From Blepharisma japonicum (Eukaryota; Ciliophora; Heterotrichea; Heterotrichida; Blepharismidae), in contig CATKHK010000047.1 in NCBI GenBank assembly GCA_949751835.1, positions 186,001 to 250,000 of the forward strand: a stretch of 64,000 nucleotides of DNA, written 5' to 3'. Below are positions 1 through 64,000 of the stretch, one piece after another (position 1 is the stretch's first letter; every line of letters starts with the position of its first letter). The notes beneath the pieces are model-generated. The model made no database searches, was not told the origin of the DNA, and worked only from the letters and a program-made list of their open reading frames with translations. Position numbers and translations under genes: made by a program.

Positions 1-179
1 AATATTTAAAATTTTTAAAGCTACTCAAATAATTTTTACATAGCCTAAATAAGAATATTTTTCCACAACTCTAGCTTGGTATTTTCAAGTTTCCTTAAAT
101 TCTGACCTGCCATGCTAAATTTTCATCACAGCTATCCATTTTCAGATGTTACTGATTTTATGATTTGTTATAATTAAAT

Positions 180-1112
180 ATGAGCCAACAAGAACTTCCA
201 TTCATAATCTCTTTCTTGGGTGGTAGCATCTCTTCCACTACAGCAGAGCTAGTAACATTCCCTATGGACATGCTCAAAACTAGAATGCAATTAGGAGGGA
301 CTCAAGGCGCAATGAAATACAGAGGAATTTTCCATATAATCACTCATACCTATCAGACTGGAGGCATTGGAGCTTTCTATAGAGGAATGATCCCTGCCTT
401 AGTCAGACAATTCACTTTTTCAGGAATCAGGATTTCGCTCTATGACAAAGTTAAATTTTTGATGGGAGATGACCTTGCTTCAGGCGGATTTTGGCAAAGA
501 TTTGTATTCGGCGCTGGCTGTGGTGGTTTCGCATCCTTTTTAGTCACTCCGTTAGACGTCTGCAAAGTTAGAGTCATCAACGACGCAAAAAAAGAAAAAT
601 ATTCTGGCCTAATTGACTGTTTAAAAAAGACATGGTCAAAAGATGGTTTTGTCCATGGTTTTTATAAAGGAAGCTCACCAAATATCTACAGATCAGTTGT
701 AGTAAACGCAGCTGAGCTCGGAACCTACGACAATTCTAAAGCTTTACTAATGAAAAACTTCTCTATGAGAGAAGATTCATTATGGACTAGATTTTGGGCT
801 TCAGTTATGGCAGGGTTTATTGCAGCTGTAGCAAGCTCTCCAATTGACGTCGTCAAAACAAGATATATGAATGCAACTAAAGAGGATCCTAATGTGCCTA
901 AAGGGAGTGAAGTCAGATACACAAGTCCTTTAGACTGCTTCAAGAAAATCATCAAGAATGAAGGTGTAGGCGCTCTTTACAACGGCTTCATGTTCCTCTG
1001 GATGAGACTTGGGCCTTGGTGCGTAGTCATGTTCATCACCTGGGACCTCTACAAAGACGCTGCAAAAAAATACTACCTGCAGCAGAAAACCAAAGAAGAG
1101 CTCCGAAAATAA
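180..1112 (+). CDS. Mitochondrial carrier (SLC25) protein, dicarboxylate/oxoglutarate/UCP-like
   Basis: A 310-aa protein with the three-repeat layout of the mitochondrial carrier family, about the usual family length. Each repeat carries the P-x-D-x-x-K-x-R signature: PMDMLKTR at residues 28-35, PLDVCKVR near 124 and PIDVVKTR near 221. The stretch RQFTFSGIRISLYD after repeat-1 helix 2 resembles the dicarboxylate, oxoglutarate and uncoupling carrier branch, so exchange of dicarboxylates across the inner mitochondrial membrane is the best guess; the substrate is not proven by sequence. The start is the first ATG after an AT-rich leader. It ends in TAA only 32 bp from the stop of the convergent ribosomal protein SA gene. 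No intron is needed. Confidence 0.9.
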   Translation: MSQQELPFIISFLGGSISSTTAELVTFPMDMLKTRMQLGGTQGAMKYRGIFHIITHTYQTGGIGAFYRGMIPALVRQFTFSGIRISLYDKVKFLMGDDLASGGFWQRFVFGAGCGGFASFLVTPLDVCKVRVINDAKKEKYSGLIDCLKKTWSKDGFVHGFYKGSSPNIYRSVVVNAAELGTYDNSKALLMKNFSMREDSLWTRFWASVMAGFIAAVASSPIDVVKTRYMNATKEDPNVPKGSEVRYTSPLDCFKKIIKNEGVGALYNGFMFLWMRLGPWCVVMFITWDLYKDAAKKYYLQQKTKEELRK

Positions 1113-1144
1113 GGTAATCAGTATTAATCAATAAGGATTATTTA

Positions 1145-1954
1145 TTAATCCCAAGATGTAGGTGGGTTTGCCTCTTCTCCTTCAGCTTGGTTTCCCCAGT
1201 TTCCTTCATCCCAGGAAGCTCCCACTTCTTGTTCTTCTCCTGCTTCTCCAGCTCCTTGGTCCCATTCTTCTTTTTGTTTATAAACTTTGGCTTCTCTTGT
1301 GACCTGTCCTTGTTCTTTGGCAGCCTTTTCTTCAGCCTCGATATCTCTCCATATGAATAAATCGACCATGACATCCCATTGTTGAGATCTGCTTAAAGCT
1401 CCTCTGAGGTACAAAACTTCTCTGGCAAGTAGCCAATACATCATGGCGATGGAATTTTTGGCTTTATTATTGCAAGGAATTGCAATGTCGACGAACTTCA
1501 TAGGGGAGTCTGTGTCACAAAAAGCAATAGTTGGGACGTTTACGTAAGAAGCTTCTTGTAAGGCTTGGTAATCGGTGAGAGGGTCTGTGACAATAATAAG
1601 GCGAGGCTCCATGAATTTTGGAATTCTTTGGTTTGTAAAAGTACCAGGAGTCCAGCGGCCAGCGAGATATGAGGTTTCTGTGTATTGAGAAAACTTGTAG
1701 ACTGCTCTTTGACCGTATGGTCTTGCACTGATTACGATCACGTCTTGAGGGTTTTCGACGGCGACGATAGCTCTTGCGGCAAGCATTAGTTTTTCCCATG
1801 TTTTTCCTAAATGGATGAGGTTAAGTCCATCTGCACGTTTTGTGAAAACATAAGGTTTCATAAATTCGCTGACATTATTTGTGCCGAGATGTGCTTTTAC
1901 GGCTAACAAAAGTTGAATGTCCTCTTCCCTTTGCTGCTTGCGTTGTTGGCTCAT
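1145..1954 (-). CDS. RPSA: 40S ribosomal protein SA (uS2)
   Basis: A 269-aa protein of the eukaryotic uS2/RPSA family, a structural component of the small ribosomal subunit. Family hallmarks are readable: [15 protein letters not shown] near the start, [49 protein letters not shown], and IAFCDTDSP followed by [12 protein letters not shown]. The acidic tail ends ...PPTSWD, as in many eukaryotic RPSA proteins. I place the start at the ATG whose complement is at 1952-1954, since the codon before it is TTG. Single exon, stop TAA, convergent with the mitochondrial carrier. The gene is GC-richer than its surroundings, as expected for a highly expressed gene. Confidence 0.95.
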
Positions 1955-2299
1955 CAATGGCGACTATTAAAAATGTCCGTATGTTGGGATAGCTATATAG
2001 GGTAAAGGTAAAAGTTTGGATTCTGTGATATTTGGGAGCCTAAATAAAATTTTAATAAATTTAAAAGATTTTATTGTGATGAATGCAGATTTTATTTGAT
2101 TTAGGTATTTATCTAAGAATTTTTACAAAATATTGGCTTTATTCTGCTCATTTTCTTTAAAATTTAAATATGATCCCATCGATAAATATTCTTTGACTTT
2201 TCTGATCTTTCTATCTATTCCCTTCTTTTTAACGAAAATTTATTAGCCAAAATTATTGATCTCATAATAAGAATTTAAAATTTGGCCATAAATTTTAGT
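1955..2299. other. Divergent intergenic region, ribosomal protein SA / coiled-coil gene
   Basis: About 345 bp between two divergently transcribed genes. It is AT-rich with T-runs and short A/T tracts and should hold both promoters. I see no recognisable motif, RNA gene or repeat in it. Confidence 0.5.
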
Positions 2300-2791
2300 A
2301 TGGAGGATTCTAGGAATAACGTTATGTTTAGAAAGACTAAACCTTACAATGGAAGAAATGAGACTTCCCTTGACTCTGAATTCCAAGCAGAGCAAGCAAG
2401 GCTAGAGCAAGCCAAAGCTAAAAGGCACCAAATCGCTGAGAGCCGCCGTGTTGCTTTATTCGGAAGCACAGAAGAAAAAGCTGCCTATAAACAAAGGATT
2501 AGCCAAGACGCCCAGCTTCAGCTAATTATGAGAGAACAGCAATCAAAAGAACAAAGAGAAAAAGAAGAAAGAACTAACGCAAGGGTCGAAGAGCATAGAA
2601 GAATGATGGAAGATCTTGAAAGACAAAGGGAAGCACAAAGAAGAGCAAAACTGATCCAAATGCAAAACGAAAACCGCCTTGCGGCTATGGCAAAGCATAC
2701 TGACAATCTTCAAAAGAAAGTTACTGAAGATAGAAGAGATAGAGAAATGATACAAGAAAATATTGTGAATTATCAGCCAAATGTTTTCTAA
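2300..2791 (+). CDS. Small coiled-coil protein, possibly axonemal (RIB43A-like at best)
   Basis: A 163-aa protein starting at ATG 2300 (MEDSRNNVMFRK). The in-frame TTG codon upstream is not a likely start. From residue ~35 onward it is almost continuous charged alpha helix: ARLEQAKAKRHQIAESRR, then REQQSKEQREKEERTNARVE, then MEDLERQREAQRRAKLIQM, then ENRLAAMAKHTDNLQKKV. The ENRLA element followed by a helix and an N-P-containing tail is reminiscent of RIB43A-type microtubule ribbon proteins, but those are usually about twice as long, so this is only a suggestion. No transmembrane segment, no intron, TAA stop. The product is otherwise unrecognised. Confidence 0.7.
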   Translation: MEDSRNNVMFRKTKPYNGRNETSLDSEFQAEQARLEQAKAKRHQIAESRRVALFGSTEEKAAYKQRISQDAQLQLIMREQQSKEQREKEERTNARVEEHRRMMEDLERQREAQRRAKLIQMQNENRLAAMAKHTDNLQKKVTEDRRDREMIQENIVNYQPNVF

Positions 2792-3171
2792 TTATCCATA
2801 AACCTTAAGTAATACATCAAAATTTAATTATTTAAATTGAGATTCATAAATATATTAAGAATAATTTAATTATTATATTATATAATTATAAGTAAACGCC
2901 CTACAACTTAAATAGTGAATTTAAATAAAAAAATACGAAATTATAACTTAATCAATAGCAGTGTTAGAAATATATCATCAGGATCCAAAAAAGAATTATT
3001 CATAAAAGATTATTTAAATATGGAATAATTAATTAATAAGTCAAGATTATCAATCCTAAATATCAAATATTAACACAACTAATATGACATCCAGCCTCTA
3101 ATTTCATAACTAAATAACTTTGAAAATAATTTCCATTATTTCATTTTTTATGATAATTTTTTGCAAGTGTA
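2792..3171. other. Intergenic spacer, no recognised feature
   Basis: About 380 bp of very AT-rich DNA between two co-directional genes. I found no open frame of note, RNA gene or repeat. Confidence 0.5.
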
Positions 3172-4656
3172 ATGAACCCTGCAGCTCAATCACTGATATC
3201 CCATCAATATAGTAACCTAAAATATTCTGTATCCAACTCAGCACTACTAATTCATGATGAAGGGACAAAAATCAAACAATTTTATCATATAGGCCACCGT
3301 ATTGATGGTAATAAACGCTCTCTTTACGCACAAGTTCGAATCTGTACCCATAAAATTTATAACATAAGAAGAGCAGTCAAGTCATACACATTAGCAGATG
3401 ATGCTTTTGTTTCTGCTAGTGGAAATGATGTAGGTTTTAGATCACAAGCAGGGCTTAATTTATCAGCAATAATGAATGAGATTACCATTATGTCAAAGCT
3501 AAATCACCCTAATTTAGTTAAATTATTTGAAGTCTTTCTGGAGTCACGGCACATCCATTTAGTCATTGAACTTTGCAAGGGCGGAGAAATTTTTGATTTG
3601 CTTGCAAAAGAACAGAGACTAAGCTATAGTCAGGCGCTGAATGTTACTGCCCAAATTTTATTTGGGCTGAAACTTATGCATGCCTTAAGATTGTGCCACA
3701 GAGCTTTGTGCATTGAAAATGTGATGTTTAAAGACAAAGAAAAAACTGAGGTAAAAATCATTAGCTTTAGCAATACAGGAGAATTGAAAAACTCAACATT
3801 GAATGAAAGGTATGGAAGTCCATTGTATATGGCACCTGAAGTTTTCGCAGGCAGGTACAATGAAAAGTGTGATATTTGGTCCACTGGAGTAATTTTATAC
3901 ACAATGTTAGTAGGACATCAGCCTTTCCAAGGGAAAGGATATGTAGAAATAATCAAAGCTGTCAATAAAGGAAAAGTTGCAAGTGACCCTATCTATAAGC
4001 AGCAGTCTTTTGAAGTAAAAAGCTTGATCAAAACCATGCTTAGGAAAGATACTTCAAGGCAAGGAGCTGCTGAATTGCTTGAAAGCTCTTATTTCCCTAC
4101 TTATTTCCAAGAAAAACGCTTGCAGATATACCAAAACATCACAAATTTTATCCATACAGTAGCTGAGTCTGGCACCCTTTTTCCTAAATTTAAGCTGGGA
4201 ATGATTTTTAAGATGTGTGTTTATAATGCACTACTGAAAAACAATAGAATTTGAGAAGAATTTTATCCTGAAAGTATATGAAGAGAACTAGATTTAAGCC
4301 AAGCAGGATATGTTTATTTAGAAGTCATGATAGAAATGCTTGCTAAATACACAGGAGGCATATTTAACCAAGAGTGGGGAAGGCTTGTGTATGATTTGCT
4401 TGATGTTGGCCAAAATGGAACTATAGCCCATGACTATTTTATGGGGTTTACTTTCAAGATTTATGAGAAGCAGTTTATTTATGATGTGTTTGACATGATG
4501 GATGATAATAAAGATGGATATTTAGCGATTGAAAACTTGGTCTTGTTCTGCCAAGTTAGCCCTGAGAGACTGAATGATCTGATTATAAGGGTGTTAAACA
4601 CAGAAGTCATTAGTATAGAAGATTTTTGCACATATATAACTAAGTTTTCTATGTAA
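3172..4656 (+). CDS. CDPK-shaped pseudokinase with EF-hand tail
   Basis: A 494-aa protein read through two in-frame TGA codons (at 4252 and near 4279) as Trp; the frame continues unchanged across both. Residues ~36-320 form a protein kinase fold: beta-3 lysine in RRAVKSYTL (K70), alpha-C glutamate in MNEITIMSKL (E103), APE at 221-223 and CDIWSTGVILYTMLVG. Catalytic residues are missing: HRD reads H-R-A (D replaced at 178) with the catalytic-loop lysine now Cys, and DFG reads S-F-S (198-200). The glycine loop is also poor. The C-terminal third is an EF-hand region with one good loop, DDNKDGYLAIEN, and weaker ones such as DVGQNGTIAHDY. The order kinase then EF-hands matches calcium-dependent protein kinases of plants and alveolates. 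Inferred: catalytically dead calcium-responsive scaffold. Confidence 0.88.
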
Positions 4657-4872
4657 TTACGATTTATTTAGATTTATTATAGCATTTAGCGAATTTATTA
4701 TAAATAGCATTTATTTTCTAAAAGTATTATTTACCTGCTAATTTAAATAAAATTCAATAAATCAATAAGGAGAAATAAATATGCATTTTGGCTTTAAATA
4801 AACCCATATTCTGCCACTTTAATTAGCTTTTGTATATCTACTCATCGCTTATAATCAACATTCAACATTAAA

Positions 4873-6054
4873 ATGGAGAGTATTGATGACCCTTGCACAA
4901 CTCCACGTGATGGCAGACACCAAGAAATTTGGTCAGGAGAGATTGGGTATTTACCCTATTCTCTTTTACTTGGCTGCCCGTACGATCGAGAAGCTCCTCC
5001 TCCAACCTACACTTCTATACGTGTTTTAAACAGAGAAAGGCTAGGCGACAAACAATCTCAGCTGCATGGGTACGAGTATTTAAGTGAAGGAGGACTCAAA
5101 TGCGTTGATGAACAAGTTTTAGCAAAGCAAAAAGGTATCATAATTGACGTTATAGGACAGGTAACTGCTTGTTTATTGCAAGGCAAAGGAGTTGTTGGGC
5201 TTAGCTTGCCTATTAGACTGTTTGAGCCAAGGTCGACCTTAGAAAGAATGCTTGACAGATGAAGCTTTATGCCAGTTTATTTTGATGGCATAAATAGAGT
5301 AGATCGATTAGAAAAATTTAAAAGAGTTATGGCCATGGCTATTGCAGGGCTTTATATAAGCCCTTCACAAGAAAAGCCGTTTAATCCTTTGCTAGGAGAA
5401 ACGTTGCAAGCGGAATGGCCAGATGGGACGAAAGCATTTTGTGAACATACTTCGCATCATCCGCCTGTTACAAATTTTTATTTGGAAAATAGACATTTTA
5501 AGATTCTTGGACATTTAGAATTGACTGGGAAATTCAAAAAAAATTCTTTAATTGGAGGATTTCAAGGCACAGTTAATATTGAATTTAGTGATGGACAAAA
5601 AGTCTCATATACTTACCCTAGATTTAGAGCAGGAGGTATGATTATGGGTAGCAGAACTGCTAATTGGGAAGGTCAAATGGTGTTTACTGATAGAGAAAAT
5701 GGACTTGCCGCTACAATTGTTTTTGGGCCTGAAAAGAAAAAAGGATTTTTTTCAAAAGCAGTAGGCAAATTAGACGATTTTAGAGGAGTTCTTACAGATA
5801 ACGACGAAAAAATTTGTGATATAAATGGTAGCTGGCTGAGAAATTTAGTGATAGGGGATACTGAATATTGGAACATCGATAATCATAGGCCTGTTTTCCA
5901 TAGATTTCCAGTGAACCCTTTGCCAAGCGATTGGAGATATAGAGAAGACTTAGTGTGGCTATTAAAAGGAAACTCAGAAATTGCACAAAAATGGAAGATA
6001 AAAGTAGAAAATAGGCAAAGAGACGATAGAAAACTAAGAGGATTGAAGTATTAA
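4873..6054 (+). CDS. Oxysterol-binding protein-related (ORP) lipid-transfer protein
   Basis: A 393-aa protein consisting of an ORP ligand domain alone (no PH or ankyrin part). One TGA at 5260-5262 is Trp in the context DRWSFMPVYFDG. The family fingerprint EHTSHHPP lies at residues ~191-198, with KPFNPLLGETLQ before it, and the typical ending WRYREDLVWLL...AQKWKIKVENRQR. ORPs move sterols, PI4P or PS at membrane contact sites, here presumably in the cytosol. It faces the CNB-1 gene convergently, 82 bp stop to stop. This is the only intact OSBP in the tandem array; six decayed copies of its 3' part lie downstream, each just before a CNB gene. Confidence 0.93.
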
Positions 6055-6136
6055 GTAAGGAGATTATATATTAATTTGCATAATTAAATAATAATTTATG
6101 ATATTGAAAACATTTTTCCAAACAAATATTATATAT

Positions 6137-8092
6137 TTAAAGAAAATAACTATTATCTTCCCTTTTGTAGGTTTCAGCTGAGTATTTTCTCAGGCTTTGT
6201 TCTACATTATCTTTATTTTTCATAGCAATTTCTTCTACTATCACATTATCAGGTTTTCTATTAGAAGAAGCTCTTTTAAAATTTCTCAAGAAATTCGGAG
6301 GAGCTACTCTTCTATAAATAATCTTTTTATGTGGACTTGATTTATTTCTTTTTTTAGCTCCAGGAGTAAAGCTTTGAGGACTTTTAGGACTATCAAAATT
6401 TGATATCCCAGTATCGATAATTCTATTATAGAAAATTATTGATCTGTCTTCTTTATAGACAGGTGACTCTTCAGTTTTTACTCTTTCTGGGCTTTGACTT
6501 AGACTTGGACTTGGAGAAGATCTTAACCTATTAAGTTCTGGGAGCATTATTCGTGGAGAATGATAGGTTTCTTTATCTGGAAGGCTAGATCTGGCTTCCT
6601 TTACAGGCTTCTCCTGTAAATTTGGAACTGGATCTTTTAATTTTTCAGTTTCTTCTTTTTCTTTTTCCAGGTGCTTAAAAGGTATTTTACTAAATAATGT
6701 CAAATCCAATGATTTTTTCGCTTGCTCAATTTTTATTAATTGTGGGACTCTTTCTTTAAAAAATGCATTATTTGCATTGTGTTTATCCCTGATTTGGGCT
6801 CATGTTTCAGGATAGGTTATTCCAATAGTCAAATTCTAATTATTAATTACATCTCGGTTTATACATAATAACTCGCCTTCGTCAGATCAGCACTGGCAAG
6901 AATGGATCCTTTTATCAAAATTTTCCAAAGCTTCTTCCATTCCTATCATTTCATTTTTACCTTTGATTACTAATTGCAATTGTTTTTGGATACAGTTTTT
7001 CCTCATTTTTTCTAATCTAAGAACAGTGCCATTTCTGCTTATTCGACTTGTTTGAGTTTCAAGTGAGGAAGTATCAACAACTCCTTTCAGCTCACTATGA
7101 ATTTTTGTAATCTAATTTATTTTTACCTTAAATTCTCCGGATTTAACAAAATACACAGTGTTAGCTGGTTCACCTTCTTTATATATAAATTGATGTTTCT
7201 TGTATAAAACTCTTGAGAAATAGAGTCCTAATTTATATAAAGCTAATTTGCTCCAATTCGAAAACATTGGCAAAGTTTGAAGAAACTCGATTTTTTCATT
7301 TAGCCTTTTTACTTCAATTTTCCCAAGAATTTTTTGAAAATTTGGCTTTGATATAACTCCCAAAATAATTTTTTTTTCTGCTATTAGTGTAGCAGCTCTA
7401 GGCTTATCACTTATTAAAGACAATTCTCCAAATGATGCCCCTTCTTTAATTATAGAAACTTTGGTTAGCTCCTCAGTTTCTAATTTTACAACTCTTGCTT
7501 CAGGGCTTTGCTTAGACAAAAAATCCAAAATTATCGCTTTTTCTTCATCAAGTTTGTCTTTAAATAAATCATTTATTTTCCAATTTTCACTTAATTGCAG
7601 ATTATTATTGTCTTCATTTTCCTTTTCTTGCATAGCAGTATTGAGCGAAATAAGATCAACAGCATTGAAAATTGTCCCACCTCTTCTTCTCCTGTTTTTT
7701 GGGTCAAACCTAATTTCAGGTATATCTTCTTCTTCTTTATTAAGGGTTGATAAAATCTTTTTAAGTTTATCAGGCTCTACATCACTGAGATTTATCGTGA
7801 CCTTTTTCTTTCTAGGAATATTTACAGAAGCTGATCCTTCAAGAACGATGTAAAAATTATAGCCGTTTTCACCAAAATTTACTATTGTATCCCCAGGATT
7901 TCGTTCCTCAATTGTCATTACTTGACAGCAAGCTTTATGAATCTCAGATGATCTCTGTTCATCAGTTATTCTTCTAAAAAAGTCTATATTCGAAGTAAGA
8001 GCCATAAGATAGGCTATATCCTCTTCACTGCGAAGCCTAGAAGGGATTTCCAATATTTGGGTGATTCTTGAAATATCATATGATGCTGACAT
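6137..8092 (-). CDS. Cyclic-nucleotide-binding protein, array copy 1
   Basis: A 641-aa protein in three exons (7127-8092, 6851-7111, 6137-6835) with two 15-nt introns, GTAAAAATAAATTAG and GTAATTAATAATTAG. Residues ~50-95 hold the first half of a cyclic-nucleotide-binding domain (GDTIVNFGENGYNFYIVLEG). A charged insert of ~110 aa follows, then the phosphate-binding cassette FGELSLISDKPRAAT (221-235) with the Glu and Arg that contact cNMP in PKA regulatory subunits. A second CNB domain starts at LPMFSNWSKLALYKL (~274) and runs through exon 2 (IGMEEALENFDKR), with a less canonical cassette. The C-terminal third is Ser/Pro-rich with many SP sites and conserved FYNRRIDTGISN-, RRVAPPNFLRN- and NSYFL-type blocks. 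No catalytic domain is visible. TGA encodes Trp at several points. Ligand (cGMP or cAMP) is unknown. Confidence 0.9.
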
Positions 8093-8271
8093 AAAATTAA
8101 TAGTATTTATTTAAATATAATGGTGTTTTAAGCTATGACAATTGCCAAAAATGATATTCATATAAGAATTATTTGATAAATTACTATTAGACCTGTTGTC
8201 GATTAAATTATTCTAAAGTCAAATTATAGTTTAAAAATGAAATGAGTTAAATAAATGTCTTGTGGAATTGT

Positions 8272-8310
8272 AAATAGGGAGTCTCCCATTGAGGAGCAAG
8301 GATTATTAAT
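8272..8310 (-). promoter_or_regulatory. Conserved 5' element of CNB copy 1
   Basis: Starts exactly 180 bp upstream of the ATG. On the plus strand it reads AAATAGGGAGTCTCC... and ends GATTATTAAT. Equivalent blocks occur at the same distance before copies 2-6, whereas sequence just beyond is decayed OSBP. Function (promoter or upstream element) is inferred from conservation. Confidence 0.5.
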
Positions 8311-8384
8311 TTATTAAAATCCAGAATGGATACTAGCAAAGCTAATTGCCTAGGAGGCGCTTGAAAAATTATCATAGATTTTCT

Positions 8385-8738
8385 ATTGCGTTTGATGGGA
8401 GCAGTAATTTTACTTCTGAATTTCAAAATTTAGTATAAATAAGCTTACTAATGCAATTGTTTTTGGAATAGAGGAAAAAATAATTTTTCAAAGCTATTAG
8501 GTAAATTATTCAATTTTAGAGTGTGCTACAGAAAATGATGTAGTGATATGATAATAAATCTTGAATTAATAGAAATAATAGTTTTTTCCAAAGATATCCA
8601 GTGAAATTTTAACAAGCGATCAGAATTATAAGAAGAATTAGGTTCTGCTAAATAATAGCAAAAATTGAACAAAAATGGTAGATAAAAATAGAAAATAGGC
8701 AAAGAGATGATAGAAAACTAAGATTCCTGAAGTATTAA
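8385..8738 (+). pseudogene. Decayed OSBP relic 2
   Basis: Matches the last third of the intact OSBP gene. Examples are GGTAAATTATTCAATTTTAG against the intact GGCAAATTAGACGATTTTAG, and a near-identical ending around GAAAATAGGCAAAGAGATGA. Reading frame is lost through many small indels and stops. It lies just before the stop of CNB copy 2, the same position as the intact gene relative to copy 1. Confidence 0.85.
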
Positions 8739-8806
8739 CAAGAAGGAGATTGATGCATTAATTCCATTAATTAAAACAAATTATAGAACTTTAAATATTG
8801 CCAGAT

Positions 8807-10729
8807 TTATTCTGAATACTTTCTTACTAAGCTTTGATCTGCATAATCTTTAAATTTTGTCGCAAGTTCTTCTGCTACATTTTCAACTTTTCAGCTAGAA
8901 GCCCTTTGCTTATAATTTCTCAAGAAATTAGGGGGAGCAACTCTTCTATGAACAATTTGTTTTTTTTTAAATGAGTTTGTCTTAATTCTTTCTTTAACGC
9001 CAATAGTAAAGCCCTTAGGGATTTTAGGACTATCAAGATTTGATATCCCAGTATCAATTATTCTATTATAGAAAATAATTGATCTGTCTTCTTTGAAGAT
9101 AGGTGAATCTCTGGATTTTGCTTTTTCTGGGCTTGGATATGGGCTTGGGCTTGGTAAAGATCTTAATCTTCTATGCTTTGGAGATATTAGCCATGAAGTA
9201 TTTTTAAGTTCTTTATCAGGAGAGTTAGATTTAGTATCCTTTGCAAACTTCTCCGTTGAATTTGGAATTGTATCTTTAAACTTTTCAATTTCTTCTCTTT
9301 CTTTATCAAAATGCTTAGAAGGTAATTTACTAAATGATGTTAAATCTAGTGATTTTTTTGCTTCTTCAATTTTTATTAATTGGATAACTCTTTGTTTGAA
9401 ATATGCATTATTTGCACTGTGTTTATCTCTAAGTTGGGCTCATGTATCAGGAGAAGTTATTCCATTAGATAATTTCTACATGCTAATTACGTCTCTGCTT
9501 ATACATAATAATTCACCTTCCTCAGATCAGCATTGACAAGAATGAATCCGTTTATCACATTTTTCCATAGCTTCATCCATTCCTATCATTTCATTTTTCC
9601 CTTTGATTACTAATTGTAATTGTTTTTGTTTGCCGATCTTTCTCATTTTTCCTAATCTAAGAACAGAGCCATGACTGCTTAGTCCGCTTTTGTTAGTGTC
9701 AAGAGATGAAGTATCAAGAACACCTTTTAATTCACTATGAATTTTTGTAATCTAATTTATTTTTACCTTAAATTCTCCGGATTTTACAAAATATACTGTA
9801 TTAGCTGGTTCGCCTTCTTTATATACAAATTGATGCTTCTTATATGAAATTCTTGAAAAATAGAGTCCTAATTTATATAAAGCAATTTTGCTTCAATTAG
9901 AAAACATTGGCGAGGCTTGAAGAAATTCAAGTATTTCATTTAGCTTTTTTTCTGCTAAGTTTTCAAGAATTTTTTTAAAATTTGCCTTTGATATAACACC
10001 CAAAATTATTTTTTCTTCTGCTATACATGTTGCAGCCCTAGGCTTATTACTTATTAAAGCTGGCTCTCCAAAGGCTTCTCCTTCATTTACGACTGCAACT
10101 TTTGTTAAATCTTCAGTCTCAATTTCTACAACTCTTGCTTCTGGATTTTGTTTTGACAAAAAATCAAGAATTATTGCTTTTTCTTCGTCAAGTTTATCTT
10201 GAAATAAATCATTTATTTTGGAAAATTCATTTAATTGCTGATTATCGCTGTCTTCATTGTCCTTTTCTTGCATTGCAGTACTAAGTGAAGTAAGATCAAC
10301 AGCATTGTAGATTCTTCCACCTCTTCGTCTCCTTTTTCTTGGATCAAAATTTATTTCAGGTATCTCGTCTTCCTCTTTATTAAGCATCGATACAATCTTT
10401 TTAAGTTTATCTGTCTCTATATCTCTAAGATTTATTGTCACCTTTTTCTTTCTAGGAATATTCACTGAAGCTGATCCTTTGAGAACGATATAAAAATTAG
10501 AGCCTTTCTCACCAAAGTTTACAATTATATGCCCAGGGTTATGCATCTCAAATGTCATTATTTGGCAGCATGCTTTATGAATATCAGAAGATTTTTGTTC
10601 TTCAGTTATTTTCCTAAAAAAGTCTATTTTTGATGTAAGAGCCATAAGATAGGCAATATCCTCTTCACTACGAAGTTTAAAAGGAATTTGTAATATTTGA
10701 GTTATTCTTGATATATCATATGTTGCCAT
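8807..10729 (-). CDS. Cyclic-nucleotide-binding protein, array copy 2
   Basis: A 630-aa paralogue with exons 9767-10729, 9491-9751 and 8807-9475 and introns GTAAAAATAAATTAG and GTAATTAGCATGTAG. Architecture is as in copy 1: split first CNB domain, second CNB domain, SP-rich tail. This is the most deviant copy. Its first cassette reads FGEPALISNKPRAAT, with Pro where the others have Leu, and the protein ends at RKYSE, so the conserved last ~10 residues (…NSYFL) are absent. A TGA in the tail (ASSWKVEN) is read as Trp. All frames are otherwise open, so I treat it as a gene rather than a pseudogene. Confidence 0.85.
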
Positions 10730-10908
10730 GAATTTTTAGTTTTTTATTATATATAATGGCATTTTATGCTGTGGCTATTATCGAAAATTATAGTCTTATA
10801 AGAATTATTTGATAAATTGCATTTAGAGGCGTTGTTGAGTAATTTATTTATAGTCATATTATTGATTAAAAATGAAATGAGTAAAATCAATCTTGCTGGA
10901 GAATTCTT

Positions 10909-10960
10909 AAATAGGAGTAGTGGCATCACTGTTTCCTTTAGAAGATCAAGGATTATTAAT
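10909..10960 (-). promoter_or_regulatory. Conserved 5' element of CNB copy 2
   Basis: Begins 180 bp upstream of the ATG at 10729. On the plus strand it reads AAATAGGAGTAGTGGCATCA and ends GGATTATTAAT. Same position and sequence type as in copies 1 and 3-6. Confidence 0.5.
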
Positions 10961-11040
10961 TTAATAATTCAGTAAAGAGGTTTTGATATTAATAGCATAT
11001 ATTATTCTTATTAAAACATATTTCCATGCTATATGGTAAG

Positions 11041-11392
11041 CTGAAATTGAATTTACAGATAGAGAAAGCGCTAAAATTGTTTTTTGGGCATCAAAGGAAA
11101 AAGGATTTTTAAAAGCCGCAGACAAATTAAACGATCTCCGCAGTGATCTTGCAAAATATAATGAAAAATTTATGATATAAATGGTGGCAGCTGAGAAATT
11201 TTAGTGACTGGAGATACTTTATATTAGAGCATCAATAATTATAAGACAATTTCCCATAGATTTCCTGTGTGCTCTTAGTTGGGCAATTGGGGAATATAGA
11301 AGACTTATTGTGGCTACCAAAAGAAAACTCACAAACAATAAGATACAAAAATCAGAAAAGAGATGATAGAAAACTACTAAGTTTGGAGAATT
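11041..11392 (+). pseudogene. Decayed OSBP relic 3
   Basis: Clear match to the OSBP 3' third: TTTACAGATAGAGAAAGCG, then AAAATTGTTTTTTGGGC, then GATAGAAAACTA near the end. The frame is broken many times. Located directly before CNB copy 3. Confidence 0.85.
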
Positions 11393-11444
11393 AGATAATA
11401 ATGTATATTATTGAAACCATATACTAAATTAAATATTAAAAAAT

Positions 11445-13400
11445 TTAAAGAAAATAGCTGTTATAAACTTTCTTGTAGATTTCTGCTGAATAATCTTTCA
11501 TGCTTCTATCTACATGATCCTTAAATTTTGCAGCAAGTTTTTTTACCACATTTTCAGTATTTCTATTGCTTGAAGAAGAAGCTCGTGATTTATTATAATT
11601 TCTAAAGAAATTAGGTGGAGCACCTCTTCTATGAATAGTATTTTTATAAGGGCTTGTATCAGTATTTCTTTTAGAATCAGTAGTAAAGCAACTAGGGCTT
11701 CTAGGACTATCAAGATTTGATATTCCAGTATCAACTCTTCTATTATAGAAGACTTTTGATCTGTCTTCTTTGAAGACAGGTGACTCTCTATTTTTTACTT
11801 TTTCTGGGCTTGGACATGAGCGTGCATCTGGAGAAGATCGAAACCTTTTGTGCTCTGGGGATATTAATTGTGGAGAATGCCTATGCTCTTTATCAAGATT
11901 GCTATATCTAGCTTCCTTTATAGTTTTTTCCTGAATATTTGGATATGATTCTTTTAACATTTGAGTATCTTTATCCAAGTTTTTAGTTGATAATTTATCT
12001 CATGATTTTAAATCTAATGATTTTTTTGCTTCCTCAATTTTTATTAATCGGACAACTCTTTCTTTAAAAAATGCATGGTTTGCATTGTGCTTATCTCTGA
12101 TTTGGGCTCATGTATCAGGATAGGTTATTCCAATATTCAAGTTCTAATTGGTAATTACTTCTCTGCTTATGCATAGTAATTCGCCTTCATCTGATCAGCA
12201 TTGACAAGAGTGAATCCTTTTATCAAAATTTTCCATAGGTTCTTCCATTCCTATCATTTCGTTTTTTCCTTTGATTACTAATTGTAATTGTTTTTGGATA
12301 CCTTTTTTCCTCATTTGTTCTAATCTAAGAACAGTGCCATTACTGCTTAGTCGGCTTGATTGAGTATCAAGAGATGAAGTATCAACAACTCCTTTTAATT
12401 CATTATGGATTTTTGTAATCTAATTTATTTTTACCTTAAATTCTCCAGATTTTACAAAATATACAGTGTTAGCTGGCTCACCTTCTTTGTACACAAACTG
12501 ATGTTTCTTGTATAGCATTCTTGAAAAATAGAGTCCTAATTTATATAATGCAGTTTTGCTTCAATTAGAAAACATTGGTAATGCTTGAAGAAAGTCAATT
12601 TTTTCATTTAACCTTTTTATTTCATATTTCCCCAAAATTTTTTTAAAATTTGGCTTTGATATAACACCCAAAATTATTTTTCCTTCTGCTATAAGTGTAG
12701 CAGCCCTAGGTTTATTACTTATTAGGGACAATTCTCCAAAGGATTCCCCTTCATTTATTATAGAAACTTTGGTTAACTCCTCAGTTTCAATTTTTACAAC
12801 TCTTGCTTCTGGGCTTTGTTTCGACAAAAAATCAAGAATTATTGCTTTTTCTTCTTCAAGTTTATCTCTAAATAAATCATTTATTTTTCAAAATTCATTT
12901 AATTGCTGATTGTCGTTGTCTTCATTATCCTTTTCTTGCATTGCAGTACTAAGTGAAGTAAGATCAACCGCATTAATGATTTGACCACATCGCCTTCTCC
13001 TTTTTCTTGGGTCAACTTTTATATCAGATACATCGTCTTCTTCATCACTAAGCGACGATACAATCTTTTTCAGTTTATCTGTCTCTATATGTTTAAGATT
13101 AATTGTGACCTTTTTCTTTGTAGGAATATTTACTGAAGCAGATCCTTTGAGTACAATGTAAAAATTATAGCCATTATCTCCAAAATTTACAATAGTATCT
13201 CCAATGTTTCGCTCCTCCATTGTCATTATTTGGCAGCAAGCTCTATGAATTTCAGATGAATTTTGCTCTTCAGTTATTTTTTTGAAAAAGTCTACTTTTG
13301 ATGTTAGAGCCATAAGATAGGCAATATCTTCGTTATTACGAAGTCTAGAAGGAATTTGCAGTATTTGAGTTATTCTTGATATATCGTATAATGCTGACAT
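11445..13400 (-). CDS. Cyclic-nucleotide-binding protein, array copy 3
   Basis: A 641-aa paralogue with exons 12435-13400, 12159-12419 and 11445-12143; introns GTAAAAATAAATTAG and GTAATTACCAATTAG. Exon 1 (966 nt) and exon 2 (261 nt) have exactly the lengths of copy 1. The first CNB domain is split by a charged insert; its cassette is FGELSLISNKPRAAT. The second domain begins LPMFSNW. The tail has the RRGAPPNFFRNY and NSYFL blocks. In-frame TGA codons (for example QQLNEFW, FSNWSK) are Trp. No disabling change seen. Confidence 0.9.
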
Positions 13401-13579
13401 GCAATTTAATTTTTATTGATATAGAAAGGCATTTTAAGCAATGGCAATTATTAAAACTTAAAATTTTGTAAGACTTGCTTGATAAACTGGACTAAGATGG
13501 GTTGTCGATTAATTAATTTTAAGGTCAAAATATAGACTAAAAATGAAAAGAATAAAATTAATGCTGTCATGGGAATCTT

Positions 13580-13635
13580 AAATAGGGAGTAGTGACATCA
13601 CAGTCACCGTTTTTGGAGAGAATGGATTATTAATA
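13580..13635 (-). promoter_or_regulatory. Conserved 5' element of CNB copy 3
   Basis: Begins 180 bp upstream of the ATG. It contains AAATAGGGAGTAGTGACATC followed by ACAGTCACC and ends GGATTATTAAT. The core TGACATCAC is partly palindromic and resembles a CRE/ATF-like site only superficially. Confidence 0.5.
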
Positions 13636-13883
13636 TGCATAATTCAGCTAAGAGCACAATAAATAAGACTCATAATTAAGATGGATTTTAATTTTATTAT
13701 GACCTAAATAAATTTACTAAGAAATTAGATAAATGCCATACATTAAATTATAAGTACACTAACTGAGAATATTAATAGATTTAGAATGATCAAAAAATAA
13801 ACTTAATAATTATTTACCATCATCTTTAGGTTAAATAAACTCATAAATTATTATATAGTCAAGCTAGCCATAAGCTTAGCCAT

Positions 13884-14322
13884 AGTGTGGATAAGTCAAA
13901 AAGTTATTTTCCTCCCACTTAGATATTCATAAAAACGGCAACTGAAAAGAAAATCTTAGAATGAGAGATAGAGTGATTTTTTTCAAAAGCAGCCACCGGG
14001 GGAAATCACATGGTTTTTGAGACGGAATATTAGACATGAATTTCAAATATTTTATTAATTCAAGATAAAAAGCAACGAGACAGAGGAATTATTTTATATG
14101 TCAATCTCTGATCCCAAACAAGAAAAGATCAAGAAGATAATAAAGGTTAGCTTATTATTAGAGTTTTGATGATTTGACATAAAGAAATTCTTTCGAGAAA
14201 TAATGGCAGCCCATACAAACCGAAATTCGTGAACCTTACTTATTCTTAAATAACTTCAGCTACAGGGAATTAAAAGCAATAAAATATTTAATTGACGTAA
14301 ATTTCAGCTGAAACCAAAAAGA
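13884..14322 (+). pseudogene. Decayed cactin relic (5' part)
   Basis: Parallels the first ~430 bp of the intact cactin gene at 29742: GTGTGGATAAGTC for the start region, a TCAATTCAAGATAAAGAATG-like block, TTAGAGTTTTGATGATTTG, ATTCGTGAACCTTAC, AATAACTTCAGCTACAG and AATTGACGTAAATTTCAGCT. Frame is lost. It runs almost directly into OSBP relic 4, so the 3' end of cactin and the 5' end of OSBP are deleted. Confidence 0.8.
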
Positions 14323-14364
14323 TAAATATAACAATATAACTTAAATTTTTTTAAGAATTATAGC

Positions 14365-14812
14365 TATTGATATCGCAGGGCTACATATAAACTCCTCACA
14401 AGAAAATCTATTTAATCCTTTTTTGATATTTAGGGGAAGTTAAAAATATTTCTTTAATTAGCAAATCCCAAGACACAGTTAATATTGAATTGTTGGTCAG
14501 AAAAATTTCATATTTATCCTACATCTGAGAAGAGGCATTATATATGACAAAATATCTTCTAAAAACGGTCATATGGAGTTTACTATGGAGAAAATAAACC
14601 TATATTTTCAATTTTTTTATCTCTTAAAATGCAAAGGATTCTTTTCAAAAGCAAGTCTAATGAGAAAATTTTAAAAGACGAGAGAAGAGTTTATGTAATA
14701 AAAATATTGGATTATTGGTAATCCTAAGACTGTTATTCATAGACTTCCAGTGGATCCTTCACCAAGCGATTGGAAGTATAATGAAAATTTAGTTTGGATA
14801 CTTTAAAAAGCT
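14365..14812 (+). pseudogene. Decayed OSBP relic 4
   Basis: Starts with a match to the middle of OSBP (GCAGGGCTACATATAAACTC, TCACAAGAAAATCTATTTAA) and continues through CACAGTTAATATTGAATT to GACTTCCAGTGGATCC. It covers more of the gene than the other relics but the frame is broken repeatedly. Confidence 0.85.
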
Positions 14813-14912
14813 TTGAAGTTTTTTTTGGAAAAAAGAAAGAAGATAGTTATTAAATTTGCAAAATTAAGCAATAGCTTATAATATCGAAAACATATCCTAT
14901 CAAAACTAAATT

Positions 14913-16844
14913 TTAAAGAAAATAGCTATTATATAATTTCTTTTCAATTTCTCCTGAATAGTCTTGATCTGTATTATCTTTAAATTTCCTAGAATTTTTT
15001 TCTGTTGCATTATTAGCTTTTCTATTAGAAGAAGCTCTAATTTTATGATTTCTTAAGAAATTAGGTGGAGCCACTCTTCTATAAACAATTTTATTGATTG
15101 GGCTTGTCTCAGTGCCATTTTTTAAAACAGTGGTAAAACTCATGGGTCTTTTAGGACTATCAGTATTTGAAGTCCTAGTATCAATTCTTCTATTATAGAA
15201 AATTATTGATCTATCTTCTTTGAAGACAGGCGACTCTTCAGTTTTTACTCTTTCTGGGTTTGGGTATTGGCATGGGCTTGGAGAAGATTTAAATCTTTTA
15301 TGCTCTGGAGACACCCATGAAGAATGTTTAGGTTCTCTATCTGGAGTGCTAAACCTAGCCTCCTTTACAGGCTTTTCATGTGCATTTGGTCCTTTTAATT
15401 TTTCAGTTTCTTCTTTTTCTAAGTGCTTGGTAGGTAATTTACTTCATGATTGTAAATCTAATGATTTTTTAGCCTGCTCAATTTTAATTAATTTTGTGAC
15501 TCTTTGTTGAAAAAATGCATAATTTGCATTGTGTTTATCTCTTATTTGGGCTCATGTATCAGGATAAGTTATTCCAATATTCAAATTCTAAATATTAATT
15601 ACATCTCTGCTAATACAAAATAACTCCCCTTCATCAGATACGCATTGACAAGAGTGGATTCTTTTTTCAAATTTTTCCATAGCTTCTTCCATTCCTATCA
15701 TTTCGTTTTTTCCTTTGATTACTAATTGCAATTGTTTTTGGATGCTTCTTTTCCTCATATTTACTAGTCTTAGAACAGTGCCATGACTGCTTAGTCGATT
15801 ATTTGTAGTGTCAAGAGATGAGGTATCAACAACTCCTTTCAGCTCGCTATGTATTTTTGTAATCTAATTTATTTTTACCTTAAATTCACCTGATTTTACA
15901 AAATATACAGTATTGGCTGACTCACCTTCTTTATATACAAACTGATGCTTTTTATATAAAATTCTTGAAAAATAGGGTCCTAGCTTATATAAAGCAATTT
16001 TGCTTCAATTAGAAAACATTGGCAAGGCTTGAAGAAAGTCAATTTTCTCATTTACCTTTTTTTCTGCTAAGTTTCCAAGAATTTTTTTAAAATTTGGTTT
16101 TGATATGACTCCCAAAATTATTTTTTCCTCTACTATAATAGTAGCAGCTCTAGGTTTTTTACTTATTAGAGACAGCTCTCCAAAGGCTTCCCCTTCATTT
16201 ACTAAGGCAACTTTGGTTAATTTCTCAGTTTCTATCTCGACAACTCTTGCATCTGGGCTTTGTTTGGACAAAAAATCAAGAATTATTGCTTTTTCTTCTT
16301 CAAGTTTATCTTGGAATAAATCATTTATTTTGCAAAATTCATTTAATTGCTGATTATCGCTGTCTTCATTTTTCTTCTCTTGTATGGCAGTATTAAGTGA
16401 AATAAGATCAACTGTATTAAGAATTTTTGCTTCCCTCCTTTTCTTATTTTTTGTATCTATATTTATATCAGATACATCATTTTCCTCAAGATCAAGCGTC
16501 AAAAAGATATTTTTAAGTTTATATCTCTCTGCATCACTGAGATTTATTTTGAGCTTTTTCTTTGTAGGAATATTTACTGAAGCTGATCCTTTGAGAACAA
16601 TGTAAAAATTATAGCCTTTTTCACCAAAATTGACTATAACATCTCCATAATTACGTTCTTCAACTTTCATTACTTGGCAGCATGCTTTATGAATTTCAGA
16701 TGATTTTTGTTCTTCAGTTATTTTTTTAAAAAAGTCTATTTTCGATGTATGTGCCATTAGATAGGCAATATCCTCTTCACTACGAATTCGAGAAGGAATT
16801 TGCAGTATTTGAGTTATTCTAGATATATCATATGACGCTGACAT
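14913..16844 (-). CDS. Cyclic-nucleotide-binding protein, array copy 4
   Basis: A 633-aa paralogue with exons 15879-16844, 15603-15863 and 14913-15587; introns GTAAAAATAAATTAG and GTAATTAATATTTAG. Exons 1 and 2 match the family lengths exactly; the tail is 8 codons shorter than in copy 1. The first cassette reads FGELSLISKKPRAAT. Exon 2 encodes the second CNB domain region. The SP-rich tail has RRVAPPNFLRNHK and NSYFL. TGA codons are Trp (QSWSKLP, FSNWSK). All frames are open. Confidence 0.9.
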
Positions 16845-17023
16845 ACAGTTTACAGTATTTATTGTTTATAATTTAATTTTAAGCTATGATAATTGCCAAA
16901 AATTATAATGTGATAAGAATTGTTTGATAAATTGCGTTAGGATGAGTTGTTGATTAATTAATTTTAGAGTCAAATTGTAGTATAAAATTAAAATGAATAA
17001 AGTTAATTCGTTTATGGAAAGTT

Positions 17024-17079
17024 TAAATAACGAGTTATGACATCACAATCTCCTTTATTATAGAGCAAAGATTATTAAT
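17024..17079 (-). promoter_or_regulatory. Conserved 5' element of CNB copy 4
   Basis: Begins 180 bp upstream of the ATG at 16844. It reads AAATAACGAGTTATGACATC, then ACAATCTCC, ending AAGATTATTAAT. Confidence 0.5.
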
Positions 17080-17334
17080 TATATGATTCCGCCAAGTTAT
17101 ATAATATAAGATACACTTTAATTTTCTTGTCTTGAATATATTTTTTGAAATATTTGAAAATTTATTTAGAAAATGCAAAATTTTTATATGCACACCACTA
17201 TGGAATATTAAAAATCTTTAGAATGCTCCAAAAAAGAGTTTATGAAATTACTCATTATCTCAAAAACTGTTATTTGTGTTAAAATTAATTCCAAAAAGAT
17301 ATATAACCCATCAATAATGAATTCGGGTTTATAA

Positions 17335-17655
17335 TATGGATAATTTACTGAGCCACTCTCCTCTACCAGAAAATTCCATGAAAGTTATAATTGAAAAGAA
17401 AATTAAAGAATGCAAGAGAGCTTAAATTCTCAAAAACCTGCTATAAGAAAAATGATATTTCAGACAAATAATTTCTAGTTCAAGACAAAGAATTAAAAGG
17501 CAGTTAAAGAAGCTTCCGTTCATATAGAACTTAAACTTAGATCCCAAATAATATAGAAAATGGAAGAGAAATTAAATTTTTGACTTATTTATTATTAGGA
17601 GTTGATTATTTATAATGTAGAAATCCCTTTTAAAAATCACTCGCAATCCTTTGTC
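17335..17655 (+). pseudogene. Decayed cactin relic, cut by segmental insertion
   Basis: Begins ATGGATAATTTACTGAGCC, matching the ATGGATAAGCCAAGAAGTC start of intact cactin, and follows it to a GAAATCCCTTTTAAAAATC block. It stops at 17655, where the duplicated 2 kb segment starts. The frame is broken. The junction shows that the segment landed inside an already duplicated cactin copy. Confidence 0.8.
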
Positions 17656-17993
17656 ATTAAGAAAAAGCTTTTTACATTGGGAAATAGGTATCTAAAAGCT
17701 CGAATGCACCGAGGATAAGTATAAGTTAAAGAAATCCCAAAAGCCCACAACGACGCCTGCATTAATTTTTACAATAGTCGGTACCAAAGTAAAAAGATAA
17801 GAGCTTCAACCATAGTTTTTTTGTTTTGGGACAAACAATATCCTTGATTCCTCAATTTGTCCAAGATACAATCTTCTATTAAGCGTGACTTTTATATTTT
17901 TTTACCTTCTAAATGTTTTCCATATGTATTATTTTCTGAAAGATAAGTATCAGGCCTAGTTCTTTTCATATGATCTTCCAAAAATTCATCCAT
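17656..17993 (-). pseudogene. 3'-truncated copy of small membrane protein gene
   Basis: Same as the gene at 42200-42694 (ATG at 17991-17993, MDEFLEDHMKR), including the 17-nt and 16-nt introns. The duplication breakpoint cuts within its third exon, so the last intron and exon are missing. Expected to be non-functional or to end in unrelated sequence. Confidence 0.8.
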
Positions 17994-18037
17994 TTTATAC
18001 AAACTTTTAGTTTCAATAAGAAAGTGCAATAATTAAA

Positions 18038-18565
18038 ATGGGTGACAATAGGAATCTTGAATTTATAAACATAGTTTATGCTATAGAGAGCAAAATTATG
18101 TGCGACGCAGTATTTTATATAACTATTTTCTTTATACCTGTGATGCTTTTTGTAGTGCTTGGGACTTATATTGTATTACTTTGCTTTATTACTCTTATTA
18201 TGCTACCTTATCTTGCTCTTGGTATTTTAGGGTACTCATCTGTTAAGCACAAGAATAAAACATTATTAACAATTTATATTATTTTACTAATTATTATTGC
18301 AGTTTTGAATGCAATATTGACAATTCTTTCAATAATCAGTCTAGTTAACGCAAGTATATGGTATTCTAAAGTAGATTGCTCAAAAAATAATGATGATACT
18401 TGTCCATTAGGAAGAGCATTCGGATTTGCGCTGATACTTTTGAACTCTTTAACAATTGTGATCAGCCCAGCTATAATTGCAAAAATTTTTTTTTCAGTAA
18501 AGAATAGTAGACTTTACAAGAAAATGCTTTTCTCAAGTCCAATCAACACAAATCTTTTATATTAG
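18038..18565 (+). CDS. Four-TM membrane protein A1
   Basis: A 175-aa protein with four hydrophobic segments (about residues 22-47, 49-68, 75-100 and 125-148) and a polar loop with cysteines (KVDCSKNNDDTCPLG) between the third and fourth. Paralogue of the gene at 42739, differing by a few substitutions and a three-residue indel in the loop. It lacks the CCG motif of tetraspanins, so I leave the family unnamed. Its start is 44 bp from the divergent truncated gene. Stop TAG. Confidence 0.75.
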   Translation: MGDNRNLEFINIVYAIESKIMCDAVFYITIFFIPVMLFVVLGTYIVLLCFITLIMLPYLALGILGYSSVKHKNKTLLTIYIILLIIIAVLNAILTILSIISLVNASIWYSKVDCSKNNDDTCPLGRAFGFALILLNSLTIVISPAIIAKIFFSVKNSRLYKKMLFSSPINTNLLY

Positions 18566-19145
18566 TTGAGTAAATATTATTTATTAATGTTGAGTTAAAT
18601 AATCTATATATAAGTGGCAGATATAAATAGGATTCTATTATATCTGTAAATATCAAATAAGATTAGATAAATTCGAAAGATACTAAATCACGATCTCTAT
18701 TAAGTAGAAAACAATCAAATTAAGCTTATGAGCCCTATTTAAGTTTTATTAAGGTAATATGAAGTTTTAAACAGAATTCATTTTGGATTCTTTAGAATAG
18801 ACATCTTATGCCCAGAAGAAATATTAAAAAGTTTAATTAATATTATTGAGAACTAATTTGATAATAATCTTTTAATAAATGATGTTTTGTTTAAAATATT
18901 TTTGGTGAATTTTATTACTATATTAAAATCCATAATTTTTGGTGACAAAAATAAAATAAAGAAATTTTTATGAATCAAATCAAAGAGCTATCACACCTTG
19001 GCGGGCTATAAAATTTCATACAAATTCCAATAGCGAGCAGCTTTAGGGTATTTGCTGCAGGGGCTTCCTAATATTTTGCGTTAAAAATTTTTAGATATCA
19101 AGATTAAGATAGTAATATTTTATAATTGGACTTTATATATTAAAA

Positions 19146-19670
19146 ATGGCCTACTCAGGCGATAGTCCTTTTCTTCTTAAAAGTAAGATCAACAAAATCA
19201 AATGCCAATCCGCGTTTTATATTCTATCATTTTTTATTCCAGGCTTATTGGTATTATTTATGTGGCATGAAGTTAGTTCTATTGCGTTTATGATTGTCAC
19301 AATGTTCCCATACCTTATATTAGGACTCTTTGGATATTTCTCCACACAGACTGAAAATAGTTTTTGATTTGCACTTTACGGTATTTTAGCAGGCATTCTT
19401 TTAATTTTGAATGTTTATTGGTAATGTTTTCAATAATTAGCTTAGCATGAGCGGGTTTTAGTTATGGTTCAATTTGCCCAGATAGACAAGATGAAGACTG
19501 CAATTTCAGCAAAGGATTGATTATGCTACTCATATACTTAATATTTTGACTATAGTTATAGGCACTTTATTTGCGATTTTACTTGCTTTTTCAGCAAAGC
19601 ATGGCATTTAGTGTAGAAGACTTATAGATCAATTGCCGGCAGCTCAAAGATTTGTTTCATATGTGTAAAA
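19146..19670 (+). pseudogene. Four-TM protein B1, frameshifted copy
   Basis: Matches the intact gene B2 at 43823-44347 along its whole length but is broken. After residue ~73 a TGA is Trp as in B2, then one base is missing around 19408 (GTTTATTGG against GTTGTATTGG), and another is missing near 19529 (CTCATATACT against CTCATGATACT). The first 85 or so codons remain open. Confidence 0.85.
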
Positions 19671-19789
19671 TCAGATTAGAATAGATAGCTAATAAAATCT
19701 TTAAAGAAATAAACAAAGCTACAAATATCAAGATTAACCTAACTTAAACCATTTGTACTTTACCAGAAAGAGAACTGCGCTTGTTGAAA

Positions 19790-20065
19790 AGCAAAAGGAG
19801 TTATCAAGCTTAAATTGACTCTTAGGGTATTTGAGCCAATGTTGAATTTAGAATATTTTCTTAACTGATGAAACTTTTTGTTAGTTATTTTGATTGCATA
19901 CAAATGGAAGTTAATAAATATAATTATAGGGATACTGAATATTGGAATTTTGATAATTATAGATCTTCGGTAAATGTCTAGTTAGTCCATTGCAAAGAGA
20001 TTGGAAAAATCTCACAAAATAAAAGATAAAGTAGAAAACAGTTAAAAAAGTGAAAAACTAATATA
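19790..20065 (+). pseudogene. Decayed OSBP relic 5
   Basis: Contains GCAAAAGGAGTTATCAAGC, then GTATTTGAGCCAATGTTG, matching the region before the DRWSF codon of OSBP, then GGGATACTGAATATTGGAA from the 3' part. A large middle section is missing and the frame is lost. It lies before CNB copy 5. Confidence 0.8.
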
Positions 20066-20144
20066 AATGAGCACTAATTAAGATAATTGCATAATTTCCA
20101 TTAATTATAATATTAAAATCATATTTCCATCAACAATTAGGAGT

Positions 20145-22082
20145 TTAAAAAAAATAGCTATTATCTTCCCTCCTGTAAGTTTCTTCTGAATATTTTCTAA
20201 AACTTTGATCAAAATTATCTTTAAATTTCATAGCAAGTTTTTCTGCTACATTATCAACTTTTCTGTTAAAAGAAGTTCGTGGTTTATAATTTCTATTGAA
20301 ATTAGGTGGAGCAATTCTTTTATTAACCATTGTTTTATATGGGCTTGTCTCAGAAATTCTTTTAATAGTACTAGTAAAACTTTGAGGTTCTTTAGGACTA
20401 TCAAGATTAAAAGTCCCAGTATCAAATTTTCTATTATAGAAATTTATTGATCTGTCTTCTTTGAGGACATTTGAATCTCTTGGTTTCACTTTTTCTTGGC
20501 TTGGGCCTGGAGAAGATCTAAATCTTCTATGCCTTGGGGACATTAATTGTGAAGATTGTTTTAGTTGTTTATCTGGAGGGCTGTATCTAGCCTCCTTGAT
20601 AGGCTTTTCCTGTGGGCTTTGAATTGATTCTTTCAATTTTTCTGGTTCGTCTTTTTCAAATTGCCCAATAGGAAGTTTATTTAGCGATGTTAAATCTAAT
20701 GTTTTTTTTGCCTCCTCAATTTTTGTTAATTGGATAACTCTATGTTTAAAAAATGCATTATTTGCATTGTGCTTATCTCTTATTTGGGCTCATGTATCGG
20801 GATAGGTTATTCCAATAGTCAAATTCTAAATGTTAATTACTTCTCTGCTTATACAAAATAACTCCCCTTCATCAGATATGCATTGACAAGAGTGAATCCT
20901 ATTATCAATCTTTTCTAAAGCTTCTTCCATTCCTATCATTTCGTTTTTTCCTTTGATTACTAATTGCAGTTGTTTTTGGATACTTTTTTTCCTCATGTTT
21001 CCTAGTCTAAGTACAGCTCCATTGCTGCTTAATCGGCTTGATTGGGTATCAAGAGATGAAGTATCAACAACTCCTTTTAATTCACTATGGATTTTTGTAA
21101 TCTAATTGAGTTTTACCTTAAATTCACCAGATTTTACAAAATATACATTGTTGGCTGGCTCTCCTTCTTTATATACATACTGATGCTTCTTGTATAGATT
21201 AGTGGAAAAATAGGGTCCTAATTTATATAAAGAAATTTTGCTTCAATTAGAAAACATTGGTAAAGCTTGAAGAAATTCAATTTTTTGGTTTAGCCTCTTT
21301 TCTGCAAGTTTCCCAAGAATTTTTTGAAAATTTGGCTTTGATATGACTCCTAAAAGCATTTTTTCTCCTGCTATAATTGTAGCAGCCCTAGGCTTGTTAC
21401 TTATTAGAGACAATTCTCCAAAGGATTCCCCTTCAGATATCATAGACACTTTGGTTAGCTCCTCAGTTTCTAACTCTACAACTCTTGCTTCTGGATTTTG
21501 TTTAGATAAAAAATCTTGAATTACTGATTTTTCTTCATCAAGCTTGTCTTTAAATAAATCTACTATTTTTCAAAAATCGTTGGATTGTTGATTATCGTGG
21601 CCTTCATTTTTCTTATCCTTCATAGCAGTATTTAGTGAGACAAGATCGACCGCATTGAAAAAGTGGCCACCTCTTCGTTTTCGTGATTTTGGGTCGACTT
21701 TTATATCAGAAACATCGTCTTCCTCAAGATTTAGTGTCAAAAATAACTTTTTAAGTTTATCTGCCTCTGCATCACTGATGTTTATTTTCACCTTTTTCTT
21801 TGTAGGAACATTTACTGATGCTGACCCTTTAAGGGCGATGTAAAAATTATATCCGTTTTCACCAAAATTGACAATTATATCTCCGGGATTATGCTCCTCA
21901 AATGTCATTATTTGGCAGCATGCTTTATGAATTTCTGATGATTTTTGCTCTTCAGTTATTTTTTTGAAAAAGTCTATTTTTGATGTAAGATTCATAAGAT
22001 AGGCAATGTCTTCTTCACTACGATGCCAAAAAGGAATTTGCAAAATTTGAGTAATTGTTGATATATCATATGACGTTGACAT
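20145..22082 (-). CDS. Cyclic-nucleotide-binding protein, array copy 5
   Basis: A 635-aa paralogue with exons 21117-22082, 20841-21101 and 20145-20825; introns GTAAAACTCAATTAG and GTAATTAACATTTAG. The first intron variant is shared only with copy 6, suggesting these two are closest relatives. First cassette FGELSLISNKPRAAT; the second CNB domain and SP-rich tail (RRFRSSPGPSQEKVKPRD, NSYFF ending) are present. TGA in SNDFWKIVD is Trp. All three exons are open. Confidence 0.9.
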
Positions 22083-22261
22083 TCAATTATTAAGATTATT
22101 TAAAGGAATAATATTATGCCAAGTGATTATCAAAAGTTATAGTATGATAAAATTGTTAATTAAATTTCACTAAGATGATGCTGTATATTGTTTCATATTG
22201 ATGCTAAAATTATAGGCTAAAAATGAAAATATCAATAAGCCAAGGCTCTCATTGAAAGTCT

Positions 22262-22310
22262 AAATAGGGAGTAATGGATCAAAATCTCCTTTTTCCGTGA
22301 GCAAAGATTA
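22262..22310 (-). promoter_or_regulatory. Conserved 5' element of CNB copy 5
   Basis: Begins 180 bp upstream of the ATG at 22082: AAATAGGGAGTAATGGATC, ending GCAAAGATTATAAAT. The TGACATCAC core is altered here. Confidence 0.45.
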
Positions 22311-22394
22311 TAAATTGTATAATTTAGGAAAGAAAATTATAAAATAAGATTTTAATATTAAAATATTACCTATTTTCTCATTAAAATTATAAAT

Positions 22395-22925
22395 ATTTAG
22401 AAATTAGACATTTAAAATTCTTGGAAACTTCGAATTTACTAAATAATTCCAAAAAACACATTTAACTAGAGGACTCCATAGATCAATTAATATTTAATTT
22501 AGAGATGGATAAAATATTGTATATCTATTTGAGATTCAGGGCTGAAACTCCATAATAGGCAGTAGATTTGCTAATAAGAAGGTTAAATATTGTTTATTGA
22601 TAGAGAAATAGATATTCTGCTATAATTCTTTTGGTCCTCAAAGGCAAAGGTTTATTTTAAAACAGAAGAAAACTAGATAACTTAAGGAGCTCTTATGGAA
22701 AATGGCAAAAAAATACAATACAAACGATAGCTGGCTAAACTTAATATTATTGGAATATTGATATTATAGGACTATTTACCATAAATTTCCAATGAGCCCA
22801 TTAAAAAGTGATTGATGCATGAAAAAATTTAATGACAGCTAATGGTATTGATGCTTTAAGAATTGAGCAAAAATTGATATAAAAAATAGAAAATAGACAA
22901 GAGATTACACAAAACTACTATTAAA
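22395..22925 (+). pseudogene. Decayed OSBP relic 6
   Basis: Follows the OSBP second half in order: TTAGACATTTAAAATTCTTGG, AATTCCAAAAAACACATTTAA, AATATTTAATTTAGAGATGG and GAAAATAGACAAGAGATTAC near the end. Many indels and stops. Located before CNB copy 6. Confidence 0.8.
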
Positions 22926-22955
22926 TAATTAAAATTCCCATCAAATATTTAAAAT

Positions 22956-24911
22956 TTAAAGAAAATAGTTATTATCTTTCATCTTGTAGATTTCATCTGA
23001 ATATTTTCTAAAGCCTTTATCTACATGATCTTTATATTTTGCAGCAAACTCTCCTGCTGCATAATCACCTTTTCTGTTAGAAGAAGTTGGTGAATTGCAA
23101 TTGCTATAAAAATTGCAGGGCGTAAGTCTCTTATCAGTATGCTTTCTGTATGTAATTGTTTCAATACTTCTTTTAGAGTCAATAGTAAAACCCTGTGGAC
23201 TTTTAAGACTAATAAGCGTCGGAGTCTCACTGCCAATTTTTCTATTATAGAAAATAATTTGTTTATCTTCTTTGAAGATAGGCAAATCTATAGGCTTGAC
23301 TCTCTCTGTGCTTGGATATGGGCTTGGGCCTGGCGAAGATCTAAATCTTCTATGCTTTGGGGTTGTTAATGTTGAAGCATGCTTAAGTTGCTTATCAAGG
23401 ACACTAGAGCGACCATCTTTTGCAGGCTTTTCCTGTATATTTAGAATTGGTTCTTTTAATTTTTCAGTTTGTTCTTTTTCTTTTTCCAAGTGCTCAGTAG
23501 GTAATTTACTTAATGATCTAAAATCAAATGATTTTTTTGCCTCTTCAATTTTTATTAGCTGGACAGCCCTTTGTTTATAAAACGCATAATTTGCATTGTG
23601 TTTGTCTCTTATTTGGGCTCATGTATCAGAATTGGTTATTCCAATATTCAAATTCTAAATGATAATTACATCTCTACTTATGCAAAATAGCTCGCCTTCA
23701 TCAGATATACATTGGCAAGAGTGCATCCTTTTTTCAAAATTTTCCATAGCTTCTTCCATTCCTATCATTTCGTTTTTTCCTTTGATTACTAATTGCAATT
23801 GCTTTTTAATACTTTTTTTCCTCATCTTTCCTAGCCTAAGCATAGAGCTATGGCTGTTCAATCTGCTTGTTTGAGGGCCAAAAGATGAGATATCAACAAC
23901 TCCTTTTAATTCACTATGGATTTTTGTAATCTAATTGAGTTTTACCTTAAATTCACCAGACTTTACAAAATATACAGTGTTAGCTGGCTCACCTTCTTTA
24001 TATACATACTGATTCTTCTTGTACAAAATTCTTGAAAAATAGAATCCTAATTTATATAGAGCAATTTTACTCCAATTACAAAATATAGGCAAAGCTTGAA
24101 GAAATTTTATTTTTTCATTGAGCTTTTTTTCTGCTAGATTCCCAAGGATTTTTTTAAAATTTAGCTTTGATATGACTCCTAAAATTATATTTTTTTCTGC
24201 AATAATTGTAGCAGCCCTAGGTCTTTCACTTATTAAAGATAATTCTCCAAAGGATTCTCCTTCATTTATTGTAGAGACTTTGGTTAGCTCTTCTGTTTCT
24301 ATTTCTACAAATCTTGTTCCTGGGCTTTGCTTTGACAAGAAATCCAGGATTATTTCTTTTTCTTCATTAAGTTTATCTTGAAATAAATCATTTATTTTTC
24401 AAAATTCATCTGGCTGTTGATTATCATTGTCTTCATTTTTCTTTTCTTGCATGGCACTACTAAGTGAAATAAGATCAACCGCATTAAAAATTCTCCCACC
24501 TCTTCTTTTCTTTTTTTTTGTGTCAGGTTTTATTTCAGTAATATCATCTTCTCCATCATAAAGTGTTAATAAAAATGTTTTAAGCCTATACTTCTTTAGA
24601 TCTCTGAGATTTACTGCGACCTTTTTCTTTGTAGGAATATTGACTGAAGCCGACCCTTTTAGAACGATGTAAAAATTAGACCCGTTTTCACCAAAATTTA
24701 CTATTATATCTCCTGGGTTATGCTCCTCAAATGTCATTATTTGGCAACATGATTCATGAATTTCAGATGATTTTTGTTCTTCAGTTATCTTTGTGAAAAA
24801 ATCTATTTTTGATGTAAGAGCCATAAGATAGGCAATATCTTCGTTACTACGGAGTCTAGAAGGAATTTGGAGTATTTGGGTTATTCTTGAAATATCATAT
24901 GATATTGACAT
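22956..24911 (-). CDS. Cyclic-nucleotide-binding protein, array copy 6
   Basis: A 641-aa paralogue with exons 23946-24911, 23670-23930 and 22956-23654; introns GTAAAACTCAATTAG and GTAATTATCATTTAG. The start is the ATG at 24909-24911 (MSISYDIS); the codon before is TTG. First cassette FGELSLISERPRAAT. In the second CNB domain the otherwise conserved CQCW is CQCI. The tail is more divergent than elsewhere: RLTPCNFYSNC replaces the RRVAPPNFLRN-type block, and it ends NNYFL. Open throughout with TGA as Trp. Confidence 0.9.
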
Positions 24912-25092
24912 CAAATTTATAGTATTTATATTATTTCGAATAATATTCTAAACTATTGGAATTATTAAAAACATAGCCTGCTAAGAATTGTTAATAAAAT
25001 TACATTAAGATGAGTTGTTGATTAATTAATTTTAGAGTCAAATTATAAATAAAAATGAAAGCAAATGAGATTTATGCTGTTGGTGAAATTCT

Positions 25093-25142
25093 AAATAGGG
25101 TAGAGACACCACAGTCCTATTTTTGTATTATAAAGATTATTA
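25093..25142 (-). promoter_or_regulatory. Conserved 5' element of CNB copy 6
   Basis: Begins 182 bp upstream of the ATG at 24911: AAATAGGGTAGAGACACCAC, AGTCC, ending AAAGATTATTAAC. Confidence 0.45.
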
Positions 25143-25439
25143 ACTTAATAATTCATTCAAGTGTAAGTAAATAAGGCAGCAATCTACTACATTTTATATA
25201 TTCCTAGCCTATTAAGCTCAGTAATGTAGTTGAACCAAAATTTTTTGAATAATTTTTATTATGTCTAAAACTTCTAATTTACTGGTTGGTCATTACTGAT
25301 AATCTGTTAATCTGTTAAGTGCATGAATATAGATCTTATCATTGGTTTCTAACTCTTTATGGTCTTCGAATTTTAGTATTTTATTTAGGTGTATTAATTG
25401 CACTTATGCATTTTAATCAGCTCTTAGCTTAGCTACAAT

Positions 25440-25840
25440 TAACTAAAGTTAGAATAGAAGATATGGCTATGGGAAGTAAAACTATAAAATGAGAGGCTAA
25501 ATGAAATTTACTGCTAGGGAAAATGGGTAGCCTCTACAATTGTGTCTTAACCCAAAAAGAAATAAAGATTTTTTCAAAAACTGCATGTAAATTAGATGAT
25601 TTTGGGAGAGTTCCATATAAAATCGAGAAAAATTTGTGATATAAATAGTAGCTGGCTGAAAATATTAATGATAAACGATACTAAATATTGGAATATTGAT
25701 AATTATAGGCCTTCTTTCCATAGAGTTTCAGAGTACTCATTAATAAGTAACTGTAATAGCTAAGGCTACACTAAGCTAATAATAAATTAAATAAAAATAG
25801 AAAATAGAGAAGACACTATAGAAAGCCTGGAGTCTGAGAT
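25440..25840 (+). pseudogene. Decayed OSBP relic 7
   Basis: Matches the OSBP 3' third with unusually clear blocks: AAATTTGTGATATAAATAG, AGTAGCTGGCTGAAAATATT, GATACTAAATATTGGAATAT and TTTCCATAGAGTTTCAG. The frame is broken. It is immediately before CNB copy 7. Confidence 0.85.
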
Positions 25841-25931
25841 ATTAAGTAAGGACACATTAGTTTGCTTAATTAAATAATAATTTATAATAATGAATCACAT
25901 TTCCCAAAATTGCTATTGCCAACTCATCAAT

Positions 25932-27908
25932 TTAAAGAAAATAGCTATTTGCTTCCCTCTTGCTCGACACTATTTCTGCTGAATATTTTCTAAAGCTTTG
26001 ATCTACATTATCTTTAAATTTCATTGCAAGTTCTTCTATTGAATTATCAGCTTTTCTGCTTGAAGCTCGTGATTTATAATTTCTCAAAAAATTAGGTGGA
26101 GCCACTCTTCTATGAACAATTTTTTTATATGGATTTGCCTTGATTCTCCTTGTAAAGCTATTAGTAAAACTCTGAGGACTTTTAGGACTATCAAGATTCG
26201 AATGCACTGTGTCAATTCTTCTATTAAAAAAATATATTGACCTGTCTTCTTTATATATAGGTGATTCTTCAGTTTTTACTCTTTCTGGGCTTGGGCATGG
26301 ACTTGGGCTTGGAGAGGATTTGAATCTGTTATGCTTTGGAGACATGGATCGAGAAGAATGCTTAAGCTGTTTAACCGGAATACTAAATCTATTCTCCTTT
26401 ATGGGTTTTTCTATTACATGAGGAATTGGCTCTTTTGATTTTTCATTTCAATTTTGCTCTTTTTGTTCTTTCTTTTCTTTTACCAGCCGCTTGATAGGTA
26501 TTTTGCTAAATGATGTAAAATCTAATGATTTTTTTGCCTCCTCAATTTTTGTTAATTGGGTAACTCTGTCTTTAAAATATGCATTATTTGCATTGTGTTT
26601 ATCTCTTATTTGAGCTCATGTATCAGGATAGGCTATTCCATTATTCAAGTTCTAATTGTTAATTACCTCTCTGCTTATGCATAATAATTCACCTTCATTC
26701 GACCAACATTGGCAAGAGTGGATTCTTTTTTCAAAATTTTCCAATGTTTCTTCCATTCCTATCATTTCGTTTTTTCCTTTGATTACTAATTGTAATTGTT
26801 TTTGGATGCCTATTTTCCTCATTTTTCCTAGTCTAAGAACAGTACCATGGCTGCTTAGACGGCTTTTATTAATATCTAGAGATGAGGTATCAACAACTCC
26901 TTTCAGTTCGCTGTGTATTTTTGTGATCTAATTTATTTTTACTTTAAATTCTCCAGATTTTACAAAATATACAGTGTTAGCGGGTTCGCCTTCTTTATAT
27001 ACAAATTGATGCTTCTTGTAATAAACTCTTTTAAAATAATAACCTAGCTTATATAAAGCAATTTTACTTCAATTTGAAAATATTGGTAAAGATTGAAGAA
27101 ATTCAATTTTTTCATTAAGCCTTTTTTCTGCGAGAATTCCCAAAATTTTTTTAAAATTTGGCTTTGATATGACACCTAAAATTATTTTTTCTTCTGCTAT
27201 AAGTGTAGCAGCTCTAGGCCTATCACTTATTAATGATAACTCTCCAAAAGATTCCCCTTCATTTATTATAGAAACTTTGGTTAACTCCTGAGTTTCTATT
27301 TCTACAACTCTTGCTTCTGGGCTTTGTTTAGACAAAAAATCAAGAATTATTACTTTTTCTTCATCTAGCTTGTCCTGAAATAAATCATTCATTTTTCAAA
27401 AATCATTTAGCTGCGGATTATCGGTGTCTTCATTTTTCTTTTCTTGCATAGCAATGTTGAGTGAATTAAGATCAACTGCATTCATAATTTTAGCACCCCT
27501 TCTTCTCTTTTTCCTTGGATCGAACTTTATTTCAGGCACATCATCTTCCTCATCGTTAAAGGTCGATATTATCTTTTTAAGTTTTTCTGTTGCGACATCA
27601 CTGAGATTTATTGTCATTCTTTTTTTCATAGGAATATTCACTGAAGCTGACCCTTTAAGAACAATGTAAAAATTTGACCCGCTTTCACCAAAATTTACTA
27701 TTATATCTCCTGGGTTATGCTCCTCAAATGTCATTACTTGACAACATGCTCTATGAATTTCAGATGATTTTTGCTCTTCAGTTATCTTTGTGAAAAAGTC
27801 TATTTTTGATGTAAGAGCCATAAGATAGGCGATATCCTCGTTACTACGTAGTCTAGAAGGAATTTGGAGTACTTGGATTATTCTTGGTATATCATATGTT
27901 GCTGACAT
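25932..27908 (-). CDS. Cyclic-nucleotide-binding protein, array copy 7
   Basis: A 648-aa paralogue with exons 26943-27908, 26667-26927 and 25932-26651; introns GTAAAAATAAATTAG and GTAATTAACAATTAG. Longest tail of the seven. First cassette FGELSLISDRPRAAT. The last block reads SAEIVSSKREANSYFL with a small insertion. TGA Trp codons include NDFWKMND and a Trp in the EQNWNEKS region of the tail. Its 5' flank differs from the other copies: about 150 bp is inserted at ~27.98-28.13 kb and the element found 180 bp upstream in copies 1-6 is not recognisable, so its regulation may differ. Confidence 0.9.
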
Positions 27909-28449
27909 ACAGTTTGCTGTATTTATTATTTATAATTGAATTTTAAGTTATGTTAATTGCCATATATTATAGCCTAAATAGAATTCTTTAGTAAAGTATT
28001 TAAATAAGGCTAGACTGGCTTATGGTTTTATTAAAACAGGAACTTACCACTTATTAAAACACTTTTTTATCAATTAAAAATAGGTGGCTCTTGTTTATGA
28101 CAAGTCTATTCAGCTTAATGATTCGTAAATTGTATTATGATATGTTGTTGATTAATTTATTCTAAACCAAAATGATAGATTAAATATGAATAAATCCAGA
28201 TCTATTTTACTAATGAATTTTTAAGATGGAATTTTATTTATAAGGGTTACATATCATCGAAATCTTCTCTATTACAAAAGAAAAATTATTATTATATTTT
28301 TCAGTTAAAAAGCTCAATAATTATATTATTTTAAATATTAGGATAAATCCTAAATTATCATATATCATAAATCATATACCTACTCTTAGCATATTATTTA
28401 GTAATCATCTTATCTTATCTCTATCTAGCGGTCAACCCGCAAGCGATCC

Positions 28450-29658
28450 TTATGGATCTGTTCTTATTCAGTCTGTTATTCTAGTCTGAAGCATCTTCCC
28501 AGCACAGTTCTTTTCAGCTCTATCAGCATGTTCTACTGCCCTCTGTGCCAACACCTTGACATGGTATCGCTTAATCAGCCAGTCCATTTCTTTCACTACC
28601 TCCGCTCTTCCATCAGTCCACCACTTGTGCATTAGTTGTTCAGATCTTCAGCTGTACATTAACATGTCCAGCAATGTAACTCCAACAGCTTCTCGTGTTT
28701 GTAGCTCCTGTGTATTGCCGGTCTCTGTTGGTGCTTCTTGTTCCTCCTGAGCCTGTCCACTAATCATTTCATGTAATGAGCTACCTAGCATATGTACCTC
28801 CTGATCCAGTGAGTTGTGCATGCCTTGCATGTGCGTACCAGGTATGTGCATGTTATGCTTGTGCATGTCATGTATGTGCATGTTCTGTATGTTCATGTCA
28901 TGTATGTGCATGTCATGCACGTGCATGGCTTGTTTATGTGTGTCTTGTATGTCCATGTCCTGTAATGTCTGTATATCATCTAGAATTTCTATTGAGTCGT
29001 CTCTTTGTGTTATTTCGGTAATTCTGGTCATCAGTTCACACCGATAATCTGCATATACTGGGCATCATACTAGCATGTGCTCTTCAGTTTCAACTATCGA
29101 GCAGACCTCACACAATGGGCTATTGGTTAAGTGTCGTTTGTATGCACAACCGTTGCTACTGTTGAAACCTGCTCTGAGTCTATGTATGGCTCCAACCGCT
29201 ACTTGTTTATCAGAGTTCAAGAGTACATAGGTTGGGATGTAGGTGCTTGTAGCACCTTGCATCACCCATCTGAACATTTCTGTTGTTTTGGGAGTTTCTG
29301 TCTCTAATCTATACATTGATTCTCTAAATTCAGCCTTCTTGATAGAGTCCTTCAGCACCGTTTTTCACTCTTTGAGTTCAGTTTTCTTGATAAGCCTGTT
29401 GCTATATTTCTCCAGTTTCAAATCTCTCAGGTAGTCGGTGCACCTCTTTTCTCACGGCAAGTTTTGCTGTTTATTAAGCCTCCACGTTATCTTCGATAGC
29501 AGATCTGTTTCCTTCATAGCCTTTTGTCTGAAGATTAATGTTTGCATTTTCATCAGATTCTTTAGGCTGCTTCATCCTAAGTCTAACATCGATGTTTCTC
29601 TAGCTGTGCCTCTACATCCAGGGATTCGGTTACAGAATGGTTCTGGTGGAAGTAGGGA
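28450..29658 (-). CDS. LINE C-terminal ORF fragment with CCHC motif and MHIHD repeats
   Basis: An open frame of ~402 codons with no TAA or TAG, using TGA as Trp like host genes. It contains GCRGTARETSMLDLGWSSL and many basic helices typical of the region after RT, then IHRLRAGFNSSNG, and a Cys/His knuckle of the form C-x2-C-x7-H-x4-C in LCEVCSIVETEEHMLVWC. A stretch of five-residue repeats (MHVHD, MHIHD, MNIQN, MHIHD, MHKHN) follows, then a TGG/TGA-containing tail (MHKWWTDGRAEVVKEMDW) to TAA at 28450-28452. No natural start is visible since the element is 5'-truncated. Confidence 0.75.
28805..28975 (-). repeat. 15-bp minisatellite inside the LINE ORF
   Basis: About nine to ten imperfect 15-bp units, on the plus strand of type CATGTCATGTATGTG. 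On the coding strand each unit gives five residues such as M-H-I-H-D. Because the unit is a multiple of three, the frame is kept. Confidence 0.8.
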
Positions 29659-29741
29659 CTATAAACATCAGCACATCTTGACTTAACTATTTAATAATCA
29701 CTATTTAACTTAAAATTCTGACTCATCAAAAAATTTATAAT

Positions 29742-31298
29742 ATGGATAAGCCAAGAAGTCATTCTCCTCCACCCAGAAAAATCCATAAAAGCAACAATTG
29801 AAAAGACACTTTAGAAAATGCAAGACAAAGTGAAATTTCTCGAAAGCCAACTGCTAAGAAAAATGATTTTTTTTCTGAAATGGACTATTCCAGACGTGAA
29901 ATTCCAAATCATTCATCAATTCAAGATAAAGAATGAAAAGACAGCGAAAGAAGCTTCCATTTAGAGCAAGCTAAACTCAGATCCCAAATAAGAATAGAGC
30001 AAGGAAGGGAAACCAAATTTGACTTATTATTAAGAGTTTTGATGATTTATCATGGAGAAATCCCTTTTGAAAAGCGCTCACAAGCCATTCCTATCGAAAT
30101 CCGTGAACCTTACATATATCTAAATAACTGCAGTTACAGCGAATTAGAAGCTATAAAAGCCTCAATTGACGTCCACTTTCAGCTTGAAGACAACAAAGAA
30201 AAGCAGGAATTTTGAAATTCTCTTTTAATTATCGTCAATCAAGAAATACAACAATCTAAAAATACCGAAAATAACCGAAACCCAAGCCAGTTTAAAGATG
30301 ATATTGATAGAATTATCAAAAATTTAGATGAAAAAAAATTAGGAGTAATTGAAGAGCAAGTAAGGCAAAATTTGAATCGGCAAGATAAGGATAAAACTTT
30401 TTGGACTGAAGTACAAGACAATATTTCTATATATAAAGCAAAATCATCATTAAAAAAAGCATTTCAGAATTTTATGGAAAAACCAGAAAATAATAACAAT
30501 GAATTAATATTTTCTCCAGTTCAGAAACGAGATCTATTAATGAAAGATGATTTTTTACAGACTGGGGCAAATGATGGAAGTGAAAGCCCAATTTTATTTG
30601 AAGACGAAACAAATTTTGATGGTATAAAGATAATTACGGCCGATAAAGAACAAAAAACTTACTCTCAATCAAGGCGAGAAATAATGCTAAAAGAGCTTGA
30701 AAATTTAATAGAAAGACAAAAAAGACTGATCTCAAAGAAAAATCCTTTACTAAGCTCAGACAGTGCTCTATATAATGTATTGAGAAATGAAAAAGTTGTG
30801 AGTGGGAATATTGAGAATTCCATAGAAGATTTAATGAAAATTGATATGATGAAATTTATGAAGCTTGAAGATGGGGAGACAGAGTTTGGAGAAATCGTAG
30901 ATTTAAAGCCAATTTTAGAAGACTGGAATGATAAATATCGGCCTAGAAAGCCAAAATATTTCAATAGAATTAAAACAGGCTACGAATGAACTAGACACAA
31001 CCAAACACATTATGATCATAGAAATCCTCCACCCAAGGTAGTTCAAGGCTACAAATTTAATATTTTTTATCCCTGCCTTATCGATAAAACCCAAGCTCCC
31101 CAATTTTATTTAGAACCAGACGAAACTAATGATACAGCAATACTAAGGTTTCATGCAGGCCCTCCATATGAAGACATTGCATTTAGAATAATAAATAGAG
31201 AATGGGACTACTCAGACAGGCATGGCTTTAAAAGCTTTTTCGACAAAGGAATTTTGCATTTGTACTTCAATTTCAAGCGCCATAGATATAAACGCTAA
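29742..31298 (+). CDS. CACTIN: Cactin, spliceosome-associated protein
   Basis: A 518-aa protein in one exon, with TGA Trp codons (for example NNWKD, EFWNS, YEWTRH). The C-terminal ~125 residues match the highly conserved cactin C-terminal domain: YRPRKPKYFNRIKTGYEW, NQTHYDHRNPPPKVVQGYKF, NIFYPCLIDK, AILRFHAGPPYEDIAF, NREWDYSDRHGF and the final LHLYFNFKRHRYKR. The middle region (LRSQIRIEQGRETKFDLLL, IREPYIYLNNCSYSEL) fits the cactin_mid domain. The protein is shorter than metazoan cactins, which have a long RS-rich N-terminus. Cactin acts in pre-mRNA splicing; here splicing handles 15-nt introns. It is the sole intact copy in the array, and two 5' relics lie at 13.9 and 17.3 kb. Confidence 0.95.
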
Positions 31299-31340
31299 TT
31301 TTTTATATGTAAAAATTAATTTAAATAGGAAAAATTATTA

Positions 31341-33576
31341 ATGGCAAGCACAGTTCAAGATATGATTGGGGATTACGTAAATTGTTATATAGAAAATTCT
31401 TGAAATCATCTCTACATCTACACAAGAAACCATCTACAAAGCTCAAAATCCACAAGGGATAATCGTCACTCTCAAATTACTGATGCATGAAACATATAAT
31501 GCAGATTTGCTTCAAGTTTTTCAAACCAAAATTAATTTGCTCAAAGCAGCTTCTCACAAGCACCTTCTAAGATATCTCGATTTCTTTGACACTTCTACAT
31601 CATTTGTCGTAGTCTCTGAATATTATTCAGGAATTTTGATATCAGATTCAATCAGATGAAAAGGATCATTTTCTGAAATTTTCGTGAAGAAATACATAAG
31701 ACAAATTTTAAAGACCTTATATTATCTGCATGGCATGGGGATTGTGCATGGTCAATTAGGCTGTGACAAAATTGTAATTAATGAAGAAGGAATGCTAAAG
31801 ATTTTTGATTTTGGACTTGGGAAAAGAATTGATGAAAAATCAGCACCAGAAATCAAGGAAAGGAAAGAGTTGCAATTTTCAATTGATATGTGAAGCCTAG
31901 GATATATATTGCTAGAAATTACTACAGGAAGAGAAGGAAATAAAAATGATCTTTTAAGGACTGGGCTTGATGAAGATTTTCGAAGCTTAGCTATTCAGCT
32001 ATTAGATGAAGATTATAAGACAAGAATTACTGTAGAAGAGGCATTTGAGCATCCATTTTTAACAAAATTAAGAGATTCTTTTATAAATCGGCATAGAAGG
32101 CATGAAGCAAGAACAAACTATGAAGAAGATGAAGAAGACAAAAATAATCAAACAGAGCTAGAGCTGTCACCTAAGCTTGGCGAACATTCAGTTAGGACCC
32201 AGCTTACAAAAACTACCAGAATAGGTACTAGTAGTGCTAATTCTCCAAGAGGCGTTTTGAGTAATAATCACAGCTTTTCTTTTGTGAGTGCTGGCGAGCA
32301 GTCATTTTTCTTAGAAAATTTAGATTTAAATTCAAATCGGCTTGTTTCCTCATTAGAAACTTTAGTTCAAGTCGCAATTGCAAAGCCAGAAACTAAGGAG
32401 TCACTACCAGCTTATTTTATAAATATAAAAGAAATCATTGAGGAATGCGAAGACTCAAGTGTACTAAATTTATGCTTCAAAATCATTGCTTTAGCATCAG
32501 AATCATCACATGAAGTTCTTGAAAAAATCTGCACATCAGGGCTTTTATGCTCTCTGCTCCAATATGTAGGTGACGAAAATGAGCATGAATTTAGGCTCAG
32601 TATAGCTTATATACTTAAGCAGCTATTCCAATTTGATGACTTAATAAAAATGTGCCTGGCTGCTGGAACATTGGAAGCTTTGCCTTTATTTCTGGATGCG
32701 GATTTTGAAAACAACAAAGATTTGATTTTCATTGCGATTGACTGTATGATGCCTTTAAGGCATAATTATGATAGTCTGTGCATTTGGGGTAGCTTTGGGA
32801 CAGCAGAAAGGATTGTTATGACTTTTTCATCGCTAATTAATGAAGATTTAGAATATTTACAGAAAACTGCAGAATTAATATTAACTTTTGCAAGAGGGCC
32901 AAAAGCTGAACACCTTTGCAGTAAGGAAATATTAAACTTACTTCTTTTTTCAATGAGAAAAGCCCCTGACGACATTTTAGTCCTCATAATAAAATCATTG
33001 CGAGCACTTGCAGAAAAACATGCAAATGAGCTTGAAAATGAAGGAATAATGGTTGACTTAGTCTTTTATTTAAACAAATCAAATTCCGTAGTTCATGAAG
33101 TCCTTGAAGCAATGCTTGACTTATGTGGAACCAGCTCAGCAAGAGTTGAGCAGCTTGCACTCGCCAATTGTATACCTGAGCTACAAAAAATAATAATAAA
33201 TGAATCAAATGACTCACAAAGCGCGCTTGACTTATTTTGCATGTTTGCAGCTACCTCACAAGCAAGCAGATGAAAATTAAGGCAAGCAAAGTCACTTGGG
33301 TTTATGGTAAAATATTTGAACGACGATAATGTTATTGAAGCTTTAGGAAAGTGAATAATGCAAGACCCTGAAGTGGAGTCTGAGGTACTAAAACCATGCA
33401 ATTTAGATATTATTGCAGAAAGAATCAGCCAGGAAACCAGGCTAATTAAATGGGAGGGAGTCTTGGAAAGCTCAAATACAATAAGAAGAGCTTTATATGA
33501 AGCTGTAAAAAAGAAAGGAGGGAATCCAAGGGTGCTTGATTTGATCAAGCAGGTGATGAATAGGTATGAAAATTAA
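31341..33576 (+). CDS. Degenerate protein kinase with probable armadillo/HEAT-like tail
   Basis: A 739-aa protein with exon 1 of 36 nt (31341-31376), a 16-nt intron GTAAATTGTTATATAG, and exon 2 31393-33576. Residues ~12-260 are a kinase fold: beta-3 lysine K40 (TLKLL), YIRQILKTLYYLHGMGIVHG, DFG at 151-153 and MWSLGYILLEITTG. The HRD motif reads H-G-Q (131-133), so the catalytic Asp is Gln, and the following Lys and Asn are also lost; the glycine loop is poor. A spacer follows, then ~400 aa of alpha-helical repeats (LVQVAIAKPET, CFKIIALASESSHEVLEKI, SLLQYVGDENEHEFRLSIAY) resembling ARM/HEAT repeats. The order kinase plus ARM recalls Cdc15/MAP3K-epsilon kinases. TGA codons are Trp. Likely a pseudokinase scaffold. 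Confidence 0.85.
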
Positions 33577-33602
33577 ATGTTAATAATAAATTATTCACTT
33601 AT

Positions 33603-34781
33603 TTACAGCGCTTCTTTGTACTTTTTCTCAAGTCTTGAAATTTTCTCTTCTTTTTCTTTTAATTCTGAAAGCTTTTTTGATATAAATTTCCTTTGGGAAA
33701 TTTTTGATAAATCTGCTTGAGGGTCAATATATTTTTCAATTGTTTTTTGGTTGATTTTTTTTTGAAGATCTTCTATCATTTTATCAAGAGCCTGCTCTTG
33801 AATGGATATCGTTTCTACTCCTACATTGTGAATTCCTTCTAAAATTTCAAAATCATGCATTTTCTTTATAAGGCTGATTTCTCTGCATGCTAATTCTTCT
33901 TTTTTTAAAATTTTTTCAGATTCTAGCTGAGCTATATTAGCTTGCAAATCAGTGATTTTATGAATTTTCAAACGGTTTCTGTCATAAATAGCTTTTAATT
34001 TGTTATTTTCTTGAGAAAGTGTGAGCTTTGAAGCAGATATTTTTGCTTGTAGATCTACAAGATCTAATTGCATTTCTTTTTGTTTGGTTGCTAAATATAC
34101 ATTTTCAGAGTTCTTTTGGTCGACCTCAAAACTAATCTTAATACATTCACTTAAATCTAACAGCTTTTGAAACTGCATTTGTACAAAATTTCTTTCTTTT
34201 CTTCTATCATCAATTTCACCAATTAAATTCCTAACACTACCTTGCATTTCAATAATTTTATCATTTAATTCCGCTTTATATTTTTCTAAATTTGAAATTT
34301 GAACCAACAAAGAATTCCTCATTTCACTTTCGTTTCATTCAAATTTCTCCAAAGCTTTCTTTTCTCTATTTTCGGAGAATAGCTCTTTCCTTAAATTTTT
34401 TGAATTGGCTTTTTCATTTTCTATTGAATCTGTAGTTGTTCTTATTAAGGTTTTCAATTCTTGATTTTTCTCGACCTTCTTTTTGAGCGCTTCTCTCTTA
34501 CTCTTCAGTAACTTTTCTTTTGCAGAAACAATTTCAGAGAGCTTGAATATTTTAGATTCAAGCTCTTCAAGAGTGGAACTTTTACTTTTTAAGCTTTTTT
34601 CCGATAAGGTTATATCTATGTGTAAAGGATTAGAGTCTGATGTTAAGGTAGAAGATCGAGAATGTACCGTTAATGATTCTGAAGAGGAATATGCAGTTTT
34701 AGGAGTAGTCTTTGAATCATAAAATAGCTGTGGACTCTTTGTTGAGACTTGTAAATAATTTTGAGATTTCAGATCATTCAT
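33603..34781 (-). CDS. Coiled-coil protein, unknown function
   Basis: A 392-aa protein read through one TGA (Trp, in KFEWNESEM) at 34335. The first ~70 residues are Ser/Thr-rich and disordered (SSESLTVHSRSSTLTSDSN). From about residue 75 to the end it is a continuous coiled coil with Leu/Ile heptads (LEELESKIFKLSEIVSAKEK, LKKKVEKNQELKTLIRT, LVDLQAKISASKLTL). No transmembrane segment or enzyme motif. It converges on the ARM-kinase gene, only 26 bp stop to stop. A cytoskeletal or basal-body role is possible but unsupported. Confidence 0.75.
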
Positions 34782-35229
34782 TAAATTTCTTTATTTCATT
34801 GATGTTAGATATCTAAGATATTTAATTAAAACACCAAGCTTGGCTCTAGTAAGAATTTGGCTGGCAAAATAGGCAGCTGGGTTGTATATCTCAGAATAAA
34901 AGATTATGGATATAAAACTGCCATATTCTTGACATTGATGCTTGATAATTTTAAAAATATCATTATTTAAAAGGAATAATCATTTTCTTTATAGTAAAAT
35001 AATTAAAAGGCTAGAGTATTAATGAGTAGATGATTAATCAATTATTTTTTCACTTTTTACTAAAATAATTTAATTTGTTATTTTTAGCGATTTTTGCTGA
35101 TTGAGTTTAATTCAAACCTAAATCGGCTGATTCAATAGCTTTTTATAGTTTAATTAATCTTACCTAATAAGTTGCTTTTTAAAATAACTCTTTATTAGTT
35201 AATTCTTTGTTAATTAAGTTACTTGAAAG
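34782..35229. other. Intergenic spacer, no recognised feature
   Basis: About 448 bp, AT-rich, between two minus-strand genes. It should contain the promoter of the coiled-coil gene. No RNA gene or repeat was recognised. Confidence 0.5.
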
Positions 35230-36234
35230 TTAAATTCCATTGCCCCCTTTATTAAGATCAAGTTCTTCCTCAATTTCTGCTGGTCCTTGATCTTCTTTTT
35301 TAATTGTTTGTTTTTTATTTAAGCCTTCTTTATTTTCTTCCTTCATCGAAATTTTTTTTTCTAATTCTTTATTTTCTTCGAATCCTTGACCTTCTTTTAT
35401 TGTAGGCTTTTTACTTCCTAATTGGAATTTTTCTTCTTCTTCAGCGGCCCCTCCTTCATCTTTGTTTCCTTGAACAGTCTGCTTTCTGCTTTCTTGCTGC
35501 GCTCTCTGTGCTTCAACTATTTCTTCTTTTTTCTCTTCAATAGTTTGCTTTCTAATAATCTCATCTTTCTCTTCTTTAACTGTTGGCTTCCTATTAATTA
35601 GCTCTTCTTTATTATCTTTAACTGTCTGCTCTTTCATCTTTTCTTCTTCATTTTCTTTTACTGTCGGCTTTCTATCAACAGCCTCTTTCTTTTTTTCTTC
35701 CGCATCTGTCTTTTTTTGTTCTTTTTTTTTATTTTCTTTGCCTGGGCTTTTTTCATTGGAATCAGCATGATCAGTTTTATTATTATTATTATTCCCATGC
35801 AGCCTTTCTGTCGAATTCGTATTTTCACTTTTAGATGCATAAGGCTTCCTATATTTTTGAAGCATTTGCTTTAATTCATCACTGCTCAAAGGCTTTACTT
35901 CTTTTTTCTCAAAAGTTTTCTTTCCTGTAGTAACAGCTTTTGGCGATGTCGTCTGTATTTTACTAGTTTTAGCATTTTCTTCAGATAAGACTTGCTCTGC
36001 ATTAGTAAGATATGGTTTCGATCTTTTCGTCTCTGAAAATTGTGATGAATTTGTTTTATCAACAATAATTCCACCCTTAGTTATTAATCCATGCTTCCAT
36101 AAAAGTTTTCTTCTCTTTTTAGAAGCAAAGAAACCAGCAAGATTGCCATCTCTTAATCCATTATATTCCGACATTTTACTCATAGTTGAAGCACAGTCTA
36201 AAACAAACTCAGGCTTACTTTTGGAGCTTTTCAT
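35230..36234 (-). CDS. Highly charged repeat protein with short conserved N-terminal block
   Basis: A 334-aa protein. Residues ~20-60 look globular: MSEYNGLRDGNLAGFFASKK, then RRKLLWKHGLITKGGIIVD. The rest is low-complexity and rich in Lys/Glu. It includes about seven imperfect copies of an R/K-K-x-T-V/I-K-E element (RKPTVKE, EQTVKDN, RKPTVKE, RKQTIEE, RKQTVQG, KKPTIKE, KKQTIKK) spaced 12-30 residues apart, each presenting a basic-flanked threonine that could be phosphorylated. No known catalytic domain. Function unknown. Confidence 0.7.
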   Translation of the reverse strand: MKSSKSKPEFVLDCASTMSKMSEYNGLRDGNLAGFFASKKRRKLLWKHGLITKGGIIVDKTNSSQFSETKRSKPYLTNAEQVLSEENAKTSKIQTTSPKAVTTGKKTFEKKEVKPLSSDELKQMLQKYRKPYASKSENTNSTERLHGNNNNNKTDHADSNEKSPGKENKKKEQKKTDAEEKKKEAVDRKPTVKENEEEKMKEQTVKDNKEELINRKPTVKEEKDEIIRKQTIEEKKEEIVEAQRAQQESRKQTVQGNKDEGGAAEEEEKFQLGSKKPTIKEGQGFEENKELEKKISMKEENKEGLNKKQTIKKEDQGPAEIEEELDLNKGGNGI

Positions 36235-36319
36235 ATTTTTATAAAAATCTAAACCATTTATCTAGAATTTAAAATAAATTCTATTTATCATATAAATTCA
36301 TTTATATTTACCAATAATA

Positions 36320-36994
36320 TTACTTGTTTGACTGGGTGATTATGATTGGTATTATGATATAGAGAATGATTGCAATCACCACAAAAATCAAAATACAATT
36401 AATTTTCACCTTTCTCCAATACATCATTCTTTCTAATCTTTTTGAATCATTTTGAAATACTCTTGCGTTTCCTTCTAAACTCTGAGCTTTTGCTGCGACC
36501 ACTTCTGCAGCTTCAGTATTACGTAAAACTTGTTGAATCCCGGCTTGCGCAATATTCTGTACTTCTAAGACTTGGGAATTTACAGTATAAAGTTTATCAA
36601 TATTGCGAAGATCTTCATATTTCATGGCAAGATTTCTCAATTCTCCTCCCATTACTTTGGTATATGCATCTGCTGGGCATGTTAACAAAACGTCAGTTCC
36701 TTGATTTGTAAACATGCGCTCAAGTTCGTCAAGAAGGGCTGTTGCATAACGATCAGGATACCCATTGCGTGCTAACACCAGATAACAGATTTTATTTGAG
36801 TCTCCTTTAGCGAACCATGTACCATATTCAGATCCTACCCTTGTCCGCCATTCACCATCTGACTCATTCATAAGAATTCCTTGCAGCTCGTTACGAGGAG
36901 TGTCTCTGAGATTTCTATCATTTCCATAGGTAGCAATTATAAGGCCTTCTCCTGATCTACCGACTCCAATGTATTTTATGTTGGATTCCATCAT
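36320..36994 (-). CDS. Longin-domain R-SNARE (VAMP7/synaptobrevin-like)
   Basis: A 224-aa protein with the full longin-SNARE layout: an N-terminal longin domain (residues ~1-125, with LVLARNGYPDRYATALLDEL), a SNARE helix (~140-195, VQNIAQAGIQQVLRNTEAAE and following), the juxtamembrane YWRKVKIN and a C-terminal anchor IFVVIAIILYIIIPIII. It would sit on vesicle or vacuole membranes and drive fusion with Q-SNAREs. When the helix is aligned with VAMP2 (VLERDQKL), the ionic zero-layer Arg position falls on Asn (VLRNTEAA), with Arg shifted one residue. Two ATG codons are adjacent at the start; either may be used. Confidence 0.88.
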   Translation of the reverse strand: MMESNIKYIGVGRSGEGLIIATYGNDRNLRDTPRNELQGILMNESDGEWRTRVGSEYGTWFAKGDSNKICYLVLARNGYPDRYATALLDELERMFTNQGTDVLLTCPADAYTKVMGGELRNLAMKYEDLRNIDKLYTVNSQVLEVQNIAQAGIQQVLRNTEAAEVVAAKAQSLEGNARVFQNDSKRLERMMYWRKVKINCILIFVVIAIILYIIIPIIITQSNK

Positions 36995-37071
36995 AAATGT
37001 ATATTTATTATCTGGAACAGAAGTTTATAAATTTTCCAATATTTGATAAAGTGTGGTTTATTATGATTAAT

Positions 37072-40000
37072 TTATGAATTTTTAGATGAGCTTTGAGATC
37101 TCTGTTGTGGACTTTTAAAACTAGCGAACTGTGCCTTTGGAGAAACTTCAGAACTCAATTTTGTCGGCGTAGTTTTTCCACTATAAAGATTATATCTTGC
37201 CATATCCTCAAACGAAATATTAGTGCTCAATGACACTTCAGAAGACTTTTTTGGTATCAATCTTTGCCGCGGCGCTTTTAATTTTTCGTTTTCTTTTTTT
37301 AAACTATCCTGCCTTTTTAGCACATGTGTTAGCTGATGTTGTGCTTCAGTCTGGTTAGACATTATTGAATCTTTTTCAAGTGCCCATTTTGCTCTTTCTT
37401 TTTCATGCAAAATAAATTGCTGAGATTTGTGGGCTTCAAGCTCTTTAATTTTTTTTTCATATTCGTTAATCCTGTTTTTCCATTCATCTCTTTCTTTTGA
37501 AAACTTGTCCATTAGCTGCATAAGGCCTTCTTGGCTGGTTTCTCTTTCTTGTTTAATTTCGTTTTCTAGTATTCTGACTGCTTCTTGAGATTGCAACATT
37601 TTTCTGTCACATGAGACAGTAATTGATTCTTTTTCTTGTTTTTCTTTTTCGATTTCTTCAGTTAATTCTTGGATTTTTCTTTCACTTTGACGGTATTTTT
37701 CTTTAATTTCTTTCTGTTGGGAGTCATTTTTACTTTGGATTTCTGCAATTTGTAAGCTGAATTTTGCTTCGATTGAAGAAATCATAGAGGCTGTTTTGGC
37801 TTCAATTTTTTCTTTTTCTGAAAAGGATTTTGATTTAATTTCTTCGACAATTGAGTCGAATTTTTCTTGGGCTGATGCCAGTTCTTTTCGGGCTTGATCT
37901 CTTTGCTGGAGGAGAAAATTGAATTTATTTTCCCAAAGACTTTTATCTCTGTCATAGGAAAGCTGCCTTGTGCTTAGCTCTCTATCAAGTTTAGATATTT
38001 GGACCTTTAGATTTTCAAATTCGTTATTATTTGTGGATACTTCTAATTTTGATTTTCCTGGAGATTTATCCTGGATTTCCCGATATTGTCTTTCTAATTC
38101 TGAATATTTTTTCGTTAATTCCTCTATTTTTTCTTCATAAGATGATTTTTCTTTTTCAAATTCAGCGTTTTGTTTAGCATTAGATGATGATAATTGTTTG
38201 AGAGTTTTTTTAGTATCTGATAATTTCAGCTGAAGGGCTTCATTTTCTTTAAAAAGTCTCTGTGTTATAATATCTGTTTTTGATCCCGCTTCATCTTTTA
38301 ATGCCATTATTGACTCTTTATAGTGAGATTCGCTTTCTTCCAGCTGCATTTCAGTTTCTGCTAGTTTTTTCTGCAGCATTTCAATATCATTTGCAGACAG
38401 TGCCAGTTCTCTTTTTGCTTTACTATTTGCTTTTGCTAATTCCAGCATCAATTCATCTTTTTCTCCTTTAATCTTGTTAAGTTGGTCTAATAAAATGCTT
38501 TTTTCGCTTATATATTTTTCATTTAATTCTTCAAAATCTTTTACTTTTGCATTTAGCTGCCTGTCAATTTGTTCTTTTGAGTGTCTCAATAAAATTAAAT
38601 TTTTTTCTTTTTCTGCAATATCTGTCGCCATTGTTTCCAATTTATCAAAAAGTCCTTGTCTCTGCTGGTTAAAGCTTTCTTGATGAGATTCAAGGGCATT
38701 TGAATGAAAATCATATGTAGAATCCAGTTGAGTTTTTAAATTAGCAATATGCTTTTCTAGGCTCTCTGTTTTCTGGTTATCTAATTCAATTCTTTCATTT
38801 AATTTGGTGATTTCTTCTGTGTAAAATGCTTCCATTTCTCTAAATTCGTTATGCAAAGACGTGATTTCTTCTTCGTGATTGCCGGCTTCTATTTCAAGCT
38901 GCCTTTCATAGTCATCAGTAATTTCTTCGATATGTCTTCCTGCTTTTGATTTTTCTTGCTGGATTCTTTGGTCAAACCGATTTTTTTCTTGCTCGTAAAA
39001 CCCTTTAAGCTGCATAAGTGCGGCTTCATGCTGAGATTTGAGGAGCTCTATTTCATCGTGATAAGAAGATTTTATATGCTCGATTTCTTTTTCGTACTCA
39101 ATAGAATTCACTCTTTTATGAGACTCTGGCTGAGTGTTTTTTCTGGATAATTTAGATTGTAGTTCTGATTTTTCTGAGGAGAGCCCTTCTATTTGTTCTT
39201 TAAATAAGTTTTCTTTATGAATCCAATCATTTCGTTCTAGCTTTAGCTTGGATTCTAGTTTATTATTAATGTCAGTCAATTCGTCGAGTTTTGAGCTCAT
39301 TTGTGATCTTAATGATTCGTTTTCTTTTGTTAATTTTAATATTTTTTCAGATTGCTCATTGTGGATTTCATCAAAATTTGTGCTGTTTTCGCTCACTTTG
39401 TTGATTTCTAATGCTGAGATCATGCTTTCATAATATTTTTTATCTTCTTCTCTTTTATTCTTGTGTTCTGCTACTTCTTGCTCCAAAAATTCAATTTTTT
39501 GGACTAAAATGGCGTTATCTTGTGCCCAAATAGACATATCGTTCCTTAAAAGCTCTTCACTACCTCTTAGCTTTTTTTCTGTTTCTTCTAATCTTGCTCT
39601 GAGCCTGGCAGTTGATTTAATATTTTCTTGCTGCTGCTCCGCTAATTTTTCTTTAAATTCTTCATCTTTTTCTTTTAATCCCTGGCTTAACATTTCATTC
39701 TGATTTTGCAGCTCTTTTATGATTTTTAAATTTTGTGCTTGATTTTCTTGTATTTTTGATTGTAAATCTTCAATTATTTGCTCTTTATTTTCAATCTCAT
39801 TTTCAAACTCGCCGATTTCCTTTATTTGCAAATCTAATTTTTCTTGAAATTGCGAAATTTGTGACTCAAATTTATTTTGCATTAATTTCAATACTTGGTT
39901 ATGATCGTTCCTTACTTCTTTTATTTTATCAGCAGATGCTTTATCCCTCTGTTTATAATCGTCAAGAGAATTCTCTAAAAATGATATTTTTTGGGTTAAA

Positions 40001-41829
40001 AGAGCTTTTTCTTCTTCAAACCCTGCGATTTTTATAGCATTTTCTCTTTCAAATTCTTTTGCATAGTCATTCAGCTCAGAAACTTTTGTGTTTGATAGCT
40101 CAACCTCTTTTTGGTATTTAGCTTTATATTTATCTAAAGTATCTCTTAGCTCGTTTTCTAATTTATCTTTTTCTTCAATTAAATGCAATACTTGTTCTTT
40201 TAATGACTTTTCTTTTGCTGCATATTCTGATTTTTCTCCTTGTAATAAATTAATTTTGTTTAATGAGTCATTTCGTTCAGAAATTAATTTTTCTTCTGTG
40301 AACTTTAATTCTGACTCTAATCTTATTATTTGTTCACTTGATATTGTGTGCTGCAATTCTATTTCATTTAATGCTTGTTTCAGCATATTATCCGCCACTT
40401 TTTTTAATTTTTCTCTAAAAAATTCCAAAAAATACTCTTTGCTGTTTGGTCCTTTTGGTCCAAAACTATCAAAATCATTTTCAAAGCTCCTTAAAGCTTT
40501 TTCGAAATCTATAAGTTTATTAATTTCTCCTTGCTTGATTTTTTTGTCAATTTCTATATATTTCTCAGCCAAAAATTTTGCGCACTCAATTTTAGTCTCA
40601 TTTATATTTTCATCTTTAAGGAGTTCAAATTTTTCTTTTATATGTGCTGTAAGCTCTTCTAAATATCATGATTTATCTTCGCCTACACTTCTGCTTTCAA
40701 AGTACTTAAATGCTGCATTTTTAGATGTCTTATGATATATTACTAGCTTTTCATAAGGGACTGGAAACATTTCTTCTGCACATTTTTCTAATGTTTTTTG
40801 GTAGATTTCTTTGGATTCTTCAAAAATTTTTCTGTTTTGATTTTGGCAGATATAACTTCAGGCATCTTCAAGGTTTGGAACTACCCCAGAATTGATAGAC
40901 TCAACATAAGATTCTAAATAGCTCCCAATCATTTCGCCAGACAGCTCTCTTCCATTCATAACCTTAGCATTTATATTTTCTAGCACTTTTCTTCTTACTT
41001 CAAGCATCTGCTCTACAAATTCTGGCCTTAACTGATTTAATTCCATATCATCAAGCCTCTGTAAATCTTCTTCTCTTGAGATCGGCCTAACAAGCGTGCA
41101 GCAGTCAATTTCCTTAAAAAAATTCGCTAATAATTTTCTTATACGATTTTTTTCTTCAATTGTGTCAGAAAAACCTTTTTGGGGCTGTAAGGCTTTTTCT
41201 AAATATTCTTTCGGTGTAAGATTTTTGCCTTCAGAATCGACTAATTTTAAGGTGAAATCTCTGACAACCCATAAAAATGAAGGAAAATACTCAGCGTAGT
41301 CTTCACAGTCAAGTTCATCTGATTGTGAGCTTTTAATGTGAATATGTTTGGTTAAGTTGACGACTAGGCTTAAATTTTGAATGGCATCTTCATCAATTGC
41401 ACCTACAGAATTATAAATAAAATTAGAGCTCAATAAGATTGCTAGAGAAAAAATGCGAGTGTCGTGGTTGGAGTCTTCGTCTAGTGCTCCTATACCTTCA
41501 GAGTCGATAATTATAACATTACATGGTTTTCCATCTTTTGTCATTCCAGAAATGGGAGATCCCCAAATCCATAAGCCTTTTGTGCAGGGATTCACTGTTG
41601 GTCCGACTCCGAAGCCTTTTTTACGGTTTAGTAGCACTCTGTTAAGTAAATATGATTTACCAGTGCGATACATTCCTGCTACGCAGATTACCCCTATAGG
41701 TTCATTCAAGGATTTCAAAAAATCAATCCCATTTTGTTCCAATTGAAATTTTCTTGTGTTGTTGTCGTATGAGATAAGAAGCAATGGTTCTTCATAATAT
41801 TCTACTAGAGAGGTCTGCAAATGATCCAT
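37072..41829 (-). CDS. Guanylate-binding protein GTPase fused to a giant coiled coil
   Basis: A 1585-aa single-exon protein; TGA at the end of the GTPase part (EDAWSYICQ) and near 40668 (KSWYLEEL) are Trp. The N-terminal ~320 aa form a GB1/RHD3-type large GTPase: P-loop GMYRTGKSYLLN (52-63), switch PCTKGLWIWG (81-90), G3 DSEG (109-112) and the RD guanine-binding motif in WVVRDFTL. A GBP-type helical middle region follows to ~residue 420. About 1100 residues of nearly uninterrupted coiled coil come next, then a Ser-rich end. Typical GBPs are ~600 aa, so the tail is a large extension. Such GTPases dimerise on GTP and act on membranes; the rod suggests tethering or cytoskeletal roles. Confidence 0.9.
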
Positions 41830-42199
41830 TTGAAAAGATTTATTTTAATAATTTCAATAATGGAGAACTCATGAGAAATTGATATGCTTATTATATCTGG
41901 CAGCTGAAATGATGGATATTCAGATTTAATTTTGAAGTTTATTATTAAAATTTAAGAAAATAAATTCTAAATTTTCTCTAGTGAGCGAGCAAAACATGGA
42001 AAAATACTAATTTTTGGAGAATAAAGCCTCTTTTCGAAACATAAATTAAGAAAAAACAAAAATTAACCCCTTCTAATCAAGCAAAAGCTTTATACTCGCT
42101 TATAGAAAGAACTAGAGCAAGTTAATAATAAATATTAAAATAATTGAAGAGTAAATGCAAAATAATCTTGATCTTTTAAGTGAGTTTAAGGATTAAAAT
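41830..42199. other. Intergenic spacer upstream of GBP gene
   Basis: About 370 bp of AT-rich DNA between the GBP start and the stop of the next minus-strand gene. It should hold the GBP promoter. Nothing else recognised. Confidence 0.5.
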
Positions 42200-42694
42200 T
42201 TATTTGTCTTCTGAGATTTCATTCATAAGAGATAATTGCTCTCCTCCTGTGTATTTATCAAAATAGAAAAATGTAAGCCCTTTAAAAATCCCAAGCAGGT
42301 TTAAGTTAATAAACATCATCCAAGGTGCAATTCCCTAGATAATCATTACAAGATGGATTAAGAAAAAGCTTTTTACATTGGGAAGTAGGTATCTAAAAGC
42401 TCGAATGCACCGAGGATAAGTATAAGTTAAAGAAATCCCAAAAGCCCACAACGACGCCTGAATTAATTGTTACAATAGTCGGCACCAAAGTAAAAAAATA
42501 AGAACTTCAACCATGGTTTTTTTGTTTTGGGACAAACAATATCCTTGATTCCTCAATTTGTCCAAGATACAATCTTCTATTAAGCGTAACTTTTATATTT
42601 TTTTACCTTCTAAATGTTTTCCATATGTATTATTTTCTGAAAGATAAGTATCAGGCCTAGTTCTTTTCATATGATCTTCCAAAAATTCATCCAT
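42200..42694 (-). CDS. Small polytopic membrane protein, four exons
   Basis: A 148-aa protein assembled from exons 42607-42694, 42474-42589, 42350-42457 and 42200-42334. Introns are 17 nt (GTAAAAAAATATAAAAG), 16 nt (GTAACAATTAATTCAG) and 15 nt (GTAATGATTATCTAG). Every frame is open only when all three are removed, and the joined protein is hydrophobic and coherent: NHGWSSYFFTLVPTIASLWA, FGISLTYTYPRCIRAF, KSFFLIHLGIAPWMMFINL, GIFKGLTFFYFDKYTGGEQ. Two or three membrane spans. No family recognised. The ATG is only 44 bp from the divergent four-TM gene A2. A 3'-truncated copy lies at 17656-17993. Confidence 0.75.
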
Positions 42695-42738
42695 TTTATA
42701 CACATTTTTAGCTTCAATAAGAAAGTGTAATAATTAAA
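42695..42738. promoter_or_regulatory. 44-bp bidirectional start-to-start region
   Basis: Only 44 bp separate the ATG codons of two divergent genes. The same 44-bp spacing is kept in the duplicate (17994-18037). Any core promoter must lie here or within coding sequence. Confidence 0.55.
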
Positions 42739-43257
42739 ATGGGCGACAATAGGAATCTTGAATTTATAAACATAGTTTCTGCTATAGAGAGCAAAATTAT
42801 GTGCGATGCAGTATTTTATATAACTATTTTCTTTATACCTGTGATGCTTTTTGTAGTGCTTGGGGCTTATATTGAATTCATTTGCTTTCTTGCTCTTATT
42901 ATGCTACCTTATCTTGCTCTTGGAATTTTAGGGTACTTATCTGTTAAGCACAAGAATAAAACACTATTAACAATTTATATTGTTTTACTAATTATTATTG
43001 CAGTTTTGAATGCAATATTGACAATTCTTTCAATAATCAGTTTAGTTAGAACAAGTATATGGTATTCTAAAGTAGATTGCTCAAATGATGATTGTCCATT
43101 AGGAAGAGCATTAGGATTTGGGCTGATAATTTTGAATTCTATAACAATTGTAATCAGCCCAGCTATAATTGCAAAAATTATTTTTTCAGTAAAGAATAGT
43201 AGACTTTACAAGAAAATGCTTTTCTCAAGTCCAATCAACACATATCTTTTATATTAG
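42739..43257 (+). CDS. Four-TM membrane protein A2
   Basis: A 172-aa protein with four hydrophobic helices: ITIFFIPVMLFVVLGAY, ICFLALIMLPYLALGILGY, TIYIVLLIIIAVLNAILTI and GFGLIILNSITIVISPAII. A polar loop with two cysteines (VDCSNDDCPLG) lies before the last helix. N- and C-termini are predicted on the same side. Close paralogue of A1 (18038) and distant relative of B2 and C, which share the I-L-N-x-x-L-x-I-x-S-I-I-S-L-V motif. Not a tetraspanin by motif. Stop TAG. Confidence 0.78.
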   Translation: MGDNRNLEFINIVSAIESKIMCDAVFYITIFFIPVMLFVVLGAYIEFICFLALIMLPYLALGILGYLSVKHKNKTLLTIYIVLLIIIAVLNAILTILSIISLVRTSIWYSKVDCSNDDCPLGRALGFGLIILNSITIVISPAIIAKIIFSVKNSRLYKKMLFSSPINTYLLY

Positions 43258-43822
43258 TTGAGTAAATATTATTTATTAATGTTGAGTTAAATAATCTATT
43301 ATATATAATGGCAGATATAGATAGGATTCTATTATCTCTGTAAATATCAAATAAAATTAGATGAATTCGAAAGATACTAAATCACGATCTCCATTAAGCA
43401 GAAAACAATCAAATTAAGCTTATGCCCTATTTAAGTTTTATTAAGGCAATATGAAGTTTTAAACAGATTTTATTTTAGACTCTTTAGATTGGATATCTTA
43501 TCCCCAGAAGAAATATTAAAAATTTTAATTAATATTATTGAGTACTAATTTGAAAATAATCTTTTAATAAATGATGTTTTGTTGCTACAGAAAATATTTT
43601 TTGTGAATTTTATTACTATATTAAAATCCATAATTTTTGGTGGCAAAAATGAATCAAATCAAAGAGCTATCACACCTTGGAGGGCTATAAAATTTCACAC
43701 AAATTCCAATAGCGAGCAGCTTTAGGGTATTTGCTGCAGAGACTTCCAAATATTTTGCATTTAAAATTTTAGATATCAAGATTAAGATAGTAATATTTTA
43801 TAATTGGACTTTATATATTAAA
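43258..43822. other. Spacer between four-TM genes A2 and B2
   Basis: About 565 bp, conserved in the duplicate at 18566-19145. Part of it near 43.65-43.8 kb (GAGCTATCACACCTTGG, TTTAGGGTATTTGCTGC) recurs before gene C at ~45.2 kb, so it probably carries the B/C promoter. No coding potential seen. Confidence 0.5.
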
Positions 43823-44347
43823 ATGGACTACTCAGGCGATAGTCCTTTTCTCCTTAAAAGCAAGATCAACAAAATCAAATGCCAATCCGCGTTTTATATT
43901 CTATCATTTTTTATTCCAGGCTTATTAGTATTATTTATGTGGCATGAAGTTAGTTCTATTGCGTTTATGATTGTCACAATGCTGCCATACCTTATATTAG
44001 GACTCTTTGGATATTTTTCCACACAGACTGAAAATAGTTTTTGATTTACAATTTACGGTATTTTAGCAGGCATTCTTTCAATTTTGAATGTTGTATTGGT
44101 AATATTTTCAATAATTAGCTTAGTATGAGCGGGTTTTAGTTATGGTTCAATTTGCCCAGATAGACAAGATGAAGACTGCAATTTCAGCAAAGGATTGATT
44201 ATGCTACTCATGATACTTAATATTTTGACTATAGTTATAGGCACTTTATTTGCGATTTTACTTGCTTTCTCAGCAAAGCATGGTATTCAGTGTAGAAGAC
44301 TTATAGATCAATCGCCGGCAGCTCAAAGATTTGTTTCATATGTGTAA
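43823..44347 (+). CDS. Four-TM membrane protein B2
   Basis: A 174-aa protein, with two TGA codons read as Trp (NSFWFTIYG and SLVWAGFSY). Four hydrophobic helices, and a cysteine-bearing loop (ICPDRQDEDCNFSKG) between the third and fourth. It ends QRFVSYV then TAA. Its copy in the array (19146) is frameshifted, so this is the functional member of the pair. Nearest relative is gene C at 45356, which reads Trp as TGG at the second site. Function unknown. Confidence 0.82.
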
Positions 44348-45355
44348 AATCAGATTAGAATGGATTGCTAATAAAATCTTTAAATAATAATATTTGTAGT
44401 TTTATATCAATAGAAATGACCAGAAATAAGTCTTTTTGCTAATCTTTAACTATATTTTAAGTAAATTGCTATAAATTCATCTTTATTTATCTGTATATAA
44501 AAAATCGCTATGCATAGTCTTATAATTTATATGTTTTTACTTTTTTTAAAAAATTGCATGTGTGCTACTCAATGTTTTAGCTTCCTATAGATCCCAGCAT
44601 CTATCTATATTATGATAGTTGTGACAAAAGTGCAAACTGTTTTTTAGCATGAGTGTTCATTTGCTATCTTTTATTGAACTTGGGTGCGATATGGCCTGAA
44701 AATTGACTCATAAGTTACATTATGGTGAATTATAAAAAATCAATTAAAAGACGAAATTGTGAAAGTAAGAGCTGAATTTTTTGGATGTGGTTTTTTATAG
44801 GGAGAATCTGGTGAGAAAATGGCACAGGAAGGAAATGAAGCACTGATCGAAAGCATAGATACTGCTGTCAAGGGATTCCACAGAAAACACTGATGAGAGA
44901 GCCTATGAAGCCTTTGAGAACAAGAGTAAAGTCAAAGTATCGCAAAGAAAAATTTAGAGAAACATCTTAGCATGACTTGTAAAAAAATGGACCATAAGTT
45001 CTGGTAGATAGGCATGCTCCTATTAGATTTTAGAAAGAAAGAATATCTGCCCAAGCATTAGGAATCAAGCTTTGGAGAATTTAATAATGATTTTACAGCT
45101 TGAAGAAGCCTAATAAATTGGCTAAGCTGAAAGAATTACTACAATAAAGTACAAACTTTAAGACTGGGCACTCAAGGGATCAAGTAAAGAATTATCACTC
45201 CTTGGTGGATTATAAATTTTTTGAGCGAATAACAAGAGCGAATAGTTTTAGGGTACTCGCTGAGGTGCTTCCTGGCATTTAAGTTAAACATTTCTAGATT
45301 ATTAATAATATTTTCAAGTGAACTTTTTATATTAAATAAGCTTTCATATTAATAA
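44348..45355. other. Spacer between four-TM genes B2 and C
   Basis: About 1 kb. The first ~130 bp (ATAATATTTGTAGTTTTATA, then TTAAGTAAATTGCTATAAA) recurs after gene C, and the last ~170 bp (TATCACTCCTTGGTGG, TTTAGGGTACTCGCTG) recurs before gene B, marking a tandem duplication of B/C with flanks. The middle (44.6-45.15 kb) is less AT-rich and looks like former coding DNA, but I could not identify it in any frame. Confidence 0.5.
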
Positions 45356-45880
45356 ATGGCAGACTTAGGCGATAATTCTTTTCTTCTGAAAAGCAAGATC
45401 ACAAAAATTAAATGCCAATCTGTATGTTATGTTCTAACATTTTTAGTGCCAAGCTTATTGGCATTGTTCATGTGGTATGATATTAGCTTTATTGTTTTTA
45501 CGATTGTCACAATGATCCCATACCTTATATTAGGACTCTTTGGATATTATTCCACACAAACAGAAAATAGTTTTTTATTCACAATTTATGGAATTTTAGC
45601 AGGCATTCTTTCAATTTTGAATGTTGTATTGATAATTTTTTCAATAATTAGCTTATCATGGGCTGGTTTTGAGTATGGTTCAATTTGCCCAGATAGACAA
45701 GATGAAGACTGCAATTTCAGCAAAGGATTGATTATGCTACTCATGATACTTAATATTTTGACTATAGTTATAGGTACCTTGTATGTTATTTTGCTTGCTT
45801 TCTCAGCAAAGCATGGTATTCAGTGTAGAAGACTTATAGAAGAGTCGCCTGCAGCTCAAGGTATAGTTTCATATGTCTAA
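45356..45880 (+). CDS. Four-TM membrane protein C
   Basis: A 174-aa protein, tandem paralogue of B2: same length, same loop (ICPDRQDEDCNFSKG), same end (GIVSYV versus RFVSYV). Four hydrophobic helices (CYVLTFLVPSLLALFMW, VFTIVTMIPYLILGLFGYY, IYGILAGILSILNVVLIIF, LIMLLMILNILTIVIGTLY). No in-frame TGA; Trp is TGG here, and the NSFW of B2 is NSFL. Function unknown. Confidence 0.8.
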   Translation: MADLGDNSFLLKSKITKIKCQSVCYVLTFLVPSLLALFMWYDISFIVFTIVTMIPYLILGLFGYYSTQTENSFLFTIYGILAGILSILNVVLIIFSIISLSWAGFEYGSICPDRQDEDCNFSKGLIMLLMILNILTIVIGTLYVILLAFSAKHGIQCRRLIEESPAAQGIVSYV

Positions 45881-46657
45881 ATTCAGATTAGAATAGATAT
45901 CTAATAAAATCCTTAAAATAATAATATTTGTGGTCTTATATCAAAAAAAAGGTCAGACATAAGCTTTAAGCTAATCTTTAACTTTATTTTAAGTAAATTG
46001 CTATAAAATCTTCTTTATTATTTATCTATAAATAAAACGCTATGCATAAATCTTATAGTCTACGTGTTGTTAACTTTTTTAAAAAAAATTGTTAATGCTT
46101 TAGCTTCCTATAGATCACAGCCTCTATTTATATTAAATGAAAAGTTTAATTATCAACTCTTTTATTGTGTCAAAATATCAGATACCAATCAAATTTATAC
46201 ATTCTAATGCTTTTATTTTTATTAGGTATTGAACTGGTGTGGCACGTTCTTCATATGAACTGATCCTGCCTTTATTTGTGCATAGGTGGGCATACTTTTA
46301 GCGTGCCTTTATTCTTGCGCCTTTACACAAATATGATTGACCTTGATTTTTGTTTTTAAAAGCTTTCAGTAAAGTATATACTTGAATAATTTATTGAGAA
46401 TAAATAAATTTTAATAGTTTTTAATTACTAATTTATGTGATTTTATCAATTTTTCTTTTATGTTTGAACAACACAAAATTTATGCTTTTGGTATAAGATA
46501 AATCAGTTATTTTTATAAACATAAGTTTCAATTTTTCATCAATATTTTCCCAATAATTTTCTCCAAAAATCTAGCTTACTCATCTCTATTTTTTTGCATT
46601 TTGCTCGATTTCACCCTGAATTAATTCAATTCTTTCCTTTGCTTAATTCTTTATATA
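45881..46657. other. Intergenic spacer after four-TM gene C
   Basis: About 777 bp. The first ~150 bp resembles the sequence after gene B2. The rest is AT-rich leader for the 5-phosphatase gene. Nothing coding or RNA-like recognised. Confidence 0.5.
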
Positions 46658-49600
46658 ATGGTAGAACCATTTCAAGAAGAAGGTGTGACAACAACCCTTG
46701 AGTTTCTGAAAAAGGAAAATGCATATAGAAGAAAAGAAAGAAACAATACAGAGCCTCATAAAAAGCTTGCTGGGCTAAAATATGAGTTTAGCAAAGTTGA
46801 AGACCTCGATGAAGAAGAATATGAAGAAAGAGAAAATTTAATTGGAAAACCAGAAACTGGCTGTCAGGTCGTTTCATTAATTTTTCCTGATGGTACCAAC
46901 ACTATGATGATTGTAAATGAAGAGCAGGACTCTTTATCATGCTTAAGAGCTAGGCTTGGCATTAGAGCCAGAGAGCAGCGCAGAACTCGATCTTACACAA
47001 CTGACACTAATATCTCATTTCTTCAATTCTTTTATGAATTCAGAGGGACAATTCAGCATGTTTCTAAGGAGATGGAGCAGCTAAAATTCAAAGAACTTTT
47101 AACCCTTGAGCATATTAAAGAAAATGTCATTAATGAATGCTTAGTTTTATATTTCGGGGTAAATGAGGGCAGAGGAAGCTTGATTTCTGAAAGAAAAGGA
47201 AGCGAAACGTTAAGAGAAATCGTTGAAATAACTATTAATGGCATTTCTGAATTTAAGCAACAAGTTTTTGTTATAAATAAAGCCGAAGATTGTAAGAAAA
47301 CTGAAATTATTATTCTTAATATTGATGGGGAGCAGCAAACATATTTAAAAGGAAAAGATTTGGTCAGCTTGGAAGGAAATGCGGAAGAGCTGAAGATAAT
47401 TTTTACCCCCAGGCAAGAGTAAACGATATTTAGAGCGGACACCCCAAGCTTTGTAGTGTTGTTTAAGTCAAAAGAGGCATTTAATTTATGTCTTGCTGCA
47501 ATAAACTTAAATTACCCGTCAGATTTACCTGAAGAAGCATTTTCTCTAGAGAGGTATCAAGTTGCCTATGACAATGTAAATGATACAAGACATTTTTTGG
47601 TAAAAAAGATAAATCGATACGGCTTTAAACAAAAAAGACTCGTCTGGTTCTGCAAAGATGATTTTTCTTTCCACATCACAAATCTGACTTTAAAAAGCCA
47701 CAAAATCCATGAAATGAGAAATATTTCTCAATTTATAAAAAAAGGCAAACGTAAATTGTCCATACAATTTGAAAATGATAGCAAAATTAGGGACATTCTC
47801 ATTCTATTTAATAGTGCATTAGAGCTTTATGAGTTTAATTCTCTCGCTCAAAACATGATACACCTACTAAACGAGTCTCAAAGTAAAACTGAAAAATTTT
47901 CAGTTGTCAGCCAAGAAAGCAATGAGTCACCAACAAACTCAGCTAGAACTTCAAGAAAGTATACTTGGCTTAATAAACAGAATTTTCCTACAATATCTGA
48001 GGAATCAAATGAGCTTTCTTATTATGTGGTACAGACAAGTTTTATTTCTCATGACAGAAGGTTTCTCATTTTAAATGGGGATTTAAAAGAAATTAAATTG
48101 AATAATCACAAAAATAATCCTATCAAACAAATTACTATTCAATCAGCAAAAATAGTGTTTTCAAAAGAAGATTTAAGGAAAATTAAAATTGAGTCAGGAA
48201 AAGATAAAACTGAACTTATTTTTCCAAGCGTATTTATGAAATACCACTTTGTGTGTAATTTTAATAAACTTAAATACCCAGAGCGAGGATTATTGGCAAA
48301 ACCAAAACAATTGTCAACAATTCCTTTAAAAATATGGGTGAGCTCTTGGAATATTGGCTACATGGATGAGCCTAACTCACAAGAGCTTTTAAGATGACTA
48401 GAAGGCTCTGAAGGGCATGATGTCATAGCATTAGGCTTCCAAGAGTGCAAAAAAAGTAAAAGGGTCGCATGGCTCACTGCACTTAATAATTATTTAGACT
48501 CAAAAGAATACTCAATGATTGCTTTTATTTCTATGTGGGAAATGTTTTTAATTATTTATGCGCGTGACGAATTAAAAGAAAAAATCACTGATATCCAAAA
48601 ATTATATAAACCTACAGGAATAGCTCATATTATCGGCAATAAAGGTGGGCTTGTAATCACATTCAAAATTGAAGAAACTTCTTATTGCTTTGTTTCCTGC
48701 CACTTAGCTGCACGTGAAGAAAGAGTGCCGCAGAGAAACCAAAATGTAAAAGACTTACTTAGCTTAAAGCCAAGCTGCTTAGAAATGGATTTTACAGTAG
48801 AATTTGATTATATTTTTTGGTTTGGAGACATGAATTATAGAGTAGAAGAAAATTATGACCTGACTGTAGAAATGTGCGCAACAAACCAAATCAGCACTCT
48901 GTGGGATAAAGACCAACTTATCAGACAAAGAAACGAAAATTGTATATTTTCTCAATTTTTTGAAGGAAATCTCAATTTTTGTCCAAGCTACAGGTGAAAT
49001 AGGCTATTAGACGAATGAAGCAACAAAAGAAACCAAGCGCCAAGTTGAACAGACAGAATTATGTATAAAACTCATAGACAAATTGAACTTTTACAATATA
49101 CAGCTCTCCATAAATGTTATGGAAGTGATCATAAGCCTATTACAGGCAGCTTTATCACACAAGCATTGCAATGGTATATGCCTGAATATTTATCAATTTG
49201 TCAGCAGGACCCACAGTATGGTATAATTGAATTTAATTGGCTACAAATAGAGCTTGACGATCCTCTTCATACCTCAATGATTCAAATTTCTTTTTATTCT
49301 CCATTTATTTTGTGTATCCCATACTCTACTAAAATTGATGCAGGAAATGAAAAAAAATTCAGACTCGAAGCCAAATTGTTGCCCACTATTAACATAGTAT
49401 TTGCTGATGAAACTTTTGTGAGAGAACAAAGAGTGGTTGCTTTACTATGGCAGTTTACTGAAAACGGAGGCCAAGAAGTAATTGGACAAGCTTCTTTGCA
49501 GTTCCAAGGGCTTTTTCACGATTATGACTCAAATTCCACAATAGATTCCTCAGCCAGCGTAAATTCTAGTGAAATTTCTGCATATTTAGAATTCCAAACC

Positions 49601-49669
49601 AGAAGAATTGGCCAAATAAAAGCAAGCTGGAAATATTATGTAAGCATCATAAAAGACCAATCTAATTAA
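46658..49669 (+). CDS. Inositol polyphosphate 5-phosphatase
   Basis: A 998-aa protein: exon 1 46658-47418, a 15-nt intron GTAAACGATATTTAG, exon 2 47434-49669. TGA codons are Trp (LLRWLEG, SYRWNRLLDEWSN, APSWTDRI). The catalytic domain spans ~555-840 with the 5-phosphatase motifs in order: SWNIG, GFQEC, GNKGG, SCHLAAREE, FWFGDMNYR (~717), APSWTDRI (~790) and GSDHKPITG (~817). It would remove the 5-phosphate from phosphoinositides or soluble inositol phosphates. The ~540-aa N-terminal part has no clear domain by eye but could hold PH-like folds; the C-terminus (~850-990) looks like a C2/ASH-type beta sandwich. PSWTDR replaces the common PSYTDR. Confidence 0.92.
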
Positions 49670-49781
49670 ATTATATAACTATTTCACCCTTTTTATATTA
49701 TCCAGTCTTCAAAATTACTGTTTTCCATTTTTAAAATTTCCGTTAAACATATCTCTTTCTTGTGAAAATGTCTATTATAAA

Positions 49782-50444
49782 ATGAACAGTTGGATATTGC
49801 TAATAACAGCTTTCGCCTCTGCCTGGGTCTTTGATTCAGGTGTCGAATACTTCTCGTTTGATATGAAGCTCAAATGGTATTTCCCATCTGATAACGAAGT
49901 AGAATTTGAACTGTGGATTCCTAAAAGGTATGAAAGCACTTTTGGATGGGCTGGAATTGAAATTCAAGATATAAGCGAAGCTAGAGATAACTATAAAGCT
50001 GACTGCTATATGGGCTTTATGAAAGATGGACTTATGATTGATAGATACGCTGAAGAAATGGGATTTTCGTTCACAGACACTGATGAGGACTGCACTAACG
50101 ACATTGAGTCATGGAGGAGATATGAGGACAATACAGTCATTTTTTGCTGGAAAAGAAAATTAGTCACTGGAGATAGGTGCGATATTGACCTTGTAAGAGA
50201 TAAGCCTTATATGGTCAAATGGGCACTTGGACCTGAAATTGATGGAGAAATGGCACAACATAGCATGGAAACGATGGGACTTGAATATATTGTCCTCAGC
50301 GACTTGTATCTTGATAATAATGAAGATGAAAGAATGACTTATGGACCTTGGTGGAATAAGCATCCTAATGATATAAAATGGAAAGGCCAGTTTGGATCTC
50401 CTTTTGGACCTGAGAACTTTAGAGTTAGAAACCCTCAACAATAA
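49782..50444 (+). CDS. Secreted DOMON-domain protein
   Basis: A 220-aa protein with an N-terminal signal peptide (NSWILLITAFASA). The remainder fits a DOMON beta-sandwich: LKWYFPSDNEVEFELWIP, FGWAGIEIQD, ADCYMGFMKDGLMIDRYAEE, DIESWRRYEDNTVIFCWKR, the characteristic LVTGDRCDIDL, then MVKWALGPEIDGEMAQH. DOMON domains bind heme or sugars in extracellular or luminal redox proteins. No membrane anchor or second domain, so it would be a soluble luminal or secreted protein. Single exon, TAA stop. All Trp codons appear as TGG. Confidence 0.78.
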   Translation: MNSWILLITAFASAWVFDSGVEYFSFDMKLKWYFPSDNEVEFELWIPKRYESTFGWAGIEIQDISEARDNYKADCYMGFMKDGLMIDRYAEEMGFSFTDTDEDCTNDIESWRRYEDNTVIFCWKRKLVTGDRCDIDLVRDKPYMVKWALGPEIDGEMAQHSMETMGLEYIVLSDLYLDNNEDERMTYGPWWNKHPNDIKWKGQFGSPFGPENFRVRNPQQ

Positions 50445-50524
50445 TTAATTTTTATGCAATAACGTTAACATGTGCGAAAAATAAGCTACATTATAAAATG
50501 GATATAAACGTTAAAAAAAATCAG

Positions 50525-51457
50525 TTAAGTAAAATTTCTTGGGAGAATATTTTCAAGCTCTCTGCCTAGTTCTCGCAATCTCATAGCAGAATATGAAAAT
50601 ACATGCATTGGGTCGATATTTTTGGTGATTATTTCTGAATAAATGATTTGAAATGCTACTGAAATACCACTATCGTCTAAATATTTTTCAAATAGCTCTC
50701 TTCTTGCTACCTTCGGCTCGCTACCTACTCTTAATCCATTTATTGACCGATTTTTCTCAAATTCTTCTATATTATTTCTTAGAGCTGCTTTTAAAATATT
50801 TGTAAACTCTTGAAAAGAGACCTTTCCGCTTGCAGATCTGCTCATACTTTTTAGAATTTGGCCTATTTGTTCTTGTTTTGGTGGACTGCATCCTAAGTTA
50901 TTCATAGCATTTATCATTGTCCTATTTAAATCTTTTTCGTTTATAAATCCAGTGTTTTTTGTATCAACTTCACTGAAGGATCCTCTAATAGTATTTGCTA
51001 ACAACTGATCATTAGAAATAAGCCTGCGTATGCTTTCAATGGCTTCATTTTCAGCTGAAGTTCTTGGATCTTCTATTATATTTACTGTATTTGGGTTTTC
51101 ATTTTCCGAAGCAGTTTCAGGAATTGGATTTTTTGTTTCTTCTTGCTTTAATTGCTGAGGAGCTATTTTTGCTTCCTCAGAATTTCCAATTTTTGGTAGA
51201 AATTGTTTGATTATTCCTGTGAATTCGTCAAAACTAATTTTTCCTTTACGGCTTCTATTATTTGGAAGTGAAATTCTTATTTGATCTTTAGATGGAGGAG
51301 GGATCTTTAAAATTTGTGATACTTTTGTGATGGCTTGGGTTACTGTTTGGTCATCTATGAACCCAAGGTTGTTTTTATCTACCTCTTGAAATGCAGGACG
51401 AATAGCTTTTTGTAATGCTTGAGTGTCATTATTCAATTTTTGATAGTCTGTTGCCAT
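50525..51457 (-). CDS. EF-hand protein with two calmodulin-like modules
   Basis: A 310-aa protein with two homologous EF-hand pairs, residues ~15-90 and ~150-225, joined by a Pro/Glu/Asn-rich linker. The lead loops are DKNNLGFIDDQT and DTKNTGFINEKD, in the helix context RPAFQEVDKN / RGSFSEVDTK. Each is followed by a second hand ending GKISFDEFTGIIKQF / GKVSFQEFTNILKAA. Loop position 12 is Thr or Asp rather than Glu in the lead loops, so calcium affinity may be low. The C-terminal ~75 aa (FEKYLDDSGISVAFQIIYSE, FSYSAMRLRELGRELE) are helical and unassigned. Single exon. Confidence 0.8.
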   Translation of the reverse strand: MATDYQKLNNDTQALQKAIRPAFQEVDKNNLGFIDDQTVTQAITKVSQILKIPPPSKDQIRISLPNNRSRKGKISFDEFTGIIKQFLPKIGNSEEAKIAPQQLKQEETKNPIPETASENENPNTVNIIEDPRTSAENEAIESIRRLISNDQLLANTIRGSFSEVDTKNTGFINEKDLNRTMINAMNNLGCSPPKQEQIGQILKSMSRSASGKVSFQEFTNILKAALRNNIEEFEKNRSINGLRVGSEPKVARRELFEKYLDDSGISVAFQIIYSEIITKNIDPMHVFSYSAMRLRELGRELENILPRNFT

Positions 51458-51732
51458 TTTAGTATATTTAAAAGCAAAAAAAGATTAATAAAATAATATT
51501 CCAATAGTTCATGACTGAATAAATCATAATTATCTTATATTATTAATATTTATCGATATTTATAATTATCTTCCAACTCATTCCTTATAAACAATTTTCA
51601 AACAAATTTTAGATCATACAAATTTATTAAAAAATTATACTTCACTATTCATCACTAAATAAAAAATTAATAAGCTTATAAATTATATTTATCATACAAA
51701 ATTAGCCACCTTAATTACGGATAATATTGAAA

Positions 51733-52596
51733 ATGTTGGCCTCTCGTTATACTTCTGGTTTAATTCGAAACTTCTTGAAGGCTAATTTTTCAACCTCTGA
51801 TAGCCTGCGAAAATATGAGAACATTGAAAAGTATTGGAACACAAATGCTGAATGGTATGAAAAACATCAAGCACAATGCTCATCTGACATATATAAAAGC
51901 ATGATTCCTTTCCTTCACCTTGACACTGCAAAAAATGTATTAGAAGTCGGCGCTGGAAACGGAGTAGGCGCTGAAATCATGCTAAAACATGCAGGCCAAG
52001 ACACAAAATTCACTTTAGTTGATTTTTCAGAAAAACTTATAGATCTTGCAAAGGCGAAGAATTTGCCGAGATGTGACATAATGCATGTAAACTCTGACCA
52101 GCTACCGTTTCCTGGAGAAAAGTTTGATAGATATGTCAGCTTAGCAACACTTGAAGAATTAGAAAACCCAACTAGCGTTGTGAGAGAAGCTTATAGGCTT
52201 GTTGCACCTAGAGGAGGGATTTTAGGGATTTCAGTCCTTGGAAGAAGGAGCTCAAGTACTTATACAATGATTTTTGAAAAAGTGAGACACCAGTTTGGAA
52301 TTGAAAACCAAATCAAGCTCAGAAGAGAACTCAGCAACCCTGGAACATTAAAAAGGATGCTGAAAACTGCTGGGTTTAATAGAGTCATTACTTTTTACGA
52401 GCAGTATCATTTCCCAACTACTGACGTCAATCAGCTTAAGAAAATATTTTTAGAAGAGCCTGGAATCCAAGCAGTAATCAAAGCAGGCAGAAAAGCTGAA
52501 GTTGAACAAGCTGTCATTGAAGAACTAAACAGTGTCATCCAAGTCGAAGAAACTGCTTTGAATTATGAAGCACTTTTGGTTATGGCTTATAAGTAA
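51733..52596 (+). CDS. Class I SAM methyltransferase, probably mitochondrial
   Basis: A 287-aa protein starting at ATG 51733; an in-frame TTG upstream is not used. The N-terminus MLASRYTSGLIRNFLKANFS is basic, Ser/Thr-rich and lacks acids, consistent with a mitochondrial presequence. Motif I is VLEVGAGNGVG (69-79), followed by FTLVDFSEKLIDLAK and CDIMHVNSDQLPFPGEKFD; motif III-like YRLVAPRGGILGISVLG. This is the UbiE/COQ5-like methyltransferase-11 type by eye; the substrate is not evident. Single exon, TAA. Confidence 0.85.
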   Translation: MLASRYTSGLIRNFLKANFSTSDSLRKYENIEKYWNTNAEWYEKHQAQCSSDIYKSMIPFLHLDTAKNVLEVGAGNGVGAEIMLKHAGQDTKFTLVDFSEKLIDLAKAKNLPRCDIMHVNSDQLPFPGEKFDRYVSLATLEELENPTSVVREAYRLVAPRGGILGISVLGRRSSSTYTMIFEKVRHQFGIENQIKLRRELSNPGTLKRMLKTAGFNRVITFYEQYHFPTTDVNQLKKIFLEEPGIQAVIKAGRKAEVEQAVIEELNSVIQVEETALNYEALLVMAYK

Positions 52597-52627
52597 GTTA
52601 ATTATCATTCTTAAAAATTTACAAAAA

Positions 52628-54042
52628 TTAGCCAAGAGTGTGATTTTCTCTTTTTTCTCGAAGCTTGTCCACAAATTTAAGGAGAAATTCTAAAGATTGA
52701 TTGTCAAGCTTTTCTGTTTTTAAATATCCAATGATATCTTCTTCTGTTAAATTTTCAGGGATACTTGATCCTTTATTTTTTTCTTTATCTTTTTTCAGCA
52801 GTTTTTTAATAAGTTTTTCTTCTTCAAGCCGATGAATTCTTGCTTGTTTAAATCTTTCATCAAGAAATTGTTCATTCCCATCCAGCAAATATTCATCTTC
52901 ATCACTTGAGTCTTGGCATTGTTTTGATAAATCTCTCAAGACATCAGCTCCAGTCGGCTCTGGGATTTCTTCTTCTGATTCAGAAGGTTCTGGGATTTCT
53001 TGTGGTTTTAGATCAGCATCAAAAGAAAAAACCATCTGCCTAAGTAAACACTTACCTGTTTAGAAGGGATAAAAGCTCCTGTTTTGGTGATATCTTGGTC
53101 AATGCTTAATTTTTTGATATTTTTATGGATACATGGGAATGAAAAAGTCTCAGAACTATCAAAATTCAGCTGTGTTTGGAAAATCTGCTGGCTAGTAAGA
53201 GAAAGAACTGTTTTTACATATTGAAGCAGCAAAGAGCCGCAATGAGATATTTTTGATAAATTTGAAGGCTTAGTTTCACCAATTTTTTCTAAAATATTAT
53301 TCGCTCTTTTAATTTGAATTTTTGTCAAATTTGTAGGATCTAATGATAGCAAAGTAGTTTTTGGAGATTTTGACTCCAATAGATTTTTAAGTAAAATATT
53401 ACTTGGCTTGCTCTTTTGAATTAAGCATAATAGTGCAAGCAAAATTTTACTGATTATAGGATGATACATATACTCTCTCAGCTGCTTTATTTCAAGATCT
53501 GAAATTTTTAATAGCACTTTATGCAGTTTTTTTTTCTCTTTATCAAAATCCAGCCGTGATGTCTGTTCTCTGGTTGATGAAATTATTTTGGGTGAATCCA
53601 AACTACTCTCTAAGTTTTGGCTGAAGTTAATAGTAAATTGTTTTAATCTGCTTGTTCGAGGGATTGCTTGGTCTTTTTCTGCTTTTGAAAATAAATCAAC
53701 TATCAGTTCTTTTGCTTTTGAAATCATAATGCGATAAATATCATGTTGAGGGAGATCTCCATCTTTTCAAATTCTAACTCCTAGCACAATGTTTTTGATT
53801 CCCATTCTATTGATCAAGGTTAATAGTTTTTCACCTGCTCCGGTCTCTTCTTCGTAGAAATTTTCAGAAGATGGAGTTTTATAGCTAATTGCTGCCCATA
53901 TACAACCAGCTCCTTGACTTTTTAAAAATTCAACTTTGTTACACGCGTCTGTTTCTGAGTCACAACTTAGAGCTCCTGCTTGGAATGCAGATCTTTTATA
54001 TAGTGTTTTTGGTGAAAAGGATATTGAGCTGTTTAAGATCAT
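52628..54042 (-). CDS. Unknown protein, two exons joined by a possible 20-nt intron
   Basis: Exon 1 is 53056-54042 (TGA near 53767 is Trp in VRIWKDGDL) and exon 2 is 52628-53035, giving 464 aa if the 20-nt GTAAGTGTTTACTTAGGCAG is removed. Without splicing, the first frame ends at 53008. A 16-nt intron ending at the first TAG would put exon 2 out of frame. The alternative is two overlapping genes, the second starting at the ATG at 53035, exactly the first exon-2 codon. The N-terminal ~100 aa looks globular (GCIWAAISYKTPSS, KNIVLGVRIWKDGDL); the middle is helical; the C-terminus is acidic (ESEEEIPEPTGADVL) and then helical. No family recognised. Confidence 0.6.
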
Positions 54043-54607
54043 TTAATGCAGTTATTCCATATCAATAAGGGCATTTCTTAATTTAATCGTTCATTTGTAT
54101 TTTGGCAATTGATTTGATTTAAAGGAAAAAGATAAGATTGCTATTATTTTCTAACTCTTTGGTTTGGGAAAGCAAAAATTTTTCTTCAAAATGTAAACAC
54201 AATAAAGTAATCCTTTAAATCATCGCTTTAGAGACTTTTAATCTATTAGAGCACAATCAACAAAAAAAATTATTAGAAACATTTATTAGTTATGATTTTC
54301 TAATATTTTAAACTCGCTTATTAAGATTCTTTATATAATCTCTTTATCACCATCACAAAATTTCCAATATTTCCAATATCTTTCTATACAAATCATTTTA
54401 CAGCAACCAAAACATTTATCCACATCAAATTTACTTATTTTCTTAATATAAAATATCTTATTTGAAACCTAAAACTTACAGTAAATTTCAAAAAATTCTT
54501 CATGAAATTTAGTTGAATATCATATAACACTTACTTTAACTCCATAATATTTTTATATTTCTCTCCTAATCCTATACAATTGAAATTATAATTAAAATTA
54601 ATTTCGA
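54043..54607. other. Divergent promoter region before guanylyl cyclase
   Basis: About 565 bp of very AT-rich DNA between two divergent starts. No motif, RNA or repeat recognised. Confidence 0.5.
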
Positions 54608-57600
54608 ATGAGCTCAAATGAAAGAACAGACACAAAATTATCTGAAGACAATTTTCTAAGGGTCATAAAATTTGATGGTAAGTCAGCTATAAAACACTCT
54701 CCATTTGTCACAAATGAAATCATAAAATCGAATAACAACATCCTTTGACTTACCCCAAAAGTTCTTCTACTTCAATTTCTCAAGGAGTCCCATTTATGAT
54801 TTATTTTTGTTTTGATAATCATCCTTATATTTGACGAATCTTCAAATAAAAGTTATATCGTCGCACTGTTTTGTTTTTGTATAATTTTATCGATTTTAAA
54901 AGACCTTTTCAAGCAGTTTTGACACCATAGATATGAAAAATCAGGTAATTTTTTACCTGTAAACTGTTGAAATGGACATGAATTTATCGAAAAGTATTGT
55001 AAAGATGTGTTGGTCGGCGATATAATTCTTTTATATGATAAACAGACTGCTCCAGCTGATATTTTGTTGCTTGCTGTTGGGAATGAGGAAAGGGAGTGCT
55101 TTGTGGATGCTTATGAAATTTTTGGGGATCGGAATTTGAGAATTAAATATCCTATCAAATGTGCTCAGGCTACAATAGCGACTCCAGACCTTTGTGAAGC
55201 TTATAAGTCTATCAGACGATTAGACGGGATTTTGAGGGTTTCTACACCAAGTAAGTCATTTTCCAAATTTTCTGGAAAACTTAAACTAAAAAAAGTCCCA
55301 AAAGCAGAAGTCCTTACATTTAAAAATAGTATATGGAAAGGATCGACAATAGTGTCTCAAAATTGAATACTTGGGATTGTTATATATACAGGAATCGAAA
55401 CCAAAGTCTCACTAAATTGAAAAAATCGACAGAGAAAGCAATCAAAAGTAGATAAAACCATTTCAAAATTAATCCGGCTGTCAATCATTATTCTTGCTTT
55501 TGTTACATTCATGTCTTTTATTATCCAAATTAATATTCCTCCCCAATTCCATGGTGAATGTGATAATAAAATTAATGACATTGTTGCTCAATTATTACTT
55601 TATTATCCTCTAGTTCCTCTAACTTTATTTATTTGTTTATATTCAATCAGGCTTATACAATGATACAGGATGCATAAAATAATCCCATCTATCCATTTTA
55701 AAGCTGGCGAAATTTCTGAAGATTTAGGCCAAATTGAGTATATTTTAACTGATAAAACTGGAACTCTGACCAAAAATGAACTAACTATTCAGGTTTGTAT
55801 AATAGGCGAAACTCAGTATTGAGAAGAAGACAATCAAGCTGATTTCATGGAAATAGATTCAGCTTATTTTCAGTCTAGTGAAACCAGAATAAGCCCTTTA
55901 TGTGATACAAATCCGGCTACCATGAGACGAAGAGCGAAATCTGACTCAAATAGATTTTGTGATTTAAAGCGAGAAATATTGGAAAAGGAAAAAAACCATA
56001 ATGTTTTTAATTTTTTTCTGTGTATGGCTGTATGCAACAGCATGTTTTTAGAACAAAATGGAGAACTTACAGCCATTTCTGCAGATGAAAGAATACTTGT
56101 ACAAACTGCCGGGAAATTAGGGGTAAAATTAGCAAGCAGAAGCCAGCACTATTGTGAGATTAAGATTAATGAAGAATTTTACGGATATGAAATTATCGGA
56201 TTACTACCATTTACTTCAGAAACCAAAGTGTCTATGATTTTGGTAAAAAAAATCGGAGAAAATGAAAGCATTTTGCTAGCCAAAGGAAACAAAGAAAAAA
56301 TGTTGAATTTATTTGACATGGAATTTGAAGAAAAATCAAATATAGAAGAAATGACTTTGCTTACCCGAGGATTAATAGGCATGAGAGTCCTAATTTTCGG
56401 CATTAAAAAATTATCAAAAAATGAAACCGATTTATTTCTAATTGATTATAAAAACGCAAAATACTGCCCAGTCAACAAAGAAGGCAGAATTGAAAGTGTT
56501 TTTGAAAAATACCAAAATAGAATGCAATATTTAGGGATGGTAGGGCTAGAAGATAAAATTTCAGAAGAAACCAAAGAAACTGTAAATTTGTTGACACAAG
56601 CTGGAATCAAGCTATGGATCCTTTCTGGAGACTCAGAAGAAAGCACAATCAGAGCTGGAGTTGGGTCAGGAATTTATGAAGAAAGCGTAAGAATGATAAG
56701 AATGACCAATTTTAAGTCTGAAGAACATTGCTTAAAAGAAATGCAAAAGCAGGTTGAAGAATCCATTTATCATAGACATAAACGGTCAAGTAGAAGTGAA
56801 AATGAAGAATCTTTTAATAAGAAAAGAGGCTATATTCAGCGCACTGAAAGGTTTGAGATCTCAGAAGAAGTTAATTCGGAGCCGAATCTGCTGGTCGAAA
56901 GATCTCAAGAGCTCTCAGCGAAAAATACATCAGAGGATGAGAATATTTTGAGAATGAAAAGAAGCTCTGATATAAAGCAACTGGCAAAAATGTATCATGA
57001 ATCTCTGCAAATTTTTATATCAAATTTGACGGATACTAATAAAGGAAAGTTTACTTTAGATGGACATTTTAACCCTAACTCTGTTTATTATGTGGTTTCT
57101 GTGGATAGGTCTGGATTGGAATATGGGCTTAGCTCAAGGGCGCATAGAGAATGCTTTGCTGCCCTTTTGTTTTCGGCTCATTCTGTGATTTTTCACTCTT
57201 TGTTTCCAGATCAGAAACGTAAAGTTGTGAAATTTTTGAAAAATAATTTTGATTTTAATCCGGTGGTATTGGCAGTTGGAGATGGGAATAATGATCTTGG
57301 AATGATACAAGAAGCACATATAGGAGTCGCGATTAGAGGAAATGAAGGAAGATATGCAGAAAATGCTGCAGATATTGTGATAAATGATTTTTCACAGCTA
57401 AGAGAGCTGCTGTTTTATATTGGAAGTTCTAATTTTCGGAGGATTTGTAATCTGGTTTTGACAAGTTTTTATACAAAATTTTTAGGGGTTTCAGTGTTTT
57501 TTTATTTTAATGCAAACTCTCAGTGGTCAGGCCAACGTTTATTTGGAATAAACTTGGGATTTTTATATATCTTTGTATTTAATGCATTTCTAGTGGGAGT

Positions 57601-60600
57601 TTATGGGATTTATGATGAAGATCTTAGCTGATTCCAATACTTAGAGCACCCTCAAGCTTACTCAATAGGTTTTTTCAGACCTATTTTAAGCCTTGGAAGA
57701 TATTTTTTATTTGCATTTAAAGGGATTATCCAAGGAACAATAATATGATACTTTGCGTATAAATTTGCCTCTGAAATTTCTTCAAATGGACATCCAGTAG
57801 ATTTAGAAATAATGGGATTTGTAGTTGCCATTGTGCTTTGCTTAAGTATAGCATGTGTATTACTAGTAGAAAGTGGCTCAATTAACCTCTTTACTATTGG
57901 AGCACAAATTATATGTCTTCTGACATTAATTCTAGCTTGCTTTCTATTTACTTATGACAGCTCTAGTGACGTCTGGCTAATTGGAATTTTCAGTGACCTC
58001 TCAAAAATCCCATCAGCTTGAATTTTTATTTTTACTGTCCCCCTGATGCCTGTTTTTATATCCTACTGAATAAAAGCATGGACTTTTATATTTTTCCCGT
58101 CAATTATAGACAAAATCAAAAGCCTAAAAGCCCACAATTTCCTCTTTGAAATTAGATCTCGGCTATATGATTATATCTCCAGGCTACATTTATTATACAA
58201 GGACTCTTGCAATTGAAGATACAAAATCGAGCTCGATGCCTTTGAAATTGATAAATGGAAGCTAAAATTCGCGTCTGAAGTAAGAGAAAAGGAATACCAA
58301 ACCAAAGATATGAATGAAAATTTCGTTTCATATAAAAACATTTTTGTGATTTTAATATTTTTCATTATGATTTACCAGCTGCTTGCATACTCAAATGACA
58401 CTGACAATAATGCATTAATTGCTTTTTATACTGTTCTTCCATCTCTTACTATATGATTTTTCATATCTTTGGCCCCTGTTTTAAAAAGCTACTATAAGTG
58501 GCTGGTTTTGGTATTTTTTGCTATAATTTCAGTAATGATTTTGATACAAGGAATCGTCACACAAACCAAAAGCGCACAAGGGTTTCCTCTTCTTATTATA
58601 GTAGGGCTTACATGTTTTAATTCTTATTGGCATGATTTATCAATTTTTTATTTATTTTTAGTAACTTGTGTAGGAGTCAATATTTGTATCCAAAGTGGTC
58701 ATTATTATAGCACGACGGCAGAAGTTGTCCTTAAAACTATTGAATATATGAATTTATATCTATCAATTTATATTGAATCAAGCATAATTGGCTATTGCAT
58801 CAATAAATCAAAAAGGTCTGAATACGTCCTTTACAACCAAGTACAATTGGACTTCGAAAAATCTTTAGCTGTTTTGAGCTATCTTTTGCCTCCATTTGTG
58901 ATGAATCGTGTAAAAAATGGCGACAGAGCTATTGCAGAAGATCAGGGAATTGTTTCTGTTTTATTTTGTGATATTGATAATTTTGACTCAATTATAGAAA
59001 ATTACCAATCTCAAGAAATCACTGCATTTCTTGGAGAAATTTTTGGAAAATTTGACCAGCTATGCGACTTAGTTGGAGTCACCAAAATAGAAACGGTTGG
59101 AAAAACGTATATGGCCTGTGCTGGGCTGATTGAATGTGAAGCTGAAATGGACCCTACATTTAGCACTGTTCCTCACGCAAGAAGAGCTGTAGAAATGGGG
59201 TTGGCTATATTAAGGACTGCAAAAATGATTTATTTGAAAAATGGAGAACCACTTAGACTAAAAATTGGGATCAATAGTGGCCATGTAACAGCCGGGGTTG
59301 TTGGCTACCACAAGCCGCAGTTTTCTTTAGTAGGAGACACAGTAAATACTGCCAGCCGCATGGCATCTACTCTAAAAGAACCTAATTCAATCCAAATTTC
59401 AATGGCTACTTATAATATGATTTCTGATAAGCGAGGTCTCGAATTTATATTAAAAACAGTCCAAGTAAAAGGCAAAGGAGAAATGGAGACTTGGCTTGTC
59501 AGCGTTTCGACTCAGCTTGGCGAGCTCCCAAGCCCCACTCGAGATGGCCCAATTCAAAATTATTACTCAAGCCATGAGTTATCACCGCTGCCACGAATTC
59601 GGCAGAACAGTCAAAAAAAGCTTTCCGGCAAAAGATCATCTTTATTTCGAAGACTTGATATCCAAGACGCAGACTCAATATTTCAAAAAAGCAATACAGA
59701 ACTTTCCTTAAGGTCTAAATGGCTCCTATGTGGGATTGTGGATGACGACAAAGAAAAAGGGTTTAGGCATGAAATCAGGATACTAAATTATCCTATTTAT
59801 CATTATGGACTACTTATAGGATCTATTAGTATTGGCTTTTGTGCAATTATTGAAGGATTTAAAACAAAGTATGCGAATGGGACCTATGCAATGATGACAA
59901 AATTTATATGTGAAAGTATTAGCTATATAATAATGCTTTTTGTGATGAAAAAGTACTATAAAACAAGAGTTTATGCAAAAACACTTCACTGTATTTATTG
60001 TGCTTATACTTTTGTAGGAATGATAATAGCTTTTGCAGAAGGGCATTTATCAGATGATTTTTGTATTGGTTTTTATTATCATATGATTTTAATTACCCAT
60101 TGCAGTCTATTAATTTTTAGAGAAATTTTTTGGACTGCTATATTCTTTTGCGCCTTTAGGATTTTACTTATTTCTGTAGACCAGAAGCCTGAATTTGCAA
60201 CTTTTATATTATCTACTCTAGCTTATGTAGGATTCTTATTATATATGATTTATAATCGAGAATTCCGAATCCGCAAACTCTCAAACCTCAAAATTATCTC
60301 TAAAAAAGAGCACGAAAAAACTGAAACTTTGAATAAAAAAATGATGCCTCCTCATGTCTACCAAAAGCTTAAAGAAGAAATAATTATCACCGATAATCTC
60401 CAAGAAATTCCAATTCTTTATGCTGATATCGTTGGATTCACGTCCTGGGCAGCTGTTAACAGCCCAAAAGAAGTGGTAAGGATGCTTTCAGAGCTTTTTA
60501 CAAGATTTGACAAATTTTGTGTAGAAAATAATATTTACAAAGTCCACACTATTGGAGACTGCTATGTAGCCATGGCTTATAACGAAAATGAAAAAGAAAC

Positions 60601-61006
60601 CAGAGACCCTATAAGAGATTGTGTTTCTATGATTGATTTTGCTCAAACAATGATTAATATAATCAAGGAAGTTAATGAAAAAAACCATACAGAATTAAAT
60701 ATGAGGATTGGGCTACATGTTGGAAATGTAATTGGAGGGATCACTGGCACTAACCTTATAAGGTATGATATATATGGGACTGATGTACAAATTGCAAATA
60801 AAATGGAAAGCCATGGAGAGCCTGGGAAAATTGTTGTTAGCAATTCTATTAAGGAAATGATGGAAATATTGTTATGTGGAAAATACACTTTTGAATTTTG
60901 GAAAAAAATAGCCCTGCATAATGGAACAACTATCAGTTCTTACGTGCTTTTGGACTCAGAGCCACAAAGGAGTGAAATTTTTAATACCGATGAGATTGGG
61001 TCATAA
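54608..61006 (+). CDS. P4-type ATPase / guanylyl cyclase fusion
   Basis: A 2132-aa single-exon protein, read through many TGA codons as Trp. Residues 1-~1120 are P4-ATPase-like: [19 protein letters not shown] near the start, phosphorylation motif DKTGTLT (D~382), [18 protein letters not shown] and GDGNND (~892), with paired membrane helices before and after. The actuator motif DGET is degraded to G-D-R-N (~172). The C-terminal half has two six-TM sets, each followed by a cyclase domain. C1 (~1450, VLFCDIDNF) carries KIETVG and NTASR but has lost the second metal Asp (GKTY). C2 (~1940, [10 protein letters not shown] and TIGDCYV) keeps both metal Asp. One composite site results, in the inverted order known from ciliate and apicomplexan guanylyl cyclases. 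It makes cGMP at a membrane. Stop-to-stop with the K+ channel, 138 bp. Confidence 0.95.
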
Positions 61007-61144
61007 GATCATCCATCAATGATTAATTGTAAAACAAAATAAAATTATGCAAAGGGAATTAATATAAATTTAGTTTAAGGCCCATAAAAATATCATGGAT
61101 CAATATATTTTCTGCGAATTTTTGTAGACTGTTTAGAAAAGAAC

Positions 61145-63373
61145 CTACTCAGGGGCTAGAGACGAATTTGGTTCTTCAATAAAGCTTTCTTCGTCTGATT
61201 CAAAATATGAATAATTATCACCAATAGAGTCTCTTTGAGATTTTTTCCTATGCCGCGCTGGCGAATGACCTACTGTTAACCCTGAAAGCCTCGAATAATC
61301 CGCAACATATTTCTCTAGGCTTCCTAAGTAAGCTTGCGCATTCTCTAATTTTTCATAAAGATCTCCATAGGTTAATTTCTTTTGTTTAGACACTCTGTGA
61401 AATCCAAATTCAGTGATTCTTTTTTGAATGTCTTCAGCTTTTTTCATTTTTAATTTTTTTTCAATTTTATCTTTAAAATTTGCAGGATCAATCATAAATA
61501 ATTTTCCTTCTTTTGACATAGAATTGCATTCTTTAATTTCGAGGATTGTTTTTTCATTTAATGCATCTCGTTCTTCAGCTATTTCAGTCATTTCGTCCCA
61601 CATCCCTGGAAACTCTCTTCTTACTGTATTTATTAAGCTTTTGCCCATAATTAATAATTCAGAACTTCTCACAGCTTTGGCACTGTATTTTCTAGGAATA
61701 TGATACACCACTTCAATATCTCCGAAATAAGTCCCTATTTGTGCAGAATATACAACAGCTTGGTCTCAGCAAATATAACTTACACGTCCTCTTATCAAAA
61801 AATAAATTTCTTCAGCAAATTCGTCTTTTTGGTAAATGAAGTCTTTGAAATTCACAAACATAGGCTGAAGAAAGGGCACGATGGAAGCCACAATTACTGG
61901 ATCTTTATCGTGAAAAAGTATCAATTCTCTTACAGCTCCACGATGCATAGCAAGTGCTACTTCATATCGAAGATGCTTAGGAAGCTCATTGAATATACTA
62001 TTTTTATCTCCTCAAGAAAATCCTGTTTTTTCTGTAGAATATTTTAATGCGTGACGCAATTTAAATTTAAGCTTTTTGTTGAGCTTGGTCTCTATAGCAA
62101 ATTCATCAATAACTGCCAATTTATTTTTAAGCTGATTTTCTTTTGTGTTCAGTCCTTCAAGCATTGATGCTAAGCTTCCAGCAGTAAATGATACAAAATA
62201 AAGCCCTGAAAACATCCAACAAATACAGAGAATCATTTCTAAATCAGTAACTGCTGTAATGTCTCCATATCCTATACTGCAAACTGTTGCTATTGCTCAA
62301 TAGATTGATGTAATATAAAGTGTCGAAATGTCAGAATCTAGATAGCCTCCTCTACTCACCCATGTATCAGGGTCAAATCCTTGAATTTTTGCTGAATAAT
62401 ATCATACGCAGGCCATAATATGTACACAAAGCATGATTGTAAAAAATGATTTAAATAAGCGCATTTCTGTATGCTTAATGCTTAAAAAGTCTTGAAACAT
62501 TTCAAAAATATAATTATGCTTATAATGCTTCACCATTTTAGCTAATCGAGTAATTCTTGCTAGACGGTATAACTTTGGAAGCCGTAGCAGTTTTATCATA
62601 CTGTTATGGTTTGAAGTTCCAGATTGATTACCAACTCCGAATAATCCAAATGGAATGCAAGAAATAGCGTCTATAGCAAACCAGCTCATTAAATATTTGA
62701 GAATAATTTTAAATCTTGATGTCACAAGTGTCCCATCTTCATCATAGTATGCACTACAAAACTGTATTAGTATATCTATAAAAAACAGCCCATTCAACGT
62801 CATATCAATACAAAACCACACATCATAGCCGCTTGTCTCATAAAATGCCATAGAAAACGGCATTATTGTGACACAATAAATTAAGCAAATCGCTATAATT
62901 ATATTTCATATAATTTTTCCTTTGGTATTTGGATGAATAATCAAAAAGGGTAGTGATTCTTTTACTTGAACTTCCATACTAAAAGTCCCCTTACTTTCTG
63001 GCTCCATTGAGAATATTCTATCAGTTATTTTAGGAGAAGATAGATGACCATAAAGGTGCACATGCTTAGATAAAGCTCTCAAAATAAAAATTACTTGCAT
63101 TTTAAATCATGCACGCTTTCATACATCATTATAAGGAGAATCAGGAACGGGGACACTCCGAAATAAAACTCTATTTCTTTCAGTCGAATTAATATTGTCT
63201 GATTCAAGCATTGGCCTTTCTTCAGGATCCGCTACACTGACATTATGTCGATGTGAGGATTTATTTACAGTGTCATCATTACTACTCCGCTGAGAAAAAT
63301 CTTCAGAGCTGGTTTGCACAATATTTATTCTTGGAATGCTAATTTCGAAATCCTAATTGAATTTTACCGTCAT
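61145..63373 (-). CDS. Voltage-gated K+ channel with CNB-type domain (EAG/HCN/CNG superfamily)
   Basis: A 737-aa protein: a 6-nt first exon (63368-63373, Met-Thr), a 15-nt intron GTAAAATTCAATTAG, then one long exon 61145-63352. TGA codons are Trp (NDVWKRAW, KIIWNIII, CVWYYSA). Six TM segments: S1 near IIIAICLIYCVTIMPF, an S4 with regularly spaced Arg/Lys (KLYRLARITRLAKMVKH), and a pore with filter SIGYGD (~residue 360), so K+-selective. The C-terminal linker and CNB-like fold follow (LILFHDKDPVIVASIVP, EEIYFLIRGRVSYICW). Its cassette FGDIEVVYHIPRKYSAKA lacks the canonical Glu and Arg-Ala-Ala-Thr, so cNMP binding is doubtful, as in EAG channels. The neighbouring cyclase makes a functional link tempting but unproven. 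Confidence 0.92.
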
Positions 63374-63908
63374 GGTTATTAAATTTTATTTTAATAGAGA
63401 CCTTCAGAATTTTCGAGATTTTTCTTATAAGATGATAGAATTAAACACAAAGATTATTTTAGAAATGCAACCAAGTAAAGCAAATGTTTGATAGATTTCG
63501 ATTAAGCTGAATTTATATATAATATATAGTAGCTTTCTTGAAAGCACTACAATTATGATAATTTCCTATTAATTTGCAGATTGTAACTGTATAGTTATAA
63601 TTTATTTATTTAAATCAGAAGAATCATAACTCATTGCCACTTTTGTATATAATAAAGCAGAAAATGATCTATGGTTTTTCAATTTATGCATTTAAGATGA
63701 TAAATAATTTGATTAAATTGAAATAATTGAGATTGCAAAGCTCTATAAAATTAGAATAATTGCAATTATTTTTGTTTTTTATCACAGTAACCCTTTTGCA
63801 TATTCAGTCTATTTAATATTTCCTATAGTAAAAATGTTAATTAAAAATTAATTAAATATCGCTAAAATACATCTTATAAAATCATCAATTTTTATTAAAA
63901 AAATTAAT
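63374..63908. other. Divergent intergenic region before right-edge gene
   Basis: About 535 bp, AT-rich, containing upstream DNA for the K+ channel and possibly for the gene beginning at 63909. No other signal. Confidence 0.5.
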
Positions 63909-64000
63909 ATGAAATCAGCTCGAATCATCAGATTAATCAGGACAATGCTTAAGCTTCTTTATCTAAGCTATGCAACGGTTGTGGTAATATGAGTATCTTT
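63909..64000 (+). CDS. Start of a possible membrane protein, cut by window edge
   Basis: An ATG at 63909 opens a frame to the window end: MKSARIIRLIRTMLKLLYLS, then a hydrophobic run YATVVVIWVS including one TGA as Trp. It is basic then hydrophobic, like the start of a membrane protein. Only ~30 codons are visible, so the identity is open. Confidence 0.4.

Follow-up and report, generated by a model that had tools for sequence, protein, structure and literature searches.

A tandem array of seven constrained cyclic-nucleotide-binding protein genes in Blepharisma japonicum, interspersed with partial, decayed copies of the flanking OSBP and cactin genes

Results and Discussion

In the ciliate Blepharisma japonicum, the gene of a predicted cyclic-nucleotide-binding protein (CNB) has probably multiplied in tandem, with its neighbours OSBP and cactin being copied only as fragments that then decayed, and with the CNB copies being kept. 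The array is a clear ciliate example of such a protein with seven copies that are old and individually constrained, in which decayed neighbour fragments provide a neutral clock within the same locus. Moreover, it corrects the tempting reading of a kept gene beside broken neighbours as a contrast of gene fates: if the duplication itself cut the neighbours, their broken state in the repeated unit is no evidence on the selection acting on them.

Array layout and gene models

The window (the whole stretch of DNA analyzed, 64,000 nt) covers positions 186,001-250,000 of the forward strand of contig CATKHK010000047.1 (assembly GCA_949751835.1), and the array occupies window positions 4873-31298. Genes were read with a Blepharisma-like model, namely under code 4 (TGA as Trp) and with 15-nt introns. 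Trp sites do carry TGA, internal TGA codons also being present in four of seven other genes examined in the window, all 14 CNB introns are 15 nt long and bounded by GT..AG, and the GC content is 31.4%. The code, the intron length and the AT-richness all match the Blepharisma nuclear genome, for which passages of the published description report UGA as Trp, introns mostly of 15-16 bp and, in B. stoltei, 66% AT (PMC9942806). Scans for tRNAs and Rfam families returned no matches. A literature search yielded, among the matches listed, no paper recognised as describing this array, which is weak evidence. The features of the array are as follows.

4873..6054, + strand: intact OSBP, 393 aa, left array edge; Pfam Oxysterol_BP, E 2.9e-43; TAA end
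6137..8092, - strand: CNB1, 641 aa, three exons; open under code 4
8369..8738, + strand: OSBP relic 1, matching intact 5613-6054; 16/20 indels frameshifting, 2 in-frame stops
8807..10729, - strand: CNB2, 630 aa, three exons; open under code 4
11027..11393, + strand: OSBP relic 2, matching 5658-6053; 7/9 indels frameshifting, 3 in-frame stops
11445..13400, - strand: CNB3, 641 aa, three exons; open under code 4
13882..14325, + strand: cactin 5' relic A, by sequence match to intact cactin 29737-30202
14343..14891, + strand: OSBP relic 3, matching 5312-5370 and 5485-6034; 20/23 indels frameshifting, 2 in-frame stops
14913..16844, - strand: CNB4, 633 aa, three exons; open under code 4
17328..17652, + strand: cactin 5' relic B, by sequence match to intact cactin 29734-30089
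17656..19708, + strand: 2-kb inserted segment in the fourth interval; 94% identical to 42357-44387
19757..20010, + strand: OSBP relic 4, matching 5147-5321 and 5855-5940, with a further match reaching 20139; 6/6 indels frameshifting, 0 in-frame stops
20145..22082, - strand: CNB5, 635 aa, three exons; open under code 4
22384..22932, + strand: OSBP relic 5, matching 5472-6054; 18/22 indels frameshifting, 6 in-frame stops
22956..24911, - strand: CNB6, 641 aa, three exons; open, start placed at ATG 24911
25443..25845, + strand: OSBP relic 6, matching 5618-6054; 9/11 indels frameshifting, 7 in-frame stops
25932..27908, - strand: CNB7, 648 aa, three exons; open under code 4
28453-29658: between CNB7 and the intact cactin; possible remnant of a retroelement
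29742..31298, + strand: intact cactin, 518 aa, right array edge; Cactin_mid, E 8.8e-37, and CactinC_cactus, E 1.2e-57; TAA end

An earlier note on this DNA had described a repeated OSBP(+)-CNB(-)-cactin(+) unit. The relics between CNB copies are real, and the six OSBP and two cactin copies it regarded as wrecked were all located there, but the full unit is not repeated, as cactin is detectable in only two of the six internal intervals. It is also the case that, among array copies, OSBP is whole solely at the left edge and cactin solely at the right one.

Structure of the CNB genes and proteins

All seven CNB genes are open on the minus strand, with two introns each. The exon lengths given earlier were reproduced (exon 1 of 966 nt except in copy 2, where it has 963 nt; exon 2 of 261 nt in all), and a third exon of 669-720 nt, missing from that description, completes proteins of 630-648 aa, CNB2 being shorter than the other copies by about a dozen residues at its C-terminal end. 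Every CNB protein matches PF00027, and cNMP_binding is the sole Pfam family at E <=0.01 in all seven. The ligand cassette FGE and PRAAT is invariant across the copies, and the best matches among solved structures are PKA regulatory subunits and apicomplexan PKG. The CNB proteins resemble PKA regulatory subunits in having two cNMP-binding domains, and are putative binders of cAMP or cGMP. Nevertheless, they differ from those proteins in lacking a kinase domain and, by inspection, in having a short N-terminus, a long stretch that interrupts the first domain, and a second domain without a cassette of the FGE/PRAAT type. PKA regulatory subunits carry an N-terminal dimerisation domain and an inhibitor segment; in CNB only some 30-35 residues (by inspection) precede the first cNMP-binding domain, and no Pfam domain was found in this short N-terminus. 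A structure prediction for CNB1 made with the seven copies reached a mean pLDDT of 33 and was left unused.

Selection, age and relationships of the CNB copies

Omega and branch tests were obtained with a codon-likelihood script, and trees with a single nucleotide model. Overall, omega among the CNB copies was 0.193 rather than near 1, in agreement with their retention. On each of the seven terminal branches it ranged between 0.11 and 0.25, and each branch rejected a value of 1 (2dlnL 43-142), the tests having been run on one of two topologies, on which the exons disagree. Each of the seven copies is under purifying selection, which upholds that part of the earlier proposal that selection keeps many CNB copies; no positively selected sites were detected by the codon-likelihood test on the seven copies.

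The copies are separated by dS values of 0.39-0.73 and their tree is near-star, with internal support of 41-56, and copies lying farther apart along the array have higher dS (Mantel r 0.67, exact p 0.0008). Tests for sequence exchange, covering 21 pairs without correction, picked up only a handful of tracts, the firm one being that between exons 1 of CNB6 and CNB7 (0/1000 permutations, also for third positions alone). A homogenised dosage array fits these copies poorly, because proteins 2-7 differ from CNB1 by 24-33% and exchanged tracts are few. The copies may now have divided roles. In addition, the 5' flanks of the CNB copies are better preserved than the relics.

Partial copies of OSBP and cactin

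Every OSBP and cactin relic is partial, with the same end absent each time and the surviving end always facing a CNB gene. Sequence from OSBP codons 211-393 is present in all six intervals, with 0/100 dinucleotide shuffles being as good in any of them, and sequence from cactin codons 1-184 is present in two, again with 0/100 shuffles as good. Both cactin relics lack the 3' part, the secure match ending by codon 154. In the third interval, a gap of 17 nt separates the end of cactin relic A from OSBP relic 3, resulting in a cactin-5'/OSBP-3' chimeric junction.

Divergence among the OSBP relics is flat across codon positions 1, 2 and 3 (0.382, 0.368 and 0.352; 15 pairs), as opposed to 0.157, 0.140 and 0.292 among the CNB copies (21 pairs), and the OSBP relics thus bear no mark of former function in their codon positions. 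Divergence of the cactin relics, by contrast, is higher at third positions (0.337, 0.316 and 0.436 over 290 sites), which speaks against decay free of coding constraint.

Weaker matches were also considered. In the second and third intervals, those to sequence upstream of OSBP (1/100 and 3/100 shuffles as good, respectively) are of a strength expected by chance, since 42 comparisons were made; if real, they would mean that OSBP 5' DNA was once present there. A match to cactin 30300-30714 in the fourth interval (0/100 shuffles and 1/300 local shuffles as good) was not accepted as a cactin relic, since it sits inside the segment common with 42357-44387. Beside OSBP relic 4, positions 19704-19754 match cactin 30241-30292 (5/300 and 20/300 shuffles as good), which is only suggestive of a further cactin piece. 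Within the 2-kb insertion itself lie two membrane-protein genes, one open (18038-18565) and the other disrupted. Neither this insertion nor the possible retroelement remnant figures in the earlier note.

Origin of the array

The duplicated segment would have comprised the whole CNB gene and the regions upstream and downstream of it, but no more than the 3' portion of OSBP and the 5' portion of cactin. Tandem multiplication would have raised this segment to seven copies over a relatively brief period. Each internal junction would then have started with partial neighbours, the whole OSBP and cactin being the flanking originals; the fragments would have decayed without coding constraint, with the seven CNB copies staying under purifying selection. 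A tandem duplication cutting both neighbours leaves OSBP whole just at the left end and cactin just at the right one, and selection on how many copies there are need play no part. The earlier view that OSBP and cactin copies died since one of each suffices is not supported, in view of the one-sided truncation of six of six OSBP and two of two cactin relics, together with the chimeric junction, and the contrast of gene fates drawn from it does not follow, given that truncation and the flat OSBP divergence. Most likely, the copied OSBP and cactin need never have been whole.

We infer that the duplication itself truncated the fragments, and that unequal crossing-over then propagated a single ancestral junction, which was trimmed afterwards. 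This common junction is not directly visible, as cactin is found in two of six intervals and the OSBP relics have six different starts; the same picture would arise from independent duplications that broke at different places, or from longer fragments cut down by subsequent deletions.

It is improbable that whole OSBP-CNB-cactin units were copied and that redundant OSBP and cactin then decayed with CNB being kept, as the earlier note had it. Deletions did go on after duplication, as seen from the differing OSBP starts, the many small indels and the four cactin-free intervals, and each interval lacks its central part, the one most distant from the CNB genes, as erosion would give. However, identical ends are gone everywhere: OSBP codons 1-91 were found in none of the six intervals between CNB copies, and late cactin is absent from all six, save for the one match within the later insertion. 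Moreover, no trace of past function is seen across the codon positions of the OSBP relics.

Slightly less probable still is a series of independent tandem duplications, each with its own breakpoints and some of them without cactin from the outset, which would again have made the neighbours fragmentary from the start. The distinct OSBP starts agree with this, as does the CNB flank passing almost directly into OSBP in the second and fifth intervals; nevertheless, up to six events in the same two genes would be needed, later deletion can explain the different starts, and the near-star tree and order-dependent dS also fit ordinary expansion. An assembly artefact or collapsed alleles can practically be set aside, as the CNB dS values and the interval-specific structures are far beyond allelic difference or mis-joining.

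Rate of change of the intact OSBP

The intact OSBP agrees with the relics at 125/125 positions where these are unanimous, and differs from their majority base at 10/271. This does not suffice to conclude that it has not changed at all, as in simulations, with more sites per gene than the real data, much of its star-centre position came about merely through aligning the relics to it. In a joint alignment, its third-position branch was 0.090 versus 0.289 for the relics. These data are compatible with simulations in which OSBP silent sites change at 0-0.3 of the neutral rate, and the full rate gave a value as low in 0/24 simulations at each of two divergence settings; third positions of the intact OSBP thus seem to have changed approximately threefold slower than the neutral expectation. 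It is doubtful, though conceivable, that the array interior (relics and CNB silent sites) evolves faster than the edges owing to some mechanism of mutation or repair linked to repeats; the edge OSBP would then be near its array-founding sequence, with the relics surrounding it as a fossil star. A simpler explanation is that OSBP is under strong codon constraint.

Comparison with known arrays

The human RCCX array (STK19/RP1 - C4 - CYP21 - TNX) has a similar geometry, with partial edge genes inside the array and an inner gene kept, as for OSBP and cactin here. In RCCX, RP2 is a partial copy of RP1, TNXA corresponds to TNXB exons 32-44, and the inner gene C4 is functional in each module (PMC11542561). 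The array described here shares with it whole edge genes just at the outer ends and internal copies truncated on the junction side. However, RCCX mostly has 1-3 modules with copy-number polymorphism between people, whereas here there are seven old copies and, unlike in RCCX, the fragments have decayed. The Sdic array of Drosophila melanogaster resembles the present one in its course: neighbouring genes were duplicated, deletions followed, and the product then expanded in tandem, accompanied by gene conversion (PMC7475035). The chimeric unit of Sdic, however, itself became the new expressed gene, whereas here the chimeric junction looks dead and it is the unaltered inner gene that was kept.

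CNB genes and their products

Seven tandem genes for cNMP-binding proteins (CNB1 to CNB7) lie between the intact copies of OSBP and cactin:

4873-6054 (+): intact OSBP
between OSBP and cactin (-): seven CNB genes
29742-31298 (+): intact cactin

Each CNB gene has three exons: exon 1 measures 966 nt (963 nt in CNB2), exon 2 measures 261 nt and exon 3 669-720 nt. The introns between them are all 15 nt long (14/14), and each gene encodes a protein of 630-648 aa. All seven proteins match the Pfam cNMP-binding domain, none matches any other Pfam family at E up to 0.01, and in sequence they come closest, among solved structures, to PKA regulatory subunits and apicomplexan PKG. Residues F221 G222 E223 and P231 R232 A233 A234 T235 are identical in all copies, indicating that the ligand cassette has been kept in the first domain, while inspection of the seven copies revealed none in the second CNB domain. 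Judging from sequence, these proteins probably bind cAMP or cGMP. The same window encodes, at 58469-61006 (+), a protein in which two adenylate/guanylate cyclase stretches were matched (Guanylate_cyc, E 9.1e-88).

Two Trp codons of exon 1, TGG in CNB1, read TGA in 4/6 and 5/6 of the other copies, an interchange which requires TGA to be read as Trp. The GC content of the window is 31.4%. Among the features published for Blepharisma stoltei are UGA as Trp, introns mostly of 15 and 16 bp, and 66% AT (PMC9942806); the TGA usage and 15-nt introns of the CNB genes, and the low GC content of the window, match these.

Selection and exchange among the CNB copies

Over 614 gap-free codons, the 21 CNB pairs showed a mean dN of 0.159 and dS of 0.578 (range 0.39-0.73), a ratio of 0.28. 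A one-ratio codon model, which like all tree-based figures here takes no account of exchange between copies, gave omega values of 0.193 on the first topology and 0.199 on the other, rejecting omega = 1 (2dlnL 674 and 637, respectively); on the first topology, exons 1, 2 and 3 gave 0.14, 0.11 and 0.34. Terminal branches of all seven copies, on that topology only, had omega values of 0.11-0.25 (2dlnL 43-142 against 1), and a positively selected site class brought no gain (2dlnL 0 for the whole gene and 2.8 for exon 3) and put no site above 0.9. Based on these results, every CNB copy has been separately under long-standing constraint.

The CNB tree is near-star (support 41-56), third positions pair copies (2,3), (4,5) and (6,7) at support 67-78, and dS grows with array distance (Mantel r 0.67, exact p 0.0008), which fits tandem duplication in a short run. 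Some exchange also took place, as topology differs between exons and a permutation test detected exchanged tracts. The firmest lies in exon 1 of CNB6 and CNB7, where excess agreement at coding nt 36-230 (0/1000 permutations, third positions alone likewise) suggests an exchanged tract.

Decay and extent of the relics

The decayed partial copies of OSBP (six) and cactin (two), here called relics, lie in the intervals between successive CNB copies (I1 to I6, left to right). At codon positions 1, 2 and 3, OSBP relics differ by 0.382, 0.368 and 0.352 from each other (15 pairs), and by 0.265, 0.224 and 0.246 from intact OSBP (6 relics), against 0.157, 0.140 and 0.292 among CNB copies. Frameshifting indels number 6 to 20 per OSBP relic, and in-frame stops 0 to 7. 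The two cactin relics differ from each other by 0.337, 0.316 and 0.436, a third-position excess in a small sample of 290 sites. The six CNB 5' flanks are better kept (mean difference 0.341, gap fraction 0.08) than five of the six OSBP relics (0.426, 0.22), which fits a promoter preserved with each CNB copy.

Intact OSBP lies near the centre of the star made by its relics, although simulation showed that much of this central place arises from aligning the relics to it. In a joint alignment with five of the six relics, its third-position branch was 0.090, against 0.289 for the relics. Simulations matched this branch when silent sites changed at 0-0.3 of the neutral rate; at the full rate, 0/24 were as low, at each of two divergence settings. 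Taking its own relics as the neutral standard, intact OSBP appears to have changed at third positions roughly three times more slowly than expected. Either constraint on OSBP codons or an accelerated rate within the array could account for this.

Parts of OSBP, cactin and the DNA upstream of OSBP were searched for in I1-I6 (42 comparisons, 100 shuffles). OSBP codons 211-393 were detected in all six intervals and codons 92-210 in I3 and I4 (0/100 shuffles as good in both cases), while codons 1-91 were found in 0/6. Cactin codons 1-184 were detected in I3 and I4; the remainder gave a single match above shuffles across the six intervals, in I4, discarded because it sits within a later insertion. 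Every relic retains the end of its gene that faces CNB. In I3, cactin stops at the match to 30202 (codon 154) and OSBP starts 17 nt later at the match to 5312; in I4, cactin stops at the match to 30089, and the insertion separates it from the start of OSBP at the match to 5147 (codon 92).

This 2-kb insert (17656-19708) is 93.8% identical to 42357-44387, which lies some 25 kb further downstream; the two differ by 84 substitutions and 44 gap columns, so that the insert is far younger than the CNB copies. Of its two membrane-protein genes, one is open (18038-18565) and the other is interrupted at codon 93; no target-site duplication was seen at the edges of the insert. In the donor region, 42357-46135, related membrane-protein genes form a small tandem family (43653-44612 and 45179-46135 are 81% identical), with no Pfam match among the members tried. 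Between CNB7 and cactin, a 402-codon open frame at 28453-29658 (-) has a CxxC...H...C-like end and a period-15 tandem repeat (28815-28964). It matches zf-RVT very weakly, at an E of 0.2 that falls below cut-off, and may be a retroelement remnant.

Proposed origin of the array

The array would arise if OSBP(+) CNB(-) cactin(+) were duplicated between a breakpoint inside OSBP and another inside cactin. The product would read OSBP, CNB, cactin-5' fused to OSBP-3', CNB, cactin; unequal crossing-over would then multiply CNB together with the cactin-5'/OSBP-3' junction, whole OSBP and cactin standing at the outermost positions only throughout. Such a duplication would account for every feature described in the earlier note, and for the one-sided truncation as well. 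In I2 (1/100 shuffles as good) and I3 (3/100), sequence upstream of OSBP is weakly matched; this tells slightly against partial-copy duplication, yet such matches are expected among 42 comparisons.

The earlier note proposed instead that whole OSBP and cactin copies were made first and died afterwards as redundant, selection retaining CNB. Deletion did go on after duplication, as the six different OSBP relic starts show, and this speaks for that reading to some degree, but it is the less likely one, requiring the loss of identical ends every time. The array itself was correctly observed; the contrast of selective retention gives way to a mechanical one, in which CNB, the gene between the breakpoints, would be the sole gene copied whole.

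The CNB locus is of an ordinary kind, yet old and unusually legible. For the human RCCX locus, RP2 and TNXA are described as partial copies and C4 as functional (PMC11542561), and its anatomy is that of the CNB array, with the edge genes partial inside the array and the inner gene kept.
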